Below are positions 1-64,000 of a stretch of DNA of 64,000 nt, piece by piece. Made by a program: the position numbers and the translations under genes. The notes beneath the pieces are model-generated. The model was not told the origin of the DNA and did no database searches. It saw only the letters and a program-made list of their open reading frames with translations. The stretch's first letter is position 1. Every line of letters begins with the position of its first letter. This DNA comes from Christiangramia flava JLT2011. Its GTDB lineage: Bacteria > Bacteroidota > Bacteroidia > Flavobacteriales > Flavobacteriaceae. The stretch covers positions 2,566,001 to 2,630,000 of the forward strand of contig NZ_CP016359.1 in the NCBI RefSeq assembly GCF_001951155.1. Reading direction: 5' to 3'.

Positions 1-2
1 AT

Positions 3-209
3 GCACATGAAGTTAGTATAGACCTTTCGGAAATGACTTTATCTGATTTATCAGCCAGGATACTGACTTCAAAAAATGTACAGGATTATAACTCCTTTGA
101 AGATCCGGAAAGTATCAAGCCAGTGCCATTCAAAGATTTTAAAATGAAAAAGGGAAAACTGGATGTGGAAGTACCACCCTTTTCCGTGATCGTATTTGGA
201 GAAAAATAA
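3..209 (+). CDS. GH51 alpha-L-arabinofuranosidase, C-terminal fragment
   Basis: Open from the left edge of the window in the frame beginning at base 3 and ending with TAA at 207-209, giving the last 68 residues of a protein. The fragment contains ARILTSKNVQDYNSFEDP followed by KPVPFKDF and ends PPFSVIVFGEK. This matches the end of the C-terminal beta domain of GH51 alpha-L-arabinofuranosidases, where an N-x-F-x-x-P turn is followed by a strand ending in PxSxxV. The enzyme would remove terminal alpha-L-arabinofuranosyl groups from arabinan or arabinoxylan. It lies 42 bp upstream of the next glycosidase on the same strand, so it probably belongs to the same operon. The catalytic residues are outside the window. 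A second, complete GH51 sits at 6587-8563. Family assignment rests on the tail only. Confidence 0.75.
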   Translation, partial: AHEVSIDLSEMTLSDLSARILTSKNVQDYNSFEDPESIKPVPFKDFKMKKGKLDVEVPPFSVIVFGEK

Positions 210-251
210 GAACTCTCAGTGAAATTTCGCCTTAGAAGGCGAGGATTTAAA

Positions 252-2642
252 ATGCAGACTATGAAGAAGAAAATATATAGAAATCTCAGTGTATTATTGA
301 TGACCATGGGCTTAAGTTTGGGAGTAGCTCATAGCCAGCAGGAAAAGATACAGCTGTTTAAACTTCAGGATGTTCAATTAACATCCGGGCCTTTTCGCGA
401 TGCAATGATGACAGACCTGGATTATATCATGGAACTGGATGCAGACAGGTTGCTGGCTCCATTTCTGAAAGAAGCAGGTTTGGAACCGAAGGCTGAGAAT
501 TACCCGAACTGGGAAAACACAGGGCTGGATGGCCATATTGCGGGCCATTATCTCACAGCGCTTTCCCAAATGTATGCTTCTGCGGGTGATGAGGCTGCGC
601 TGGAACGCTTGGAGTATATGCTTCAGGAATTGGAGCGCGTTCAAAAGGCCAATGGGAATGGGTATATTGGTGGGGTTCCAGGCAGTAAAAAACTTTGGGA
701 CGAAATTGCTAGTGGAGAAATAAAAGCCGGGAGTTTCAGCCTGAACGACCGCTGGGTGCCTCTATACAACATCCATAAAACCTATTCCGGTTTAAGGGAT
801 GCATATCTGATTGCCGGTCAGGAATCCGCAAAAGAAATGCTGATACAATTTACTGACTGGATGTGGAATACCACAAGGGAGCTTTCCAAAGACCAGATTC
901 AGGATATGTTGCGATCGGAACACGGCGGATTAAATGAAGTTTTTGCCGACGTTGCGGAAATAACCGGCGACCAGAAGTATCTGGATCTGGCTTATAAATT
1001 TACACAGGAAGCAGTGCTGAAGCCTTTGGAAAAACAGGAGGATATCCTGAACGGGATGCATGCAAATACGCAGATTCCAAAAGTTATAGGCTATGAAACG
1101 ATTTATCACCTGGATGCCAATGAAGATTACCACACTGCTGCGGAATATTTTTGGGAGAATGTGGTGAACGAACGAACCGTGGCCCTAGGAGGGAATAGCG
1201 TGCGGGAGCATTTCAATCCGGCTGATGATTTTACATCAATGATCAATGACGTTCAGGGACCAGAGACCTGCAACACCTACAATATGCTTAAATTAACTGA
1301 AAAGTTATTCCAAAGTAAGCCAGAGGAGAAGTATGCAGCCTATTATGAAAAGGCCCTGTATAATCATATCCTGTCTTCACAACATCCTGATACCGGTGGC
1401 TTTGTTTATTTCACGCCAATGCGGCCGGAGCACTACCGCGTTTATTCCCAACCGGAAACCAGTTTTTGGTGTTGCGTGGGTTCAGGAATTGAAAACCACG
1501 GAAAGTACAACGAATTTATTTACGCCCATACAGCAAATGACCTGTATGTAAACCTTTTCATTCCTTCAGTTTTAAATTGGAAAGAAAAAGGTCTAAAGCT
1601 CACTCAGAAAACCCAATTTCCTCAGGAAGACGCTACTTCCTTTACCATTCATACCAGGAAATCCCAAAAATTGAACCTGTTGATAAGGTTTCCTGAATGG
1701 ACCGATAAGGAAGGATTTCAAATAAAGGTGAATGGTAATAACTGGAATATAGACCAGGTTTCAGGCAATTATATTTCAGTGAACAGGAAGTGGAAAGATG
1801 GCGATGAGGTGAGCGTGGAATTACCCATGCACATTTCTACGGAAGCTTTGCCTGATGGATCGAATTACCAGGCTTTTGAATATGGACCAATCGTTCTCGG
1901 AGCAAAGACTGGTGAGGAAGATTTGAAGGGCCTGTATGCCGATGCCAGTAGAGGCGGCCATATTCCGGCGGGCAGAAAAATCCCCTTATCAGAAACTCCG
2001 GTTTTAGTATCAGAAACTCCGGAAAATATTTCAGAAGCAGTAGAAAAAAACAGCAATTCTGATCTGAGTTTTTCGATGAAAGAACTACTGTATCCGCAAA
2101 AATTTAAGGATTTGGAATTCATTCCTTTCTATAATATCCATGATTCGCGATATGTGATTTACCTCCCGGTAGAAACTCCGGAAGGGCTGGCTGCGATCGA
2201 GGAAAAAAGAAAGCAACAGGAAATTCAGGAAAGAGAACTGGAAGCCCTCACGATCGATAAGGTCTCCCCAGGAGAACAGCAACCAGAATCAGATCACTTC
2301 ATCGAAACTGAAGACTCCAATATTGGTGTGAACCAGGACAGGCATTGGCGCGATGCTTCAGGTTATTTTAGCTATGTTCTGAAGGATGATAAAAAACAGG
2401 CCAGGCAGGTTCAGATCACCTATTTTGGATTGGACCGTGATCGTCATTTCAAAATCTTGATCAATGACCAGCTGGTGGCTGAAGAGCACCTGAACGGCGA
2501 TAAAGGCTACAGGTTCTTTACAGAAACGTACGAGCTTCCGAAGGAATTAACCGAAAAAGACCAAACCGATCTAAAAATAAAATTTGAAGCATTAGAAGGT
2601 TCCAGGACTGCTGGGATCTACGAAGTTAGACTAATGAAATAA
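252..2642 (+). CDS. Exported beta-L-arabinofuranosidase, GH127/GH146 (DUF1680)
   Basis: A 796-residue exported glycosidase of the DUF1680 superfamily, expected to release beta-L-arabinofuranose. Residues 1 to about 28 form a signal peptide ending near VAHSQ. The alpha/alpha barrel carries the family's metal and nucleophile residues: PETCN at about 337-341 (Glu338, Cys340) and FWCCVG with adjacent cysteines at about 407-408. In characterised GH127 enzymes these positions bind zinc and one Cys is the nucleophile. The N-terminal WENTGLDGHIAGHYL stretch is more typical of GH146 (BT0349-like) than of HypBA1-type GH127. Residues past about 690 form a C-terminal beta domain common in Bacteroidota members. 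The ATG at 252 is chosen because AGGA lies just upstream and the signal peptide then starts properly; an in-frame ATG at 219 would add 11 basic residues, and 261 is an alternative. The next gene starts 2 bp after the stop. Confidence 0.88.
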   Translation: MQTMKKKIYRNLSVLLMTMGLSLGVAHSQQEKIQLFKLQDVQLTSGPFRDAMMTDLDYIMELDADRLLAPFLKEAGLEPKAENYPNWENTGLDGHIAGHYLTALSQMYASAGDEAALERLEYMLQELERVQKANGNGYIGGVPGSKKLWDEIASGEIKAGSFSLNDRWVPLYNIHKTYSGLRDAYLIAGQESAKEMLIQFTDWMWNTTRELSKDQIQDMLRSEHGGLNEVFADVAEITGDQKYLDLAYKFTQEAVLKPLEKQEDILNGMHANTQIPKVIGYETIYHLDANEDYHTAAEYFWENVVNERTVALGGNSVREHFNPADDFTSMINDVQGPETCNTYNMLKLTEKLFQSKPEEKYAAYYEKALYNHILSSQHPDTGGFVYFTPMRPEHYRVYSQPETSFWCCVGSGIENHGKYNEFIYAHTANDLYVNLFIPSVLNWKEKGLKLTQKTQFPQEDATSFTIHTRKSQKLNLLIRFPEWTDKEGFQIKVNGNNWNIDQVSGNYISVNRKWKDGDEVSVELPMHISTEALPDGSNYQAFEYGPIVLGAKTGEEDLKGLYADASRGGHIPAGRKIPLSETPVLVSETPENISEAVEKNSNSDLSFSMKELLYPQKFKDLEFIPFYNIHDSRYVIYLPVETPEGLAAIEEKRKQQEIQERELEALTIDKVSPGEQQPESDHFIETEDSNIGVNQDRHWRDASGYFSYVLKDDKKQARQVQITYFGLDRDRHFKILINDQLVAEEHLNGDKGYRFFTETYELPKELTEKDQTDLKIKFEALEGSRTAGIYEVRLMK

Positions 2643-2644
2643 TT

Positions 2645-3598
2645 ATGAGGAACCTGGTTTTTTGTATGCTGCTCGGCACTACTTTTCTGGCTATGGCGCA
2701 GCAGGAACATTTTAATAATCCCATAGTGACCGATAAATACACGGCAGATCCCGCTGCGATAGTTCACGATGGGAAAGTGTATCTCTATGCAGGTCACGAT
2801 GAACCGGCTGATGATTATAATTTTTACGATCTCAACGAGTGGCTGGTTTATTCTTCTGAAGATATGATTCATTGGAAAGAGCATCCCGTTCCGCTTAAAG
2901 CTTCTGATTTTAAATGGGCGAAGGAAGATGCCTGGGCTGCCGAAGTGATTGAGAAAAATGGCAAATTTTACTGGTACGTAACGGTCCATCACGATGATAC
3001 GCACCCGGGAAAGGCCATTGGTGTAGCCGCGGCTGATAGTCCGATAGGGCCTTTTAAAGATGCCATAGGCAAAGCCTTGATCACTAATGATATGACTACG
3101 GAATTTACCGATATCAGTTGGGATGATATTGATCCTACTGTGTTCATAGACGATAATGGGCAGGCTTATTTATACTGGGGAAATACCGTTTGTTACTGGG
3201 CAAAATTAAAAGACAACATGATCGAACTGGATGGAGAAATCCACGCCATTACCAGCCTGCCACATTATACAGAAGCGCCTTACATTCATAAAAAAGGAGA
3301 CTGGTACTATTTATCGTACGCCTATGATTTTCCTGAAAAAACAGCTTATGCGATGAGCCGGTCTATGGAAGGACCCTGGGAATATAAAGGTATTCTGAAT
3401 GAAGTCGCGGGAAATAGCAATACCAATCATCAGGCAATTATTGAATTTAAGGGGATCGATTACTTCATTTATCACAACGGAAGCATCCCCACAAAGGGAG
3501 GTAGTTTCCGAAGATCGGTTTGCATAGACCAGCTTTTTTATAATGCTGATGGAACACTGAAAAGAATTCAGATGACTTCGGAAGGAATTCAGAAATAA
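2645..3598 (+). CDS. Exported GH43 arabinosidase/xylosidase-type glycosidase
   Basis: A 317-residue five-bladed beta-propeller glycosidase with a signal peptide cleaved near MAQQ (about residue 19). The GH43 catalytic triad is visible: general base Asp35 in TADPA, pKa-modulating Asp163 in DIDPTVF, and general acid Glu210 in YTEAPY. The protein has the catalytic propeller only, with no C-terminal beta-sandwich, which fits short exo-acting arabinofuranosidases or related GH43 subfamilies. Exact linkage specificity cannot be read from sequence. The start is 2 bp after the preceding stop and the stop is 8 bp before the next gene, so it is surely co-transcribed with the surrounding arabinan genes. 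The likely role is trimming arabino-oligosaccharides in the periplasm or at the surface. Confidence 0.87.
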   Translation: MRNLVFCMLLGTTFLAMAQQEHFNNPIVTDKYTADPAAIVHDGKVYLYAGHDEPADDYNFYDLNEWLVYSSEDMIHWKEHPVPLKASDFKWAKEDAWAAEVIEKNGKFYWYVTVHHDDTHPGKAIGVAAADSPIGPFKDAIGKALITNDMTTEFTDISWDDIDPTVFIDDNGQAYLYWGNTVCYWAKLKDNMIELDGEIHAITSLPHYTEAPYIHKKGDWYYLSYAYDFPEKTAYAMSRSMEGPWEYKGILNEVAGNSNTNHQAIIEFKGIDYFIYHNGSIPTKGGSFRRSVCIDQLFYNADGTLKRIQMTSEGIQK

Positions 3599-3606
3599 AA
3601 AATGAG

Positions 3607-4593
3607 ATGAGAATCAGCCAGTTTATAATCCTAGTTCTTCTTTTGACTTTTACAGTCAGTAGCGCTCAGAAAACGGCTAATATACGCGTGCATGATCCTG
3701 TGGTGGCCAAAGAAAATGGAAAGTATTATCTTTTTAATACTGGCAAGGGCATCGGAGTGTATGCCTCAACAGATCTTGAGAACTGGGAAAAAATGCCGCC
3801 GGTGTTTCCTGAAAAACCTGCGTGGACAGATTCCGTAGTTCCAGATTTTGAAAACCATATCTGGGCGCCAGATATTATTAAAAAAGGGGATACCTGGTAT
3901 TTATTCTATTCTGTATCAGCTTTCGCCAAAAACACTTCAGCGATAGGGGTAGCAACCAATAAAACCCTGGATCCTTCAGATGCAAATTTTCAGTGGATTG
4001 ATCATGGAATAGTGGTACGATCCATTCCCGATAGGGATATGTGGAATGCGATCGATCCCAACATCATTTTTGATGAAAATGAAAATGCCTGGATGGCTTT
4101 TGGATCGTTCTGGAACGGTTTAAAAATGGTCAAACTGAATGAGGATCTTACAAAAATAGCCCAACCGGAAGCCTGGCGAACCATTGCCAGGAGACAACGT
4201 TCCTTTAAGCTGGATAATAAGGATCCTGGAGACGCAGCTTTAGAAGCACCGTTTATTTTTAAAAAAGGAGACTGGTATTACCTGTTTTTATCCTGGGACC
4301 TGTGTTGCCGGGGAAAAGAGAGTACTTATAAAGTAGTAGTTGGCAGATCTGAAAAAGCAACAGGTCCGTTTTTCGATAAGAATGGGATCCCCCTGAATCA
4401 GGGTGGCGGAAGTATTGTTTTAGAAGGAAATGAAGACTGGTACGGCCGTGGTCATAATAGCGTCTACCATTTTGAAGGGGAAGATTTGATGTTCTTCCAT
4501 GCGTATGACGCAAATGATAATGGCGCACCAAAATTGGGCATCCGGAAGATCGATTGGATCGACGGGTGGCCGACTTTAAAAGACTTTAAATAA
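3607..4593 (+). CDS. Exported GH43 arabinan endo-1,5-alpha-L-arabinosidase type
   Basis: A 328-residue exported GH43 with a signal peptide ending VSSAQ (about residue 20). The triad is Asp30 in VHDPV, Asp150 in AIDPN and Glu213 in LEAPF. Further marks of the endo-arabinanase group are the HIWAPDI motif, the blade motif FLSWDLCCRG with its double cysteine, GHNSVY, and a late HAYD that carries the structural His of the propeller centre. These place it with GH43 subfamilies 4-6 (AbnA/Arb43-like), which cut alpha-1,5-arabinan internally. It supplies oligosaccharides to the GH51, GH43 and GH127 enzymes beside it. The length is normal for the catalytic domain. It starts 8 bp after the previous stop and ends 8 bp before the next gene. 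Confidence 0.9.
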   Translation: MRISQFIILVLLLTFTVSSAQKTANIRVHDPVVAKENGKYYLFNTGKGIGVYASTDLENWEKMPPVFPEKPAWTDSVVPDFENHIWAPDIIKKGDTWYLFYSVSAFAKNTSAIGVATNKTLDPSDANFQWIDHGIVVRSIPDRDMWNAIDPNIIFDENENAWMAFGSFWNGLKMVKLNEDLTKIAQPEAWRTIARRQRSFKLDNKDPGDAALEAPFIFKKGDWYYLFLSWDLCCRGKESTYKVVVGRSEKATGPFFDKNGIPLNQGGGSIVLEGNEDWYGRGHNSVYHFEGEDLMFFHAYDANDNGAPKLGIRKIDWIDGWPTLKDFK

Positions 4594-4601
4594 GAATCAA
4601 G

Positions 4602-6590
4602 ATGATGAAAAAAAAGATGGTTTCCTTAGCGGGATTAGTAATAGCTGTTTTCTTGCTGTTTTCCTGTAAAGAAGAACGGAAAGAGATCAAAGAAAACGAT
4701 ACTGATGTTCTGGCGTATCATTTAGAGCCGGTGGATATCAGGCATGTGAAATTAACCGATTCTTTTTGGCTTCCCATCATTGAAAGAGTTCAGCAGAAGA
4801 CGATAGATTACGCTTTGAACAAAGTGGAAGAAGAAGGGCGTCTCGATAATTTTTTGATCGCCGGAGGGCAGATGGAAGGAGATGTGAAAGGGGCCATGCC
4901 TTTTGATGATACAGATGTTTATAAGATCATTGAAGGTGCATCGTATTCTTTGATCAGTGCTCCAAATGACACCTTATCAACAGCCCTGGATTCCCTTATC
5001 AGCATTATTCAGACCGGGCAGGAAAAAGATGGATATCTTACGACCTGGAGAACGATTGATCCAGCTAAACCACCGGCTTCCTGGGTAAAGGTTAATGAAG
5101 GGAAACGTTGGGAATACCTGGCAATGAGCCATGAACTCTACAATGCCGGTCATTTATATGAGGCTGCTGCCGCTCATTACAGGGCAACCGGAAAAGAGAA
5201 TTTTTTGAATATTGCTCTAAAAAATGCAGACCTTATGGTCAAAACCTTTGGGGACCAGGAAGGGCAAATTCATGCAGTGCCAGGGCATCAGATTATTGAA
5301 ACAGGTTTGATCAAATTATACAGTATCACTGAAAACAAGGACTATCTTAAACTTGCCAGGTACTTTCTGGATAACCGCGGGAATCCAGATCATCATGAAC
5401 TGTTTGGGGAATATTCCCAGGATCATGAGCCGGTTACCCAACAGGATGAGGTGGTTGGTCATGCTGTACGCGCCGTGTATATGTATGCAGGAATGACTGA
5501 TATTGCTGCGCTTCAGCAGGATTCAGCTTATTATAAAGCCGTCACCAGTCTCTGGGAGAACATGGTCAATAAGAAGATGTATATCACCGGCGGAATAGGG
5601 GCGAAGCATGAAGGAGAGGCATTCGGGGAAAATTATGAGTTGCCGAATCTTACGGCTTATAATGAAACCTGTGCGGCCATTGGCGACGTTTACTGGAATC
5701 ATCGGTTACATAATATTACCGGTGAGGTAAAGTATTTTGATGTGATCGAGCGCACGCTCTATAATGGGCTTATTTCCGGGCTGTCACTGGATGGACAGAA
5801 ATTTTTCTATCCCAATGCGCTCGAATCAGATGGGACCTATGAATTCAACCAGGGCGCCTGTACGAGGAAAGACTGGTTTGATTGCTCCTGTTGCCCAACG
5901 AATGTCATTCGATTTATTCCATCCATCCCGGGCTTAATTTATTCAAAATCTGAAAGCGCGATTTATGTTGATCTGTATGCTTCCAATACCGCAGATATCG
6001 AATTTCAGGATCAGGTAATACAAATCTCACAAAAAACTGCTTACCCCTGGAACGGAATGGTAGAAATAGCTGTAGAACCTCAAAAACCTGCTGAATTTGA
6101 ATTAAAATTGAGAGTGCCTGGATGGGCTCGGAATGAAGTGTTGCCAGGCAACCTGTATCAGTATTCCAGCAAAATGGAAGAAATGCCAGAAGTGATGGTA
6201 AATGGTAAAAAAATGACCGCTGAAATTGTTGATGGTTATCTGGTAATGGATCGAAAATGGGAGGAATCCACTACGATTGTACTGGATTTTCCAATGCAGG
6301 TTCGGGAAGTACTGGCAGATGATAAAGTGGAGGATGATCGAGGGAAAGTATCCCTAGAATACGGGCCAATTGTTTATGCCGTGGAAGAAGTTGATAATAA
6401 AGACAATTTTGAACAGTTGCAAATCACTCCTCAAACGAATTTCAGCGTACAATTCGAGAAAGATCTGCTACAGGGCGTCAACACCTTGAAATTTGATGAT
6501 TTTAAGGCAATCCCTTACTATTCCTGGTCGAATCGGGGGATTGGTAAAATGAAAGTATGGTTAAAAAATAATTCGAAGGATAGAACATGA
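4602..6590 (+). CDS. Lipoprotein beta-L-arabinofuranosidase, GH127 (DUF1680)
   Basis: A 662-residue lipoprotein with lipobox LLFSC placing the lipidated Cys at about residue 22. Unlike the neighbour at 252, it aligns well with HypBA1-type GH127. It has FGENYELPN containing the presumed acid Glu, then YNETCAAIGDVYWNHR with metal-binding Glu and Cys, YNGLISGLSLDG, and DCSCCPTNVIRF with the paired Cys of the zinc/nucleophile site. The reaction is release of beta-L-arabinofuranose from arabinan side chains or plant glycans. Its last codons overlap the next gene by 4 bp (ATGA), showing translational coupling with the GH51. An ATG at 4605 is an equal alternative start. Two DUF1680 enzymes of different subtypes and different anchoring in one operon suggest division of labour. 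Confidence 0.9.
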   Translation: MMKKKMVSLAGLVIAVFLLFSCKEERKEIKENDTDVLAYHLEPVDIRHVKLTDSFWLPIIERVQQKTIDYALNKVEEEGRLDNFLIAGGQMEGDVKGAMPFDDTDVYKIIEGASYSLISAPNDTLSTALDSLISIIQTGQEKDGYLTTWRTIDPAKPPASWVKVNEGKRWEYLAMSHELYNAGHLYEAAAAHYRATGKENFLNIALKNADLMVKTFGDQEGQIHAVPGHQIIETGLIKLYSITENKDYLKLARYFLDNRGNPDHHELFGEYSQDHEPVTQQDEVVGHAVRAVYMYAGMTDIAALQQDSAYYKAVTSLWENMVNKKMYITGGIGAKHEGEAFGENYELPNLTAYNETCAAIGDVYWNHRLHNITGEVKYFDVIERTLYNGLISGLSLDGQKFFYPNALESDGTYEFNQGACTRKDWFDCSCCPTNVIRFIPSIPGLIYSKSESAIYVDLYASNTADIEFQDQVIQISQKTAYPWNGMVEIAVEPQKPAEFELKLRVPGWARNEVLPGNLYQYSSKMEEMPEVMVNGKKMTAEIVDGYLVMDRKWEESTTIVLDFPMQVREVLADDKVEDDRGKVSLEYGPIVYAVEEVDNKDNFEQLQITPQTNFSVQFEKDLLQGVNTLKFDDFKAIPYYSWSNRGIGKMKVWLKNNSKDRT

Positions 6591-8563
6591 GAAAATTATA
6601 CAGCATATTGATCGTATTGATCATCGTTGGAAGTACGAAACTGAAAGCCCAGGATCACAACCTAAGCGTGGATGCCAGCAAATCTTTTGCAGAAATTCAG
6701 CCCACCATGTATGGGATCTTTTTCGAAGACATCAATTTTGCCGCAGATGGCGGATTGTACCCGGAACTGGTAAAGAACCGAAGCTTTGAATTTGAATTAG
6801 GCTTGATGGGTTGGGAAGAACCAAACAGCGACCGGCACTCTTTCAATCAAAATAGTGGAAAGGCCCAACTCGTAAAATATAGCGATAGCACAAATAACCA
6901 CAATTATGTGCTGGTAACGGTGAATGATCCAGAGGGATATGAGTTGATAAATCAAGGTTACCGGGGAATGGGAATTAAAAAAGGTGAGCAGTACCGCGTT
7001 TCTTTTGATGCAGCGAATAAAGGGGCAATTTCGGCGGTAAAATTTGAATTGTTAGATGAGGAAGATAATTTGGTGAGTTCCACTACAGTCCCGGTTAATT
7101 CTATAAATTGGAAATCTTATGAAACCGAAATAATTCCTTCGGAAACCGTGGAAAAAGCCAAACTTAGAATGACTTTTGAAGGAACCGGGGATATCTGGAT
7201 GGATATGATCTCGATTTTCCCGAAGAATACCTGGAAAGGAAGAAAGAACGGACTTCGTAAAGACCTGGTACAATTACTGGCAGCTATGAACCCCGGCTTT
7301 TTAAGGTTCCCGGGTGGCTGTATTGTGGAAGGGAGAACACTGGCGCAAAGATATCAGTGGAAAAAGACCGTTGGCCCTGTTGAAGAGCGGGAAACCCTGG
7401 TCAATCGCTGGAATGAAGAATTTTCCCATCGGTTAACACCTGATTATTTTCAAAGTTTCGGGCTTGGTTTTTATGAATACTTCCAGCTTTCAGAAGATCT
7501 GGGTGCAGAGCCCTTACCCATCTTAAGCTGCGGAATTGCCTGCCAGTTCAATACTGGTGAGCTGGTGCCCATGCAGGATCTTGATCCGTACATTCAGGAT
7601 GCGCTTGACTTGATTGAATTTGCAAACGGGGGTCCCGAAACCAACTGGGGAAAAGTGAGAGCGGAAATGGGACACCCGGAGCCGTTCCAAATGAAATATA
7701 TCGGAATTGGAAATGAGCAATGGGGACCGGAATACATTAAAAGATATAAGGAATTCGAAAAGGCCATTCGGGCTAAATATCCTAAAATCATCATTGTTTC
7801 GGGAAGCGGTCCTTTTCCCGATGGAGAATATTTTGAATATGGTTGGGAACAGTTAAAAGAGATGGGAGCGGCGATCGTAGATGAACATTATTACAGAAGT
7901 CCGGAGTGGTTTCGCGAGAATGCCAACAGGTATGACCATTATGACCGAAGTGGACCAAAGGTTTTTGCCGGTGAATATGCTGCTCAAAGTGTAGCCATTG
8001 CCAGTCCCGAAAATAAGAATAACTGGGAAACTGCCTTATCTGAAGCAGCATTTATGACCGGCCTGGAAAGAAATGCTGATGTAGTGACGCTCACTTCTTA
8101 CGCACCCCTGATGGCTCATAAAGAAGGTTGGCAATGGACTCCTGATATGATCTGGTTCGACAACCTGCAATCATACGGAACACCAAATTATTATGTTCAG
8201 AAACTATTTGGAACCAATAGCGGGACAAACCTGTTGAAGATTACGGAAGATGGGAAAGAACTGATTGGGCAGGAGGAACTCTACGCTTCGGCGGTTACCG
8301 ATTCAAATTCAGGGGAATTGATCATCAAGCTGGTAAATACTTCTTCCGAAGAAAAATCAGTTAAATTGGATGTAAAAGGCACAAGGCTAGGTTCCTCCGG
8401 GAAAATGATGGTTCTGCAGAAACAGGATTTATCTGCTGAAAATTCTTTTGAGAACCCCACGAACATTCAGCCGGTAGAGGAAACTATCAAAACTGGATCG
8501 CAGCAACTGGAAGTTTCTTTAAAGCCTTATTCGCTCAATGTCCTGAAGTTAAAGATGAGTTAA
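6587..8563 (+). CDS. Exported GH51 alpha-L-arabinofuranosidase
   Basis: A 658-residue exported GH51 exo-alpha-L-arabinofuranosidase. The signal peptide spans about residues 1-21 (ending KLKAQ). The mature N-terminus has the family block FFEDINFAADGGLYPELVKN. A CBM4-like beta-sandwich follows at about 80-205, then the TIM barrel with FRFPGGCIVEG, acid/base Glu377 in GIGNEQW, VDEHYY, and nucleophile Glu463 in FAGEYAA. The C-terminal beta domain ends LKPYSLNVLKL, the same type of tail as the fragment at the left edge. It starts inside the stop of the preceding GH127 (ATGA overlap). It is the last gene before a 66-bp gap carrying an inverted repeat and promoter-like sequence, so it probably closes the depolymerase operon. 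Confidence 0.93.
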   Translation: MRKLYSILIVLIIVGSTKLKAQDHNLSVDASKSFAEIQPTMYGIFFEDINFAADGGLYPELVKNRSFEFELGLMGWEEPNSDRHSFNQNSGKAQLVKYSDSTNNHNYVLVTVNDPEGYELINQGYRGMGIKKGEQYRVSFDAANKGAISAVKFELLDEEDNLVSSTTVPVNSINWKSYETEIIPSETVEKAKLRMTFEGTGDIWMDMISIFPKNTWKGRKNGLRKDLVQLLAAMNPGFLRFPGGCIVEGRTLAQRYQWKKTVGPVEERETLVNRWNEEFSHRLTPDYFQSFGLGFYEYFQLSEDLGAEPLPILSCGIACQFNTGELVPMQDLDPYIQDALDLIEFANGGPETNWGKVRAEMGHPEPFQMKYIGIGNEQWGPEYIKRYKEFEKAIRAKYPKIIIVSGSGPFPDGEYFEYGWEQLKEMGAAIVDEHYYRSPEWFRENANRYDHYDRSGPKVFAGEYAAQSVAIASPENKNNWETALSEAAFMTGLERNADVVTLTSYAPLMAHKEGWQWTPDMIWFDNLQSYGTPNYYVQKLFGTNSGTNLLKITEDGKELIGQEELYASAVTDSNSGELIIKLVNTSSEEKSVKLDVKGTRLGSSGKMMVLQKQDLSAENSFENPTNIQPVEETIKTGSQQLEVSLKPYSLNVLKLKMS

Positions 8564-8564
8564 A

Positions 8565-8593
8565 TTAATAAGTGTTTTATTTACGCTTATTAA
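8565..8593. promoter_or_regulatory. Inverted repeat, candidate arabinose operator
   Basis: Perfect 8-bp arms TTAATAAG (8565-8572) and CTTATTAA (8586-8593) face each other, and the inner bases GT/AC also pair after one mismatch, giving an 11-7-11 palindrome. It fills most of the short gap between the GH51 stop and araB and overlaps the region where the araB promoter would be read. Bacteroidota control arabinose genes with AraR, a Nudix-family repressor known from Bacteroides thetaiotaomicron; I cannot confirm that this is its site. Confidence 0.5.
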
Positions 8594-8612
8594 ATGAAAA
8601 ATGATATATTTG
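8582..8612 (+). promoter_or_regulatory. Candidate araB promoter (Bacteroidota type)
   Basis: TATATTTG at 8605-8612 matches the Bacteroidota -7 element TAnnTTTG exactly. The -33 position, 19 bp upstream, reads TTAC and is a poor match to TTTG. Transcription would begin near 8619, downstream of the ATG at 8594 and upstream of the ATG at 8630, supporting the later start for araB. The inverted repeat at 8565-8593 covers the -33 region, the expected place for a repressor. Confidence 0.45.
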
Positions 8613-8629
8613 AAATAAATGATTTGAGG

Positions 8630-10321
8630 ATGAATAAGTATGTTATAGGCCTGGACTACGGGACAGATTCGGTTCGAGCGGTTTTGGTGAATGCGGAAAC
8701 CGGGAAAGAAGAGGCATCTTCGACGCACTTTTACGAGCGTTGGAAAAAAGGAGCTTTCTGTAAACCGGAAGTCAATCGATTTCGCCAGTACCCGCTGGAT
8801 CATATCGAGGGGCTGGAAAACACGATCAAATCGGTTCTGCAGGAAACCGGTATCGATGGCAAGGCGGTGAAAGGAATCTGTATAGACACCACCGGTTCTT
8901 CTCCGGTCCCTGTGACCTCAGAAGGAAAAGCGCTGGCCCTGGAAACCGAATTTCAGGATAATCCCAACGCCATGATGGTTTTGTGGAAAGATCATACCGC
9001 CATAGAAGAGGCTAATGAAATCAACGATTTAGCAAGAAATTGGGGTGGCCCGGATTATACCAGGTTTGAAGGAGGTATCTATTCTTCAGAATGGTTCTGG
9101 GCCAAAATATTACATATTGCCAGGGAAGACGAAAAAGTGCGGAATGCTGCCTACTCCTGGATGGAACATTGTGATTTGATGACCTTTATGCTCATTGATT
9201 CTGATCTGGAAAACTTCAAACGCAGTCGCTGTGCGGCGGGACATAAGGCCATGTGGCACGAGTCGTGGGATGGTCTTCCTTCCGAAGAATTTTTGGGTCA
9301 GTTGCATCCTTACCTTGCCGCTTTGCGCGGACGTTTGTATGCTGAAACCTATACTTCAGATGAAATTGCGGGGAATTTGAACCAGCAGTGGGCTGATAAA
9401 TTAGGCTTGAGCACCGATTGTGTGGTGGCTGTTGGAACCTTTGATGCCCATTCGGGAGCGGTGGGCGCCCAGATCGATAAAAATGCGCTCGTCAGGGTAA
9501 TGGGAACCTCGACCTGTGACATCATCGTTTCTGAAAATGCTGAAATTGGTGATACGACGGTCAGGGGAATTTGCGGACAGGTAGACGGCTCGGTGATTCC
9601 GGGGATGATCGGCCTGGAAGCGGGACAATCGGCTTTTGGCGATGTGCTGGCCTGGTTCAGGAGCGTGCTGGAATGGCCACTGGAAAACCTGGTTTATACT
9701 TCTGAAATTCTTTCCGAAGAGCAAAAAACCGCCCTGAAAGAAGAAATTTCTAAAAAATTCATACCGGAATTGTCAAAACAGGCGGAAGCCCTGGAACTTT
9801 CCGAAAGTATTCCAATAGCTTTAGATTGGATCAATGGCCGGAGAACGCCCGATGCGAACCAGGAACTTAAAAGTGCCTTTACGAACCTTTCTCTCGGTAC
9901 CAAAGCGCCGCATATTTTTAAGGCTTTGATCAATTCGATCTGTTTTGGTTCCAAGATGATCGTAGACCGGTTTGTGGAAGAAGGTGTGAAGATCGATACG
10001 GTGATCGGGATTGGCGGCGTGGCCAGGAAATCGCCATATATTATGCAAACCCTTGCCAATACGCTGAATATGCCAATTAAAGTAGCTTCTTCTGATGAGG
10101 CTCCGGCATTGGGCGCGGCCATCTATGCCGCGGTAGCAGCAGGTTTGTACCCAAATGTGCTCGAGGCCAGTAAAAAACTGGGAAGTGCATTTGAAGCAGA
10201 ATACCTTCCGCAGCCTGAAAAAGTGGAAGAAATCAAGAGTTTTATGACCGAATATAAAATCCTGGCCGGGTTCGTCGAACAAACGATCAGTAATAAAATC
10301 AAACAAAATGAGCTTGTATAA
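8630..10321 (+). CDS. araB: L-ribulokinase AraB
   Basis: FGGY-family sugar kinase of 563 residues, the usual length for AraB, which phosphorylates L-ribulose to L-ribulose-5-phosphate in the cytoplasm. It opens with YVIGLDYGTDSVRAV (phosphate-binding loop of the ASKHA fold), has CIDTTGSSPVPV and LWKDHTA in the N-terminal domain, VGTFDAHSGAVGAQ, and the C-terminal ADENINE-region motif GIGGVARKSPYIMQ. The ATG at 8630 is preferred because the protein then begins at the conserved first strand; an ATG at 8594 would add 12 residues and abuts the inverted repeat. It overlaps araD by 14 bp, so the two are translationally coupled. The araB-araD-araA order matches other Bacteroidota arabinose operons. 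Confidence 0.96.
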   Translation: MNKYVIGLDYGTDSVRAVLVNAETGKEEASSTHFYERWKKGAFCKPEVNRFRQYPLDHIEGLENTIKSVLQETGIDGKAVKGICIDTTGSSPVPVTSEGKALALETEFQDNPNAMMVLWKDHTAIEEANEINDLARNWGGPDYTRFEGGIYSSEWFWAKILHIAREDEKVRNAAYSWMEHCDLMTFMLIDSDLENFKRSRCAAGHKAMWHESWDGLPSEEFLGQLHPYLAALRGRLYAETYTSDEIAGNLNQQWADKLGLSTDCVVAVGTFDAHSGAVGAQIDKNALVRVMGTSTCDIIVSENAEIGDTTVRGICGQVDGSVIPGMIGLEAGQSAFGDVLAWFRSVLEWPLENLVYTSEILSEEQKTALKEEISKKFIPELSKQAEALELSESIPIALDWINGRRTPDANQELKSAFTNLSLGTKAPHIFKALINSICFGSKMIVDRFVEEGVKIDTVIGIGGVARKSPYIMQTLANTLNMPIKVASSDEAPALGAAIYAAVAAGLYPNVLEASKKLGSAFEAEYLPQPEKVEEIKSFMTEYKILAGFVEQTISNKIKQNELV

Positions 10322-11009
10322 AGACTTAAAACAGGAATGTTACGAGGCCAATATGCAGCTGAATGAGCTGGGTCTGGTGATCTATACCTTCGGAAATGTT
10401 AGCGCTGTAGACCGGGAAAATGGTGTTTTTGCCATCAAGCCGAGCGGCGTACCTTATGAAGACCTGAAACCGGAAGATATCGTGATCCTCGATTTCGACA
10501 ATAATGTGGTTGAAGGAAAGATGCGACCTTCTTCTGATACCAAGACCCACGCCTATTTGTACAAGAACTGGAAGAATATCGGTGGGATCGCCCATACCCA
10601 CGCGACTTATTCGGTTGCCTGGGCGCAAAGTCAGCTGGATATTCCTATTTTCGGCACGACGCATGCCGATCATCTTACGGAAGATATTCCCTGTGCAGCG
10701 CCTATGCGGGACGATTTGATCGAAGGCAATTACGAGCACAATACCGGCATCCAGATTTTGGAATGTTTTAAGGAAAAGAACATTTCCTATGAAGAAGTAC
10801 CCATGGTCCTTTTAGGAAATCATGGACCTTTTACCTGGGGCAAGACCGCGGCTAAAGCGGTGTACCACAGCAAAGTGCTGGAAGCCGTCGCGGAAATGGC
10901 CTATCTCACCCTTCAGATCAATCCGAAGGCACCGCGATTAAAAGATTCATTGATTAAAAAACACTACGAGCGTAAGCATGGAAAAGATGCCTATTACGGT
11001 CAGAATTAA
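10308..11009 (+). CDS. araD: L-ribulose-5-phosphate 4-epimerase AraD
   Basis: A 233-residue class II aldolase-fold epimerase that turns L-ribulose-5-phosphate into D-xylulose-5-phosphate. Visible family features are GNVSAVD and KPSGVPY (phosphate-binding), RPSSDTKTH with the catalytic Asp, the zinc-binding [12 protein letters not shown] pair of histidines, GTTHADH, and the third zinc ligand in [11 protein letters not shown]. The length equals that of E. coli AraD. It begins inside the araB reading frame (14-bp overlap) and stops 17 bp before araA. Nothing is missing. Confidence 0.96.
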
Positions 11010-11026
11010 TATTATATAAAAAGGAA

Positions 11027-12535
11027 ATGACAGATTTTACCCAAAAAGAAGTCTGGTTTATCACCGGAAGTCAGCATTTATACGGCGAAGAAACTCTCAA
11101 ACAGGTCGCCGCCAATTCCAAAGAAATTGTTCAGGGATTTAATGATTCCAAACTGGTACCCGTAAAACTGGTACACAAAGATACTGTGACTACGCCAGAT
11201 GAGATCACTAAGGTGATGCTGGAGGCCAATAACCGCCGGGAATGTATTGGGGTGGTGACCTGGATGCATACTTTTTCACCCGCCAAAATGTGGATCAAAG
11301 GCCTGGGACTGCTGAAAAAACCGATCTGCCATCTGCATACCCAGTTCAATGCGGAGATTCCGTGGAACAAGATCGATATGGATTTCATGAATTTGAACCA
11401 GTCGGCTCACGGAGATCGTGAATTCGGTTTTATGATGACCAGAATGCGTAAAAAACGCAAGGTGATCGTTGGTCACTGGAAAACCGATAGCACCCAGCGC
11501 AAACTGGGCAACTGGCAACGTGTGGCACTTGGTTGGGATGAATTACAGCATTTGAAGGTGGCCAGAATAGGCGATAATATGCGCCAGGTTGCGGTAACCG
11601 AAGGTGACAAGGTAGCCGCGCAGATGAAATTTGGGATGGAAGTGAATGCCTATGACTCTTCAGATGTTGTGGCCGAAATACGCCAGGTAACCAGCGAGCA
11701 GGTGCAGGATTTGCTGAAAACTTACGAAAACGATTACGAGCTTTCCGAAGCATTAAAGGAAGGTGGAGATCAGCGGGATTCCCTTGTGGAGGCGGCAAAA
11801 ATTGAACTCGGCTTACGTGCCTTTTTGGATAAAGGAGGCTTCAAGGCTTTTACAGATACTTTTGAGAATTTAGGAGAATTGAAACAACTTCCGGGTCTTG
11901 CCGTACAAAGGCTGATGGCCGATGGCTATGGTTTTGGAGCTGAAGGTGACTGGAAAACTGCGGCCTTGTTAAGAGCCATGAAAGTAATGGCACAGGGACT
12001 GGAAGGCGGGACTTCCTTTATGGAAGATTACACGAATCATTTTACGGAAAATACCGATTATGTCCTGGGCTCTCACATGCTGGAGATCTGCCCTTCGATT
12101 GCTGAAGGAAAACCCTCCTGTGAAGTGCATCCGCTGGGAATTGGCGGAAAAGAAGACCCGGTAAGACTGGTTTTTAATTCCCCTAAGGGAGCCGCTTTGA
12201 ATGCCTCGCTGGTCGATATGGGCAACCGTTTCCGTTTGATCGTGAACGAAGTGGAGGCAGTGGCACCGGAAGCCGATCTTCCGAATCTTCCCGTAGCCCG
12301 TGTGCTCTGGGAACCCAAACCAAATATGGATGTGGCTGTAACCTCCTGGATACTTGCCGGTGGTGCGCACCATACCGTGTATACCCAGGCACTTTCTACG
12401 GAATTTCTGGAAGATTTCGCCGATATCGCCGGGATCGAACTGCTGGTGATCGACGAGCAGACCAAAGTGCGCGATTTCAAAGACAAGATCAATGCCAACG
12501 AAGCCTATTACCATTTGTTCCAGCACGGAATGTAA
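11027..12535 (+). CDS. araA: L-arabinose isomerase AraA
   Basis: A 502-residue cytosolic isomerase converting L-arabinose to L-ribulose, the first step of the pathway. It opens with [17 protein letters not shown], typical of AraA, and has the four metal and catalytic positions known from the E. coli enzyme: Glu in [11 protein letters not shown], Glu in [10 protein letters not shown], His in [10 protein letters not shown] and His in GGAHHTVYT. The length is normal. It sits 17 bp after araD and is followed 17 bp later by a lipoprotein mutarotase gene, consistent with one araBDA-galM-symporter-tal transcript. No distinct terminator is seen between them. Confidence 0.97.
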
Positions 12536-12552
12536 CCACTAAAACAAGCATT

Positions 12553-13755
12553 ATGAAAAAAATATTCAAAACCTTGCCGGCCATTTTTCTGTTGAGCTCG
12601 CTGCTTTTCATTCAGTGTAAGAATACTGATAAAAATGAAGGCTCCGCTGCTGAAAATGAGCAGGCCGAAGGCACCCGCGATGACCGTGGAATGCAGATCA
12701 GTGAATCTGAGTTTGGTAAAACTTCCGAAGGGGAGGCGGTAACAAAATATACGATCACGAATTCCGCAGGCCTGGAAATGAGCGTGATCAACTATGGCGG
12801 GATCATTACTTCCTTAAAAGTTCCGAATAAAAATGGGGAATACCAGGATGTGGTACTGGGGCTGGATTCGGTTTCGCAATATGAAACTGCCGGAACCTAC
12901 TTTGGGGCGATCATCGGTCGCTTCGGAAATCGCATCGCGAATGCCTCTTTTGAATTGGACGGAAAAAAATATCAGCTGGAAGCCAATGATGGTCCGAATA
13001 GTTTGCACGGCGGAAATAAAGGTTTTGACAAGGTGATCTGGAATGTGGAACCCAGCGCCGGCGAAGATGAAGCTTCTCTGAAGCTCACTTATACCAGTAA
13101 AGATGGAGAAGGAGGTTATCCAGGAAATCTGGAAACTACAGTAACCTACACTATCAATTCTAATAACGAGCTGGATATTAAGTATGAGGCGACAACAGAT
13201 CAAAAGACCGTGGTAAACCTCACCCAGCATTCCTATTTTAACCTTTCCGGAGATTTCAGCAAGACCATTCTGGACCATGTGGTACAGATTGATGCAGATG
13301 AATATTTACCGGTTGATAAAACCCTGATCCCAACCGGGAAACTGGAGCCGGTAGAAGGAACTCCATTCGATTTTAGGGAGCCAACTCCTATTTCAGAGGG
13401 AATGAAGCAGGAAGAATCTAATGAACAACTAAAACGAGGTCCAGGGTTTGATCACTGCTGGGTATTGAATGATCAGGACAACGGGATGCGTCTGGCGGCT
13501 TCGGCTTATGAGCCAACAAGCGGAAGATTGATGGAAGTTTACACTACCGAACCGGCTTTACAGTTCTATATCGGGAATTTTCTAGATGGCAGTCTGCCGG
13601 CCAAAGGTGGTGGGAATTATGAAAAACGTACCGGTTTCTGCATGGAAACCCAGCATTATCCAGATTCTCCAAACCAGGAGCAATTCCCTTCCGTAGTGCT
13701 GGAACCTGGAGATACTTATACTTCAGAAACTGCTTATAAATTTTCAGTAAAATAA
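12553..13755 (+). CDS. galM: Lipoprotein aldose 1-epimerase (mutarotase)
   Basis: A 400-residue galactose-mutarotase-like protein that interconverts alpha and beta anomers of aldoses, here most likely L-arabinose. The N-terminus is a lipoprotein signal with LFIQC (Cys at about residue 23) and a charged linker to about residue 45. The catalytic domain has GRFGNRIANASF, NSLHGGNKGFDK with a conserved His, LTQHSYFNLSG with the acid His, FDHCWVL with the substrate-binding Asp, and METQHYPDSPNQ with the base Glu. Lipidation puts it in the periplasm, where it could supply the anomer preferred by the symporter encoded 2 bp downstream. Periplasmic mutarotases are common beside sugar transporters in this phylum. 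Confidence 0.92.
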   Translation: MKKIFKTLPAIFLLSSLLFIQCKNTDKNEGSAAENEQAEGTRDDRGMQISESEFGKTSEGEAVTKYTITNSAGLEMSVINYGGIITSLKVPNKNGEYQDVVLGLDSVSQYETAGTYFGAIIGRFGNRIANASFELDGKKYQLEANDGPNSLHGGNKGFDKVIWNVEPSAGEDEASLKLTYTSKDGEGGYPGNLETTVTYTINSNNELDIKYEATTDQKTVVNLTQHSYFNLSGDFSKTILDHVVQIDADEYLPVDKTLIPTGKLEPVEGTPFDFREPTPISEGMKQEESNEQLKRGPGFDHCWVLNDQDNGMRLAASAYEPTSGRLMEVYTTEPALQFYIGNFLDGSLPAKGGGNYEKRTGFCMETQHYPDSPNQEQFPSVVLEPGDTYTSETAYKFSVK

Positions 13756-13756
13756 G

Positions 13757-15376
13757 ATGCAAACACTCGATACTTTTGACTGGATCACCATTTCGATCTA
13801 TTTCGCCATACTGGTAGGAATCGCCATCTGGGTGATCAAAAAGAAGAACACGAATACCGAAGATTACTTTTTGGCAGGTAGGAACGTGGGCTGGTTCGTA
13901 GTAGGAGCCTCCATCTTTGCCTCCAATATTGGTTCCGAGCATGTTGTTGGTCTGGCCGGAGCAGGAGCAGGCGACAAACTTCCCATGCTCATCTATGAAA
14001 TTCAGGCCTGGGTGGTGCTCATTCTTGGCTGGGTATTCCTGCCATTCTATGCAAGAAGCGGGGTGTTTACCATGCCGGAATTCCTGGAGAAACGCTTCGA
14101 TGCTCGCTCCAGATGGGTGCTTTCCATCTTTTCGATCATCGCGTATGTACTTACTAAAATTTCGGTAACCATTTATGCCGGAGGAATTGTGGTAGCAGCC
14201 TTATTAGGAATTGATTTCTGGACCGGAGCTCTCGGAACAGTTGTGCTGACCGGCCTCTATACAGTTCTTGGCGGAATGCGTGCCGTGGTGTATACTGAAA
14301 CTTTACAGGCGATCATTTTGGTCATTGGAGCCGCGGCTCTTACGATCATTGGTCTGGATCGAGTTGGAGGCTGGGAAAGTATGACCGATACTATTGGCCC
14401 GGAATACCTGAATATGTGGAGGCCGATGAGTGATCCTAACTTTCCATGGCTGCCGTTGTTGATCGCGAGTACCATCACGGGTATCTGGTACTGGTGTACC
14501 GATCAGTACATTGTGCAACGAGCGCTGACAGCCCGAAATATTAAAGAAGGTCGCCGTGGAACCATTTTCGGGGCACTTTTAAAACTGCTTCCGGTTTTCT
14601 TATTCCTGGTTCCGGGGATTATTGCGTTGACGCTCAAGATGCGCGGAGAGCTGGAATGGGACAGCCCAGATGAAGCCTTTCCTGTATTGATGAGCAACCT
14701 GTTGCCATCAGGATTACGCGGACTTGTAGCTGCCGGTTTACTGGCTGCATTGATGAGCTCGCTGGCTTCAGTTTTCAATTCCTGTTCCACTTTGTTTACA
14801 GTCGATATTTATAAAAAATTGCGTCCACATACCCCCGAAAAGAAGCTGGTTAGAACCGGCCAGATCGCGACAGTGATCATCGTGATCATCGGTATTGTGT
14901 GGATCCCAATCATGGCTAACATTTCAGGCGTTCTGTATGAATACCTGCAGAGTGTACAGTCGTATATCGCACCGCCGATCACCGCGGTATTCTTGTTAGG
15001 GATATTTTCCAAAAGGATCAACGCCAAAGGAGCATTCGTAACGCTTATCACTGGGTTGATCGTAGCGGCAATCAGGATCATCCTTGAACTGGTCAAATCA
15101 TCGCTGGATCCAGACGGCATCCTGTTCTTTATCGGGAACCTGAACTTCCTGAGTTTCGCTTCCTGGTTCTTCCTGTTCTGCGTGCTTTTGATCGTGGCAG
15201 TGAGCTTATTATCACCTGCGCCATCCAGCGAAAAGATCGAGAATTTGACCTATCAGACTATTTCTGAAGAGGAAAAAAGAAATAATAAAGTGAGTTACAG
15301 TTGGGTGGATATCGCAGTTTCTGTGGTGATCGTCGTAATTGTAGCCGGAGTAATGATATTTTTTAACGGAGCATAA
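13757..15376 (+). CDS. Sodium:sugar symporter (SSS family), probable arabinose importer
   Basis: A 539-residue inner-membrane transporter with about 14 hydrophobic helices, of the SglT branch of the solute:sodium symporter family. Diagnostic stretches are [28 protein letters not shown] (the first 20 residues carry the helix-1 discontinuity and Na+ region), [10 protein letters not shown] and [10 protein letters not shown], and [15 protein letters not shown] late in the core. It starts 2 bp after the mutarotase stop and ends 2 bp before the transaldolase gene, tightly embedded in the arabinose operon. Substrate is inferred from context: L-arabinose, by analogy with the Na+-dependent arabinose transporter of Bacteroides; galactose or xylose would also be possible by sequence alone. 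Confidence 0.9.
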
Positions 15377-15377
15377 T

Positions 15378-16034
15378 ATGAAGTTTTTTATTGATACAGC
15401 CAACCTAGACCAGATCCAGGAGGCTCAGGATTTAGGAGTTTTAGATGGCGTGACCACCAACCCGTCGCTAATGGCGAAGGAAGGTATCACCGGGAAAGCC
15501 AATATTTTAGAACATTACAAAAAGATTTGCGAGATCGTGGACGGGGATGTTTCTGCGGAAGTGGTCGCTACTGAATTTGACAAAATGGTCGAAGAAGGGG
15601 AAGAGCTCGCGAAACTTCACGACCAGATCGTGGTGAAAATCCCTATGATCAAAGATGGGGTTAAGGCGATCAAATATTTTTCTGATAACGGGATTCGCAC
15701 CAATTGCACTCTGGTTTTTTCGGCTGGACAGGCACTGCTTGCGGCTAAAGCCGGTGCGGCCTACGTTTCCCCGTTTTTGGGCAGACTCGACGACATTTCA
15801 ACAGATGGCTTACAGCTAATCGCCGATATCAGGCTGATTTATGACAATTATGATTTCGGAACCGAGATCCTTGCCGCCTCGATCAGGCACACCATGCATG
15901 TGGTAAATTGTGCCAAACTGGGAGCTGATGTCATGACCGGTCCACTGTCTTCCATAGATGGGCTGCTGAAGCATCCGTTGACCGATTCCGGCCTGGAAAA
16001 ATTCCTCAGCGATGCGAAATCTTTTAACCTGTAA
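15378..16034 (+). CDS. tal: Transaldolase, short TalC/fructose-6-phosphate-aldolase type
   Basis: A 218-residue class I aldolase-fold enzyme of the small (about 220-residue) transaldolase subfamily. It begins [16 protein letters not shown], followed by [14 protein letters not shown], the Schiff-base lysine in [33 protein letters not shown] and AASIRH. It moves dihydroxyacetone units between sugar phosphates and feeds the D-xylulose-5-phosphate made by AraD into the non-oxidative pentose phosphate pathway. Its place 2 bp after the symporter makes it a dedicated pathway partner. A pure fructose-6-phosphate aldolase role cannot be excluded by sequence alone. Confidence 0.92.
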
Positions 16035-16049
16035 TTCAAAATAAACGTT

Positions 16050-17921
16050 TTGAGTAAACACTTCCGAAGATCGAAATTACCGCTTGTCTGGCTGTTATTG
16101 GGCTTTATATTGTTCCAATGTAACGATATTTTTGCCCAGGAAGAACAGCCGGAATTTCGTTCCTGGGCGGCCACTCCGCCAATGGGCTGGAACAGCTGGG
16201 ATTGTTTCGGTCCTTCGGTAGTGGAAGAGGAGGTCAAGGCAAACGCCAATTATATGGCTGAAAACCTCAGGGATTTTGGGTGGGAGTACGTGGTGGTGGA
16301 TATTCGCTGGTATGTAGATAATCAAACCACCGGGCATTACAACGCCTACAAGAAATCAGATTTTATTTTGGATGAATACGGAAGGTACCAGCCTTCTCCC
16401 AGGCGTTTTCCTTCCGCGGCAAACGGAAAAGGCTTTAAATCCCTGGCAGATTATATGCATGACCGGGGGCTGAAATTCGGAATTCACATCATGCGTGGCG
16501 TTCCGAAGGAAGCAGTTTTCAATAAATTACCCATTAAAGGAAGTGATCGAACCGCGGCTGATATTTACTCAACCGAATCAGAATGTACCTGGCTTCAGGA
16601 TAATTACACCATCGTAAAGGGAAAGCCGGGCGCACAGGAATACTATAATTCCATTTTCGATCTGTATGCTTCCTGGGGCGTGGACTTCGTGAAAGTAGAT
16701 GATCTTTCCAGGCCCTATCATGCCGATGAAATTGAAATGATTCGCAAGGCTATTGATCAAACAGGAAGAAAGATCGTGCTGAGTATGTCCCCGGGAGCTA
16801 CACCTGTAGACATGCACGAGCACGCGGCCAATCATGCCAATATGTGGCGAACAATAGATGATTTTTGGGATAACTGGGCCCAGCTCAGCTATTCTTTTGA
16901 GAAATGTGCGGAATGGGCACCATATATTCGGCAAGGAGCCTGGCCTGATGCCGATATGTTACCGCTCGGTAAATTCATCCGTGGAGAAAGGGCCACAAAC
17001 AGGTATACAAAGTTTACAAGGGAGGAACAATATACCTTGATGACCCTCTGGACAATGTTCAAATCGCCGTTGATGTTCGGTGGGAACCTTCCGGATAATA
17101 AGCCTTTTACAGATTCCCTGATCACCAATCGGGAAGTGCTGGAAGTACACGCAAAATCGATCAACAATAAAGAATGGTTCAATAAAAATGAACTGATAGC
17201 CTGGACTGCTGATGATCCCGAAAGCGATGATAAATTTGTAGCGGTTTTCAACAGCGCCGGTGATGGTTTTGTAGGTACTGAAAAACTTCTTTATCGAAGT
17301 GGAACGATTTCCACATTGACCGATGGCTTCGGAAAAGAGATCGATATCAAACTTCCCGAAAATAGCAGGGATCTTTACCTGATTGTGAGCGATGGCGGTG
17401 ATAATTACAATTATGATCATGCCAACTGGATCAATCCCACAATCTATTTCCAAAATGGGGATTCCATCAGGTTGACCGATATGGAATGGGAAAAAGCCAC
17501 TGCTGGCTGGGGTGAGGTCTCGGTAAATAAAAGTATTTCCGGTGGAGAACTGAATGTGAAAGGCACCGTTTTCAGTAATGGGATCGGGACGCATTCCCAA
17601 TCGATCATTCAGTATGCATTACCGGAAGGAGCCACACGATTCAGGACTTTTGCCGGTCTGGATATTGGCGGAACTTCTGTCAAGGATGGCTCTACAGTAG
17701 AATTTATGATTGCTGCGGAAGATCCTACACCTGGGCAGGAGCAGTCTGCTAAAATCCCGGTGAACCTTCGTGAGCTTGGATTTGAAGGCGCTTGCGAAAT
17801 CCGCGATCTATGGAATCATAAGGATCTGGGAAAATTTTCAGCTGAAGAATTCGCTCCGGAGGTTAATTATCATGGTGCCGGTTTATACCGAATTTCACCT
17901 GTTTCCGCTTCCGAAGAGTAA
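16050..17921 (+). CDS. Exported GH27 alpha-galactosidase or beta-L-arabinopyranosidase with NPCBM-like C-terminus
   Basis: A 623-residue clan GH-D glycosidase. It has ATPPMGWNSWDCFG at the start of the TIM barrel, LKFGIHIMRG, nucleophile region FVKVDDLS (Asp217 or 218) and the acid/base stretch TIDDFWDNW near 269-277, followed by WPDADMLPLG. After a short beta domain, residues about 465-575 look like an NPCBM carbohydrate-binding domain (YFQNGDSIRLTD, SNGIGTHSQS). The only sensible start is TTG at 16050, giving a basic start and a hydrophobic segment with LFQC at about 22-25, so it may be a lipoprotein, or cleaved after IFAQ. Its place at the end of the arabinose operon makes beta-L-arabinopyranosidase, a known GH27 activity, as plausible as alpha-galactosidase. 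The gene ends 13 bp from the convergent gene at 19983. Confidence 0.85.
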   Translation: MSKHFRRSKLPLVWLLLGFILFQCNDIFAQEEQPEFRSWAATPPMGWNSWDCFGPSVVEEEVKANANYMAENLRDFGWEYVVVDIRWYVDNQTTGHYNAYKKSDFILDEYGRYQPSPRRFPSAANGKGFKSLADYMHDRGLKFGIHIMRGVPKEAVFNKLPIKGSDRTAADIYSTESECTWLQDNYTIVKGKPGAQEYYNSIFDLYASWGVDFVKVDDLSRPYHADEIEMIRKAIDQTGRKIVLSMSPGATPVDMHEHAANHANMWRTIDDFWDNWAQLSYSFEKCAEWAPYIRQGAWPDADMLPLGKFIRGERATNRYTKFTREEQYTLMTLWTMFKSPLMFGGNLPDNKPFTDSLITNREVLEVHAKSINNKEWFNKNELIAWTADDPESDDKFVAVFNSAGDGFVGTEKLLYRSGTISTLTDGFGKEIDIKLPENSRDLYLIVSDGGDNYNYDHANWINPTIYFQNGDSIRLTDMEWEKATAGWGEVSVNKSISGGELNVKGTVFSNGIGTHSQSIIQYALPEGATRFRTFAGLDIGGTSVKDGSTVEFMIAAEDPTPGQEQSAKIPVNLRELGFEGACEIRDLWNHKDLGKFSAEEFAPEVNYHGAGLYRISPVSASEE

Positions 17922-17934
17922 AACTTCCGAAACT

Positions 17935-19983
17935 TTATTTATACGGAAACTGCTGGTTTCGCTGCAACCTGTATCTCAGGGAAAGGCCAAATTCGGTAAA
18001 AGAAAAACCGAGTGCGGTGGCTGAGGCCATGCTGCTGTGATTTCCGAAAAGTCCGCCGCGCCAGCTTTTGCTGAAATCATACAAAAAATTAGCCTGGAAA
18101 CGATAGGTTCCCTGCCGGGCCTGTTCCTCGATGAACTGATATCCCAAAGCGGCGGTCAGGTCGTACTGGAAACGCTGCTCGTTATCTGACTGAACCAGAT
18201 TCAGGAAAATTTCTGCCGACTGGTATTGACCGGGACTGAAATACAGCTTGGGTCGCTGCTCCTGAAAGCTGATGTACTGATAATTGATTCCCAATTTAAG
18301 TTTTTTCAATAACTGGTAATAAAGTGAGGAATAGAGGAGGTTGCGCTGGTTCTCATCGCTCAAAGAACTGGTCTGGAACTGGAAATACCAGCCTAATCCC
18401 AAAAGACTTCGGTAATGATCGCTGATAAAAAAGTGGTTACCAACCAATCTTTGCTGTAGCAGGTCGGCATTGAAATCCTGCACGTCGCGCCGGTAACCCA
18501 GGCTCAAATGATTCCTTCGGAAATAAGCAATTTGGGTGGAGATTTCCCCGATCATGGCGGTGTAAGGATCTTCGGTTTGTGCCTGCATCAAGCCGCCTTT
18601 CAGCTGAAAGGAAACAGGAATAGGCAGTCGATATTCAGCAGCTATGCTCAGCTGGTTCGATTCAGCTGAATTTGGAAGAGCATTATTTTGGGTATTCCGA
18701 TAAGTATAATTTCCGCCGATGGAAAATCTGGAATTTAAAGGCCACTTTACAGTTGTATTCAAACTAACCGACTCATTGTGGCCATTGTCAAAACTGTAAC
18801 GGCTGGTTTCTGAAATTTCGGGTTGATAAAGCTCCTCGATCTTTTCCATTAGTTTTTGGGCGTCGCTCTGGCCGGGAAATAATTTCAGGGTCGCAATACC
18901 GGCATTTTTGGCCGCGGCAATATTGCCATTGGCAAAATAGGCATTGGCCAGCCCCAGGTTCGCATCAAAAGAGGAAGTCTCGGTTCTTAAAATTTCCCGG
19001 TAATCAGCAATGCTGCTGCGGAAATCCCCGGTGTACATCCCGTATGCGGCATGCAGCGCCAGAACCTGATTGGTATTTCCGTAGTTTTCCTGAAGCTGGC
19101 CAATCATTTTTTGCGCTTTTTGATAGCGCGCATTCCACAATAGCGCCTGGACAAGACGCTCCTGCGCCCGCCATACCAAAGTGCCATCTTTTTCAGTTTT
19201 GGATTTCAGAAAGGCATTTTCGGCATGATCGAGCGCTTTATTTTCCTTCTTTTCTTCATGATAACAGAGTGCGATACCCAGGTGCGCCAGGATGCTGTCT
19301 TTGCGCGTCACGGCCATTTCCTTGAATGAATGGATCGCTGAAGAAGTTTCCTTCTGCAACAGGTAAATATTGGCCTGGCTCAGTAAACTCTCCTGGTCGC
19401 CTGGAAATTGCGCAAGGTTCTCCTGTAAAATTTTCAGTGCATTGATATACAGTTTTTCCTGACTCAGGGAATAGGCTTTTCCCAGCCTGATATATTTCAG
19501 GCTGTTGAGTGCGCCCGGATCATCAGTTTGTAGCTGGAGCGCCTTTTGGATCCATTCCTGGGCCGGGCCGTATTTTTTAAGATTGCTAAGGCTGTTCGCA
19601 TAGCCCAGCATTAGCTTAAAATCTGGTTCATTTTCCTGGATCATTTCGGCATAATAATGCTCAGCGGCTTCATAATCTTTGTTCCAGATCAGCGATTCGG
19701 CATAATTCAACTGTACTTCCCGATCTTCAGGATGGTTTTGAAGCAATTTAAGGAAGATCTCTTTCGCTTCGGAAGGACTGGAATCTAATCCCACCGATCT
19801 TCCGTAGCAGATCGTGGCGGTCTTATTTTCAGGGTTTTTCCGAAGGATTTCTGCAAAAAAGCTCTTCGCGCCCGCGAAATCTCCCGCCTCCATTTTTTCA
19901 AAACCCTCGGTCATTTCCTGGGCCCAAATAAACTGCGGCAAAAGTACCAGTAAAGTGAGGTATAATAAGCGTCGTATACACAT
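17935..19983 (-). CDS. Outer-membrane TPR plus beta-barrel protein, putative EPS export porin
   Basis: A 682-residue exported protein. A signal peptide ends near FIWAQ (about residue 21). Residues about 25-385 are repeated helix pairs with TPR-like spacing, for example EKMEAGDFAGAKSFFAEIL, ESLIWNKDYEAAEHYYAEM and ANAYFANGNIAAAKNAGIA. From about residue 400 to the end the sequence switches to alternating polar/aromatic strands and ends SLRYRL plus a short tail, typical of an outer-membrane beta-barrel. TPR scaffold plus barrel is the plan of exopolysaccharide exporters such as PgaA, BcsC and PelB, and of YaiO-type barrels. Divergent flippase and GT genes support an EPS export role. I cannot assign it to a named family with certainty, and it could be an EPS-associated scaffold rather than the pore. 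Confidence 0.78.
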   Translation of the reverse strand: MCIRRLLYLTLLVLLPQFIWAQEMTEGFEKMEAGDFAGAKSFFAEILRKNPENKTATICYGRSVGLDSSPSEAKEIFLKLLQNHPEDREVQLNYAESLIWNKDYEAAEHYYAEMIQENEPDFKLMLGYANSLSNLKKYGPAQEWIQKALQLQTDDPGALNSLKYIRLGKAYSLSQEKLYINALKILQENLAQFPGDQESLLSQANIYLLQKETSSAIHSFKEMAVTRKDSILAHLGIALCYHEEKKENKALDHAENAFLKSKTEKDGTLVWRAQERLVQALLWNARYQKAQKMIGQLQENYGNTNQVLALHAAYGMYTGDFRSSIADYREILRTETSSFDANLGLANAYFANGNIAAAKNAGIATLKLFPGQSDAQKLMEKIEELYQPEISETSRYSFDNGHNESVSLNTTVKWPLNSRFSIGGNYTYRNTQNNALPNSAESNQLSIAAEYRLPIPVSFQLKGGLMQAQTEDPYTAMIGEISTQIAYFRRNHLSLGYRRDVQDFNADLLQQRLVGNHFFISDHYRSLLGLGWYFQFQTSSLSDENQRNLLYSSLYYQLLKKLKLGINYQYISFQEQRPKLYFSPGQYQSAEIFLNLVQSDNEQRFQYDLTAALGYQFIEEQARQGTYRFQANFLYDFSKSWRGGLFGNHSSMASATALGFSFTEFGLSLRYRLQRNQQFPYK

Positions 19984-20030
19984 GGTTGCTGTTGTTGGTT
20001 TTGACTATTGGCAAGTTAAAACCGGAAGGC

Positions 20031-20083
20031 TGATATTTCATCTACAGAAAATGGTCACCCGTCGAAAGGTTTTGATATTTCAT
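20031..20083. repeat. Direct repeat TGATATTTCAT in divergent intergenic region
   Basis: TGATATTTCAT occurs at 20031-20041 and again at 20073-20083, 42 bp apart, inside the 168-bp gap between the outer-membrane TPR protein (-) and the flippase gene (+). The spacing is close to four helical turns, so both copies would face the same side of DNA. The rest of the gap holds no gene, and I see no convincing TTTG-N19-TAnnTTTG promoter on either strand. Confidence 0.35.
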
Positions 20084-20151
20084 TGGAATTCGGAAGATAT
20101 TGCTGCCAGATTCGAGTGGTAAAGTGCTCGGGAAATTAAAAAACCAATACC

Positions 20152-21384
20152 ATGATCGCTTTAAATAGATTGAGAATCAGATCTTTATTTGTTCCTGCAC
20201 GAGTTTTTATGGTCAGCGCCATGCTGGTGAACGCCGGGAATTACCTTTATAACTTACTGCTTAGCCGAATACTGGGCCCGGCCAGGTTTGCTGACGCCGC
20301 TATTCTGGTAACTTTCTTACTGGTCTTATCCTTTGTGGCCATGACGTTGCAATTAACGGTAGCAAAATTTACCGGTAGTTTTGAAGATGGCAGAAAAGAT
20401 ACTTTTTTGTCGCTTGCCCGAAAATGGTCATTATGGACCGGGTTTGTGATCGGCGTGCTGGTTTTTGTACTGGCCGAGTCGCTGGCCGGTTGGTTCCAGA
20501 CAGGCTCTGCGTGGATGTTCCGGATTTTCGCGCTCGGAATTCCCATTTATTTCCTGATGAGCGTGAACCGCGGTAATTTTCAGGGTGAGCAGGAATTCCT
20601 GAAACTCTCTTTTACCTATCAGGCAGAAATGTTCAGCAGGCTGCTACTGAGTTTGCTGTTTCTGGCGGTTTTACCTTTTGGAAGCTCAGAACTGGTCGCC
20701 TTGGGAATTTTCTGCTCGTTTATTCCGGGTTTATTGCCTTATAAAAAATTAAAACTCTCAGCGCTTCCCAAGATGAATATTTCAGAAGTGGCGCACCTGA
20801 AGAAATTCCTGCTGGTAACCGCTTTTTATGAACTCACCCAGATCCTCATCAATAATGGGGACCTGTTACTCGTAAAACATTTTTTTGAAGCGGAAACTGC
20901 CGGCCTTTATGCCTCTGTCGCACTTATTGGTCGTGGCGTTTATTTCGTGGCCTGGATGTTTGTGATGCTGCTCCTGCCGGAAGTTGTGCGATTACAAAGA
21001 CAGGGAAAGAATACCAATGACGTTCTGTTCAAACACCTTTTTAACATCAGTTTACTGGGTGCCGCTATTGTGTTGGTTACCTATATTTTTCCGGAACTCG
21101 TCATTTCGATGCTGTTTGGGGATGCCTATCTGGAAGCCGCAGACATTCTCTGGAAATATGCGCTGGCCAGTTTGCTTTTCGCGCTCGCCAATATTTTTGT
21201 GTATTACTTTTTATCCCTGGACCGTTACGTTCCCGTTCTGTTATCGGGGATCATGGGATTAGTGCAGTTACTGGCCATCAGTTACTGGCATGGCAGCCTG
21301 GCTGCGGTAGTGCATATTCAACTACTGCTGATGGGTGTACTGTTATTGCTGCAGGTGTGGTTTTTCTTCTACCGAAATAAGTAA
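20152..21384 (+). CDS. Polysaccharide flippase-like membrane protein (Wzx/MATE type)
   Basis: A 410-residue inner-membrane protein with about 11-12 hydrophobic segments and the look of the MOP (MVF/MATE/Wzx) exporter superfamily. It opens with helices containing NAGNYLYNLLLSRILGP, the helix-1 pattern typical of Wzx-like flippases, followed by FVAMTLQLTVAKF and repeated pairs of helices with a second-half block LLVKHFFEAETAGLYAS that mirrors the first-half pattern. Wzx proteins move undecaprenyl-linked oligosaccharides across the inner membrane. It is followed after 89 bp by a GT4 glycosyltransferase, and its divergent neighbour is the TPR/beta-barrel protein. The flippase, GT4 and TPR-barrel combination recalls pelG, pelF and pelB by architecture only. 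Confidence 0.8.
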   Translation: MIALNRLRIRSLFVPARVFMVSAMLVNAGNYLYNLLLSRILGPARFADAAILVTFLLVLSFVAMTLQLTVAKFTGSFEDGRKDTFLSLARKWSLWTGFVIGVLVFVLAESLAGWFQTGSAWMFRIFALGIPIYFLMSVNRGNFQGEQEFLKLSFTYQAEMFSRLLLSLLFLAVLPFGSSELVALGIFCSFIPGLLPYKKLKLSALPKMNISEVAHLKKFLLVTAFYELTQILINNGDLLLVKHFFEAETAGLYASVALIGRGVYFVAWMFVMLLLPEVVRLQRQGKNTNDVLFKHLFNISLLGAAIVLVTYIFPELVISMLFGDAYLEAADILWKYALASLLFALANIFVYYFLSLDRYVPVLLSGIMGLVQLLAISYWHGSLAAVVHIQLLLMGVLLLLQVWFFFYRNK

Positions 21385-21391
21385 GTTCCTA

Positions 21392-21425
21392 ACCGAAGCT
21401 TTCCTGCCTTCGGTCGAAGTTTTTA
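21392..21425 (+). terminator. Weak hairpin after flippase gene
   Basis: ACCGAAG (21392-21398) pairs with CTTCGGT (21408-21414), a 7-bp stem with a 9-nt loop, followed a few bases on by TTTTT at 21420-21424. This could be a weak terminator or attenuator between the flippase and GT4 genes, allowing partial read-through. Confidence 0.4.
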
Positions 21426-21473
21426 TTCGGAATACCTTGATAAATAGATATTTACTGAACAAAATTCAATTGT

Positions 21474-22664
21474 ATGAAACTCGCTATTGTTACGGCTTTA
21501 CCACCCAGTAAGGTCACGCTGAATGAATATGGTTTCCACCTCGCCAAACATTTCGCTCAAAAGGAGGAAATCGAAGAACTGATCCTCATCACCGATAAGG
21601 TCCGGGAACCAAGGCATTTTGATTTTGATACTGGCAAGGTAACGCTCATCGAAGCCTGGAAGTTCAACAGTTATAACACCCTTTTTTCAGTTTCAAAAGC
21701 CATCCGCAAGTCGGGTGCTGATGCGGTGCTGTTCAACCTGCAATTCATGAAATTTGGGGATAAAAAGGTTCCCGCTGCGCTGGGACTGATGCTTCCCATG
21801 ATGTGCAGGTTCCAGGGTATTCCGAGCATTACTTTGCTGCATAATATTCTGGAGCAGGTGGATCTTGGACAAGCTGGTTTTACGGAAAACCGAATTCTGA
21901 AATTCCTTTTTAACCAGATTGGGACTTTCCTGACGCGCCTTATTTTGCAGTCGGATAGAGTGGCGCTGACCATCGGGAAGTATGTAGAAATCATTTCCGC
22001 AAAATATCAGGCAAAAAATGTGATTCTAATGTCTCACGGCTCTTTTGAAACCCCGCCAGCTCCAGATTTTGATATTCCTGAAGGCCCCAAAAAGGTAATG
22101 TGTTTTGGCAAATTCGGCACGTATAAGAGAGTGGAACTGATGATTGAAGCCGTGGAAGAATTGCGGCAGCGAACGAACCTGGATCTGGAGATTGTCATTG
22201 CCGGAACTGATAGCCCCAATACGCCGGGTTATCTTCAGGAGATGAAAGAAAAGTACGCGATGGTCCAAAATATCGAGTTTACCGGATATGTAGCAGAAGA
22301 AGAGGTGCCGAAAGTTTTTACTGAAAGTGCTGTGGTTGTTTTTCCCTATACGGCAACAACCGGCAGTTCCGGGGTTTTGCACCAGGCAGGAAGCTATGGG
22401 AAAGCAGTGGTAATGCCTAATTTGGGCGATCTCGCGCTGCTGGTGGAAGAAGAGGGCTATGCAGGAGAATTTTTCGAACCTGGAAATGTTGCTTCTTTAG
22501 CCAGGTCGCTGGAAAATATCCTGAAAAATGAAGAATATCGCAGAAGCCTGGGAGAAAAGAATTATGCGGCCGCCTGTAGTTTACCGATGGAAACGATCGC
22601 CCAAATGTATCTCGAAGAATTTAAATCATTACGGAAACAGAAACTCAAGATAAAATATGTTTAA
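21474..22664 (+). CDS. Glycosyltransferase family 4 (GT-B)
   Basis: A 396-residue retaining glycosyltransferase with the two-domain GT-B layout. The N-terminal domain begins MKLAIVTALPPSKVTLNEYG and holds the acceptor-side loops. The C-terminal domain contains KVMCFGKFGTYKRVELMIEA (the GT4 K/R-rich donor loop), NIEFTGYVAEEEVPKVF, VVFPYTATTGSSGVLHQAG and EGYAGEFFEPGN, the last being the E-x7-E-like donor-binding region. It probably adds one sugar to a lipid-linked EPS unit in the cytoplasm. Donor sugar is unknown. It lies downstream of the flippase gene in the same direction and ends at a strong bidirectional terminator shared with the convergent GH5-like gene. Confidence 0.85.
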   Translation: MKLAIVTALPPSKVTLNEYGFHLAKHFAQKEEIEELILITDKVREPRHFDFDTGKVTLIEAWKFNSYNTLFSVSKAIRKSGADAVLFNLQFMKFGDKKVPAALGLMLPMMCRFQGIPSITLLHNILEQVDLGQAGFTENRILKFLFNQIGTFLTRLILQSDRVALTIGKYVEIISAKYQAKNVILMSHGSFETPPAPDFDIPEGPKKVMCFGKFGTYKRVELMIEAVEELRQRTNLDLEIVIAGTDSPNTPGYLQEMKEKYAMVQNIEFTGYVAEEEVPKVFTESAVVVFPYTATTGSSGVLHQAGSYGKAVVMPNLGDLALLVEEEGYAGEFFEPGNVASLARSLENILKNEEYRRSLGEKNYAAACSLPMETIAQMYLEEFKSLRKQKLKIKYV

Positions 22665-22671
22665 GGAAACC

Positions 22672-22700
22672 AAAAAGTCCGCTCGAATGCGGACTTTTTT
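22672..22700. terminator. Bidirectional intrinsic terminator
   Basis: AAAAAGTCCGC (22672-22682) and GCGGACTTTTT (22689-22699) form a perfect 11-bp stem with a TCGAAT loop. The T-run to 22700 serves the GT4 gene on +, and the A-run on the left gives a T-run on - for the GH5-like gene, whose stop codon overlaps the right arm. Confidence 0.9.
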
Positions 22701-24252
22701 ATTGCTTATGAATTACGCAGAAGCTCGCTTTAGGGGTTCCCTGCGCATCGATAACGCCAAAATGTTTTTGCTTGGCTTTTCGCCATACTTGCTTTCCAAC
22801 TACTGAATTAGGGATTTCTTTAAAATCATACAGTGTCCAGAACAGGCTGTAAAGTTGCTCTTCTTCTAAGACTTCGTTCATGGCTGCATAATACTCCTGC
22901 TGATCTTCTTCGGTGTTGCCGAAGGGATCCCAGAATCCTTTATAACTCGACAAACCAAACTCCTCCAGTATGAGAGGTTTTTGCACTTTCTTCCGAAGAT
23001 TCTTGAGTTCTCCGGAAAGTGCTTCAGGTTTCCCATAATAATGAAAACTCAAAAGGTCCATATTTTCCTGAAGCAGGCTGGCATTTTGAGGCTTTCCCCA
23101 GCCAATGGTAACCAGGTGATTGGGATCGGCCTGCTTCACCTCGCGACTCAGATGCTTCAGCCAGTTTAAGATGCGGATCTTTCCGCGGGAATCAAAATCC
23201 AGGTCCGGTTCATTTTTCAGGTCCCAGGCGAGTATCGCGGTATGATCTTTAAAATGCCGGGTAATTTGCCTCGCGTGGGCATAGGTGAAATTCCAGTCTG
23301 TTACCGAGTAATCTCCGTAAAAATCGAAAAGGGTCACGATCACTTTCAGGGAGTGTTTATCTGCCAGGTCTAACAGAGTTGCCAGTTTTTCCAGTTTTTC
23401 GGGCAGTACATGTTCTTTTCCGAAGTCTTCATATTGAAGAAAAATCCGAATCGTGTTCAAACCCAGTTGCGAAATAATCTGAAGGTCCTGATCGATCTCC
23501 TCTTGGCTGAAATGTAGCCCGAAAGTATCCCAGGCGCCGTCTTTCGGGTAGTAATTAACGCCTTTCAGCTTAAATTCTTCCTTCCACCAGTAAAGCTTGC
23601 CATCGCGAATTTTCCAGGTACTGATAGCCGGTTTTCTCGGGGCTGGGGTTTGCTGGGCTTCTTCCCTGACCATATGTCTCACGCGCCAGTAGCCGTCTTC
23701 CAGTAACATCAACACCTCGTAACGGGAAGTATCCATGCTGGTAGCGATCAGTTCCTCATTGAGAAAACTTTCCTGGTAAGTGACCACATTTTCATCGGTA
23801 AAACTCACCAACTGCCCGTCTGTGCTATAAAAATTCAGTTTGGGTTGATGGTAGAGGCTGGTAGATTTGATCACCACCCCGGTCTTTTTGTTGAATTCCA
23901 CATTTTTCAGCAGGTTCACGCGTGCACTGTCCGTAAAATAATCAGCGATGCCATCCTGCGATAGGTGATTCAGGGCGAAGTTTCGCACCTGCCAGGAATG
24001 CAGGTAATCCCTTTCGATCTTCTGAAGGTTGGGCGATTCCATTTTTCGGCCTTCATAATTGCTCGTATCCCAGGCTATTTTAGGCCGGTAAGATGTCTCA
24101 TTCCGCTTGCCGGAGTGGAAGATGCTGCTTTTATCGGCACCGCTATTCAGGAAACCCAGCACCGAACTGAGCCCGAAAATGATCATGGCGTTGACCGCCA
24201 GAAAACTGAAGATCAAAATTCCTCTGTACATATTTTTACTTGGTTTTTTCAT
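22699..24252 (-). CDS. Membrane-anchored GH5-like glycoside hydrolase
   Basis: A 517-residue protein with one N-terminal membrane helix (about residues 10-33, RGILIFSFLAVNAMIIFG) and the rest outside the cytoplasm. Residues about 70-190 form an NTF2-like alpha+beta domain (WQVRNFALNHL, DGYWRVRHMVRE). The TIM barrel follows from about 215 with KLKGVNYYP, LGLNTIRIFLQYEDFG, acid/base Glu348 in AWDLKNEPD and nucleophile candidate Glu431 in LILEEFGLSS, the clan GH-A pattern. It may trim or release the EPS made by this locus, as many EPS clusters carry a hydrolase. The ATG at 24252 is used because it opens with MKKPSKN before the helix; the longer reading to 24354 only overlaps the upstream gene. 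It overlaps that gene by 17 bp. Confidence 0.8.
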   Translation of the reverse strand: MKKPSKNMYRGILIFSFLAVNAMIIFGLSSVLGFLNSGADKSSIFHSGKRNETSYRPKIAWDTSNYEGRKMESPNLQKIERDYLHSWQVRNFALNHLSQDGIADYFTDSARVNLLKNVEFNKKTGVVIKSTSLYHQPKLNFYSTDGQLVSFTDENVVTYQESFLNEELIATSMDTSRYEVLMLLEDGYWRVRHMVREEAQQTPAPRKPAISTWKIRDGKLYWWKEEFKLKGVNYYPKDGAWDTFGLHFSQEEIDQDLQIISQLGLNTIRIFLQYEDFGKEHVLPEKLEKLATLLDLADKHSLKVIVTLFDFYGDYSVTDWNFTYAHARQITRHFKDHTAILAWDLKNEPDLDFDSRGKIRILNWLKHLSREVKQADPNHLVTIGWGKPQNASLLQENMDLLSFHYYGKPEALSGELKNLRKKVQKPLILEEFGLSSYKGFWDPFGNTEEDQQEYYAAMNEVLEEEQLYSLFWTLYDFKEIPNSVVGKQVWRKAKQKHFGVIDAQGTPKASFCVIHKQ

Positions 24253-25429
24253 AATATGGATTCTGCTGAATCTGGGTTTTTCCCAAAACTGAAATTTTGA
24301 TCGTTTTCGATTGGCTGGCATGCGCCGGCGGTAACTCGAATGTAGCAAAACCATCTTTAGTTTGGGCCTTTAAAATGAACTGGCTATGGCTATCTCGAAC
24401 CTCCACGGTCACCCCGTCACTGACCAATTGCCCCAGGAAACTGCGCAATGGTCCAGCCTGAAATTGTCTTTTTTCCAGTTTTTGAACACTAAAACCTTTT
24501 AAGACAGGACGAAATTCAAAATCTATCACTCCGCTTTTGGCCATTTCTTCCACAAACGCCTGGATCTGATATTTTCCGGGAATCTCGGGATGCAAAATTT
24601 CAGCGGTAGCGTAACCGTCAACAGAATTTCCTGTGGTTTTCAGCATTGCACCAGTAGGTTCGCGCATGATGAAAGTTACAGCCGTCCCGTCGCTGACCTT
24701 ATTTCCGAAGGCGTCTTTTAAAATGGAAGTTCTGAGACGGCTTACCGAATTGCCATCAGCGTATGGATGAGGTGGAAGGATTTCAACAGAAAAATCCACC
24801 GGTCTGGCCGGGTAAATTTCAGCAACCAGTTCCCCGGTCTGAACTGATTCGTTTTTTGCCGCCAGGTAAACCTTCCCGGTTTTTTTTCGGGCGGTCACCA
24901 GTTTCCATTGTAATTGGTTTTGCTGTTTTAGACTGTTTTCTTCCGATTGGTCTTTAAAAAATTCTTCGGAAGAAAGCGGCACCTGCACCTGGATATTATC
25001 AAAATCATCAGTAGGCAGGGCGACGAGCATGGCGTGATCACCGGTTCCTGCTTCCAGGCTTCGCGGACCAAAGTAACTTTCGATCAGCCGAGTATTTTCC
25101 GCTGCTTGAATAAGGATGTTTCCGGATCTTTCAGAGTGCGCGTTCCGTAATTTCCAGCTTAAAATGCCCATTTTTCTACTCATGAATTCCGGCACCTGGA
25201 AATGATATGTCCCTGCTGTTATTTGCGGTTTCAGGATGGTACTGCCATAGGAATTCTGAAGAAGCAACCTGGATTCTACGGAAATTCCGCTGAAATGCAA
25301 TTGTAAAGCCTGGCCTGCGACCGAGCTTGAAGGGATGTGTTCCTTTGTGCTCCGGGCAGCTGGTGGTTGCTGCAGGAACGAGAGGAAGCAAAGGCTGATT
25401 AACAGGAGGCTGAAATGTCTTTTTCTCAT
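24236..25429 (-). CDS. Exported Ig-like domain protein, EPS locus, function unknown
   Basis: A 397-residue exported protein; the signal peptide covers about residues 1-26 (LLLISLCFLSF). I do not recognise a full-length family. Residues about 205-300 resemble bacterial Ig-like (invasin/BIG) domains: VSRLRTSILKDAFGNKVSDG, TAVTFIMREP, DGYATAEILHPEIPGKYQI. A second beta-rich stretch at about 310-390 (DGVTVEVRDSHSQF, DGFATFELPP) repeats the pattern. The N-terminal part is also beta-rich. It starts 4 bp inside the end of the 1025-residue membrane protein gene and overlaps the GH5-like gene by 17 bp, so these three are one translationally coupled operon. It may be a periplasmic or surface partner for polymer assembly. 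Confidence 0.75.
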   Translation of the reverse strand: MRKRHFSLLLISLCFLSFLQQPPAARSTKEHIPSSSVAGQALQLHFSGISVESRLLLQNSYGSTILKPQITAGTYHFQVPEFMSRKMGILSWKLRNAHSERSGNILIQAAENTRLIESYFGPRSLEAGTGDHAMLVALPTDDFDNIQVQVPLSSEEFFKDQSEENSLKQQNQLQWKLVTARKKTGKVYLAAKNESVQTGELVAEIYPARPVDFSVEILPPHPYADGNSVSRLRTSILKDAFGNKVSDGTAVTFIMREPTGAMLKTTGNSVDGYATAEILHPEIPGKYQIQAFVEEMAKSGVIDFEFRPVLKGFSVQKLEKRQFQAGPLRSFLGQLVSDGVTVEVRDSHSQFILKAQTKDGFATFELPPAHASQSKTIKISVLGKTQIQQNPYYEKTK

Positions 25430-28400
25430 GGCGTATTTCCTATATAATTATTCAGTTCAATCTTTAAAAAAATCCCGTTTTCCAGCTCCTGAAGCGGAAG
25501 CTGAGCCAGGTTTTGAAAATGGGAGTAGCGTTTGGCGATTTCGGTATTCGGTAGCCCGTTCACATACACCTGCTGCATAGAATTGGTGACCAGTTTTATT
25601 TCCTGCAATTTTGGAAGTTCCAGCTGAAAGCCTTGTTTTCGCTGTACCCGGACGCCATCATCCACGAATTTTTCCTCGACCCAAAGCAAATTTTGTTGCG
25701 CATCGTAATAGGAAAGCAGTAGCTGCGGGATGGTCACTTCCTGAATTCCATAATTAAAAAGTTCGCCACTGAGCGTTTGGCGATCCTGTTCCAGTTTCTG
25801 CAGGACTACACTTTTATACAAATCTTTGGTGGCTACATTTCCGGAACAGCGCAATTGAAAAGAGACCGGGTTCCTGTTAAATGTTATTTCTGCAAACTCA
25901 TCAGGATTAAAAGTTTCGGGAAGATTTTCGTCTTTTCTTACCCATGCAATGCGTTCAAAATCGACTCTGAAACTGGTCACTTCTTTGGGCATCAGTTTAT
26001 GTTTCATGACTTTCCCGGCATTGTAACTCGCGAGTTCCAGGTGTTGCTCGTCATAAAGGCTGGCCTGAATGGTCACATCGGCAGGGACCTGGTCGATATT
26101 CTGGATTTCTCCAACGATGGAAAAATGAGTGCCTTTTTTCACTAATCTGGCTGAAAGTACCTGGAGCAAAGGCTGTTTCAGTACATCTTCGTGATAGGTT
26201 TGCTGGGTGCTGATCTTTCTTCGCCCGTGGTTATAATAAGCTGTTTGATTTTGTGAAAATAACTGGTCTGGCGGAAGATCAGGATCGAGTTCATCTGCTG
26301 AAATAAACCAGCTTCGACCAATTTTCACCAAATGATGCTCACGGTGTTTTTCGATCTTCTTCAGGGGAGTGATCCAGGAACTATAGACGCTGGCCACCGC
26401 TTCATTTTCAGAAACAGGACGAATGCGAACCGCCAGGCTGTCCAGTTTGGCGTAAGAACTCAGCAATCCGTCGGTCACTGAAACCTCCAGCATGAACTGC
26501 GCTAGTGATTTATGATCTTCCGGATTAATATACGAGTGAGCCCTTTCAAATTCCTTGAAATCAATGGCATCATAATAAGCTTTGGTCACATTTTCTGCGG
26601 AAAGTTGGGCAGTGTTGTGAACGTAAACAAAATAACCCATTAACAGGACCAGAAATAACATTAGGCCCCACCATAGCTGGACCATTCGAAATAATTTCCC
26701 GTTGAATTTCGGGTAAATCCTTCCGAAGTTCAGGAAATCTGGACGTCGTGGATTTCCTGTTTTCAGGCTGTGATACCATAATAATTGCAGGTTTAGGAAA
26801 AAGGCGAGCAGGATGGTAAAGACCGGGGTGATTCCCCACATAAGCTTCAGGATCACGGGAAGATCTTCGCGAGTCAAAATTTTAGGCATGGGCGGGACAT
26901 TCATTCGTTCCCAGACCATAATGCCATTTTCCAGTTGCTGCAGTCGTTGCCATCCGCTGAAATAGAGTAGCGGGTCGTAAAATTTGTCATTGGAAAATAT
27001 ATACTTCAAATGGTATTTTTCAGGAACTGTGACGAATTGCTGAAGTGAGCCAAGACCTTCTACTCCACGATATTTGGAATTTTCGAGCCGTTCTACTGCC
27101 CGCGAGGTAAGCTCCGGAAGCCTTCTGGCCGAATGGTAATTTCCGTCTACTGAAACGGCGGTGGTCTGTGCCGAAAGCCAGGCCATCTGGTCTCCAAACC
27201 CCAGGGTTAAGAAACGCCAGTGATCATGCTGATCCTGGTTCAGGAAATTGATGATGGGCAACATTTTGATTGCCTGCGGCTGCATAGGCCTGAAATGCCC
27301 CAGACTGATACTGAACACACTAATGCTCAAAAAACTTCCTACCAGCAATGCTCCCAACACACGGTGGTAAACGCTGCCAAATCGCTGTTGTATGAAGGTT
27401 TTAAGGTCAGCCTCGCTGAATCTGTAGGCGAATTCCCCGAACAAAGGCAAAGCCATGATCGATGCCCAAAGTGTAAAGCGATCTAAGGTTAGGATATTAA
27501 ATGCATTTTCTCCCAGCAGGATCCTGGGCAGGGGCGTGGTTCCCCCGGTTCCAAGCACCAAGAGCATTGTAAATGATAATCCGAAGAAAAGGTAACGCCT
27601 CGAATAAAACCGGTAAAAGAAATAGGGGATGAACAATAACAGTAATCCCCACGGGATTAAAAAGAAAACCAGGCCAGATGAGGTGACTTCCAGAAAGTTG
27701 TCCCTGCTCCCATGAGGAATAGGAACCTGTGTGATCGGGTTGTTTCGGGTGTTGATCCAGTAAGGAAGAATACAGAAAATAATGGTTCCAAGCGCGCTCA
27801 TTCCGAAGAGTACAATACGTGCGAATAGCTTTCGGAAGACGTTCAGAAATAATCTTAGGCTAATGAATTTGTAAGTTCCGGTTACTTCTTTTGCCCGGTC
27901 CATAATGACCATTCCTATTAAAGGGAAAATGAAAAAGATCATCCCGAAGATGGGCGTTACGTGATGGGAAGTTACGGTAACAGCGATCAGTGAGATGGCC
28001 CGAAAGAGCACTATTTTTCGGCCATTTTTAATATAAAGGTATATCTCCGGAAGCGCATGCAGGAGCAACGAAATTCCCACAATACTTGGTAACTGACCAA
28101 AAATATGTAGGGTTTCAATAAAAGAAGATGAGAATACCGCCAACAGGGAGGCGTAACCGGCAACTTTTCGGTTTCCGCTGAATAGCAGGGAAAAGCGATA
28201 GACTCCGGAAATAAAAAGTATCACTGCCAGGACAGCCACCGTGAATAATCCGAATTTGAGTCCGCCTATATAAGACAGCAGGGCAATGCACTGGTGCACC
28301 AGTGGAGGATATCCCATGACCGTGAAGCCGGTATACCATTTATAATTCCATGGCTCGAACCAGTTACTGGCATAATGTTCGGCAAAGAACAGGTGGATGA

Positions 28401-28503
28401 GTGCATCGTAGGTTTGTTCCAGGGTAAAGATGATCGTAGCCGAATGGAAAATCACTCCTATCAGCAGGGCAGCAATCAGGTATTTATTGGAGGTTTCCCT
28501 CAT
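25426..28503 (-). CDS. Large GT-C-like multi-pass membrane protein with C-terminal extracytoplasmic domains
   Basis: A 1025-residue inner-membrane protein. Residues 1 to about 395 hold around ten membrane helices with a GT-C look: after helix 1 the first outer loop has QTYDALIHLFFAEHY with an Asp in the place of the GT-C catalytic acid, and later GYPPLVHQCIALL. A soluble stretch at 410-535 resembles that of YfhO/6-PTPS-related membrane proteins. Two more helix regions follow at about 545-570 and 600-630, then an NTF2-like domain near 640-760 (TKAYYDAIDFKEFERAHSYI) and C-terminal beta-rich segments. GT-C enzymes use polyprenyl-phosphate sugars, and the divergent neighbour encodes a Dpm1-like enzyme that could make one. 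Start codon ATG at 28503; a near-consensus promoter precedes it. Confidence 0.72.
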   Translation of the reverse strand: MRETSNKYLIAALLIGVIFHSATIIFTLEQTYDALIHLFFAEHYASNWFEPWNYKWYTGFTVMGYPPLVHQCIALLSYIGGLKFGLFTVAVLAVILFISGVYRFSLLFSGNRKVAGYASLLAVFSSSFIETLHIFGQLPSIVGISLLLHALPEIYLYIKNGRKIVLFRAISLIAVTVTSHHVTPIFGMIFFIFPLIGMVIMDRAKEVTGTYKFISLRLFLNVFRKLFARIVLFGMSALGTIIFCILPYWINTRNNPITQVPIPHGSRDNFLEVTSSGLVFFLIPWGLLLLFIPYFFYRFYSRRYLFFGLSFTMLLVLGTGGTTPLPRILLGENAFNILTLDRFTLWASIMALPLFGEFAYRFSEADLKTFIQQRFGSVYHRVLGALLVGSFLSISVFSISLGHFRPMQPQAIKMLPIINFLNQDQHDHWRFLTLGFGDQMAWLSAQTTAVSVDGNYHSARRLPELTSRAVERLENSKYRGVEGLGSLQQFVTVPEKYHLKYIFSNDKFYDPLLYFSGWQRLQQLENGIMVWERMNVPPMPKILTREDLPVILKLMWGITPVFTILLAFFLNLQLLWYHSLKTGNPRRPDFLNFGRIYPKFNGKLFRMVQLWWGLMLFLVLLMGYFVYVHNTAQLSAENVTKAYYDAIDFKEFERAHSYINPEDHKSLAQFMLEVSVTDGLLSSYAKLDSLAVRIRPVSENEAVASVYSSWITPLKKIEKHREHHLVKIGRSWFISADELDPDLPPDQLFSQNQTAYYNHGRRKISTQQTYHEDVLKQPLLQVLSARLVKKGTHFSIVGEIQNIDQVPADVTIQASLYDEQHLELASYNAGKVMKHKLMPKEVTSFRVDFERIAWVRKDENLPETFNPDEFAEITFNRNPVSFQLRCSGNVATKDLYKSVVLQKLEQDRQTLSGELFNYGIQEVTIPQLLLSYYDAQQNLLWVEEKFVDDGVRVQRKQGFQLELPKLQEIKLVTNSMQQVYVNGLPNTEIAKRYSHFQNLAQLPLQELENGIFLKIELNNYIGNTP

Positions 28504-28531
28504 GTTCTCATAGTTCTGTTTCGTACTGAAG

Positions 28532-28562
28532 TAAAAATAGAACAGACAGCAGGTACCACAAA
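28532..28562 (-). promoter_or_regulatory. Promoter for the GT-C/Ig/GH5 operon
   Basis: Read on the - strand, TTTG (28562-28559) is followed after exactly 19 bp by TATTTTTA (28539-28532), a 7-of-8 match to the Bacteroidota -7 element TAnnTTTG. Transcription would start near 28525, leaving a leader of about 20 nt before the ATG at 28503. Two direct repeats abut the -33 element on its upstream side. Confidence 0.65.
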
Positions 28563-28564
28563 TT

Positions 28565-28597
28565 CATTGACCGACACCAACTTGCCATTCACCGACA
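28565..28597. promoter_or_regulatory. Direct repeat pair with 21-bp period, candidate activator site
   Basis: CATTGACCGACA (28565-28576) and CATTCACCGACA (28586-28597) differ at one base and are 21 bp apart start to start, two helical turns. They end 2 bp from the -33 element of the promoter reading left and lie about 80 bp upstream of the gene reading right. Paired direct repeats about 21 bp apart are the known binding layout of LytTR-family regulators such as AgrA; this locus encodes an interrupted LytTR protein at 45343. Confidence 0.5.
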
Positions 28598-28677
28598 AAA
28601 AGCTGCATTCCGATCTAAATGCCTATAAAAGAAAGCTTTCTGCCAATACTTTTGAAGGAAACAAGCTCTCTGAGAAT

Positions 28678-29901
28678 ATGAAAATATTAGCTATTGACGA
28701 TCAGCAATTAGTATTGATGCCACTTGCAAAACGCTTGAAAGATATTGGCTACAATGTGTTTACCTCCAGCAATCCGGAGGAAGCCTTATTGCTATACGCC
28801 ACCTTTAAGCCAGATCTACTGATCGTGGATATCAATATGCCGAAAACTTCTGGTATCGAGGTCATCAAACAAATCAAAAGTAATTACAATGAGCCCAAGC
28901 CTATTATGGTGCTTTCGGGGAATACCGATAAAAACCTGATCGTCCAAGCCTTTGAACTCGGAGTACGGGATTTTATGAAAAAACCATTGAGCCTGGACGA
29001 GGTATCTGCGAGAGTGAAAAGTTTGATTGGCCTTCCCGAGCAGCCCCAAAAATTAGTGGAAGAACGGGAAGTTATCCTGCAACATCGCTGCGTAGGTGTG
29101 GTGATTCCGTGTTATAATGAGGAAAAAAGACTTAAATCAGCAGAATTTTTGAAATTTCTGCATCAAAATACGGGTTATCACGTGTGTTTTGTGAATGATG
29201 GAAGCACCGATGGTACTTTGGAAGTGCTGCAAAATCTTCGGAAGGGACGCGAGAATTACATCAGTATCTATAATTGTGAGCAGAATGGCGGGAAAGCGGA
29301 AGCTGTTCGGCAGGGGCTAACCTACATGGCTTCCTTCGAAGACCTGGACTACGTGGGCTTTCTCGATGCCGATCTTTCTACTGATTTTGCAGACTTTGAC
29401 GACCTGGTCAAGACCATTGAGACTTCCGGTTTTCAGATCGTTAACGGTTCTCGCATCAGCAGGATGGGTGCCAATATCAGTAAAGAAAGCGCGAGGAAGC
29501 TCATAAGTAAGGTCATCAATTTCCTTATCAGTAGCATTTTGGGGATGTCTTTTCGGGATACCCAGTGCGGTGCCAAGATCATGAGAAAAGAACTGGTGCC
29601 GATCGCTTTCCAGCAGAAATTCCTGACCAAATGGTTGTTTGATGTCGAAATTTTTATGCGGATGCGCCAGCACTTCGGAAAAGAGGAAGCCCAAAAAATT
29701 ATCTGTGAACAACCGCTGAAGCGATGGGTTCATGAAGATGGTTCCAAATTGTCGTACAGCGATTCGCTTAAGATCGGCTTCCAGCTAATCAAGATCTATT
29801 GGAATTACCGCCTCAAACCCTTTTTTACGCAAACTAGCTTCAGTAAAAGCTTTTCCTGGGCTCGCGTGATGGAAGTCCGGGATGAAGTACCCCTCAACTA
29901 A
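28678..29901 (+). CDS. Receiver domain fused to Dpm1/Alg5-like GT2 glycosyltransferase
   Basis: A 407-residue two-domain protein. Residues 1-120 are a complete response-regulator receiver: acidic pair in AIDDQQ, phospho-acceptor Asp51 in IVDINMP, Ser80 in VLSGN and Lys102 in MKKPL. Residues about 140-385 are a GT2 domain of the polyprenyl-phosphate sugar transferase group: VVIPCYNEEKRL, Asp174 in VNDGSTDG, EQNGGKAEAVRQG, metal site Asp230/Asp232 in FLDADLSTD, SARKLISKVINF and RDTQCGAKIMRKEL. No membrane helix is evident. It may make a lipid-P-hexose whose synthesis is switched by receiver phosphorylation. ATG 28678 is chosen because it starts exactly at the first receiver strand; the longer open frame upstream runs antisense into the divergent gene. 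An Hpt gene follows after 3 bp. Confidence 0.9.
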   Translation: MKILAIDDQQLVLMPLAKRLKDIGYNVFTSSNPEEALLLYATFKPDLLIVDINMPKTSGIEVIKQIKSNYNEPKPIMVLSGNTDKNLIVQAFELGVRDFMKKPLSLDEVSARVKSLIGLPEQPQKLVEEREVILQHRCVGVVIPCYNEEKRLKSAEFLKFLHQNTGYHVCFVNDGSTDGTLEVLQNLRKGRENYISIYNCEQNGGKAEAVRQGLTYMASFEDLDYVGFLDADLSTDFADFDDLVKTIETSGFQIVNGSRISRMGANISKESARKLISKVINFLISSILGMSFRDTQCGAKIMRKELVPIAFQQKFLTKWLFDVEIFMRMRQHFGKEEAQKIICEQPLKRWVHEDGSKLSYSDSLKIGFQLIKIYWNYRLKPFFTQTSFSKSFSWARVMEVRDEVPLN

Positions 29902-29904
29902 AAA

Positions 29905-30249
29905 ATGACGATTATGAAAACAGACCAGCCAAATATGTCTTATGTGCACCAGCTTTCAGGTGGTGACAGGGACCTGGAAAAACAGCTATTTGAAGTGGTT
30001 CGGAAAGAATTACCCCAGGAAGTAACCGCTTTTAACCGCGAGATCCAGACTAAAAACTTTGAAAAAGCCGCGATGGATGTCCATAAAATAAAGCATAAGG
30101 TCATGCTCCTGGGTGTAGCCGAATATTATTATTTCGCTGAAGCCTACGAGGAAGAATTGCGGGTGGGAATCAATAGGCATGAAGATGAATTTCGAAGGCT
30201 TATCAATATTCTGCAAATGTTTGTAGCAGGCTATTATTGTGGAAGCTAA
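29905..30249 (+). CDS. Histidine phosphotransfer (Hpt) protein
   Basis: A 114-residue all-helical Hpt domain. The phosphorylation site is His60 in MDVHKIKHKVMLLG; compared with the usual A-H-x-L-K-G-S pattern, the Gly is replaced by His64. The remaining helices (GDRDLEKQLFEVVRKELP, AEAYEEELRVG) have the expected four-helix layout. The gene begins 3 bp after the receiver-GT2 fusion, so the two proteins are made together and are likely phosphotransfer partners. Hpt proteins shuttle phosphate between hybrid-kinase receivers and output receivers; the hybrid kinase at 37939 is the obvious upstream donor. ATG at 29914 is an alternative start that trims three residues. Confidence 0.88.
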   Translation: MTIMKTDQPNMSYVHQLSGGDRDLEKQLFEVVRKELPQEVTAFNREIQTKNFEKAAMDVHKIKHKVMLLGVAEYYYFAEAYEEELRVGINRHEDEFRRLINILQMFVAGYYCGS

Positions 30250-30305
30250 AACCATTCGTCTACAGTTTTTTGGTATTCAACTTTTCAAGGGAAATACCCA
30301 TCGAA

Positions 30306-30324
30306 TAATCTGATTTTCAGATTA
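30306..30324. promoter_or_regulatory. 8-bp inverted repeat upstream of manC
   Basis: TAATCTGA (30306-30313) and TCAGATTA (30317-30324) are perfect arms around TTT. There is no T-run on either side, so an operator or mRNA hairpin is more likely than a terminator. It lies 36 bp before the manC start in the 111-bp gap after the Hpt gene. Confidence 0.4.
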
Positions 30325-30360
30325 AAGTCGATCTAAATTGAACCCATAATTTACCACCTA

Positions 30361-31455
30361 ATGAAACAAACGAACATGAAAAATCACAATTTTGCCGTTA
30401 TTATGGCCGGGGGAGTGGGAAGCCGCTTCTGGCCGGTAAGCACCCAGCAAAACCCAAAACAATTTCAGGATATCCTGGGCTGCGGTGAAACTTTGATTCA
30501 AAGTACGTTCCGGCGATTGAAAAGGATCGTCCCCTTTAATCAGATCTACATTCTAACCAATGCTGCCTATAAAGAGACCGTTTTGAAGCAGTTGCCAGAA
30601 ATCGATGAACAGCAGCTGGTCCTGGAACCGGCCATGCGCAACACCGCGCCCTGTATCTTACTGGCGGCGATGAAAATTTTTAAAATAGACTCGGAAGCAC
30701 GAATGCTGGTAGCTCCCAGCGACCACTGGATACAGAATATGGAAGAATTTCAGGCCGATATGGAACTGGCTTTTCAAATGGCTGGAGAAAGTGACAAACT
30801 GGTCACATTCGGGATCAAACCCAGCATGCCCAGTACCGGTTTTGGATATATACAGTACCAGCCATCTTCCGAAGAAGAAATTTATAAGGTAGACCGTTTT
30901 ATTGAAAAACCAGATTTTCAAACTGCCGTGGCCTTTTTGCTTACGGGTAACTATCTCTGGAATTCCGGGATTTTCGTCTGGAAAGCTTCGGTCATTTTAC
31001 AACAATTCCGGGTATACCTCCCCGTGATGTACCTGCTTTTCAGCCAGGGAGAGGAATTTTATAATACCGAAAAGGAACAGGATTTCGTGAATTCAGAATT
31101 TGAAAAAGCAGAGAATATTTCCATCGATTACGGGATTATTGAAAAAGCTGCGGAAGTCTATGTGATCCCGGCGAGTTTCAGCTGGAACGATCTGGGCACC
31201 TGGGGAAGTATCCAGGGAGAACTGCCCCAGGATACCGCTGGCAACACCGTGGTGAACTCGCGGTTCATCGCCCGGAATTCTGAAGGAAATATTGTAAGAA
31301 CCACTGCGGAAAAGATCGTGTTCATGGAAGGTCTGAAAGATTATATGGTTCTGGAAGATGAAGGAGTGTTACTGATTGTTCCGAAGAAAAAAGAACAGGA
31401 GATCAAGCTCATCCGGCAACAGGTCATGCAGCAATACGGTACGCAGCTCGGCTGA
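30361..31455 (+). CDS. manC: Mannose-1-phosphate guanylyltransferase
   Basis: A 364-residue sugar nucleotidyltransferase making GDP-mannose from mannose-1-phosphate and GTP. It has the signature loop VIMAGGVGSRFWPVS followed by NPKQFQDIL, LVLEPAMRNTAPCILLA, VAPSDHWI, GFGYIQY, VDRFIEKPD, LWNSGIFVWKA, SIDYGIIEKA and SWNDLGTWGS, all typical of ManC/GMP. It has only the nucleotidyltransferase domain and lacks the C-terminal isomerase of bifunctional AlgA/ManC proteins, as is usual in Bacteroidota. GDP-mannose could feed the Dpm1-like fusion upstream or lipopolysaccharide and glycan synthesis generally. ATG 30361 and 30376 are both possible starts; the second gives a tighter N-terminus before the first strand. 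Confidence 0.95.
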   Translation: MKQTNMKNHNFAVIMAGGVGSRFWPVSTQQNPKQFQDILGCGETLIQSTFRRLKRIVPFNQIYILTNAAYKETVLKQLPEIDEQQLVLEPAMRNTAPCILLAAMKIFKIDSEARMLVAPSDHWIQNMEEFQADMELAFQMAGESDKLVTFGIKPSMPSTGFGYIQYQPSSEEEIYKVDRFIEKPDFQTAVAFLLTGNYLWNSGIFVWKASVILQQFRVYLPVMYLLFSQGEEFYNTEKEQDFVNSEFEKAENISIDYGIIEKAAEVYVIPASFSWNDLGTWGSIQGELPQDTAGNTVVNSRFIARNSEGNIVRTTAEKIVFMEGLKDYMVLEDEGVLLIVPKKKEQEIKLIRQQVMQQYGTQLG

Positions 31456-31501
31456 GATCAAATTGTTAGAAAAATAAAAAATCAGTATAAAACGCCCGAA
31501 T

Positions 31502-33946
31502 ATGAAACATTTTTACTTCTTGTTCTTTTTGCTTATCAGCTTTCCAATGGCTGCACAGTATCAATACCTGGGCGGTTACGACTGGCAGGGTGATCCTTAT
31601 TACCTGGAACCGGTGGATGATGTGATCACTGCGGAAAGTCTGGATATGATCGATAGCGCGCTACCGGAAGGTTTCCCGGTCCCCGAATTCAACCCGCATT
31701 ATATTACCGCCGGTTACGATACGGATGTGATCCTGGATCTCGATGCTAGCGTATATGTGACTTTTGTGAAGGAGGGTGCGGGTTACCGGAATGTACTTGG
31801 CTTTTACACCTATGATCTTGCCAATCCTCCGTTAACCCGTCCTCAACCACAGGATATAACCATTGTTTTTCCCAATGTCTCGGCAGATAATTCTGGCGGG
31901 GGCCTGAATATGGGAAACAAGGTCAAAATTGGTGATTTCCCGGCCGGTACTGGAATTGGCTGGGTACTGCTGGCTAATGCCTGGGATGGAACAAAAGTTA
32001 CCGATGGGCTCTGGCAGGTATTTTCCAACCCCGATTTTAACCCAGAACCGCTTCCCGAATTGCGCCATCATATGGTCCTGCTGAAAGACCAGGCCCAAGA
32101 TCGCATCTACCTGGGAGTAGAAGATATTCGCCGCGATAATCTTTCCTGCGATAACGACTTTAACGACGCGGTTTTCTATGTGACCACCGATCCTGATGGA
32201 GCAATACGCACAGAAAACCTGGCTGATATCGAGAGCGCGACCGATGTGACATCTGCAAACAAAGGCGGACTCGAAAGCAACGGAAAATTAGCTCACCTCA
32301 TTTCCGAAAGAAATTTCAACCGATTAAAAACCAATTACTCCAAACACCTTCGCTCTGAGCAACAGAAGTTCAGTTCCAGTACAAGCCTGGTCAAGAGTGC
32401 AGCAGGGATCGACCTGGTTTCGATTTTGCCTGATACCGGGATGTTTGGCAACGAACAGGCAACGATTTCCAGCCCTGAGGATTTGATGGGAATTACCAAT
32501 GCCAACCAGGTGTTTTCAGCAGATTATTACCAAGGAAACAAACGCGTCGCCGCTGCGCTGGTCACGCAAACCAGCGGTGGGATCTACGATCATTCCAAGG
32601 TGATTTGCGACCGGTTGAATTCTTCCAGCCTGGAAGATATCAGGAGTTTTAACCTAAAGGGACATGAACTTTTGATGATCAAAATGATTCGCGCGTCCGG
32701 GGAAATAGAGTATGCCGTGAGCTTCTCGATCACTTCGGAAGCACCGTACCAGTTGTATTCGCTCTGGAATATTGGCGATTATCCCGCCGGGAACTATATG
32801 AATTTCCAGGTTTGGGGCAGCAATATGGGGCAGGTGAGCAGCATTGCAGGACATATTTTAGAAAAATTTGAAGCTTTTGCTTCGCTAACAAGCGATAAGA
32901 TAGCCGGCACGTACCCTACCGTTTTCGTAAAACATGGTTTTTATGAAGATGGCCGGCTACATCTTATCGTGAAAAACAAAACAAAGGCTTCGGAAATCGC
33001 TGTAAGCGGAAATCTTCGCACTACGGAAATGGATACAGAACAGCATTTTCAGCAAAAACTGGGATTGACCGAAGCTTACGAACAGGAACTGGAAGTTTCT
33101 ACAGGAAAATTATTTGATGTGGGACTGCAATTAAAAGCCGATACTTCTCCGAAAGCCGATGTACTCTATTTAGCCGATGGCCCTTGGGGAATCGATTATA
33201 TAGACACCGAAACCAGAATCGCTGATTTCCTTGTGGAAGCCCATGCCGGTGCTGAAAATGGAGATTATCGCCTGGAACGAAATGTGAGCATTTCCGGGGA
33301 AGTTTACGGTACCATGAACCTTTTCCGAAGCATCCTGCCAGGCGATCAGTATTTCAGTATCAAAGATTATGAAGCGCTCGGTTTCCAGTTAAAGAGTTCT
33401 TCCGCGGTAGAAGTGATTTTGGTGACGGAAGGTCTGGAGAACTGGGATCAGCGATATCGATACCAGTTGGAACCCACTGAAGATTTCGAGGAGAGCAATC
33501 TGAAACTAACAGATTTTAACAACGGGAATCAATATTACCAGGGAGAAAGACTGAAATCGATCGTTTTTTCCATACAGGGAAATTATCAGAATTTTGAAGA
33601 ATTCAGCCTGCAGGTACAGCAACTCGTTTTTACCAGTTTCCGCGAAGCACCGGAATTGGAATCGCAGGGAGGTGGTTTGATCCTGAAAGATCGAAAAGCT
33701 TACAACTACCCGAATCCGTTCTCAGGAACCACCACTTTGGTCCTGCCATACGAAGCTGAAAAAGTAGCTATGCAGGTCTATGACCTCTCGGGAAGGTTAT
33801 TGTATAAAAAGCAGTACTTGGTAGACACAAAGACTAGTATTGAGTTCCCAATAGATCTTTCAATGCTGAAACCTGGACATTATAAGGCAATTTTGATCCT
33901 GGACGAGCAGCATCGCTATGGCCTGAGCCTGCTGCGAAAATTATAG
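31502..33946 (+). CDS. T9SS-secreted DUF4114/LruC-type surface protein
   Basis: An 814-residue exported protein with a signal peptide ending PMAAQ (about residue 19). Residues about 75-235 match the DUF4114 type: VTFVKEGAGYRNVLGFYTYD, then GLNMGNKVKIGDFPAGT and VEDIRRDNLSCDNDFNDAVF, the acidic block that may bind Ca2+. A second domain follows to about 440 in the manner of LruC/DUF4842 proteins. The last 75 residues are a T9SS type A sorting domain: YNYPNPFSGTTTL, MQVYDLSGRLLY, LKPGHYKAIL. It would cross the outer membrane by the type IX system and be anchored at the surface or released. In this EPS locus it may be a matrix or adhesion protein. It ends at a very strong terminator. Confidence 0.88.
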   Translation: MKHFYFLFFLLISFPMAAQYQYLGGYDWQGDPYYLEPVDDVITAESLDMIDSALPEGFPVPEFNPHYITAGYDTDVILDLDASVYVTFVKEGAGYRNVLGFYTYDLANPPLTRPQPQDITIVFPNVSADNSGGGLNMGNKVKIGDFPAGTGIGWVLLANAWDGTKVTDGLWQVFSNPDFNPEPLPELRHHMVLLKDQAQDRIYLGVEDIRRDNLSCDNDFNDAVFYVTTDPDGAIRTENLADIESATDVTSANKGGLESNGKLAHLISERNFNRLKTNYSKHLRSEQQKFSSSTSLVKSAAGIDLVSILPDTGMFGNEQATISSPEDLMGITNANQVFSADYYQGNKRVAAALVTQTSGGIYDHSKVICDRLNSSSLEDIRSFNLKGHELLMIKMIRASGEIEYAVSFSITSEAPYQLYSLWNIGDYPAGNYMNFQVWGSNMGQVSSIAGHILEKFEAFASLTSDKIAGTYPTVFVKHGFYEDGRLHLIVKNKTKASEIAVSGNLRTTEMDTEQHFQQKLGLTEAYEQELEVSTGKLFDVGLQLKADTSPKADVLYLADGPWGIDYIDTETRIADFLVEAHAGAENGDYRLERNVSISGEVYGTMNLFRSILPGDQYFSIKDYEALGFQLKSSSAVEVILVTEGLENWDQRYRYQLEPTEDFEESNLKLTDFNNGNQYYQGERLKSIVFSIQGNYQNFEEFSLQVQQLVFTSFREAPELESQGGGLILKDRKAYNYPNPFSGTTTLVLPYEAEKVAMQVYDLSGRLLYKKQYLVDTKTSIEFPIDLSMLKPGHYKAILILDEQHRYGLSLLRKL

Positions 33947-33966
33947 AGTTTGTGTTTTCATGATGA

Positions 33967-34002
33967 AAATCCCGCCCGGCACACTTTGGCCGGGCGGGAT
34001 TT
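33967..34002. terminator. Strong bidirectional terminator
   Basis: A perfect 14-bp stem, AAATCCCGCCCGGC (33967-33980) and GCCGGGCGGGATTT (33989-34002), with an 8-nt loop. It lies between the convergent T9SS protein gene (+) and the aldo/keto reductase gene (-). The flanking T-runs are short, but the stem is very GC-rich. Confidence 0.85.
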
Positions 34003-34007
34003 GATTA

Positions 34008-34988
34008 TTAATATTTTCCGCGAATATGCTCGTGAACCTCTTCCTGGTAGAATCTGGAAATCTGGTCTTTCAGCTCCTGCGAAAGTGGTTCGATTTCAGA
34101 AGCTTCGGCGTTGGCCGCAATGTGCCTTGCAGAGCTGGCTCCTGGGATAATGCTGCTCACTTCCGGGTGATCGAGGATCCATCGTAGGGAAAGTTCGGTA
34201 AGACTGATTTCCGGTGGGCAGAGGGCTTTAAGTTTTTCAGCGAGTTCCACACCTTTTTCAAAAGGCAGACCTGCAAAGGTTTCTCCTACGTTGAACTGCT
34301 CGCCGTTCCGGTTAAAGTTGCGGTGGTCATCGGAAGCAAATTTGGTAGATTGATCAAATTTACCGGTCAGCAACCCGCTGGCAAGTGGGAGCCTTACAAT
34401 AATTCCTACTCCTTTCTCCGCCGCGGCAGGCAGCAGTTTTTCTTCCATTTTTTGCCTGAAAATATTGAAAATGATCTGCAGCGAAGTGATGCCTTCCTGC
34501 TCCAGGCATAAAAGTCCTTCTTGCTCGCTTTCCACACTCGCACCAAAATTGGCGATTTTACCTTCTTCTTTCAGGCTTCGAAGCCAGTCGAAAATCGAGC
34601 CTTTTCGCAATTCTTCTTCAGGAATACAGTGTAGCTGAAGCAGATCGAGTTGGTCTACCTGAAGCCGTTCGCAGGAAGCAGCCACCGCTTTTCGCAAAGC
34701 CGCTTCGGAATAAGAATCCGGGAACACATCGCCGCCACGGCCAAATTTGGTGGCGATCTTGACCTGGTCACTGCCGCCGAAAAATGTCCCCAGGATTTTT
34801 TCACTGCGGCCATTTCCGTAGACATCTGCCGTGTCATAAAAGCTGATCTCGTTTGTGCCTGCGGTTTTCAGGATTTCCTGGGCTTGTTCCTCAGCAACCT
34901 GCTGGCCCCAGTCGGCTCCCAGCTGCCAGCAGCCAAGACCAATTTCGCTCACTTTGAAACCGCTATTTCCTAATTTTCGATAGTTCAT
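34008..34988 (-). CDS. Aldo/keto reductase
   Basis: A 326-residue NADPH-dependent TIM-barrel oxidoreductase. Features are MNYRKLGNSGFKVSEIGLGC at the start, FYDTADVYGNGRSEKIL with the catalytic Asp and Tyr, the lysine in IATKFGRGGD, LLQLHCIP with the active-site His, NFGASVES, and the cofactor segment WILDHPEVSSIIPGASSARH. It starts 11 bp downstream of the GH2 gene and is co-transcribed with it. Its substrate is not evident; paired with a glycosidase it may reduce a released sugar or aldehyde. The pair is inserted between the T9SS protein and the hybrid kinase and is oriented against the EPS genes. Confidence 0.92.
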   Translation of the reverse strand: MNYRKLGNSGFKVSEIGLGCWQLGADWGQQVAEEQAQEILKTAGTNEISFYDTADVYGNGRSEKILGTFFGGSDQVKIATKFGRGGDVFPDSYSEAALRKAVAASCERLQVDQLDLLQLHCIPEEELRKGSIFDWLRSLKEEGKIANFGASVESEQEGLLCLEQEGITSLQIIFNIFRQKMEEKLLPAAAEKGVGIIVRLPLASGLLTGKFDQSTKFASDDHRNFNRNGEQFNVGETFAGLPFEKGVELAEKLKALCPPEISLTELSLRWILDHPEVSSIIPGASSARHIAANAEASEIEPLSQELKDQISRFYQEEVHEHIRGKY

Positions 34989-34999
34989 AGATTTAAAAT

Positions 35000-37744
35000 T
35001 TATTGAGATAGAATTTGTGTCGTTGTTGTTTCCAGGCCTTCGGAAGTTGCCGAAATGCTGATCTTTCCTTTTCCTGTAGGCCTGATGATCACCAGCGCTT
35101 TTCCGCTGAATGCCTTCCGGCTTTTTGAAGGGAACGCCGTCATATCAGTAGGATCACCATTATCAGTAGCGACGATCTCTGCCGGGCCTTCCACGCTGAA
35201 AGTGATAAGATTTGCAGCTGTAGGAACAGGATTTCCCTTCGCATCGAGTACCTTGACCGCCAAAAATCCCAGTTCTTCTTCCTCAAACTGAACAGACTCC
35301 TTTTCCGGTTTGATGATCAATTTTACAGCTTTTCCTGCGGTACGCACGGTATCTTCCGCCCATTTCCGCCCATTTTTGTAAGCGATGACCGTCAGTTCAC
35401 CGGGCTCATAACGCACCGAGTCCCAGCGCAGACGATATTCGTATTCCGCTTTTTTCTTCTTGCCTAATGATTTTCCGTTTAAGAACAGTTCCGCTTCATC
35501 ACCCGACGTGAAAATGTGCACCGGTGTCAACTCTCCTTTTCTCTCCGGAAAGTTCCAGTGCGGAAGAATGTGTGCCATTGGAAAATCAGGACGCCACCGG
35601 GCCTGGTAAAGGTAAAAGCGATCTTTTTTAAAACCTGCCAGGTCTATGATGCCGTAATAAGAACTGCGGGAAAGGTAATAGGGAGTGGGTTCGCCAAGGT
35701 AGTCCCAACCGCTCCATACAAAACCACCTGCAACGAAAGGATGCTGGTCCAGCGATTTGAAAACCTTATCAGCCGAAGAGCCGAAAGGCGCGGTGTATAA
35801 TTCATAAGAACTCACATAGCGGTGAATGGGGTCACCACCCGTAGTATCGCTTACCGGAGCACTGATTCCTTCAGAAACAGGAAAGATATATGTGCCTCTG
35901 CTGCTAAGGGCTGCGGCATTTTCACTGCTGATAATGGCTTTTTTCGGAAACTTCTGCTGAAAATCGGGGTAAAGCGGTGGGGTTTTGATTCCATCAAAAT
36001 GTGCATAAGCCGGCGCATTCCTGATGCCTTCTCCCTGGTAATTCAGGTTCAGGACCTCCATTTCCGCAGAAAATGGCATATCAGGTTTAGCATAGTTCAT
36101 CGAGGCACTGGTAGGCCGAGTGGGATCTTCCTCATATGCCAGCGCTCTCAATTTGTGAGCCAGCTGGGCGCCTTCCTCGCCTGTATACTGTTCCCCAACT
36201 TCATTCCCAATGCTCCAGAGGATGATCGAAGGATGATTGCGGTCGCGCCGAATCCATGAGCGAATATCCTGCCGGTACCAGTCGTTGAAAATGAGATGAA
36301 AATCATGCGGATTTTTCTTCCGTTGCCAGCCATCGAAAATTTCATCTACCACGAGAAATCCCATTTCATCAGTAAGTTGGAGCAATTCCGGAGCTGGCGG
36401 GTTGTGCGCCATACGAATGGCATTCACCCCCATTTCCCGTAATTTCAGCAATTGCCTGCGGGCTGCACTTTTATTGAAAGCCGCGCCAAGGGCACCAAGA
36501 TCGTGATGCTGATTCACTCCCTGAATGTAGATCTTTTCGCCGTTCACCAGCAAACCATTTGTGGCATCAAATTCTACGGAACGGATGCCGAAATTTGTTT
36601 CATATACGTCTACTTTTTCAGAATTCTTTCTAACGATCGTGCGGGCGAGGTAGCGGTTTGGGCGCTGCTGCGGAAGTGGACCCCATAATTTGGGCTTGGT
36701 AATAGTGATGGTTTCTGAAAATTCTTGTGTGGAATGCGCTTCGATCTTTCTGGAAACAACAGGTATTTCAGCTACCGGATCTGCTTCGGCTACCCCGTCA
36801 TTCCATTCAAAAATCTGGGTGCTTACCTGGATATTTTCGGCGTGTTCGGAATCATTTTCTATCTGGATATCCAGCTTCAGTTTCGCGGAATTACTGGTGA
36901 CTTCTTCCGTTCGAACAAAACTTCCCCAATGCGCTACATGAATTTTATTGGTTTTGACCAGCCAGACGTTTCGGTAAATTCCGCCACCAGGATACCAGCG
37001 CGAGGAGTAATTCGGGTTGTCCAGCCTGATCGCAATCTGGTTTTCACCTTCCCGGGCGTAGGGGCTAAGATCGAGGCGCCAGGAGGAATAGCCGTAGGGC
37101 CAGCCGCCAACCAGTTTGCCGTTCAGCCAGACCATGGCGTATGACATGGCACCGTCAATGTCCAGGAAAATGGAGCCTTTCAAATCGGTTTGGGTCAAGT
37201 TGATCTTTTTTCGGTACCAGGCCACACCGGGACTGGGCAATCTTCCCATACCGCCGCCCACTTCAGCATCCCAGCCTTCCATGAAGGGGCCTTGGATCGC
37301 CCAGTCATGAGGTACATTCACTTTTTCCCAGTTTTCATCCTGGAATCCAGGCTGCACGAACGGGAAATCGACACCCGGATTTCCTTCGGGGCGTTTGAAC
37401 TTTCCTTCGGAATCTTTCAGAAAATCGTTTCCGCTGGGAAGAATCCAGGCCTTCAGCTGATGTTCAGAAGCCTGGGTTGTAACAGCCTCCGTAGGTTTGG
37501 AATCGGCCGGTTTATCATCCCGAACATCCTCAACTGCCGGTCTTGCCTCATAAATAAGCTTATCAGTCTGCTCGTTCGTTTCATATTTAAAGAATTTCCA
37601 GTCTTTATTGAGCGAAATTCGCTGCCGTACTGCATCGGCCTGTTTATTCTGCGCAGTTCCTTTTTCAGCAATCAAAAAGCTGAAAATGCAAAGTATAACG
37701 AGACCAGAAAGGCGGAATGTATCGAAAGGAAATTTGGAACTCAT
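35000..37744 (-). CDS. Exported GH2 beta-galactosidase-type glycosidase
   Basis: A 914-residue secreted or periplasmic GH2 enzyme with a signal peptide ending GTAQN (about residue 32). The order is the N-terminal jelly roll (VNVPHDWAIQGP, VAWYRKKI), the Ig-like domain, then the TIM barrel from about 385 with GVNQHHDLGALGAAF, VNAIRMAHNPPAPELL, acid/base Glu in LWSIGNEVGEQY and the nucleophile region KAIISSENAAALSSRG, followed by FVWSGWDYLGEPTPY. C-terminal Ig-like domains (GELTVIAYKNG, NGDPTDMTAF) match DUF4982-type tails of Bacteroidota GH2 proteins. An insertion at about 70-100 between the signal and first strand is unusual. Substrate is probably a beta-galactoside, but GH2 also covers other linkages. 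A LacI-like palindrome lies upstream. Confidence 0.9.
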   Translation of the reverse strand: MSSKFPFDTFRLSGLVILCIFSFLIAEKGTAQNKQADAVRQRISLNKDWKFFKYETNEQTDKLIYEARPAVEDVRDDKPADSKPTEAVTTQASEHQLKAWILPSGNDFLKDSEGKFKRPEGNPGVDFPFVQPGFQDENWEKVNVPHDWAIQGPFMEGWDAEVGGGMGRLPSPGVAWYRKKINLTQTDLKGSIFLDIDGAMSYAMVWLNGKLVGGWPYGYSSWRLDLSPYAREGENQIAIRLDNPNYSSRWYPGGGIYRNVWLVKTNKIHVAHWGSFVRTEEVTSNSAKLKLDIQIENDSEHAENIQVSTQIFEWNDGVAEADPVAEIPVVSRKIEAHSTQEFSETITITKPKLWGPLPQQRPNRYLARTIVRKNSEKVDVYETNFGIRSVEFDATNGLLVNGEKIYIQGVNQHHDLGALGAAFNKSAARRQLLKLREMGVNAIRMAHNPPAPELLQLTDEMGFLVVDEIFDGWQRKKNPHDFHLIFNDWYRQDIRSWIRRDRNHPSIILWSIGNEVGEQYTGEEGAQLAHKLRALAYEEDPTRPTSASMNYAKPDMPFSAEMEVLNLNYQGEGIRNAPAYAHFDGIKTPPLYPDFQQKFPKKAIISSENAAALSSRGTYIFPVSEGISAPVSDTTGGDPIHRYVSSYELYTAPFGSSADKVFKSLDQHPFVAGGFVWSGWDYLGEPTPYYLSRSSYYGIIDLAGFKKDRFYLYQARWRPDFPMAHILPHWNFPERKGELTPVHIFTSGDEAELFLNGKSLGKKKKAEYEYRLRWDSVRYEPGELTVIAYKNGRKWAEDTVRTAGKAVKLIIKPEKESVQFEEEELGFLAVKVLDAKGNPVPTAANLITFSVEGPAEIVATDNGDPTDMTAFPSKSRKAFSGKALVIIRPTGKGKISISATSEGLETTTTQILSQ

Positions 37745-37789
37745 GAGCGATCGTAATTCGAAGATTTGGAGATCAAATTACAAAAATCC

Positions 37790-37811
37790 AAACGTTTTAA
37801 ACAATCGATTG
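37790..37811. promoter_or_regulatory. Candidate LacI-type operator upstream of GH2
   Basis: CAATCGATTG (37802-37811) is a perfect palindrome with the central CG of LacI/GalR operators, and AAACGTTT (37790-37797) is a second palindrome beside it. On the - strand a TAATTTG -7-like element follows downstream. The pair therefore sits where it would control the GH2/aldo-keto reductase operon. Confidence 0.4.
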
Positions 37812-37886
37812 CATACGATTCGGGGATTTAATGACCAGCCGAAAAGTTTCCGCTCATCCTGTAAACAGGCATTCTTAAATAAAAAT

Positions 37887-37919
37887 TTTGGGAACGCTAT
37901 ACGAAAAACCTTATTTTCG
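37887..37919 (+). promoter_or_regulatory. Possible promoter of the hybrid kinase gene
   Basis: TTTGG (37887-37891) and TATTTTCG (37912-37919) resemble the -33 and -7 elements, with spacing 1-2 bp longer than the ideal 19. The ATG at 37939 would lie about 13 nt from the predicted transcription start. Confidence 0.3.
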
Positions 37920-37938
37920 GTAAACATAACTTGAAAGA

Positions 37939-40900
37939 ATGCCACTACTTCAGCTACTACCTCTTTCGCAGGGCGAAAAGATTATTTCTGAAAATCCGTC
38001 GCTGCTGAACAAGCTTACCTCCATGCCTGTTTGTGGCATCTGGTTGCAACCTGAGCTTCAGGAAAATTCCCTGTGGATCAGTGATTCCTTCTGGAATTTC
38101 ATGGGCTACGGAAATAAAGACGAACATAGCCGAAGAGAAAGTCTGGAAGCTGAAGCGCTTTCAGTTTTAGAAGATGTGAGGGCAAATATTCACAAAGAAG
38201 AATTCCAGTTCAAGAAACGTTTTCCATCGGGTGACGGAAACGGATTATTGGTGCGGGTCATGGTCCAAAAAGTGGCATTTCACCAGGGAACCGGCATTTT
38301 ATACCGTTTTCAGCGATACGAAGCAAAACTGAACCCGGGTGATAAACAAGAATCTTTTCAGGACCTGATCAAGATTTTCAATGAAACCAATGAGCTGGCC
38401 CGAGTGGGGGGCTGGGAACTGGACCTGGTGAGCGGGAAGCTATCCTGGACCCGGATGACCAAGGAGATCCACGAGGTTCCGGCCGATTTTGTGCCCGATC
38501 TGGAAAAGGGCATCTATTTCTACAAAGAGGGCTGGAGCCGGGACAAGATTTCCGGGCTGGTACAGGAAGCTATTGAAAACGGGAAATCCTGGGATGCTGA
38601 ATTGCTTCTGGTAACGGCTAAAGGGAAGGAGATCTGGGTGCGTGCCATGGGAAAACCCGAATTTCAGGAAGGAAAATGCGTGCGTTTGTATGGTGCTTTC
38701 CAGGATATCAATCGCCAGAAAATAGCTGAACTTCAGTATAAGACCACCCGGGAACGGTTTGAAAAGATCTTTCAGAATTCCTCACTGGGAATTATCCTGG
38801 TGCATATAGAAGGTCATTTGATCCTGGCAAATCCGGCGAGTTTGAAAATATTCGGTTTCAAAGAAGCAGAGCTGAATGATGCTTTGAACCTCACCTTTAA
38901 AGACCTGATCCATCCTAATTACCTTAAGGAAGCGGTGAGATATCGCCAAAAACTGGTGAATGGGGAGATCGAAAATTACCAGATGGAAGCCAGATTCTTC
39001 AAAATAACCGGTGAGGAGATCTGGTGCAGGCTAACGACCTCCATCGTAAGAGGAGAAGCCGGGATGGAAGACCTGATCATTAGCCAGGTAGAAGATATTA
39101 CCGAGCGCATGCAGTTGCAGATGAAGGCCAATGAAAATGCCAAACGCTTCATGAGCGCTTTTGAATACTCGCCAAACGGGATGGGCGTGGTAAGCATGGA
39201 GGGCGAATGGCTGATGGTGAACCAGAACCTGGCCAACATGTTTGGCTACACGAAGGAAGAGTTCGTGAATAAACGTTCCAGCGAACTAACGCATCCTAAA
39301 GACCTGAAAAAAGATTCCGAGCAGTTGCAGGCGTTGATCAATCTTGAGATTGAGACTTACAGTGTAGAAAAGCGTTTTATTCATCAGTCGGGAAGGATCA
39401 TCTACGGCATGCTGTATGTTTCGGTGATCGTGGATGACGAGGGTAAACCTTTGTACCTTATCGGTCAAATTGCCGATCTTACCAAAAGGATCCTTTCGGA
39501 AAGGGCGCTTCAGAAGAGTCTGGATGAATTCCAGGGGTTGATGGATGCCACCACCAAAGTGTCGATCATGGAAACCGATCTGGACGGCGTGATTCAGAAG
39601 TTCAACAAGGGGGCAGAAAATCTTTTAGGTTACACTGCGGAAGAGGTCGTAGGAAAAATGAATGTTCTCGCCATTCATACCGATGAAGAGATCAAGGAAC
39701 GCGATGAGCATCGGGAAAAATTTTACGATGCAGAGTGGACCTATAAGAGGAAGGATGGCTCCACTTTCCCGGTAAAACTGGCCATTACGCCCATCAAAAA
39801 TCATAAAGATACCATCACCGGATTCTTAGGAGTGGCCATTGATATTTCCAATTTAAAGGAAATGGAATATTCCCTGCGAGAAGCGCGCAAAAAAGCGGAA
39901 GCCGCGAACCAGGCAAAATCTGAATTCCTGGCGAATATGAGTCACGAAATCCGGACGCCGCTCAATGGGATCGTTGGTTTTACAGACCTTCTCATGCAAA
40001 CCAGCCTGGACACTTCCCAGGAAAAATACATGCAAACGATCAATAATTCCGCAAATACCTTGATGGATTTGATCAATGATGTCCTGGATTTCTCCAAGAT
40101 CGAAGCCGGAAAACTGGAGCTGAGCGAGGAACGAACCGATCTGATCCAGCTTTGCGGGCAAACCGTAGATATGATCAAGCACCAGGCGCACCAGAAAGGC
40201 CTGGAGGTGTTGTTGCAGATTTCGCCAAACATCAGGCGATATGTGTATGTAGACGCCGTTCGCTTGCGGCAGATCCTGATCAATTTGCTCGGAAATGCGG
40301 TGAAATTTACCCACGAGGGAGAAGTTTCGCTAAGTGTACTGTCTACCAATCTCGATCATGATGAGGATGAAGTGGTCTTTAAATTTGAAATTCGGGACAC
40401 GGGAATTGGAATTGCCCGGAAAAACCTGGACAAGATCTTCAACGCCTTTGACCAGGAAGATGCTTCAACAACCAGGAAATATGGTGGAAGTGGCCTTGGC
40501 CTGACCATTAGTAACCGACTCCTGAATTTGATGGACAGCAAACTGAATGTGTCCAGCGTCCTGGGCCAGGGCAGTACTTTTTATTTCCATGTGAAACTCA
40601 GGACCGAACAGGAGATCAACTTTGAGACCCGACCTATTAAAGACATTCGCAAAGTATTGATTGTGGATGACAATGATAATAATAGGGAAATTCTGAAGCA
40701 AATGCTCGCAGTGAATAAGATTGAGACCGTTTTGAGCCCAAATGGAATTGATGCGCTGAACAAACTGAAGGATCACGAGGATTTTGATCTGGCCATCATC
40801 GATTTCAATATGCCGTATCTCACCGGAATTGGCCTGATTGAACAAATCAGGAACAACTATCAGCTGGATGCCGATAAGCTTCCCGTGATCCTCTTACATA

Positions 40901-41454
40901 GTTCTACGGAAGATGAGATGATCCAGAAATCCTGCAAGGAGCTGGATGTGGCTTTTAATGTGACCAAACCTATCCAGATCGCGCAGTTATATGAACTGAT
41001 TGAAAATATTGAAGAGCCTTTAAATGTCAAAGCGGTGATTCCGGAAGAGGAATTTAAGAATACCGCTGAAGAATTCAGGATCATGATCGTGGAAGATAAC
41101 CCGGTAAACCGTTTCCTGGCCAATACCATCATTCAAAAAGTAGTGCCGAACGCGTTGATCATTTCTGCGGAAGACGGGGAGGAGGCCATCGAGAAATTTC
41201 GGGAAAATAAACTGGACCTGATCTTTATGGATATACAGATGCCCGTTCTGAGTGGACTGGAGGCTACGGAAGAAATTCGTAAAATTGAGAAAGAAAATTC
41301 TCACACTCCGATCATTGCTCTTACCGCACGCGCCCTGAAGAATGAGCGCGAGAAATATCTAGCCCGCGGGATGGACGATTACCTTACAAAGCCCGTCGTT
41401 CTTGAGGATGTTAAAGAGGTAATATTTAAATTTTTAATTAAGGAAAAGCCGTAA
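37939..41454 (+). CDS. Soluble hybrid histidine kinase with five PAS and two receiver domains
   Basis: A 1171-residue hybrid kinase with no membrane helix or signal peptide, so it senses inside the cell. Domains in order: a divergent PAS (about 20-125), PAS 2 (145-265), PAS 3 (275-395), PAS 4 (400-520), PAS 5 (530-645); HisKA with phospho-acceptor His669 in NMSHEIRTPLNG; HATPase_c with LINLLGNAVKFT, FEIRDTGIGI and GGSGLGLTIS; receiver 1 with Asp955 in IIDFNMP; receiver 2 with Asp1098 in FMDIQMP and KP near the end. Two receivers and no Hpt of its own mean it needs separate Hpt proteins, and two are encoded in the locus (29905, 41614). The direction of phosphate flow to the receiver-GT2 fusion, the lone receiver and LytTR is inferred from proximity. 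Confidence 0.92.
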   Translation: MPLLQLLPLSQGEKIISENPSLLNKLTSMPVCGIWLQPELQENSLWISDSFWNFMGYGNKDEHSRRESLEAEALSVLEDVRANIHKEEFQFKKRFPSGDGNGLLVRVMVQKVAFHQGTGILYRFQRYEAKLNPGDKQESFQDLIKIFNETNELARVGGWELDLVSGKLSWTRMTKEIHEVPADFVPDLEKGIYFYKEGWSRDKISGLVQEAIENGKSWDAELLLVTAKGKEIWVRAMGKPEFQEGKCVRLYGAFQDINRQKIAELQYKTTRERFEKIFQNSSLGIILVHIEGHLILANPASLKIFGFKEAELNDALNLTFKDLIHPNYLKEAVRYRQKLVNGEIENYQMEARFFKITGEEIWCRLTTSIVRGEAGMEDLIISQVEDITERMQLQMKANENAKRFMSAFEYSPNGMGVVSMEGEWLMVNQNLANMFGYTKEEFVNKRSSELTHPKDLKKDSEQLQALINLEIETYSVEKRFIHQSGRIIYGMLYVSVIVDDEGKPLYLIGQIADLTKRILSERALQKSLDEFQGLMDATTKVSIMETDLDGVIQKFNKGAENLLGYTAEEVVGKMNVLAIHTDEEIKERDEHREKFYDAEWTYKRKDGSTFPVKLAITPIKNHKDTITGFLGVAIDISNLKEMEYSLREARKKAEAANQAKSEFLANMSHEIRTPLNGIVGFTDLLMQTSLDTSQEKYMQTINNSANTLMDLINDVLDFSKIEAGKLELSEERTDLIQLCGQTVDMIKHQAHQKGLEVLLQISPNIRRYVYVDAVRLRQILINLLGNAVKFTHEGEVSLSVLSTNLDHDEDEVVFKFEIRDTGIGIARKNLDKIFNAFDQEDASTTRKYGGSGLGLTISNRLLNLMDSKLNVSSVLGQGSTFYFHVKLRTEQEINFETRPIKDIRKVLIVDDNDNNREILKQMLAVNKIETVLSPNGIDALNKLKDHEDFDLAIIDFNMPYLTGIGLIEQIRNNYQLDADKLPVILLHSSTEDEMIQKSCKELDVAFNVTKPIQIAQLYELIENIEEPLNVKAVIPEEEFKNTAEEFRIMIVEDNPVNRFLANTIIQKVVPNALIISAEDGEEAIEKFRENKLDLIFMDIQMPVLSGLEATEEIRKIEKENSHTPIIALTARALKNEREKYLARGMDDYLTKPVVLEDVKEVIFKFLIKEKP

Positions 41455-41489
41455 GAAGCAATAATTCCTATTGAAAATCAGGGTTTTTC

Positions 41490-41531
41490 AGCTGATTTCT
41501 ATTTGGATTTTATTTATTTGTAGCTGATTTC
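41490..41531. repeat. Direct repeat AGCTGATTTC, 32 bp apart
   Basis: AGCTGATTTC occurs at 41490-41499 and 41522-41531 in the 159-bp gap between the hybrid kinase and the pseudo-receiver/Hpt gene. Both copies are preceded by T and followed by pyrimidine-rich sequence. No terminator hairpin or clear promoter is seen in this gap. Confidence 0.3.
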
Positions 41532-41613
41532 CACACGGAAAAACCTGGAAGAATTTCCGGTTCGGTGAGGAAATTGCTTATTTTTATGGTTCATACTGTT
41601 TGTTTAATGATCT

Positions 41614-42309
41614 ATGAATAACGAATTACCAGTTTCATTGCTGTATATAAGCTCGGCTGACGAAAACAATGAATTAGTCGATAAACTGCAAAAAGATAAC
41701 GTGCAGTATTTACAGCTTTCCAATAGTGTAGAAGCAATCCAGTTCCTGCAAATGAACGAGGTTTCCGCTATTCTTATCGAACATCCGGTGGCACCTGTAA
41801 GTACAGAGGATACCGTTTCTTTTATCCACCAGGAATTAAGCCTTGGTGTGCCTTTGTATCTGTATCGGTTTACGGGGGACGAAGATCGGTTGCCAGAGCA
41901 ACAGGGAAGTTTTACCCTGCTCGACGATGATCTTCAAAATACCGATTTTCAGGAGCTGCTCAAACAATTACAGCAAACCAGCCAACCAAAAGATTATTCT
42001 TTAAATTATCTTAAAAAGGTTTCAGATAATAACCAGGAGTTTATATTGCAGTCTTTACAGATCTTTGTAGACTCGGTGAAAAAGAACCTCGACGAGGCAG
42101 AAAAGGCGTTTGAAAGTGGAGATTTTGAAAAAGTAGGTGGAATCGCGCATGCGATAAAACCTTCCTACGAAATGCTGGAAAATCAGGAAGCTCCGGCGAT
42201 CTGTGATGCGTTGACTTACCATCGACAGCAGGAAAATATCCCTTTTCAACTTTCAGAACTCAGGAGGATCTATGAAACCATCACCTCCCAATTAGGGAGT
42301 CATTTATGA
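41614..42309 (+). CDS. Degenerate receiver fused to Hpt domain
   Basis: A 231-residue cytosolic protein. Residues 1 to about 120 follow the receiver fold (VSLLYISSADENNELVDKL, SAILIEHPVAP, VPLYLYRF) but lack the acidic pair, and the phospho-acceptor Asp position is a Glu-His, so it cannot be phosphorylated in the usual way. Residues about 128-231 form an Hpt domain with the phosphorylatable His179 in IAHAIKPSYEML. The inactive receiver probably acts as a docking module for the hybrid kinase or a partner receiver. The gene is followed 6 bp later by a lone receiver gene, then the HEAT and GT2 genes, apparently one operon. I infer that it passes phosphate from the kinase at 37939 to that receiver. 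Confidence 0.78.
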   Translation: MNNELPVSLLYISSADENNELVDKLQKDNVQYLQLSNSVEAIQFLQMNEVSAILIEHPVAPVSTEDTVSFIHQELSLGVPLYLYRFTGDEDRLPEQQGSFTLLDDDLQNTDFQELLKQLQQTSQPKDYSLNYLKKVSDNNQEFILQSLQIFVDSVKKNLDEAEKAFESGDFEKVGGIAHAIKPSYEMLENQEAPAICDALTYHRQQENIPFQLSELRRIYETITSQLGSHL

Positions 42310-42315
42310 AAAACT

Positions 42316-42681
42316 ATGAAAAGAATATTGGTGGTAGAAGACAACCCGATGATCGTGAAATCTCTTGAATTCAAGCTTCGGCAGGAAGGCTATGAAGTGC
42401 TGGTAGCACAGGATGGCCGCCAGGGAGTGGAATTGATGGAGAATAACGAGATAGATTTGTTGCTTACAGATTTGATGTTGCCGTTCGTAAATGGCTTACA
42501 GCTGATCGAACAGGCAAAGCAAAAAGACCCTGACCTTCCCATTATCGTGCTATCCACTTCGAAACAGGAGAATATTATCATGGATGCCTTTAATCTGGGA
42601 GTGGAAGATTTTATAACGAAGCCCTTTAACCCAAATGAACTTTCTTTGAGAGTAAAAAGATCTTTAAGAAACGCAGATTAA
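42316..42681 (+). CDS. Single-domain response regulator (receiver)
   Basis: A 121-residue stand-alone receiver with all key residues: the acidic pair in VVEDNP, phospho-acceptor Asp in LLTDLMLP (about residue 52), Ser/Thr in VLSTS and Lys in FITKPF. There is no output domain. It sits 6 bp after the Hpt gene and 30 bp before the HEAT-repeat gene. Such CheY-like proteins act by binding partners; the nearby HEAT membrane protein or the GT2 synthase is the natural candidate, giving post-translational control of polysaccharide synthesis. Confidence 0.92.
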   Translation: MKRILVVEDNPMIVKSLEFKLRQEGYEVLVAQDGRQGVELMENNEIDLLLTDLMLPFVNGLQLIEQAKQKDPDLPIIVLSTSKQENIIMDAFNLGVEDFITKPFNPNELSLRVKRSLRNAD

Positions 42682-42711
42682 GGTTAGCCCCAAACTAAAA
42701 ATAACCTGCTT

Positions 42712-43725
42712 TTGAATGACTATATTAACACCGTTTCCAACGGCGAACTGATCCTGCACGTGAATTTATTTTTCTCAGTGTTCTTTTCCCTTGTAGCATT
42801 ATTGCTGGTGGGAACGATCCTTTACATGCGGTATCAGAAGCTGAGAGAAAACCGTAAAATTCAGAAGCGGCGGGAGATCCTGTCAGATTTTATGATGCGG
42901 TATCTTTTTGAAAATCCTAATGATGAACAGGCAATAGAAGCTCACCAGCCACAAAACAACCTGCAGCTGCGAACCGCCGTGCAGGTGATCATGGAGTTCG
43001 TGGATAATTTCAAGGGTGAAAGCCTGGAATTACTGAGAAAACTCTTTTACGCCTGGCGACTTCAGAAATACGTTCAGCATAAATTGCAAAGTAAATTGTG
43101 GTACGATGTGGCACAATCGATCTACATTTCTTCCGAATTGAAACTGGAGGAAATGCGCGAGCACGTAGTGAAACACACCAATTCAACCAGGAAAGATATC
43201 AGGCAGCAGGCGATCTTTTACCTCATTAATATGGCGCAGGAAAACCCATTATCCTTTCTTCATCAGGTAGATAAGCCATTGAGCGTATTTGAGCAGATCT
43301 ATATCAAAGACTGTATGGATACTCAGTATACGGGCGTCATCCCGGAATTTGGGGAATACCTCGAGCATCCACTGGAAAGTGTACAGATTTTTGCTTTAAA
43401 AATGATTGCGGAGTATAACCAGTTCGAAAGCATTGGGGAAATTCTTCCTTTTTTGGAGAGCGAGCGTGAAGAACTGCGCATCGCTGCTATTGAAAGCCTT
43501 TCAAAACTGGAATACCCGGAACTGAGTGAACGTATTGAACAAAAACTGCCTTTGGAAAAAGCCTCGGTTCGAAGCCACATTCTCAGAAACCTGAAAAGAA
43601 AATACAGTTTGGGAGATTTTCAGAATCTGGTGGGGTTAATTCCGGAAACCGACTATAAAAACCGGGTTTTACACTTCAATTTGGCCAATAGCCTGCGGAA
43701 AGAATCTAAAAAATTATATATTTAG
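42712..43725 (+). CDS. Membrane-anchored HEAT-repeat protein beside EPS synthase
   Basis: A 337-residue protein with one N-terminal membrane helix (about residues 18-41, FFSVFFSLVALLLVGTILYM) followed by a basic stretch (KLRENRKIQKRRE), so the bulk faces the cytoplasm. The rest is alpha-helical with HEAT-like repeats, clearest at about 155-175 (RKDIRQQAIFYLINMAQE), 220-235 (LESVQIFALKMIAEY) and 245-275 (EREELRIAAIESLSKLEY). The start is TTG at 42712, the first start codon that includes the helix. It is followed 34 bp later by the GT2 synthase. It probably forms a scaffold that couples the response regulator upstream to the synthase; the interaction is inferred. Confidence 0.78.
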   Translation: MNDYINTVSNGELILHVNLFFSVFFSLVALLLVGTILYMRYQKLRENRKIQKRREILSDFMMRYLFENPNDEQAIEAHQPQNNLQLRTAVQVIMEFVDNFKGESLELLRKLFYAWRLQKYVQHKLQSKLWYDVAQSIYISSELKLEEMREHVVKHTNSTRKDIRQQAIFYLINMAQENPLSFLHQVDKPLSVFEQIYIKDCMDTQYTGVIPEFGEYLEHPLESVQIFALKMIAEYNQFESIGEILPFLESEREELRIAAIESLSKLEYPELSERIEQKLPLEKASVRSHILRNLKRKYSLGDFQNLVGLIPETDYKNRVLHFNLANSLRKESKKLYI

Positions 43726-43759
43726 TTTTTGAACGAACGGGGGCACAAACATTGCTGTA

Positions 43760-45184
43760 TTGGAATTATATCAAATAGTAGAAATAGCCAACTGGCTATT
43801 TTTAATTTTTGGAATCGTCATTTGTCTGGGGTATACACTTGCGGCCATTTTCTCCTTCCTGGAAATTCGCGATTATAAAAGAAGAATTCGTTTCCAAACG
43901 GAAACCCCGTTGTTGCAAAGTTCAGACCTGCCTTCAGTTTCTATTTTAGCACCCGCCTTTAACGAAGAAACGAACGTGACCGAAAATGTGCGTTCGCTGC
44001 TCAATTTGAATTATCCTAATTTTGAGATCGTCATCATCAATGATGGGAGCAAGGACCGCACCCTCGAAAAACTGATCAAAAAATACGATTTGGAACCCGA
44101 TAAATTTTATTACCACCAGTTCGTTCCCACTAAAGAGGTCAGGGGCGTGTATCGCTCAAAAAACAAATCTTTTAAGAATCTCAAGGTTATTGATAAGGAA
44201 AACGGCGGAAAGGCAGACGCCCTGAACGCCGGGATCAATTGTGCTGACCATGAGATCATTTGCTGTATAGATGTAGATTGCGTGTTACAGCAGGATGCTT
44301 TGCTGAAGCTGATCAAACCCTTCCTGGATAGTGAAGAAAAAGTGATCGCTTCGGGTGGAATAATTCGTGTGGCGAATAATTGCATTATTGAGGATGGCCG
44401 GCTGGTAGATATCAAACTTCCGGACACCTTCCTGGCGAGGGCGCAGATCATTGAATATTTCCGTGCTTTCCTGATGGGGAGAATGGCATGGTCCCATTTA
44501 GACGGATTATTGCTCATTTCCGGCGCTTTCGGGATGTTTGATAAGGAAACGGTGATCGAAGCAGGTGGTTATGATGCCAGTACGGTTGGCGAGGATATGG
44601 AATTGCTGGTTCGCATGCGACGGATGATGCGTGAACAAAAGCAGAAATATCGCGTTGGTTTTGTACCAGATCCTTTATGCTGGACAGAAGTGCCGCAAAG
44701 CTGGAAGATCCTGCACCGCCAGCGTAACCGATGGACCCGTGGTACTGCGGAAACCCTTTACATTCACCGCAAGATGCTTTTTAATCCGAAATACAAGGTA
44801 CTCGGAATGCTAAGTGTGCCTTACTGGTTATTTTTTGAATGGATGGCACCACTCATTGAATTCCTCGGGATTTTTTACGTGTTTTTTCTTTTGTTTTTCA
44901 GTGGGATCGATCCGGTAGTATACCTCATATTTTTCATAACGGTCTATTCATTTGCCGTCTTATTTTCCATTACAGCCTTATTCTTTGAGGAATATTCCTT
45001 TCAGCAGTACAAAAAACCGAAATACATTCTCAAGCTGCTGGCGACGATTATTGTAGAACCACTTTTTTTCCATCCCTTTGTGATGTTTGCAGCCGTAAAA
45101 GGAAATATTGACCTTCTCCGTGGTAAAAAGAAGTGGGGAACCATGCAACGAACCGGTCTCAACCGGCAGGAACAATCCACTTAA
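43760..45184 (+). CDS. Processive GT2 polysaccharide synthase (PgaC/cellulose-synthase-like)
   Basis: A 474-residue membrane glycosyltransferase. A membrane helix at about 9-33 precedes the catalytic domain with ILAPAFNEE, Asp95 in INDGSKDRT, NGGKADALNAG, Asp171/Asp173 in CIDVDCV, catalytic base Asp279 in VGEDMEL and QRNRW at 321-325, the acceptor/product-binding motif of processive synthases. Three or four helices follow from about 350 (YWLFFEWMAPLIEFLG, PVVYLIFFITVYSFAVLF). This is the layout of hyaluronan, PNAG (PgaC) and cellulose-like synthases, which polymerise and translocate at once. There is no PilZ domain, so c-di-GMP control is not evident and the adjoining phosphorelay may replace it. 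TTG at 43760 is the start, as no ATG gives the first helix. Confidence 0.9.
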   Translation: MELYQIVEIANWLFLIFGIVICLGYTLAAIFSFLEIRDYKRRIRFQTETPLLQSSDLPSVSILAPAFNEETNVTENVRSLLNLNYPNFEIVIINDGSKDRTLEKLIKKYDLEPDKFYYHQFVPTKEVRGVYRSKNKSFKNLKVIDKENGGKADALNAGINCADHEIICCIDVDCVLQQDALLKLIKPFLDSEEKVIASGGIIRVANNCIIEDGRLVDIKLPDTFLARAQIIEYFRAFLMGRMAWSHLDGLLLISGAFGMFDKETVIEAGGYDASTVGEDMELLVRMRRMMREQKQKYRVGFVPDPLCWTEVPQSWKILHRQRNRWTRGTAETLYIHRKMLFNPKYKVLGMLSVPYWLFFEWMAPLIEFLGIFYVFFLLFFSGIDPVVYLIFFITVYSFAVLFSITALFFEEYSFQQYKKPKYILKLLATIIVEPLFFHPFVMFAAVKGNIDLLRGKKKWGTMQRTGLNRQEQST

Positions 45185-45262
45185 AAAATTATCAGGTTTA
45201 AGCGTTAATTTTTAAAGATATCCTACAATTTTTCATAACTTGGGATGAATTATTGTAAGAAT

Positions 45263-45303
45263 ATTAATCCATATAATGAGAGTAGGGCATCATTGGGATT
45301 AAT
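45263..45303. promoter_or_regulatory. Inverted repeat upstream of LytTR gene
   Basis: ATTAATCC (45263-45270) and GGATTAAT (45296-45303) are perfect 8-bp arms separated by 25 bp in the 158-bp gap between the GT2 synthase and the LytTR gene. There is no T-run, so a regulatory role is more likely than termination. The rest of the gap is AT-rich without a clear promoter. Confidence 0.35.
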
Positions 45304-45342
45304 CTGCCTGTCTTTCAGATATGTAAACTACGGTTGCATATA

Positions 45343-46065
45343 ATGAAATGTATCGTGATAGATGATGAGGAACTGCCACGCGTAGTGCTGCGTCAGCTTA
45401 TAGAGAACATACCAGATCTTCAGTTAGAAGGGACTTTTAACAGTCCGCTTCAGGCTATTCGTTTTCTGAATCAAAATGAGGACGTGCAGCTTATTTTTCT
45501 GGATGTGAATATGCCGGGATTCAGTGGCTTTGATTTTATTCAGACCCTGAAAACTATGCCCGCGGTCATACTGGTAACTGCAGATAAAGAACATGCCATT
45601 ACGGCTTTTGAATATGAAAACGTGGTGGATTATTTGCTTAAACCAGTCCAGAAAGAACGATTTTAAATTGCTGTTCAAAAGGCTTTAAAGTTAGCGCGGA
45701 AGGAAAAAAAACTCCGGGAAGTTTACCAGAAAGAAAGCGCTGAAAACGCTGAAAATGAGCAGCTTTACGTTCAGAGTGAGAAAAGGCTCATTAAAATTGA
45801 TATTGAGGATATTAAAATCATCGAAGCCAAGGGCAACTTCATTTTGATCAAAACCACGAACGGTAATCACATTACCTACTCCAGCCTGAAAAAGATCGAA
45901 TCCAAACTTCCGCAGGAAAGCTTCATGAGGGTACATCGTTCGTATCTTATCAATTTCAAAAAGATCGTGGATATCGAGGATAACAGTGTCCTGATTGGAA
46001 AGGAAATTGTTCCCATCAGCAGGCGGTTCAAGCCACAGCTAATGGAACGACTCAACCGTCTTTAG
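45343..46065 (+). pseudogene. LytTR-family response regulator interrupted by one in-frame stop
   Basis: Residues 1-107 (45343-45663) are a receiver: IDDEELPR, Asp in FLDVNMPGFSG, VTADK and LLKPVQKERF. A TAA at 45664-45666 follows at once, and the same frame continues without any other stop to TAG at 46063-46065, encoding the linker and a full LytTR DNA-binding domain (EQLYVQSEKRLIKI, IKIIEAKGNFILIKT, MRVHRSYLINFKKI, VPISRRFK). The normal protein would read across the stop: the receiver's last helix resumes as IAVQKALKLARKEKK. One base change, for example AAA to TAA, explains it. No ATG lies between the stop and the LytTR domain; a TTG at 45844 would cut the domain. It is a recent nonsense mutation, a sequencing error or, less likely, read-through. 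ATG 45343 is used rather than TTG 45334. Confidence 0.85.
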
Positions 46066-46149
46066 ACTGTTTATCTTACCGGTTTTACCGCTTATCATCT
46101 AAACGCCACCGCTCATATAATTTTCATAAAAAAACCTTGAATTGCGAGT

Positions 46150-46229
46150 TAAATTTGGGATAAGTACGACACTCAGAATATACTTCTGAAGTTGGGGCGC
46201 CCTACACCGCAAGCTTGTCGTACTTTTTT
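46150..46229 (+). promoter_or_regulatory. Promoter -7 element and structured leader or small RNA
   Basis: TAAATTTG (46150-46157) fits the Bacteroidota -7 element, though no good -33 is seen. From the expected start near 46164, AAGTACGACA (46162-46171) pairs perfectly with TGTCGTACTT (46216-46225), enclosing two small palindromes, ACTTCTGAAGT and GGGCGCCC, and ending in a six-T run (46224-46229). This could be an attenuator leader of the STAS gene at 46250, a small RNA with its own terminator, or the terminator of the LytTR gene. Confidence 0.4.
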
Positions 46230-46249
46230 AGCTGACAAGTATGTGAATT

Positions 46250-46552
46250 ATGATAGAGATTTTTACTCAAGGGCATCAAGTAAAATTGAATGGTCAAATT
46301 AACTCAGAGAACGTTTCTGAAGTTGAAAAACAAATTGATGATCTTTTAGATACTTACGAAGGGGTAAGTTTGGATCTTAATGACATTTCCAGCATAGATA
46401 CCTGCGGGTTCTTTATGCTGTATGTGGTACAGCAACGGGCGCTGCTCCACGGTAAAAAAGTGGAGATTGAGTGGGCCACGAATGACATGATCAAGAAGCA
46501 CGCGGCAGGCAGCCAGTTATCTTTTCTGTTTGGTAGCTTAAAATTAGTTTGA
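46250..46552 (+). CDS. STAS-domain protein, anti-sigma-antagonist-like
   Basis: A 100-residue stand-alone STAS domain (SpoIIAA/RsbV fold): HQVKLNGQINSENVSEVEKQ, then GVSLDLNDISSIDTCGFFML, and the C-terminal helix around residue 80. In canonical antagonists the loop reads D-S-S-G with the phosphorylated Ser third; here it is Asp50-Thr51-Cys52-Gly53, so the usual serine is a cysteine and phosphorylation, if any, would be on Thr51. It may be a non-phosphorylated scaffold. STAS proteins act in partner-switching with kinases and phosphatases; none is nearby, but the gene closes the phosphorelay locus. A structured leader precedes it and a hairpin follows. Confidence 0.85.
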   Translation: MIEIFTQGHQVKLNGQINSENVSEVEKQIDDLLDTYEGVSLDLNDISSIDTCGFFMLYVVQQRALLHGKKVEIEWATNDMIKKHAAGSQLSFLFGSLKLV

Positions 46553-46582
46553 AGCAAGCCGCGCAAGGTGATTTTCTATAAA

Positions 46583-46606
46583 TAACCCCGCTGCCAAGCG
46601 GGGTTA
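46583..46606. terminator. GC-rich hairpin between convergent genes
   Basis: TAACCCCGCT (46583-46592) and AGCGGGGTTA (46597-46606) form a perfect 10-bp stem with a GCCA loop between the STAS gene (+) and the hypothetical gene (-). There is no T-run after the stem on +, and only a weak ATTTATAG on -. Its position suggests a terminator, but the usual tail is missing. Confidence 0.55.
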
Positions 46607-46641
46607 AACCAAAAAAGAAAATTTCCCAATCACTAATAAGC

Positions 46642-46974
46642 TCAGGAATCTGAAATTTGTAATGCGCCACTAGAGATACTGGTAGAATTCAATGAAGCTG
46701 GTAAACTTTTTTCCTCCAACCCAAGATATCTCATATGATCGATTAGGTTGTATTTCACGCATTTCTCAATCTCACCCAGCTTCACGCGATAACAAGCCTT
46801 GCGAATATACATCTGTTCACCATCGAATAATTTCGTGGTGATGTCCAGATCAACGTGTTGGCCGTTGATACGACTGGATAGGTAATAGTTGAATTTTATA
46901 CCCGTTTTTCCCTTAAGAGGCGCGGTTTCCGTTTCCGGAATATGTATAAAATCGCCCAGTTGTATGTAATTCAT
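46642..46974 (-). CDS. Hypothetical 110-residue protein
   Basis: A 110-residue protein I do not recognise. It has no signal peptide or membrane helix. The N-terminal 70 residues look beta-rich (YIQLGDFIHIP, TGIKFNYYLSSRI, HVDLDITTKLFDGEQMYI), followed by a helix around VKLGEIEKCVKYNLIDHMRYLGLEE and a Ser-rich tail. The gene stands alone between convergent STAS and divergent DUF2461 genes. Codon use is like its neighbours, and the upstream 174-bp gap is AT-rich as for a promoter. It may be a small lineage-specific cytosolic protein. Confidence 0.65.
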   Translation of the reverse strand: MNYIQLGDFIHIPETETAPLKGKTGIKFNYYLSSRINGQHVDLDITTKLFDGEQMYIRKACYRVKLGEIEKCVKYNLIDHMRYLGLEEKSLPASLNSTSISSGALQISDS

Positions 46975-47148
46975 GACTGGTGATTTAATGATTAGGCAAT
47001 GGCTAATATAGCTTTCTTTTTCTGGTAATATTGACGTTTTTCAAATATTACTGATGCAAAAGCTTGAAATTCAGATTATTTAATAGTTTTTGAGGAGTTT
47101 TTCTGAAAATCTCATAAACAGTATTTTTAGTACCTTGAAATCAAAAAC

Positions 47149-47802
47149 ATGGATTTCAGGAAATTATTCGATTTTCTTCACCGGCTAAACAATCATAATA
47201 ATAAAGAATGGATGGACGAGCACCGTAAGGAATACCAGTCCTTGCGGGACGATTACCTGCACTGGCTGGAACAGCTGGAAATCAAATTCGCTCAGGTTGA
47301 TCCTGATTATACCACGACGGGGGCTAAAAAAGCCCTGAACCGAATCAATAATAACCTGCTTTTTCATCCCAATAAGCCCATCTATAAAGATCATTTTGGC
47401 GCAGGACTGGATAAAAAACCGGGAGCTTCTGACTTCTACATTCACCTGGGTATCAATGAAAGCTTTATCGCCGGAGGCTTTTATAAACCGAAGAAAGAAT
47501 ATTTGGATAGCATCCGGGCTGCGATAGATTATGACGGGGAAGAACTGGAAAAGATCTTGCAAAAACCATCATTTCAAAAGACTTTCGGGGAAATGCTGGA
47601 GATCGATCCGTTGAAAACAAGCCCAAAAGCATATGCTTCAGATCATCGCTTTATTCGTTATCTAAGACGAAGGAGTTTTGTGATTTCCAGGGATCTTACC
47701 GAAAAAGAGATATTTTCGGCCGATTTTCAGCAAAAACTTGTGAAATATTACCTGGAGATTTTACCTTTTCGCCAGTATTTAAATCATGCAGTAAGCGTTT
47801 AA
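47149..47802 (+). CDS. DUF2461 (TIGR02453) family protein
   Basis: A 217-residue cytosolic protein of the DUF2461 family, of unknown biochemical role. Family features are FRKLFDFLHRLNNHNNKEWM at the start (the N-x-x-E-W-M motif), the central RINNNLLFHPNKPIYKDHFG, SDFYIHLG, FIAGGFYKPKKE and a C-terminal block with DHRFIRYLRRRSF. The length matches the family (about 210-230). It lies 1 bp before apt, so the two share a transcript, an arrangement that does not by itself reveal function. Confidence 0.9.
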   Translation: MDFRKLFDFLHRLNNHNNKEWMDEHRKEYQSLRDDYLHWLEQLEIKFAQVDPDYTTTGAKKALNRINNNLLFHPNKPIYKDHFGAGLDKKPGASDFYIHLGINESFIAGGFYKPKKEYLDSIRAAIDYDGEELEKILQKPSFQKTFGEMLEIDPLKTSPKAYASDHRFIRYLRRRSFVISRDLTEKEIFSADFQQKLVKYYLEILPFRQYLNHAVSV

Positions 47803-47803
47803 A

Positions 47804-48316
47804 ATGGAATTAAAAGAATTTGTAAGGGATATTCCTGATTTTCCGAAGAAGGGAGTAATCTATAAAGATATTACCCCGTTGTTACTGGCTCCAAAAGCGG
47901 TGAACCAGGCCCTGGAGCAGTTTTTGGAAAACATAGGGCAGCAGCCAATTGATAAGGTCGTGGGAATTGAATCCCGGGGTTTCTTTTTCGCCACTCTTCT
48001 TGCACAAAGACTGGATGCAGGCTTTATACCTGTAAGAAAACCGGGGAAACTGCCGGCTTCCACCCATGCACAGGAGTATGAACTGGAATACGGGAGCGAT
48101 ACCCTTGAAATTCATAAGGATGCGATCCAGCCCGGCGATAAGGTGCTGTTGCATGATGATGTGCTGGCCACTGGCGGAACGGCGGCGGCAACCTGTAAAC
48201 TTATTGAAAAATGTGGTGGGGAGATCGTGCTTTGTAATTTCCTGATCGAACTTGATTTCTTAAGAGGGCAGGAGCAATTGAAAGCCTGCACGGTTCACTC
48301 TTTGATGCATTATTGA
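47804..48316 (+). CDS. apt: Adenine phosphoribosyltransferase
   Basis: A 170-residue type I phosphoribosyltransferase that salvages adenine to AMP using PRPP. It has VRDIPDFPKKGVIYKDITPL at the start, VVGIESRGFFFATLLAQRL, FIPVRKPGKLP and the PRPP-binding motif VLLHDDVLATGGTAAATC. The length is normal for APT. It starts 1 bp after DUF2461, and its 3' end overlaps by 7 bp the end of a convergent 51-residue protein gene. It is constitutive salvage metabolism. Confidence 0.96.
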   Translation: MELKEFVRDIPDFPKKGVIYKDITPLLLAPKAVNQALEQFLENIGQQPIDKVVGIESRGFFFATLLAQRLDAGFIPVRKPGKLPASTHAQEYELEYGSDTLEIHKDAIQPGDKVLLHDDVLATGGTAAATCKLIEKCGGEIVLCNFLIELDFLRGQEQLKACTVHSLMHY

Positions 48317-48465
48317 TCGATCGCGTTTTTGGTGACCCAGAGTTTCCAGCCGATAATGGCCATCTGCAGCTTGGAAGCTTTCTGCAAATCCAGTCGCTGT
48401 TTGGAATAACTGGGCAGAACTTTTTTATTGAACCTGGAAAGTGTCTGAAAGATCTTTTTCTTCAT
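48310..48465 (-). CDS. Conserved flavobacterial 51-residue basic protein
   Basis: A 51-residue protein beginning MKKKIFQTLSRFNKKVLPSY and ending GWKLWVTKNAIDQ. It resembles, from memory, a short basic protein common in Flavobacteriia with the pattern LPSYSK-x-DL-x-KA-x-K-x-QKAxIGWK-x-WVTKNAL, function unknown and sometimes mislabelled as an SsrA-binding protein. ATG 48465 is chosen because that is where the conserved sequence begins; an in-frame ATG at 48525 lies in a terminator hairpin. It is convergent to apt with a 7-bp overlap. Confidence 0.7.
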   Translation of the reverse strand: MKKKIFQTLSRFNKKVLPSYSKQRLDLQKASKLQMAIIGWKLWVTKNAIDQ

Positions 48466-48523
48466 GGAAGCGCATTTCTTCAAATATATCAAAATATTCA
48501 GCTGTAGGCTGTTAGAGAAATAC

Positions 48524-48548
48524 AAAAGCCGCTAAGGAGCGGCTTTTT
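48524..48548 (-). terminator. Intrinsic terminator of blaR1 operon
   Basis: AAAAGCCGCT (48524-48533) and AGCGGCTTTT (48538-48547) form a perfect 10-bp stem with an AAGG loop and T/A runs on both sides. It lies 22 bp past the stop of the - strand blaR1 gene and would stop its transcript before the small basic gene. It can also act on +. Confidence 0.85.
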
Positions 48549-48570
48549 AAATTTTTCAAATTGTATCTGA

Positions 48571-50892
48571 TCAGCGATTGCGAATGAAGATCCCCTTTTT
48601 ATCTGAAAAACCAATCATAATATCCGGAATCCCGTTACTATTGCTATAAGAAGCGCTGGCCTTCTGATCATCCTTCTTGGCACTAACCGAAATACCAGTG
48701 ATCTCACCATCAGCATTTCTTTGAATGTTGCTGAAAGAGACTTCCAGGCCGGTTGATTCATTGATGGAAATCTTCAGTTCTTCGAGTTTTGAATCGGTAT
48801 CAGTTTTTTGCAAACCGAATACGACCGCGTTCGAGGCACCGGTTTTAACCTGATAACCGGAACCTTTTGTATGGATCTCAATAGCCCCATCTTCGGCTTT
48901 TTTGCCATATTTGGTGGTTGCTTTTTCGCCTTTCAGCACATTGATCGCTGCAATTTCAGAAGGTTCCATTTCGTTGATCTCCGAATCTTTTACGATCACA
49001 CCGTCTATGATATACAAGGGTTTGTTATTGGTATGCTGGCCAATTTGAACATTTCCCGATACAGCTTGGGAAGTGCTGTTTCCCGTCTGGTAGGCAACAA
49101 CATTCTGATTGTTTTGTGAAATCCTGAGGTAAACCGGCGCTACAGTGTCGTTGGAATTTCGAACGATGTACCTTGTTCCTTTTTTACCGGAATCACTATT
49201 CCAATAAACGGTCTTACTGCTTTTCAGATAAACCGAATCTCCTGGAGTCGCTTTCCCCTGGACAGTAATGGGTTTAAGTGGATCATCCTGAGACTGACTG
49301 CTCACAAAGAGTACATTCCCTGCCTTTCCCTGGATGTTAACAGGTGTATTCTCGTCGGTATTAAAAATGGCCAGGCTATTCTCAGAATGATTTTTATCCA
49401 GGTTCATCAGGTTTGGTTTGCCTTGATCATCAATAGAAATATAGTTCCTACTATAGCTTTCCTCATTCTGCAGCTTCTTCATTTCCTTATTCATGTCCCT
49501 GATGATGGAACCATTTCGAACTACTACGGCACCATTCGCCGCTTTCCTGCCATATCTGGAAACAGCCTTTTCTGGATCTAGAATTTGAAAGGCTGATTGC
49601 AAAGCGATGTATTTACCTTTGAGCTTTTTGGCGGTAAAAGTTTTACCATTAACCACATAAAGCGGATCTTCTCCAAGTTTTGTCTCTGTTTTAGGTTCCT
49701 GAACTGCAATTTTCTGAACTCGAGCGGGGCTTTTCAGCTGGCGCGTCCCAATTTCGCCATTTTCCGAGATATACAGCACAAACGGATTGATACCATTCTT
49801 GTCGAAAGACTTCATATTGCCAGAGGCTCCGTTTTTAAGGTTTTTATACTCTACGCTCAGGGAAGTAAGTTTTCCGTCAGCAAAATTAAGATCCTGAAAA
49901 TGCACTACCACATCATATTCTTTCAGGGTTTGCTCAATTTCCTTGAGCTCATCCCTGGTGGTAGCGCTGGTGATAGTGACTTCTGTACTAGTTGCCGAAA
50001 TAACGGGTGCTTTTTCTGCATGGTTGAGGATCTTCGCTTCCGTTTTCACATTGAAAATAAGCATGAAAGCGAGCAGGAGGGGAGCTACCAAGCTGATCTT
50101 CCAGCCCTGATTGGAATCTGATGATTTTTTGTTGAGCATAAGTATTCGTTTTTTGATAAATGATTGATAAAAATGATTGGTAAGTGCCGGCTGCAAGTTG
50201 GCAACCGAGACTTTTACCAGCGCATGCTGGTAGGCTTTGATGTTCTCTTCGGAAGCTACCGCTTCACGATCTGCGAGGTATTCCAGGTTTTGTTCGATCG
50301 CTTTTTGGTAAAGCCAGCTGAAGGGATTGAACCATAAGACACATTTCAGGATATTGGCGATTAGAATGTCTGCGGAATGGTATTGCCGGGCGTGAGCCTC
50401 TTCATGGGCTAAAATTAGCTGAAGGTCCCTAACCGGGTGATTGCTTGGGTCAAAGACAATGTATCGAAAAAAGGAAAACGGCAACTTGTTTTTGGAAACC
50501 TGGATGTAGCTGTAATCACCGTGTTTTTCAATACGCTGACCGTAGATCAGTTTTAAGACTGAAGCCAGCTGGATCAAAAAGCGGACTAAAAAGATTGCCG
50601 TGATACCTAAATAGAGTTGTCCGGCAAATTGCCACCAGTCAAAACTGGCTTCCAGTGGAACATTTTCCACGGGGAATTCAGTAAAATTAGTAAATACGGG
50701 CTTCGAGGCTTGGATAAAGACCGTCTTGGTGAAATAGATGCCGGGAAGGATAGCTGCTGCGATCATCCCGCCTAACAGGAAAAATCTGTTTGTTTCAAAA
50801 CTGGTTTCCTTCCGCAGTAATAGTTGATACAATAGGTAGAAAATGGCGAGAATTCCCGCGCTTTTCAGCAGATAAATGAGCAGGTTTTCCAT
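48571..50892 (-). CDS. BlaR1/M56-family membrane metallopeptidase with TonB-plug-like repeats
   Basis: A 773-residue membrane sensor-protease. N-terminal helices at about 5-25, 38-56 and 90-112 frame the M56 peptidase, with zinc motif His163-Glu164-x-x-His167 in LAHEEAHARQ and the third ligand region EYLADREA near 205; a fourth helix is at about 265-285. BlaR1-type proteins cleave BlaI-family repressors on sensing a signal, here encoded just upstream. The large outer part carries no penicillin-binding sensor domain. Instead it has two segments like the TonB receptor plug, PLYVVNGKTF followed by YGRKAANGAVVV and PLYIIDGVIV followed by YGKKAEDGAIEI. This layout is common in Bacteroidota M56 proteins, and the signal is unknown. 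It overlaps blaI by 1 bp. Confidence 0.88.
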   Translation of the reverse strand: MENLLIYLLKSAGILAIFYLLYQLLLRKETSFETNRFFLLGGMIAAAILPGIYFTKTVFIQASKPVFTNFTEFPVENVPLEASFDWWQFAGQLYLGITAIFLVRFLIQLASVLKLIYGQRIEKHGDYSYIQVSKNKLPFSFFRYIVFDPSNHPVRDLQLILAHEEAHARQYHSADILIANILKCVLWFNPFSWLYQKAIEQNLEYLADREAVASEENIKAYQHALVKVSVANLQPALTNHFYQSFIKKRILMLNKKSSDSNQGWKISLVAPLLLAFMLIFNVKTEAKILNHAEKAPVISATSTEVTITSATTRDELKEIEQTLKEYDVVVHFQDLNFADGKLTSLSVEYKNLKNGASGNMKSFDKNGINPFVLYISENGEIGTRQLKSPARVQKIAVQEPKTETKLGEDPLYVVNGKTFTAKKLKGKYIALQSAFQILDPEKAVSRYGRKAANGAVVVRNGSIIRDMNKEMKKLQNEESYSRNYISIDDQGKPNLMNLDKNHSENSLAIFNTDENTPVNIQGKAGNVLFVSSQSQDDPLKPITVQGKATPGDSVYLKSSKTVYWNSDSGKKGTRYIVRNSNDTVAPVYLRISQNNQNVVAYQTGNSTSQAVSGNVQIGQHTNNKPLYIIDGVIVKDSEINEMEPSEIAAINVLKGEKATTKYGKKAEDGAIEIHTKGSGYQVKTGASNAVVFGLQKTDTDSKLEELKISINESTGLEVSFSNIQRNADGEITGISVSAKKDDQKASASYSNSNGIPDIMIGFSDKKGIFIRNR

Positions 50893-51254
50893 TATTTTCT
50901 CTCTTTTTCAATAATATCAAGAATTTCGCGGAGTTCTTCGGCACTTATTTTTTCTTCCTTTGCGAAATAGGAAACCACGCTTTTAAAACTATTGTCGAAA
51001 AATCGCTTGGTGGCCATATTCATGAACTGCTTGCGATATTGCTCCTTGGAAACCAGCGGATAATACTGGTGGGTTTTTCCGAAGGCTTTATGACCCACGT
51101 ATTTTTTCTCCTCGAGGTTCCTGATGATGGTAGAAACGGTGTTATAATGCAGCTTTTGATCTTTGATCTCAGCCAGGACCTCTTTCACAAAACCTTTTTC
51201 GATTTTCCAGAGCACCCTTAGGATCTCTTCTTCTTTATTGGTTAATTTTTCCAT
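50892..51254 (-). CDS. BlaI/MecI-family transcriptional repressor
   Basis: A 120-residue winged-helix repressor. It has MEKLTNKEEEILRVLWKIEK, AEIKDQKLHYNTVSTIIRNL (recognition helix) and EEKKYVGHKAFGKTHQYYPL (wing), then a C-terminal dimerisation helix pair, the plan of BlaI and MecI. It is cut by the neighbouring M56 peptidase in known systems. The next gene starts at its last base (TAATG overlap). A pair of overlapping inverted repeats with TTTACAAA-type sequence lies across the promoter just upstream, consistent with self-repression. Resistance to beta-lactams is not implied, since no beta-lactamase is nearby. Confidence 0.93.
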   Translation of the reverse strand: MEKLTNKEEEILRVLWKIEKGFVKEVLAEIKDQKLHYNTVSTIIRNLEEKKYVGHKAFGKTHQYYPLVSKEQYRKQFMNMATKRFFDNSFKSVVSYFAKEEKISAEELREILDIIEKERK

Positions 51255-51282
51255 TTTGGACTGTAGGGATTAATGATGTTTT

Positions 51283-51326
51283 CAAATATAACGAAAAAAA
51301 TAGTTTGTAAACTATAAATGTAGTTT
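51283..51326 (-). promoter_or_regulatory. Promoter and overlapping operators of blaI-blaR1
   Basis: On the - strand TATATTTG (51290-51283) is a perfect -7 element, and GTTT lies about 18 bp upstream as a weak -33. ATAGTTT and AAACTAT (51300-51315) form a perfect inverted repeat around GT, and AAACTA (51309-51314) with TAGTTT (51321-51326) forms a second overlapping one. The operators cover the -33 region and contain TACA/TGTA half-sites like those bound by BlaI. Confidence 0.7.
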
Positions 51327-52322
51327 TTAATTCGAGGGATAATCCAGCGGCAACATCGTGGAAACCCTTCTGGCGCTCATATCACCACCAAACGTGAGTG
51401 CGCGGGGAGGTGCAAAATTTCCGTAATCATCTATGATAAAAGAACTTTCCAGTTTCAGGAAACTCCAGTAATGCTGTCGAAAACGAATACGGATATTGTT
51501 CACCAGCGGCAGCACCTGTGTGTAATTTGGAAACTCTTTTAACTCAAAAACATCCTTTATGAATAGTTCGCGGTCATCGCTATACAGCTGAAATTGGTTA
51601 TGTAAAAGTTCCTCATTTTTCAGGCTTCTCATAAAATGCAGGCTGGAGCCGGCGTAACTCATTTCCCGTGCTTTTAGATGTTTTTTCCGAAGCTTTTCCT
51701 GGTCCTGGAAAAAACTGGTACCGGCGTAATAGACTTCCACAGCTATTTCAGACGCGCTGTATACTGCTTCAAATTCCAATAAATCGTACTGTAATTTATA
51801 GGCAAGGTAATCGTTTTGAACAATCAGGGGTTCATTGCTGTAGACCCGTAGTTTTTTAGAACTGGGACTGTACGTAAGCTCCAGCTGGTCTTCGTTTAAG
51901 ATCTTGCAGGATTTGGCAGCGCTACCAGCACCCAGGAATTCCTGTTTGAAATAAGCCAGCTTTTTTTTCCTGGACCAGGGATCATCTTCCAGGAAAACGG
52001 TTGGCAAACTTTCTTCACTTTCCTTCAGATACACGCTGAAACGAACTGCTTTATGCTGGCTGTCTACCTGAAGTGCGATACTTTTGTAACCCACGGAACT
52101 GATGATGATATCGGAAGTGATGTGATCTTTCAGGTTTAACGCGAAATGGCCATTAGGACCAGAGGAAGTTCCAATACTGGTTCCGTCAAAATAGATCGAG
52201 GCTCCCTGTACAAAACTGGAATCTTTGGCTGAAAATATTCTTCCCGTTATGGAAGTTTGTGCCTGAATTCCACTGAAGAATAGCAGGAGGCAGACTACCG
52301 AAAAATACCAATTTGACCTCAT
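51327..52322 (-). CDS. Exported carboxypeptidase-regulatory-like domain protein
   Basis: A 331-residue exported protein with a signal peptide cleaved near GIQAQ (about residue 22). Residues about 25-100 are a CarboxypepD_reg-like beta-sandwich: TGRIFSAKDSSFVQGASIYF, GTSIGTSSGPNGHFALNL and IISSVGYKSIAL. The rest (about 110-331) matches uncharacterised tails seen in Bacteroidota proteins with this N-terminus, with aromatic strands such as YLAYKLQYDLLEF. It may be an envelope protein; its function is unknown. ATG 52322 is chosen because a consensus promoter lies at 52340-52370, inside the longer open frame that begins at 52370. The blaI operator begins right at its stop codon. Confidence 0.83.
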   Translation of the reverse strand: MRSNWYFSVVCLLLFFSGIQAQTSITGRIFSAKDSSFVQGASIYFDGTSIGTSSGPNGHFALNLKDHITSDIIISSVGYKSIALQVDSQHKAVRFSVYLKESEESLPTVFLEDDPWSRKKKLAYFKQEFLGAGSAAKSCKILNEDQLELTYSPSSKKLRVYSNEPLIVQNDYLAYKLQYDLLEFEAVYSASEIAVEVYYAGTSFFQDQEKLRKKHLKAREMSYAGSSLHFMRSLKNEELLHNQFQLYSDDRELFIKDVFELKEFPNYTQVLPLVNNIRIRFRQHYWSFLKLESSFIIDDYGNFAPPRALTFGGDMSARRVSTMLPLDYPSN

Positions 52323-52339
52323 ATCCGGATTTATAACTA

Positions 52340-52370
52340 CAATTATAGTTATTCGGAATGTATAAACCAA
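52340..52370 (-). promoter_or_regulatory. Promoter of the carboxypeptidase-regulatory-domain gene
   Basis: On the - strand TTGG (52370-52367) is followed after 19 bp by TATAATTG (52347-52340), close to TTTG-N19-TAnnTTTG. The predicted start near 52333 leaves a leader of about 11 nt to the ATG at 52322. Confidence 0.6.
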
Positions 52371-52401
52371 TTTTAAAGCTCATACAATAATGGTATCTTG
52401 C
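52371..52401 (+). promoter_or_regulatory. Candidate promoter of the Ca2+/Na+ antiporter gene
   Basis: TTTT (52371-52374) and TATCTTGC (52394-52401) are 19 bp apart and resemble the Bacteroidota -33 and -7 elements with one mismatch in the first and one in the second. A start near 52408 supports the ATG at 52415. It is back-to-back with the promoter at 52340-52370. Confidence 0.4.
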
Positions 52402-52414
52402 TCAAAAATTGTCT

Positions 52415-53362
52415 ATGAGCATTGTTTTCCTCCTTATTGGCTTTGTTCTCCTGGTAATTGGAGGCGAATTTTTAGTCCGTTCATCGGTGGCACTCTCTTT
52501 CCGAATGAATATTTCCAGAATGGTGATTGGTTTGACCGTGGTATCATTTGCGACCTCAGCTCCGGAGTTGCTGGTAAGTTTACAGGCCGCACTTACCGGT
52601 TTTTCTGATATTTCCCTGGGAAACATCATTGGTTCCAATATAGCGAACATCGGGCTGGTGCTGGGAATAACCGCGATGATCAGTCCGTTAACCATAGACC
52701 GGGATTTCTACCGAATCAACTGGCCGGTTATGATGGCGTTTTCGATCGTGTTGTATTTTTTCCTTTCCAGCAATAAAATGCTGTCTCGAGTAGAAGGAAT
52801 CGCCCTGCTGGCAGGACTGGCTGTTTACTTGTTTTTCCTGATACGACGATCCCGAAAAAAAGACAATGTGGTGGCTGAAGAAGTAGACGAAAAACTGAAA
52901 ACCGTTAGCAGTTTTAAGATTGTGATCTGGTTGCTTATCGGGATTTTAGCTTTGTGGGGAGGATCAGAACTATTGGTAAAAGGTGCAGTTGACCTCGCCA
53001 CGCAATTAGGGGTGAGCGAACGGGTGATCTCGGTTACGATGATCGCCGTGGGAACGAGTGTTCCTGAACTTGCAGCTTCACTTATCGCGGCATTCAAGCA
53101 GGAAAAAGCCATTTCACTGGGGAATTTGATCGGCTCGAATATCTTTAATATCGCTTCAGTTTTAGGGATTACGGCACTTATTCAGCCCATCGTGGTGCAA
53201 TCAAGCAAAATCCTGACCAGTGATATGTTCTGGATGATCGGGATTGGTTTCATTCTCACTCCGCTGGCGTTTCTTCCGAAGCGCTTCAGAATGGGAAAAT
53301 ATAAAGGTTTCATTTTATTTGCCGGCTATTGCATTTTTGTAGCCCTGGCTTTTCTGGAATGA
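52415..53362 (+). CDS. Calcium/sodium antiporter (CaCA family, YrbG type)
   Basis: A 315-residue inner-membrane cation exchanger with ten predicted helices in two inverted halves. The two alpha repeats are visible: SFATSAPELLVSLQAAL with GNIIGSNIANIGLVLG in the first half, and VGTSVPELAASLIAAF with GNLIGSNIFNIASVLG in the second, including the acidic residues that bind Ca2+/Na+. A loop of charged residues at about 140-165 separates the halves. The ATG at 52415 fits the promoter; the upstream TTG at 52409 would add two residues. It is followed by a convergent MFS gene after 2 bp. Confidence 0.93.
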   Translation: MSIVFLLIGFVLLVIGGEFLVRSSVALSFRMNISRMVIGLTVVSFATSAPELLVSLQAALTGFSDISLGNIIGSNIANIGLVLGITAMISPLTIDRDFYRINWPVMMAFSIVLYFFLSSNKMLSRVEGIALLAGLAVYLFFLIRRSRKKDNVVAEEVDEKLKTVSSFKIVIWLLIGILALWGGSELLVKGAVDLATQLGVSERVISVTMIAVGTSVPELAASLIAAFKQEKAISLGNLIGSNIFNIASVLGITALIQPIVVQSSKILTSDMFWMIGIGFILTPLAFLPKRFRMGKYKGFILFAGYCIFVALAFLE

Positions 53363-53364
53363 TC

Positions 53365-54579
53365 TCAGGCGATCTTCGGAAATTTTTTAGCCGAAAGGCG
53401 CTGGGAATTTAGCAGCGCCAGGAATAATAGTAGCGCCAGGCTGAGGATCAAAGAATAAAACGGAAAATCCTGGTCCATCATCATCCCGATCACCAGCGGT
53501 CCCAAAGCGGTGCTGAAAATCATGAACATATTGAAAAAACTTCTGATGGCGCCGAGTTTTGCCGTTCCGAAAGTTTCAGCAACAACGGCAGTTTTCACTG
53601 TTCCGGCCGTTCCCTGTGAAATCCCGGCCATAGCCAGGAAAAACAAAGCCGCAAAAATGTGTTGCGTGAAAATAAGTGGAATCATCCCAATCGTTATCGG
53701 CAGTAGGTAAAATCGGAACACCTTTCGTGCGGAATAGCGATCTACCAGCAGCCCTCCCACAAATGCCATTACGAACCTGCAAACTGCGTAGACGGTAAAG
53801 AAACTGGCGTACAGCGTAACCGACCAGTTGAGGTCTTCTGCAAAAACATATTGATAGAAAAAATATGCGGTTGTTACAAAGCTCAGCGACATACTGGCAG
53901 GAGCGATAATCCAGAATTTTTTTTCCTTCAGCAGTTCCTGGAATTCTCCAACTATCAGTTTTCCGGAAGTGTTTCGGGAAGGGTCCAGATCTTCGTCAAA
54001 ACTTTTCACTTCAAAGATCAATAGTCTTCCGAGGTATAACAATAAAAATGCGGCACTGGATAGCGTGGTAACGAGAATGCCCTTCCAAATAAGTAAACTT
54101 GTGAGAATGACCGGGAAGACCGCTTCTCCCATTGGAAAACCGGAGGAGGCGATACTCAGGGCTTTTCCGCGGTCCACTTGAAAACGCTTGGACAGGATTG
54201 TTTGACTGATGTGGCTTAATAATGCCTGGCCATTCAGGCGCAAACCGATAAGAGCCACGAAAAGAATAGCAATGTGATAGCGTGAGAGTCCTAGTAGAAC
54301 CGTGGAAGCGGCTAATGCTAAAATGGTGTAAAAACTCACCTTTCTAATGGGTTTGTGATCTACGGTATGCCCGATACTGATGAGTAAAATGGAAGCAATA
54401 ACCGTTGAGATGGCATAGATCCCGCCGAAGAATCCTTCGGAAATATGGAATTGTTCCAGTAAAGTGGGAACGTATAGTGAAATGAGGAAGGTCTGCCCAA
54501 AACTGGATAAAAATGTAAGTGTCCAGCCGAACCTAATTTCAGGTGAATTGTTCTTAAAAAAAATGAAGTAATCTTTCAA
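53365..54579 (-). CDS. MFS transporter
   Basis: A 404-residue major facilitator protein with about 12 hydrophobic helices. The loop 2-3 motif is HTVDHKPIRKVSF, a form of the MFS G-x-x-x-D-R-x-G-R-R motif, with its partner in the second half GGLLVDRYSARKVFRF. Other segments include GGIYAISTVIASILL and MAGISQGTAGTVKTAVVAE. No substrate can be named; the sequence resembles the nitrate/sugar-phosphate-like MFS_1 group. It stands alone, convergent to the antiporter with a 2-bp gap and upstream in direction from no operon partner. The short gap on its 5' side is shared with the terminator of the glutamine synthetase gene. Confidence 0.9.
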   Translation of the reverse strand: MKDYFIFFKNNSPEIRFGWTLTFLSSFGQTFLISLYVPTLLEQFHISEGFFGGIYAISTVIASILLISIGHTVDHKPIRKVSFYTILALAASTVLLGLSRYHIAILFVALIGLRLNGQALLSHISQTILSKRFQVDRGKALSIASSGFPMGEAVFPVILTSLLIWKGILVTTLSSAAFLLLYLGRLLIFEVKSFDEDLDPSRNTSGKLIVGEFQELLKEKKFWIIAPASMSLSFVTTAYFFYQYVFAEDLNWSVTLYASFFTVYAVCRFVMAFVGGLLVDRYSARKVFRFYLLPITIGMIPLIFTQHIFAALFFLAMAGISQGTAGTVKTAVVAETFGTAKLGAIRSFFNMFMIFSTALGPLVIGMMMDQDFPFYSLILSLALLLFLALLNSQRLSAKKFPKIA

Positions 54580-54635
54580 ACTGAATAGCTTTTAATCAGG
54601 TGATCGATTTCAGTGAAGTACAAAGAAAGAAATAA

Positions 54636-54666
54636 AAAAGGAGCGGCTCAAACAACCGCTCCTTTT
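54636..54666 (-). terminator. Intrinsic terminator of GSII gene
   Basis: AAAAGGAGCGG (54636-54646) and CCGCTCCTTTT (54656-54666) form a perfect 11-bp stem with a 9-nt loop, 23 bp past the glutamine synthetase stop. On the - strand it ends in a T-run. It separates this gene from the MFS gene downstream. Confidence 0.88.
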
Positions 54667-54689
54667 CATGTATTAAAAAGGTGTTATGA

Positions 54690-55715
54690 TTAAGCTTCAA
54701 CCTTCTTTTCAGCGTGCTTAACAGTTTTGATGATTCGGCTTGCGATCTTGTATGGATCTCCGTTAGAAGCGGGTCTACGATCTTCCAGCCATCCTTTCCA
54801 GCCTCTTTCCACAGTGGCGATCGGGATCCTGATGGATGCACCACGATCTGAGATTCCGTAGCTGAAATCGTTGATCGATGCAGTTTCATGCTTACCGGTC
54901 AATCTCAAATGGTTGTCAGCTCCATATACATCAATATGCTCTTTTACAACAGGACGGAAGCTTTCACACACTTCTTCATATATTTTTCTGTCGCCACATT
55001 CTCTCAACAGGGAATTGGAGAAGTTCGCGTGCATACCGCTACCATTCCAGTCAAGATCTCCAAGTGGTTTTGGATGAAGGTCTACGCCAACTCCATATTT
55101 TTCACCAATTCTTTCCAGCAAGTATCTTGCGATCCAGATTTGGTCTCCCGCAGCTGCGGCTCCTTTGGCGAAAATCTGGTATTCCCATTGGCCTGCAGCT
55201 ACTTCGCCATTGATCCCTTCAACGTTCAGTCCTGCGTCAAGACAGGCGTCAAGGTGCTCTTCCACGATATCTCTTCCGTAGGCATTGGCAGCACCAACAG
55301 AACAGTAATAAGGACCCTGCGGTCTTGGATAACCATTTACCGGAAATCCTAAAGGTTTGTTGGTATCCAGGTCAATTAAGAAGTATTCCTGTTCAAATCC
55401 AAACCAGAAATCATCATCTTCATCATCGATAGTCGCGCGGCCGTTGGTGACGTGAGGAGTGCTATCAGCATTCAAGACTTCGCACATTACCAGGTAACCG
55501 TTACGTCTTTGAGGATCGGGACAGACAAAAACGGGTTTTAGCAAGCAGTCTGAAGAATTTCCTTCGGCCTGGCCTGTAGAAGACCCATCAAAAGACCAGA
55601 TTTCGCAGTCTTCTGTCTTTCCTGAAAAATTACTAACGATTTTCGTTTTACTACGAAGTTTTTGAGTTGGCTTACTTCCATCCAGCCAGATATACTCCAG
55701 TTTAGATTTGCTCAT
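54690..55715 (-). CDS. glnII: Glutamine synthetase, eukaryote-like GSII type
   Basis: A 341-residue glutamine synthetase of the short GSII form (about 340-370 residues, against 470 for GSI). Motifs are LEYIWLDGSKPTQKLRSKT at the start, WSFDGSSTGQAEGNSSD, metal-binding FGFEQEYFLID, NVEGINGEVAAGQWEYQ, SGMHANFS and the ATP/ADP-region KHETASINDFSYGISDRGAS. It combines ammonia with glutamate in the cytoplasm. It is divergent from a GSIII gene, an arrangement common in Bacteroidota. The 221-bp gap between them holds shared regulatory repeats, and a TATTTTTG -7 element for this gene (- strand) lies at 55756-55763 with the palindrome GGTGTACACC just upstream. Confidence 0.95.
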   Translation of the reverse strand: MSKSKLEYIWLDGSKPTQKLRSKTKIVSNFSGKTEDCEIWSFDGSSTGQAEGNSSDCLLKPVFVCPDPQRRNGYLVMCEVLNADSTPHVTNGRATIDDEDDDFWFGFEQEYFLIDLDTNKPLGFPVNGYPRPQGPYYCSVGAANAYGRDIVEEHLDACLDAGLNVEGINGEVAAGQWEYQIFAKGAAAAGDQIWIARYLLERIGEKYGVGVDLHPKPLGDLDWNGSGMHANFSNSLLRECGDRKIYEEVCESFRPVVKEHIDVYGADNHLRLTGKHETASINDFSYGISDRGASIRIPIATVERGWKGWLEDRRPASNGDPYKIASRIIKTVKHAEKKVEA

Positions 55716-55771
55716 GATTAATAAAATTTAAATAATTGAACTTCTGAATACTGAACAAAAATAAGTTTTTT

Positions 55772-55840
55772 AGGTGTACACCCCTAAAATTTCAGGGGTA
55801 ATTGGGTAAGAATTATTATTTTAATAAATTTGACCCCTGA
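55772..55840. promoter_or_regulatory. Palindrome and ACCCCTRA repeats between GSII and GSIII genes
   Basis: GGTGTACACC (55773-55782) is a perfect palindrome in the GSII promoter spacer. ACCCCTAA (55780-55787), TCAGGGGT (55792-55799, reversed) and ACCCCTGA (55833-55840) are three copies of one motif. The last two form an 8-bp inverted pair that flanks the GSIII promoter at 55802-55832. They could bind a nitrogen regulator acting on both genes. Confidence 0.5.
55802..55832 (+). promoter_or_regulatory. GSIII promoter
   Basis: TTGG (55802-55805) and TAAATTTG (55825-55832) are exactly 19 bp apart, a near-perfect Bacteroidota promoter. It gives a leader of about 97 nt before glnN. A second TAAATTTG at 55897-55904 lacks a clear -33 but could be a second start. 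Confidence 0.65.
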
Positions 55841-55936
55841 TAATTACGAGGTATCAATATTTGCGAATATTTAAGACCTGTGTAATATTAAATCGATAAA
55901 TTTGAGTGTCTTATTTTATTAACCAAAAAACTTATA

Positions 55937-58123
55937 ATGCCAACATTGAGATTTAAAGCAATAGGAGAAACCCTGAATCGCAAGCCGGTAATCATTGAAG
56001 AACCCGGAAGAAGATCGGAAATATTTTCTTCTAATGTGTTCAACGAAGGAGTGATGCGCCAGTTTCTAACGAAAGAAGCTTATGAAAATGTAATTGAAGC
56101 CATACGTACCGGAAAAAAAATAGATCGTAACGTAGCCGATCATATTTCCACCGGGATGAAAGAATGGGCTATTTCTAAAGGAGTTACCCATTATACGCAT
56201 TGGTTTCAGCCTCTAACCGGCGCAACTGCCGAAAAGCATGATTCATTCTTTGAACCTCTTGGTGAAGGAATGGCTGTGGAAAAATTTGGTGGTGGATCTT
56301 TAGTCCAGCAGGAACCGGATGCATCCAGTTTCCCGAACGGAGGGATCAGAAATACGTTTGAAGCTCGCGGGTATACCGCTTGGGATCCAACATCTCCAGC
56401 TTTCATCTGGGGAACCACGCTTTGTATCCCTACTATTTTTGTTTCTTATACCGGTGAAGCGCTCGATAATAAAACTCCGTTACTTCGAGCTTTGCAGGCA
56501 GTTGACCAGGCTGCAACCTCGGTTTGTAAATATTTTGACAAGAATGTGAAGAAAGTGAATGCTACTTTGGGATGGGAACAGGAATATTTCCTGATCGACT
56601 CAGCCCTTGTTGCTTCACGTCCTGATATTACCTTAACCGGAAGAACCCTTTTGGGACACTCACCGGCTAAAGGGCAGCAATTGGATGACCACTATTTTGG
56701 TTCCATTCCTTCCCGTGCGATCGCTTTCATGCGTGACCTGGAAATAGAATGTATGAAGCTGGGAATCCCGGTAAAGACAAGACATAACGAGGTAGCACCG
56801 AACCAGTTCGAGCTGGCTCCGATATTTGAAGAAGCCAACCTCGCCGTAGATCATAACTCCCTGATCATGGATGTGATGAAAAAGGTTGGAGAACGGCACC
56901 ATCTTGCTGTGCTGATGCATGAGAAACCTTTCGCAGGGATCAACGGTTCCGGAAAACATAATAACTGGTCTCTAGCAACTGATACTGGAGTAAATCTTTT
57001 ATCTCCGGGTTCCACACCAATGAAGAACCTTCAGTTTTTGACTTTTTTCATCAATACCATCAAAGCGGTGTATGATTATGAAGAATTGTTGAGAGCTTCT
57101 ATTGCCAGCGCATCCAACGACCACCGTTTAGGGGCGAACGAAGCACCGCCGGCGATCATTTCGGTATTCATTGGTTCACAGCTTACCCAGGTTCTGGATG
57201 AACTGGAAAAAGTGACCGACGGAAAATTATCTCCACAGGAAAAGACCGATCTTAAACTAAACGTGGTAGGAAAGATTCCTGAAATTCTTTTGGATAATAC
57301 AGATCGTAACCGTACTTCTCCATTTGCCTTTACCGGTAATAAGTTTGAATTTAGAGCGGTAGGATCTTTTGCCAACTGTGCCGGTGCGATGACCGTATTG
57401 AACAGTATCGTGGCCAAGCAGCTTCGCGAATTCAAAAAAGAAGTCGATAAGCTTGTAAAGGATAAGAAAATGAAGAAAGACGATGCGATCTTCAATGTAC
57501 TTCGTGAGTATATCAAGAAGTCGAAAAAAATCCGTTTTGAAGGTGATGGTTATGGAGAAGCCTGGGAAAAAGAAGCCGTAAAACGCGGTTTGAGCAATAA
57601 TAAAACCACTCCGGAAGCCCTGAAAGCTCAGGTTAGCAAAAAAACCATTGATCTTTTCAAAGAACTTGAGGTAATGAACAAGACAGAGGTCGAAGCTCGT
57701 CACGAGATCGAACTCGAAGAATATACCATGAGAATCCAGATTGAAGGACGAGTACTTGGAGACATTGCCAGAAATCATGTAATTCCTACCGCGATCAAGT
57801 ATCAGAATATCCTGATCAAGAACGTGCGCGGTTTAAAAGAGATCTACGGGGAGGACTTCGCGAGACACGCGAAAGAGCAGCTGGAGATCATCGAGAGTAT
57901 TTCAGCACATATCGCCACGATCAATTCCCAGGTGAATGCGATGATTGAAGCCAGAAAGGTTGCAAATAAAATGGAAGATGCCGAGGAAAAAGCATTCGCA
58001 TACTGCAATGATGTGAAATCGTATTTTGATGAAATACGCTACCACTGCGATAAATTAGAGCTGTTGGTAGACGATGAGCTTTGGCCATTGACCAAATACA
58101 GAGAATTACTATTTACGAAATAA
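55937..58123 (+). CDS. glnN: Glutamine synthetase type III
   Basis: A 728-residue GSIII enzyme, the normal length for this family, forming dodecamers in known cases. Motifs are HYTHWFQPLTGATAEKHDSF, FGGGSLVQQEPDASSFPNGG, DPTSPAFIWG, WEQEYFLID (metal), HNEVAPNQFELAPIFEEAN, GKHNNWSLATDTGVNLL and GANEAPPAIISVF, all hallmarks of GlnN. The C-terminal third is helical. It makes glutamine from ammonia and glutamate and is often the main nitrogen-regulated GS in Bacteroidota. A strong terminator follows 20 bp after the stop. Confidence 0.97.
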   Translation: MPTLRFKAIGETLNRKPVIIEEPGRRSEIFSSNVFNEGVMRQFLTKEAYENVIEAIRTGKKIDRNVADHISTGMKEWAISKGVTHYTHWFQPLTGATAEKHDSFFEPLGEGMAVEKFGGGSLVQQEPDASSFPNGGIRNTFEARGYTAWDPTSPAFIWGTTLCIPTIFVSYTGEALDNKTPLLRALQAVDQAATSVCKYFDKNVKKVNATLGWEQEYFLIDSALVASRPDITLTGRTLLGHSPAKGQQLDDHYFGSIPSRAIAFMRDLEIECMKLGIPVKTRHNEVAPNQFELAPIFEEANLAVDHNSLIMDVMKKVGERHHLAVLMHEKPFAGINGSGKHNNWSLATDTGVNLLSPGSTPMKNLQFLTFFINTIKAVYDYEELLRASIASASNDHRLGANEAPPAIISVFIGSQLTQVLDELEKVTDGKLSPQEKTDLKLNVVGKIPEILLDNTDRNRTSPFAFTGNKFEFRAVGSFANCAGAMTVLNSIVAKQLREFKKEVDKLVKDKKMKKDDAIFNVLREYIKKSKKIRFEGDGYGEAWEKEAVKRGLSNNKTTPEALKAQVSKKTIDLFKELEVMNKTEVEARHEIELEEYTMRIQIEGRVLGDIARNHVIPTAIKYQNILIKNVRGLKEIYGEDFARHAKEQLEIIESISAHIATINSQVNAMIEARKVANKMEDAEEKAFAYCNDVKSYFDEIRYHCDKLELLVDDELWPLTKYRELLFTK

Positions 58124-58143
58124 TAATTCTTCTGAACTGAATG

Positions 58144-58177
58144 AAGCCGCGCTGTTTACAGCGCGGCTTTTATTTTT
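58144..58177 (+). terminator. Intrinsic terminator after GSIII
   Basis: AAGCCGCGCTG (58144-58154) and CAGCGCGGCTT (58159-58169) form a perfect 11-bp GC-rich stem with a TTTA loop followed by TTATTTTT. It cleanly ends the glnN transcript. Confidence 0.92.
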
Positions 58178-58189
58178 CCCAAAATTCAA

Positions 58190-58220
58190 TTCTTTAAACA
58201 TTTTAAACTGGTTATCTTTG
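58190..58220 (+). promoter_or_regulatory. Candidate purM promoter
   Basis: TATCTTTG (58213-58220) is a perfect -7 element; 19 bp upstream TTCT (58190-58193) is a weak -33. The predicted start near 58227 leaves about 13 nt before the ATG at 58240, typical for this phylum. Confidence 0.5.
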
Positions 58221-58239
58221 AACCTGAAATTTTCCTTCC

Positions 58240-59418
58240 ATGAGCAAAGAAGTTAGTAAACGATATGCCGGCCGCGGAGTTTCTGCCGGAAAAGAAGACG
58301 TTCACAACGCTATCAAGAATGTAGATAAAGGGCTTTTTCCGAAGGCCTTCTGTAAGATCATTCCAGACCAGTTAACAGGAAGCGAGGAGCATTGCCTCAT
58401 AATGCATGCTGATGGTGCAGGGACTAAAAGTTCACTGGCTTATATGTACTGGAAAGAAACCGGCGATCTTTCAGTCTGGAAAGGTATTGCTCAGGATGCG
58501 CTGATTATGAACATAGATGACCTACTTTGTGTTGGGGCCACCAATAATATTCTGCTTTCGTCAACAATCGGAAGAAATAAGAATCTGATTCCTGGCGAAG
58601 TGATTTCGGCTATTATTAATGGAACCGAAGAACTGCTGGCCGATCTAAAAGAGTTTGGGGTCGAGATCCATTCTACAGGCGGAGAAACGGCAGATGTAGG
58701 AGACCTTGTGCGCACGATCATTGTGGATTCTACGGTGACAGCGCGTATGCGCAGGGATGAGGTGATCGATAATGCTAATATCAAGCCTGGAAATGTGATC
58801 GTAGGCCTTGCGTCGTTCGGGCAGGCTTCTTATGAAAAGGAATATAACGGCGGAATGGGCAGTAACGGACTTACTTCCGCACGTCACGATGTTTTTTCAA
58901 AGATTTTAGCTGAAAAATATCCGGAAAGTTTCGACAGTTCCATTCCTGAAGAATTGATTTATTCCGGAACTAAAAAGCTTACAGATTCGGTTGAAGGTAG
59001 TCCTATTAATGCAGGTAAACTGGTGCTTTCTCCAACAAGAACATACGCCCCGATCATCAAGAAGGTTCTTTCTGAAATTGGAAAGGATCAGATTAATGGG
59101 ATGGTGCATTGTAGCGGAGGTGCACAAACCAAAATTCTCCATTTTATCGAGCAGCATCATATTATCAAAGATGATCTTTTCGAAACCCCACCCTTGTTTC
59201 GTCTAATTCAGTCGGAAAGTAAAACCGACTGGAAAGAGATGTATCAGGTCTTCAATATGGGGCACCGAATGGAACTGTATGTAGATCCTTCAGTTGCAGA
59301 AGAGATCATCGAAATTTCCAGATCTTTTAACGTAGATGCCAAGATTATTGGGAGAGTGGAAGCCAATAAAACCAAAAAACTGACTATTCAAAGCTCCCAC
59401 GGAAAGTTTGAATATTAG
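58240..59418 (+). CDS. purM: Phosphoribosylformylglycinamidine cyclo-ligase (AIR synthase) PurM
   Basis: A 392-residue enzyme of the PurM fold that closes the imidazole ring of AIR in purine synthesis using ATP. Features are RYAGRGVSAGKEDVHNAIKN near the start, LIMHADGAGTKSSLAYMYW, DALIMNIDDLLCVGATN, FGVEIHSTGGETADVGDLVR, NVIVGLASFGQASYE and GMVHCSGGAQTKILHFI. It is slightly longer than the E. coli form (345), as is usual in Bacteroidota, where the enzyme forms its own subgroup. It has its own promoter after the glnN terminator. Confidence 0.93.
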   Translation: MSKEVSKRYAGRGVSAGKEDVHNAIKNVDKGLFPKAFCKIIPDQLTGSEEHCLIMHADGAGTKSSLAYMYWKETGDLSVWKGIAQDALIMNIDDLLCVGATNNILLSSTIGRNKNLIPGEVISAIINGTEELLADLKEFGVEIHSTGGETADVGDLVRTIIVDSTVTARMRRDEVIDNANIKPGNVIVGLASFGQASYEKEYNGGMGSNGLTSARHDVFSKILAEKYPESFDSSIPEELIYSGTKKLTDSVEGSPINAGKLVLSPTRTYAPIIKKVLSEIGKDQINGMVHCSGGAQTKILHFIEQHHIIKDDLFETPPLFRLIQSESKTDWKEMYQVFNMGHRMELYVDPSVAEEIIEISRSFNVDAKIIGRVEANKTKKLTIQSSHGKFEY

Positions 59419-59478
59419 CATAATCTTACAATTTTCCAATTCGAATTAGCGTAACTTTAAAAGCCTAATCATCTCTGT

Positions 59479-60153
59479 ATGGAACGCTGGTTCAAAGTTT
59501 TAGTGCCGGTTGTCCTCCTGGTCAATCTCCTTGCGATCTATATGTTCGGGGAACCTGCTGGCAGGTGGTTCCGCTTTGGAAGCATGCTGCTGTTTTTCCT
59601 AATTTATGTCTTCCGCTATTTTTCTAATCCACACCTCTTCGCGATTTTTTTTCTTTTCCTGGTCTGCGATTATATGCTGATCAATTACGAAAACGACAGT
59701 TATAAACTGCTCACTTTCGTCACCCGCTTATTCGCGTATGTGCTCATTATCTTATTGATCTGGCCCTCTTTGCGGAAGCTAAAGGTCAATTTATTTACCG
59801 GAGCAGTCGCTGGCTTTGCTCTGCTTCTGAACATTTATCTTATTAGCCTCATGGGAAAATCTACTCCTGAAAATGCCCGTGCAGACTATTTTTATCCGAT
59901 ATTTTATGCTTTTGGGATTTCCTTGCTGGCCTTGGTTGCGGTCGCTATTTCCTATCATAATCGCTATGGCACGCCCGCTTCATTTTACCTGGTGGTCTCT
60001 AGTTTTGGCCTCATCCTATCAGATGTGTTTTTTTACATCGCTTTTTATCTTGGTTTTGATGTCTTCTATTACCTGGATCGGGTGGCAAATATTCTCGCTA
60101 TTTCATTTTTAGTAGCATTTGCCGGTGCCCGGAAAGAAATTCAACTCGAATAA
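59479..60153 (+). CDS. Multi-pass membrane protein, paralogue 1
   Basis: A 224-residue inner-membrane protein with about seven or eight hydrophobic helices and almost no loops. I do not firmly recognise the family. Conserved spots shared with the gene at 60379 are FLLVCDYMLINYENDSYKLL versus LLVLSDILLFYYEYPLVNML, TFVTRLFAYVLIIL versus TFLSRTVAYSLLIL, and a late SDVFFYIAFYLGFDVFYYLDR versus ADVSSFIGYYLEFDAFYVPDR (compare in parts). The size and an Asp in helix 3 recall the YhhN/lysoplasmalogenase group, but this is uncertain. It lies 60 bp after purM. An AATTCGAATT palindrome lies at 59438-59447. Confidence 0.72.
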   Translation: MERWFKVLVPVVLLVNLLAIYMFGEPAGRWFRFGSMLLFFLIYVFRYFSNPHLFAIFFLFLVCDYMLINYENDSYKLLTFVTRLFAYVLIILLIWPSLRKLKVNLFTGAVAGFALLLNIYLISLMGKSTPENARADYFYPIFYAFGISLLALVAVAISYHNRYGTPASFYLVVSSFGLILSDVFFYIAFYLGFDVFYYLDRVANILAISFLVAFAGARKEIQLE

Positions 60154-60219
60154 CTTATTACAGATATCTATAAATAATTAAAAATTAAGCAGATAGCATT
60201 CTGAAAGGAAAGTTTTTTC

Positions 60220-60250
60220 TTGCAAAATCAAATTTTGATTCCTATTTTTG
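60220..60250 (+). promoter_or_regulatory. Promoter with palindrome in its spacer
   Basis: TTGC (60220-60223) and TATTTTTG (60243-60250) are 19 bp apart. The palindrome AATCAAA-T-TTTGATT (60226-60240) fills the spacer, an ideal place for a repressor. The start near 60257 gives the second membrane-protein gene a leader of about 120 nt. Confidence 0.6.
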
Positions 60251-60260
60251 GGAGGATTTT

Positions 60261-60284
60261 TGAAATATGTCGCCTGAAATATGT
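60261..60284. repeat. Direct repeat TGAAATATGT in leader
   Basis: TGAAATATGT occurs at 60261-60270 and 60275-60284, 14 bp apart start to start, just after the expected transcription start. The rest of this 225-bp gap (60154-60378) holds no gene and no terminator hairpin that I can see. Confidence 0.4.
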
Positions 60285-60378
60285 ACTTCACCGGAGAACC
60301 CCCTTGCTCCGTAAGCTCAAAAATCAGTAACCCCTACTGAAATTTATCGTAAGTAATAACAACCAACCTTCAATCAGG

Positions 60379-61077
60379 ATGTTACAAAAAATTACGCTAT
60401 CTGTAGTGGTAGCCTTATTATTGATCTTTAATTGCTTCGTGATCCTCAAAATGGATCAGGAGTACAGCAGGGGAGCCAGGCTCGCCTCAACTTCTGTAAT
60501 TTTTTTCCTATTGCTTTGGCAGAATTCATATAGCAAGAAAATGGTTTCGGCATTTTTACTGTTAGTACTGTCAGACATCTTATTGTTTTACTATGAATAT
60601 CCGCTGGTAAACATGCTAACCTTTCTTTCCAGAACTGTGGCATACAGCCTGCTGATTCTTGCTGTAGTCCCGGAATTACGGAATTTGCGCACCAATCTTT
60701 TTCAGAAGCTCGTCTTTGTTTTTGTGCTCGTGCTCAATGGAAGCATGCTGGTGGTCTTAATGGATATGGTGCCTGATAAATTCCTGTATACGGGACTCGA
60801 TTACCTTTTTTACGCGTACGGGTCAGTGATGATCGGGATGGTCATCGCTGCGGTGAGTTACAGTAATCGTTACGCCAATAAAATCTCTTTCTATTATACC
60901 GGGGCGCTGTTATGCCTGGTTTTTGCCGATGTGAGCTCTTTTATTGGTTATTACCTAGAATTTGATGCTTTCTATGTTCCAGATCGCATTTTCTACCTGC
61001 TCGGTATCGCCGGTCTGGTGCGTTTTGCTTCCTTCAGCCGCAGCCATAAAGCGGTTCCGCAATTGGAGAGTCTCTGA
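60379..61077 (+). CDS. Multi-pass membrane protein, paralogue 2
   Basis: A 232-residue inner-membrane protein with about eight hydrophobic helices, the tandem paralogue of the gene at 59479, aligning over its whole length (see that entry). Shared features are the acidic residue in helix 3 (VLSDILLFYYE), an Arg after it (TFLSRTVAYS), a central loop with YAYGSVMIGMVIAAVSYSN opposite YAFGISLLALVAVAISYHN, and a late Asp before FYLGF/YYLEF. Function is unknown, with YhhN-like folds a loose possibility. Unlike paralogue 1 it has a clear promoter with a palindrome in the spacer, so the two copies may be controlled differently. Confidence 0.72.
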   Translation: MLQKITLSVVVALLLIFNCFVILKMDQEYSRGARLASTSVIFFLLLWQNSYSKKMVSAFLLLVLSDILLFYYEYPLVNMLTFLSRTVAYSLLILAVVPELRNLRTNLFQKLVFVFVLVLNGSMLVVLMDMVPDKFLYTGLDYLFYAYGSVMIGMVIAAVSYSNRYANKISFYYTGALLCLVFADVSSFIGYYLEFDAFYVPDRIFYLLGIAGLVRFASFSRSHKAVPQLESL

Positions 61078-61141
61078 AAAAGCTTTCTCTAATTTCTGAA
61101 GAATTATCGTAAATTTGCTATCGAAATTTGAGGAACAATCT

Positions 61142-62218
61142 ATGTTAGAGAAACTGAATATCGTAAAGCAGCGGTTTGATGAGGTGAACGATTTGATCAT
61201 ACAGCCGGATGTAATTGCCGATCAGAAGCGATATATCGAATTAAATAAAGAATACAAAGACCTGAAGGCGCTCATGGACGAGCGCGAAAAATACGTAGCA
61301 CTTACCCAGAACATTTCCGAAGCAGAAGAGATCATTCAAGACGGGAGCGATGCTGAAATGACCGAAATGGCCAAAATGCAACTCGAAGAGGCGAAAGAGC
61401 AACTTCCCGAACTGGAAGAGAAGATCAGGATGATGCTGATCCCGAAAGATCCGGAAGACGCCAAGAACGTGGTGATGGAAATTCGTGCCGGTACCGGTGG
61501 GGATGAAGCCAGTATTTTCGCGGGAGACCTGTACCGAATGTATACGAAATATGTGGAAAGCAAAGGCTGGAAGCATAATATTGTGGATTTTAGCGAAGGT
61601 ACCAGTGGCGGGTTTAAAGAAATGATTTTTGAAGTTTCTGGTGAAGAAGTCTACGGAACCATGAAATTTGAAGCCGGTGTACACCGTGTGCAGCGTGTTC
61701 CTCAAACTGAAACCCAGGGACGAGTGCATACTTCCGCAGCAACGGTAATGGTACTTCCAGAAGCCGAAGAATTTGATGTGGAGATCGACCCGAAAGATGT
61801 GCGAATTGATTATTTCTGTTCTTCGGGACCAGGAGGACAGTCGGTAAACACCACGTATTCCGCAGTTCGACTAACACACGAGCCAACCGGACTGGTTGCG
61901 CAGTGCCAGGACCAGAAATCACAGCACAAGAACAAAGAAAAGGCCTTCCGGGTACTTCGTAGCCGTTTATATGAAATGGAACTGGCGAAGAAACAGGAAG
62001 CCGATGCGGCCAAGAGAAATTCCATGGTTTCCAGCGGGGACCGTAGTGCGAAGATCCGAACCTACAACTACCCGCAGGGGCGTGTGACCGATCACCGTAT
62101 CAACCTGACGCTTTACGACCTTTCCAACATCATCAATGGTGATGTTCAGAAGATTATCGACGAATTGCAATTAGCGGAAAATACGGAAAAACTGAAAGAA
62201 AATTCAGATATTCTATAA
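61142..62218 (+). CDS. prfA: Peptide chain release factor 1
   Basis: A 358-residue class I release factor that ends translation at UAA and UAG. It has the hydrolysis motif GGQ in [20 protein letters not shown], followed by [17 protein letters not shown], and the central domain [20 protein letters not shown] typical of RF1, with an RF1-like recognition region around [12 protein letters not shown]. The ATG at 61142 starts at [15 protein letters not shown], the conserved N-terminus; an upstream TTG at 61115 overlaps a TAAATTTG -7 element (61110-61117). It is followed 12 bp later by pyrF, probably in the same transcript. Confidence 0.97.
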
Positions 62219-62230
62219 ACCATTTAATTT

Positions 62231-63055
62231 ATGACAGCAGCCGAGCTGACCGAACAGATCTTTAAGAAAAAGTCTTTTTTATGTGTGGGATTGGATACCG
62301 ATCTGGAAAAGATCCCAACGTATTTGCTTTCCGAAAAAGATCCTGTCTTCAGCTTTAATAAGGCGATCATAGATGCGACGCACCAGTATTGTGTGGCGTA
62401 CAAACCTAATTTGGCTTTTTACGAGGCGATAGGGGTAGACGGTTTCAAAGCTTTGAAAAAGACCATCGAATACCTGCATTCTGAGTATCCTGAAATTTAT
62501 ACCATCGCAGATGCCAAGCGCGGTGATATAGGCAACACTTCCCGGATGTATGCCAAGGCGTACCTGGAAGACCTTGGATTCGATTCTATTACCGTAGCCC
62601 CTTATATGGGCAGGGATTCAGTAGAGCCTTTCCTGGAGTTTACCAATAAACATACGATTCTTCTGGCACTGACTTCCAATCAAGGGGCTTTTGATTTCCA
62701 AACGAAAAACCTCGAAAACGAAGAGCTTTATAAAGAAGTGATCAAGACTTCACTCACTTACAAGAATGCAGAAAACCTGATGTATGTGGTTGGAGCAACC
62801 AAGGCCGAATTTCTTCAGGAGATTCGGAAGATCGTTCCGGAGAGCTTTTTACTGGTACCTGGCGTGGGAGCACAGGGCGGAAGCCTGGAGGAGGTTTGTC
62901 AATACGGAATAACAAAAAATGTAGGGCTACTTGTAAACTCTTCCAGAAAAATCATTTACGCATCAGATTCTTCAAATTTTGCTGAAATTGCTGCCGCTCG
63001 TGCCGAATCCTTGCAGGTACAAATGGCAGATGAGCTCACAAAACTGTCATCCTGA
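62231..63055 (+). CDS. pyrF: Orotidine 5'-phosphate decarboxylase
   Basis: A 274-residue enzyme of the longer PyrF group that makes UMP from OMP. It has FLCVGLDTDLEKIP, VAYKPNLAFYEAIG, the catalytic K-D-x-x-x-x-x-D type motif TIADAKRGDIGNTS, VAPYMGRDSVEPFL, MYVVGATKAEFLQEIRKIV, VPGVGAQGG and NVGLLVNSSRKIIYAS. The length is normal for this subtype. Its stop codon overlaps the next start (TGATG), coupling it with the binding-protein-like gene. Confidence 0.96.
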   Translation: MTAAELTEQIFKKKSFLCVGLDTDLEKIPTYLLSEKDPVFSFNKAIIDATHQYCVAYKPNLAFYEAIGVDGFKALKKTIEYLHSEYPEIYTIADAKRGDIGNTSRMYAKAYLEDLGFDSITVAPYMGRDSVEPFLEFTNKHTILLALTSNQGAFDFQTKNLENEELYKEVIKTSLTYKNAENLMYVVGATKAEFLQEIRKIVPESFLLVPGVGAQGGSLEEVCQYGITKNVGLLVNSSRKIIYASDSSNFAEIAAARAESLQVQMADELTKLSS

Positions 63056-63828
63056 TGCTTTTCCGGGATCATATTGGCCGGGAATTTCAGCTTGAACATA
63101 TACCCCAACGAATCATTTCCTTGGTGCCCAGCCAGACCGAGCTTCTCTGCGACCTCGGGCTTGAATCTTCTCTCGTGGGAATCACTCGCTTTTGTGTGCA
63201 TCCCGCACATCTTCGGAAGGGAAAGCAGCGCGTGGGTGGAACCAAAAGAATAAGTCTAAAGAAGGTGAAAGAACTCCAGCCAGATATTATACTTTGTAAT
63301 AAGGAGGAAAATACGCCTGAAATGGTCGCGGAATTGGAGCAGATTGCCCCGGTTCATGTGAGTGATATTTCCGGTATTCCAGAAACTTTGCAGCTTATTC
63401 GCGATTATGGGAAAATCTTTAATGTGGTTTCTGAGGCTCAGAACCTGATCCGGAAATTATCCAGGGAATTACAGGAATTTGAAAATTTTGTAGCAGATCG
63501 ACCATACAAGCAGGTACTTTATTTCATTTGGAAAGAGCCCTACATGGTGGCTGGGAATGATACGTTTATCAATAAAATGCTCCAGCTGAATCACCTGGAA
63601 AATGTGGTGGGGCAAAATCGCTACCCGGAATTAAGTTTAGCTGAAATAGAGCAAATGGATCCAGAACTGATGTTACTTTCTTCAGAACCTTATCCTTTTA
63701 CTGAAAAAGACATGGAGGAATTTGAAAGATTTTCGGGAAAGGTCGTGGTGGTAGATGGGGAAGCTTTCAGTTGGTATGGATCAAGATTATTAAAAAGTCT
63801 CGATTATTTTAAAGAGTTGAAGCTCTAA
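63055..63828 (+). CDS. BtuF/FepB-like metal-chelate binding-fold protein without signal peptide
   Basis: A 257-residue protein with the helical-backbone metal receptor fold of class III substrate-binding proteins. Motifs are QRIISLVPSQTELLCDLGL, VGITRFCVHPAHLR, VGGTKRISLKKVKELQPDII, YFIWKEPYMVAGNDTFINKM and QNRYPELSLAEIEQMDPELM. It has no signal peptide or lipobox; the Met at 63055, set by the TGATG overlap with pyrF, leads straight into the first strand. Known homologues of this form occur in many Flavobacteriia beside pyrF or alone. Its ligand may be cobalamin or a haem-like compound, and its place in the cytoplasm is unexplained. It ends 4 bp inside the convergent partial gene. Confidence 0.85.
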   Translation: MLFRDHIGREFQLEHIPQRIISLVPSQTELLCDLGLESSLVGITRFCVHPAHLRKGKQRVGGTKRISLKKVKELQPDIILCNKEENTPEMVAELEQIAPVHVSDISGIPETLQLIRDYGKIFNVVSEAQNLIRKLSRELQEFENFVADRPYKQVLYFIWKEPYMVAGNDTFINKMLQLNHLENVVGQNRYPELSLAEIEQMDPELMLLSSEPYPFTEKDMEEFERFSGKVVVVDGEAFSWYGSRLLKSLDYFKELKL

Positions 63829-64000
63829 TTATCAATAAATTCACAGTTCATTCTGCGAAGTTCAGCCAGGATTTTTCGCGCACGATCATTTAATTGGTCA
63901 CTTCGTTCTTTATCGATTAATGCCAATTTATAAGACCGCTGCATTAATTGCGAGTATTTATCGCATAGGCGTTCTTCTTTCGTTTTGCTTTCAAAAATTC
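63825..64000 (-). CDS. Lacal_2735-like small protein, N-terminus cut by window edge
   Basis: Open on the - strand from the right edge to a TAG stop at 63825-63827, giving 57 residues. The sequence, with KEERLCDKYSQLMQRSYKLA, IDKERSDQLNDRARKIL and AELRRMNCEFIDN, is a short highly charged coiled-coil-like protein. It matches the pattern of the Lacal_2735 family of Bacteroidota (about 55-60 residues, K-E-x-L-x-x-K-Y-x-x-L-M then S-D-x-x-x-x-A-x-x-I), so only a few residues are missing beyond the edge. Function is unknown. The tail overlaps the convergent gene by 4 bp. Confidence 0.75.
   Translation of the reverse strand, partial: IFESKTKEERLCDKYSQLMQRSYKLALIDKERSDQLNDRARKILAELRRMNCEFIDN

Follow-up and report, generated by a model that had tools for sequence, protein, structure and literature searches.

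A candidate phosphorelay-switched polysaccharide synthase cassette with a receiver-HEAT-GT2 trio in Christiangramia flava

How do bacteria without c-di-GMP switch the membrane synthases that make exopolysaccharides? The best-known synthase-dependent exopolysaccharides (cellulose, PNAG and the NfrB product) are switched by c-di-GMP. The question is raised by a stretch of 64,000 nucleotides from Christiangramia flava JLT2011 (the window), in which a first-pass annotation proposed a single 28-kb exopolysaccharide system controlled by its own phosphorelay and free of c-di-GMP domains. The last point was borne out by family searches, which found no match to PilZ, GGDEF or EAL in the products of the stretch or anywhere in the genome, the control genomes being positive. 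The claim of a single system was not, because positions 17935-46552 hold two adjoining cassettes, A (17935-33946) and B (37939-46552), that are inherited separately in the genus; each looks equipped to make a surface sugar polymer.

Nearly all genes of the first-pass list were recovered by family searches; weaker were both Hpt proteins and a "pseudo-receiver", which is the N-terminal half of the Hpt protein at 41614 and has no Pfam match. The genes of cassette A are:

17935..19983, minus strand: TPR protein with a C-terminal barrel-like region, candidate outer-membrane exporter (TPR, weak BCSC_C)
20152..21384, plus strand: MOP-superfamily flippase-like protein (PF13440; 9 TM-like segments)
21474..22664, plus strand: GT4 glycosyltransferase (PF00534)
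22699..24354, minus strand: TIM-barrel glycoside hydrolase, GH2_C-like (PF02836, E 9e-12)
24236..25429, minus strand: Ig-like secreted protein (sub-threshold Invasin_D3 only; in 19/20 A loci)
25426..28503, minus strand: GT-C-like multi-TM protein (PF10131 sub-threshold; 8 TM-like segments; in 19/20 A loci)
28678..29901, plus strand: receiver fused to a cytosolic GT2 (Response_reg and Glycos_transf_2; no TM-like segment; judged by eye, the listed ORF begins too far upstream, at 28294)
about 29905/29911..30249, plus strand: Hpt-like protein, uncertain member of A (Hpt 18 bits, below cut-off; His/Lys pair kept, by eye)
30361..31455, plus strand: ManC-like GDP-mannose pyrophosphorylase (TIGR01479, 281.8 bits vs cut-off 372.95)
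31502..33946, plus strand: DUF4114 protein with a T9SS sorting tail, the T9SS cargo (PF13448, TIGR04183)

Two genes absent from the first-pass annotation lie between A and B:

34008: aldo/keto reductase (family search)
35000: GalB-type beta-galactosidase (1452.7 bits vs cut-off 900)

Cassette B consists of seven genes, the third to fifth forming its core:

37939..41454, plus strand: cytosolic hybrid histidine kinase (PAS repeats, HisKA, HATPase and two receivers by Pfam; no TM-like segment found)
41614..42309, plus strand: Hpt protein with a degenerate N-terminal receiver-like half (Pfam Hpt 24.6 bits, equal to the cut-off)
42316..42681, plus strand: lone receiver (Pfam; complete phosphorylation site D9, D52, K102)
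42712..43725, plus strand: membrane-anchored HEAT protein (Pfam HEAT_2; TM-like segment 11-41)
43760..45184, plus strand: membrane GT2 synthase, hyaluronan/chitin/cellulose-synthase-like (Pfam GT2)
45343..46065, plus strand: receiver-LytTR regulator (interrupted in frame by TAA at 45667-45669, an interruption absent from the first-pass annotation)
46250..46552, plus strand: STAS-domain protein (Pfam STAS)

If all of these genes formed one exopolysaccharide system with one relay, their lying within 28 kb here would be explained, and so would the STAS-like genes inside cassette A at other loci (by score in L169, L173 and L178, by eye in L174) and the LytTR relatives near it (L171, L182, L192 and L193). 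The distribution in the genus argues otherwise. Among 20 genomes of the genus, counting the present one, five have A's GT-C gene and five have B's HEAT gene, with A alone in three, B alone in three and both in two. In the second genome with both (G271), B lies 124 kb into a 1.07-Mb contig and A at the start of another contig, and identity is 98% for B's HEAT protein as against 68% for A's GT-C protein. Likewise, in genome G246 the positions are 3.11 Mb for A and 1.57 Mb for B, and neither the HEAT gene nor its GT2 was found near cassette A in any of 20 A loci (20 kb fetched per locus). Thus, A and B do not form one unit, given their separate presence in the 20 congeneric genomes and the different contigs in G271; the single-system reading is largely refuted and we consider it very improbable, A being a second, independently inherited system. 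The LytTR and STAS genes of the window were also considered as parts of A, an assignment ruled out by the four congeners, which place both in B.

Cassette A recurs in the family: of 120 genomes from it, counting the present one, 24 have a match to the receiver-GT2 fusion at E<1e-130. A ManC-like gene lies near A in three of four congener loci (L191, L192, L193), and the DUF4114 protein near it in L190 and L193, with a 25-residue match in L191; a homologue of the Hpt-like protein (36%) sits beside LytTR and kinase genes in one of the 20 A loci (L182). The Pel system (PelA-G) has similar kinds of parts, namely a TPR barrel, a MOP flippase-like protein, a GT4 and a hydrolase. Unlike Pel, cassette A has an additional GT-C protein and the receiver-GT2 fusion, and lacks PelD; a scan of ten products found no Pel family (PelF, PelG or PelD) at E<=0.01, only the general GT4 and Polysacc_synt_3 families. 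The TPR protein at 17935 scores 24.4 bits against a PgaA cut-off of 366.65 and falls far below the BcsC cut-off; it was also rejected as a YaiO protein, no YaiO-domain match being listed. We regard A as a separate system, with a receiver and a GT2 joined directly in one protein.

Our main reading, to which we give a probability of roughly 60%, is that cassette B makes a surface polysaccharide by the synthase-dependent route, its GT2 being switched by a phosphorelay through the receiver and the TM-anchored HEAT protein, with LytTR and STAS as a second branch. Its direct basis is the gene content and order, the intact catalytic and phosphorylation sites, the solenoid model of the HEAT protein, natural HEAT-GT2 fusions and the lack of matches to PilZ, GGDEF and EAL. 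Cassette B is kept as a seven-gene unit in all four congeners fetched, which supports the earlier view that the receiver, HEAT and GT2 genes go together with those for the kinase, Hpt, LytTR and STAS proteins. In these four genomes the hybrid kinase is 52-90% identical, and the STAS gene adjoins the LytTR gene (37-42% identity).

The GT2 at 43760 has the motifs (DxD, ED, Q(Q/R)xRW) and flanking TM segments of membrane processive GT2 synthases: D95, DxD 171-173, ED 278-279 and QRxRW 321-325 are invariant in 17/17 sequences (alignment A1), and TM-like segments span residues 3-37, 357-375, 376-398 and 423-441. Among proteins of solved structure, 16 distinct sequences were matched by a sequence search, with alignments that cover short stretches of the GT2 domain. 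The nearest curated NCBIfam model is PgaC, yet at 160.1 bits against a cut-off of 422.3, while the cellulose synthase model TIGR03030 scores 48.5 bits against 699.1 and there is no PilZ domain. Nor was an MshEN domain as in NfrAB listed for the GT2, in which only about 33 residues follow the last TM-like segment. Assignment of B to PNAG, cellulose, NfrAB or Pel was ruled out by such membership tests.

The HEAT protein at 42712 is predicted to form an alpha-solenoid (pLDDT 91.4, pTM 0.82), with a helix at residues 11-66 followed by helical repeats at 72-327. Its best Foldseek matches in the PDB are designed and natural ARM/HEAT-like solenoids, with low TM-scores of 0.22-0.44 by query length. 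Elsewhere, HEAT and GT2 occur as one protein: HEAT_2 is above the cut-off in fused protein L119 and below it in L114, and a third, L116, has no HEAT match, its N-terminal half aligning with those of the other two. An alignment that combined HEAT, GT2 and fused proteins (A5) placed the stand-alone HEAT proteins against the GT2 portion and was set aside; folding used A6, from which they were left out. The L119 fusion is predicted to fold with pTM 0.80, a value obtained without an error matrix, so that its domain placement is only suggestive. In Foldseek, the fused relative matches hyaluronan synthases best, and cellulose and chitin synthases rank lower.

The order receiver, HEAT, GT2, which the first-pass annotation suggested checking within Bacteroidota, is conserved and extends beyond that phylum, recurring in several phyla. 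We examined 79 loci picked by GT2 similarity alone, which are not phylogenetically independent. In 67 of them one of the two nearest upstream genes on the same strand is HEAT, and in 57 a receiver gene lies within four such genes, against a background of receivers in 11 of 421 genes elsewhere in those loci. The trio on one strand, close together and with GT2 last is found in the window (42316-45184), in 52 of the 79 loci and in 24 of 29 picked by HEAT. The receiver is not always nearby, since 22/79 and 5/29 loci have none within four upstream same-strand genes; HEAT is missing by label in 12 of the 79, three of which are HEAT-GT2 fusions. Spacing is tight, with HEAT-GT2 gaps of -8 to +15 bp in 53 of 69 pairs and gaps of <50 bp between a receiver gene and the HEAT gene directly after it in 31 of 40 adjacent pairs. 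In many relatives an outer-membrane barrel of the YaiO type is encoded close to the trio, and many have LtaS/sulfatase-like genes, some fused to the GT2. Neither adjoins B in the window, and the single YaiO match in the genome belongs to a paralogous locus 0.45 Mb away; an exporter for B must thus be shared or borrowed. We found no description of the trio, and no named EPS pathway for these genes, in our searches of open-licence PMC papers.

All parts of a multistep phosphorelay are present in B: kinase His, receiver, Hpt His and the Asp of a final receiver, the last two identified from alignments and the kinase residues by eye only. The Hpt site at 41614 reads [IV]AHxIKPS, with His and Lys kept in six of six aligned sequences (window included), and D9, D52 and K102 of the lone receiver are invariant in 18/18. 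The phospho-Asp is kept in 63 of 67 bare receivers (Glu in three, Gly in one), and Glu occupies the site in 6 of 14 multi-domain receivers. We infer a path in which the soluble PAS hybrid kinase would pass phosphate to its own receivers and then to Hpt 41614, from which it would reach the lone receiver 42316; this receiver may bind the cytosolic alpha-solenoid of HEAT 42712. The HEAT protein would sit on the GT2 43760 and turn synthesis of a presumably exported polysaccharide on or off, and LytTR and STAS would provide a second branch that is slower or works by partner switching. The LytTR genes of the four congeners have no internal stop over the matched part, and from its sequence this branch is probably broken in the present strain.

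Alternatively, the relay might act on transcription only, with the lone receiver as a shuttle or sink between kinase/Hpt and LytTR and the HEAT protein as a constitutive assembly factor for the GT2. Lone receivers can serve as phosphate shuttles, e.g., Spo0F, and the LytTR regulator lies within the cassette in all four congeners. Against this stand the close placement of the receiver gene just before HEAT and the trio's presence in other phyla, where no LytTR was noticed among the genes read (without a dedicated LytTR search); we regard this explanation as rather unlikely. It is also possible, if unlikely, that the GT2 is no polymer synthase and that its product is a short glycolipid or a modified surface lipid, to which the LtaS/sulfatase-like partner of the relatives adds phosphoglycerol-type groups. 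The frequency of that partner and the low PgaC score would fit, whereas the GT2 has the TM arrangement and QRxRW motif typical of processive synthases, the fused relative matches hyaluronan synthases best, and the YaiO-type barrels nearby in relatives argue for export, all of which favor a polymer synthase.

Among known systems, PNAG (PgaABCD/IcaADBC) is similar in that the GT2 is nearest to PgaC, but PgaC and PgaA scores are far below cut-offs and no PgaB or PgaD match was listed among 20 products scanned. The uncharacterized yaiP-yaiX-yaiO genes of E. coli K-12 resemble many B relatives in having a GT2 near a YaiO outer-membrane protein; unlike B, no receiver or HEAT gene is annotated there, and YaiP shares 24% identity with the GT2 at 43760 across 233 alignment columns. 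To our knowledge, the syp locus of Vibrio fischeri makes its polysaccharide with other machinery and lacks the receiver-HEAT-GT2 trio. Like B, it is a polysaccharide locus with two-component input and a lone STAS protein (SypF kinase, SypE, SypA STAS; PMC4517449, PMC12369376), the regulator gene of B being instead a LytTR gene. The NfrB-NfrA system of Escherichia coli (PMC8669469) has one membrane GT2 synthase, which carries a regulatory module of its own, and a TPR outer-membrane partner. NfrB is switched by c-di-GMP via a C-terminal MshEN domain (PMC8669469), whereas the candidate regulators in B are the HEAT protein and a phosphorylatable receiver, and no MshEN, PilZ, GGDEF or EAL domain was found in the cassette.

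The proposal that phosphorylation replaces c-di-GMP in this lineage agrees with what the genome contains and with conservation of the phospho-Asp, and may hold here in part. In a Bacteroidota sample (n=148), PilZ was found in 0, EAL in 5 and GGDEF in 80 genomes, and in the window's class (presumably Bacteroidia, n=37) PilZ in 0 and GGDEF in 1. Outside the phylum, the receiver forms the C-terminal part of larger proteins and is often GGDEF-fused (6 of 11 scanned, the GGDEF being degenerate in 5 of 6 seen, with an intact GGEEF signature in L089); because of these fusions, the two inputs may be historically linked. We consider it an evenly balanced proposition that receiver-HEAT-GT2 is a general, unnamed class of polysaccharide synthase in which HEAT reads the receiver as a switch, with a bare receiver in the window's class and phosphorylation and c-di-GMP perhaps converging on one scaffold elsewhere.

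Found in several phyla, a unit of three genes in which a receiver accompanies a synthase offers a direct, testable answer to how bacteria without c-di-GMP switch such synthases. Judging from its genes, the trio may do so by phosphorylation, and it provides a handle on matrix formation in Bacteroidota.

Family searches bore out nearly all of the parts that the first-pass annotation had named in this region. Its observation was largely right about these parts and wrong about their unity: judged by the distribution of the genes in congeners and by the content of the cassette A loci, the single 28-kb system it proposed is two separate cassettes.

17935-33946, cassette A: TPR-barrel, flippase, GT4, hydrolase, Ig-like, GT-C, receiver-GT2 fusion, ManC, DUF4114 T9SS cargo
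34008, aldo/keto reductase between the two cassettes (family search)
35000, GalB-type beta-galactosidase between the two cassettes (family search)
37939-46552, cassette B: hybrid kinase, Hpt (41614), receiver (42316), HEAT (42712), GT2 (43760), LytTR, STAS

Judged by eye, 28678 is a likelier start for the receiver-GT2 gene than the earlier 28294. In family searches the Hpt at 29905 scores below the Pfam cut-off and that at 41614 equal to it. An in-frame TAA (45667-45669) interrupts the receiver-LytTR gene, of which the copies in congener loci L188, L194, L195 and L196 (4/4) have no internal stop across the matched part; the LytTR branch in the window is probably broken, which counts against the proposed switch. 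Positions 219-17921 look by eye like an arabinose/arabinan-use gene run, with beta-L-arabinofuranosidase-like, arabinose isomerase-like, ribulokinase-like, transaldolase and SSS transporter genes.

With the receiver-GT2 fusion as query against 120 genomes of the family, full-length relatives (E < 1e-130) were found in 24, the C. flava genome among them. Cassette A loci were fetched from 20 of these (G194, G208, G252 and C. flava itself, G000, were left out), and, with several stretches stopping short of the outer genes, the GT4, hydrolase, Ig-like and GT-C genes surround the fusion in 19/20 (the exception is L182), the flippase in 18/20 and the TPR-barrel in 11/20. Neither HEAT nor its GT2 was detected in any of the 20 loci within the 20 kb fetched (tblastn, E ≤ 1e-4). 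In the genus, HEAT (E ≤ 1e-20) and GT-C (E ≤ 1e-50) each occur in 5/20 genomes and together in two, C. flava and G271. In G271 they sit on separate contigs, HEAT at 124 kb on one of 1.07 Mb and GT-C where the other begins; the G271 HEAT is 98% identical to that of C. flava, its GT-C only 68%. In genome G246, which carries both cassettes, about 1.5 Mb separates them. All four congeners with HEAT have the full series kinase-Hpt-receiver-HEAT-GT2-LytTR-STAS in that order. Three of four congener loci (L191, L192, L193) have ManC near cassette A; the DUF4114 cargo is near it in two (L190, L193), and L191 shows a 25-residue stretch that matches this cargo. In L169, L173, L178 and, by eye only, L174, cassette A also contains one or two STAS-like genes between the TPR-barrel or GT-C gene and the flippase; short GT2-like ORFs (96-164 aa) directly follow the fusion in L166, L169, L173 and L174.

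Within cassette B, the conserved synteny that the first-pass annotation had proposed as a check holds for receiver, HEAT and GT2. A single-sequence HEAT search matched 21/148 Bacteroidota genomes, and a profile search 73/148, with many weak, partial matches, and 23/148 at E ≤ 1e-39. Among 29 HEAT-selected loci (from both searches, window included, weak partial profile matches left out), GT2 adjoins HEAT in all 29 and a receiver gene lies within four upstream same-strand genes in 24. A fairer count than this HEAT-chosen set comes from selection on GT2 only: the GT2 alignment, searched against genomes of 84,980 species, gave at least 399 relatives, and the best 80 of these, less L111 (no GT2 gene by labels), left 79 loci. 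In these mutually related loci, which are not independent events, HEAT is one of the two nearest same-strand genes upstream in 67, a receiver gene is within four in 57, and both lie upstream in 52, in Bacteroidota and beyond, with three fused HEAT-GT2 proteins scored as lacking HEAT; the background is a receiver in 11 of 421 genes more than five away from GT2. Against the trio reading, the four upstream genes include no receiver in 22/79. HEAT-GT2 gaps are -8 to +15 bp in 53/69 pairs (mechanical start calls), and 31/40 adjacent receiver-HEAT pairs have a gap under 50 bp. The closest named GT2 relative among the matches listed, from which records near C. flava may be missing, is from Gillisia hiemivivida (67% identical).

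Trio or fused form outside Bacteroidota, by record label (many records are metagenome bins and labels may be wrong)
Bdellovibrio: L092
Bacillaceae: L089, L110
Clostridium: L101, L114
Paenibacillus: L112, receiver 3' of GT2
Myxococcota: L099
Gemmatimonadetes: L082, L109, L117
Terriglobia: L102
Sphaerochaeta: L119
Pseudohongiella: L118

The first-pass annotation had seen no PilZ, GGDEF or EAL domain in the region, and searches found none of the three in the C. flava genome, a single 4.0-Mb contig. Across 148 Bacteroidota genomes, PilZ occurs in none, EAL in five and GGDEF in 80, including 1/37 of the window's class (membership counted from search listings). Among the 23 genomes that match HEAT at E ≤ 1e-39, GGDEF is found in three (G004, G093, G097, all outside that class), EAL and PilZ in none. 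Eleven neighbouring receiver genes outside Bacteroidota, chosen for carrying a receiver label, were also scanned: all end in a receiver domain, six also contain GGDEF and two match Hpt, one below cut-off. Since L089 alone among 13 such genes showed a GGDEF-type signature in a motif scan, five of the six GGDEF domains look degenerate. The phospho-site is Asp in 63/67 bare receivers nearest GT2 (Glu in 3, Gly in 1) and in 8/14 multi-domain ones (Glu in 6); the Glu counts against a phospho-switch. In this set, then, it is the receiver that stays constant as partner, not a c-di-GMP domain. Beside the HEAT-GT2 fusions of L119 (Pfam) and L114 (by eye), the receiver gene starts with a metallo-beta-lactamase/ODP-type domain.

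Two further genes go with the trio in many relatives from the Bacteroidota. One encodes an LtaS/sulfatase-like membrane protein (PF00884 match in the one member tested, L023), which is sometimes fused to GT2; the other encodes a YaiO-type outer-membrane barrel, and all four members tested score above the TIGR04390 cut-off. C. flava has a trio with this full set at 3.05 Mb (L039) and a single YaiO match in its genome; neither gene adjoins the window copy. No exporter gene adjoins cassette B in the window, which argues against the reading; the cassette A TPR-barrel is a candidate exporter for its product. In E. coli K-12, yaiP (GT2), yaiX and yaiO sit together, but no receiver or HEAT gene is annotated there. 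GT2-LtaS/sulfatase-like fusions (1134-1260 aa) adjoin HEAT in L031, L032, L034 and L036, three of the four also with a receiver and a ~1300-aa kinase-like receiver protein. A family, C9, is found close to the trio in loci from Bacteroidota, Bacillaceae and Myxococcota (C. flava copy at L039 5585-6745); three of three members tested lack a Pfam match, and by eye a DKTVP-like motif is close to the N-terminus.

GT2 keeps membrane processive synthase motifs in 17/17 aligned sequences and has the matching TM layout; for a modelled fused relative, hyaluronan synthases are the best structural matches, and cellulose and chitin synthases are among the others. HEAT is predicted to consist of an alpha-solenoid preceded by a TM helix (pLDDT 91.4), with ARM/HEAT-like solenoids as best PDB matches at low TM-scores. 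A natural HEAT-GT2 fusion was modelled with pTM 0.80 over 950 residues; because the model came without an error matrix, its domain placement is only suggestive. The kinase has PAS repeats and no TM-like segments.

Phosphorelays run kinase-receiver-Hpt-receiver, and here phosphate would pass from the kinase through a receiver and Hpt to the last receiver. Given the gene order, its constancy and a receiver without an output domain, we infer that this receiver may act on HEAT and, through it, on GT2. There is precedent for membrane GT2 synthases that have their own regulation; we know of no receiver adjoining a HEAT scaffold with such a synthase, and text searches of open-licence papers, which cannot prove the trio undescribed, found no description of it. 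The trio, the most interesting element of the region, is a smaller unit than the system first proposed and occurs far more widely.
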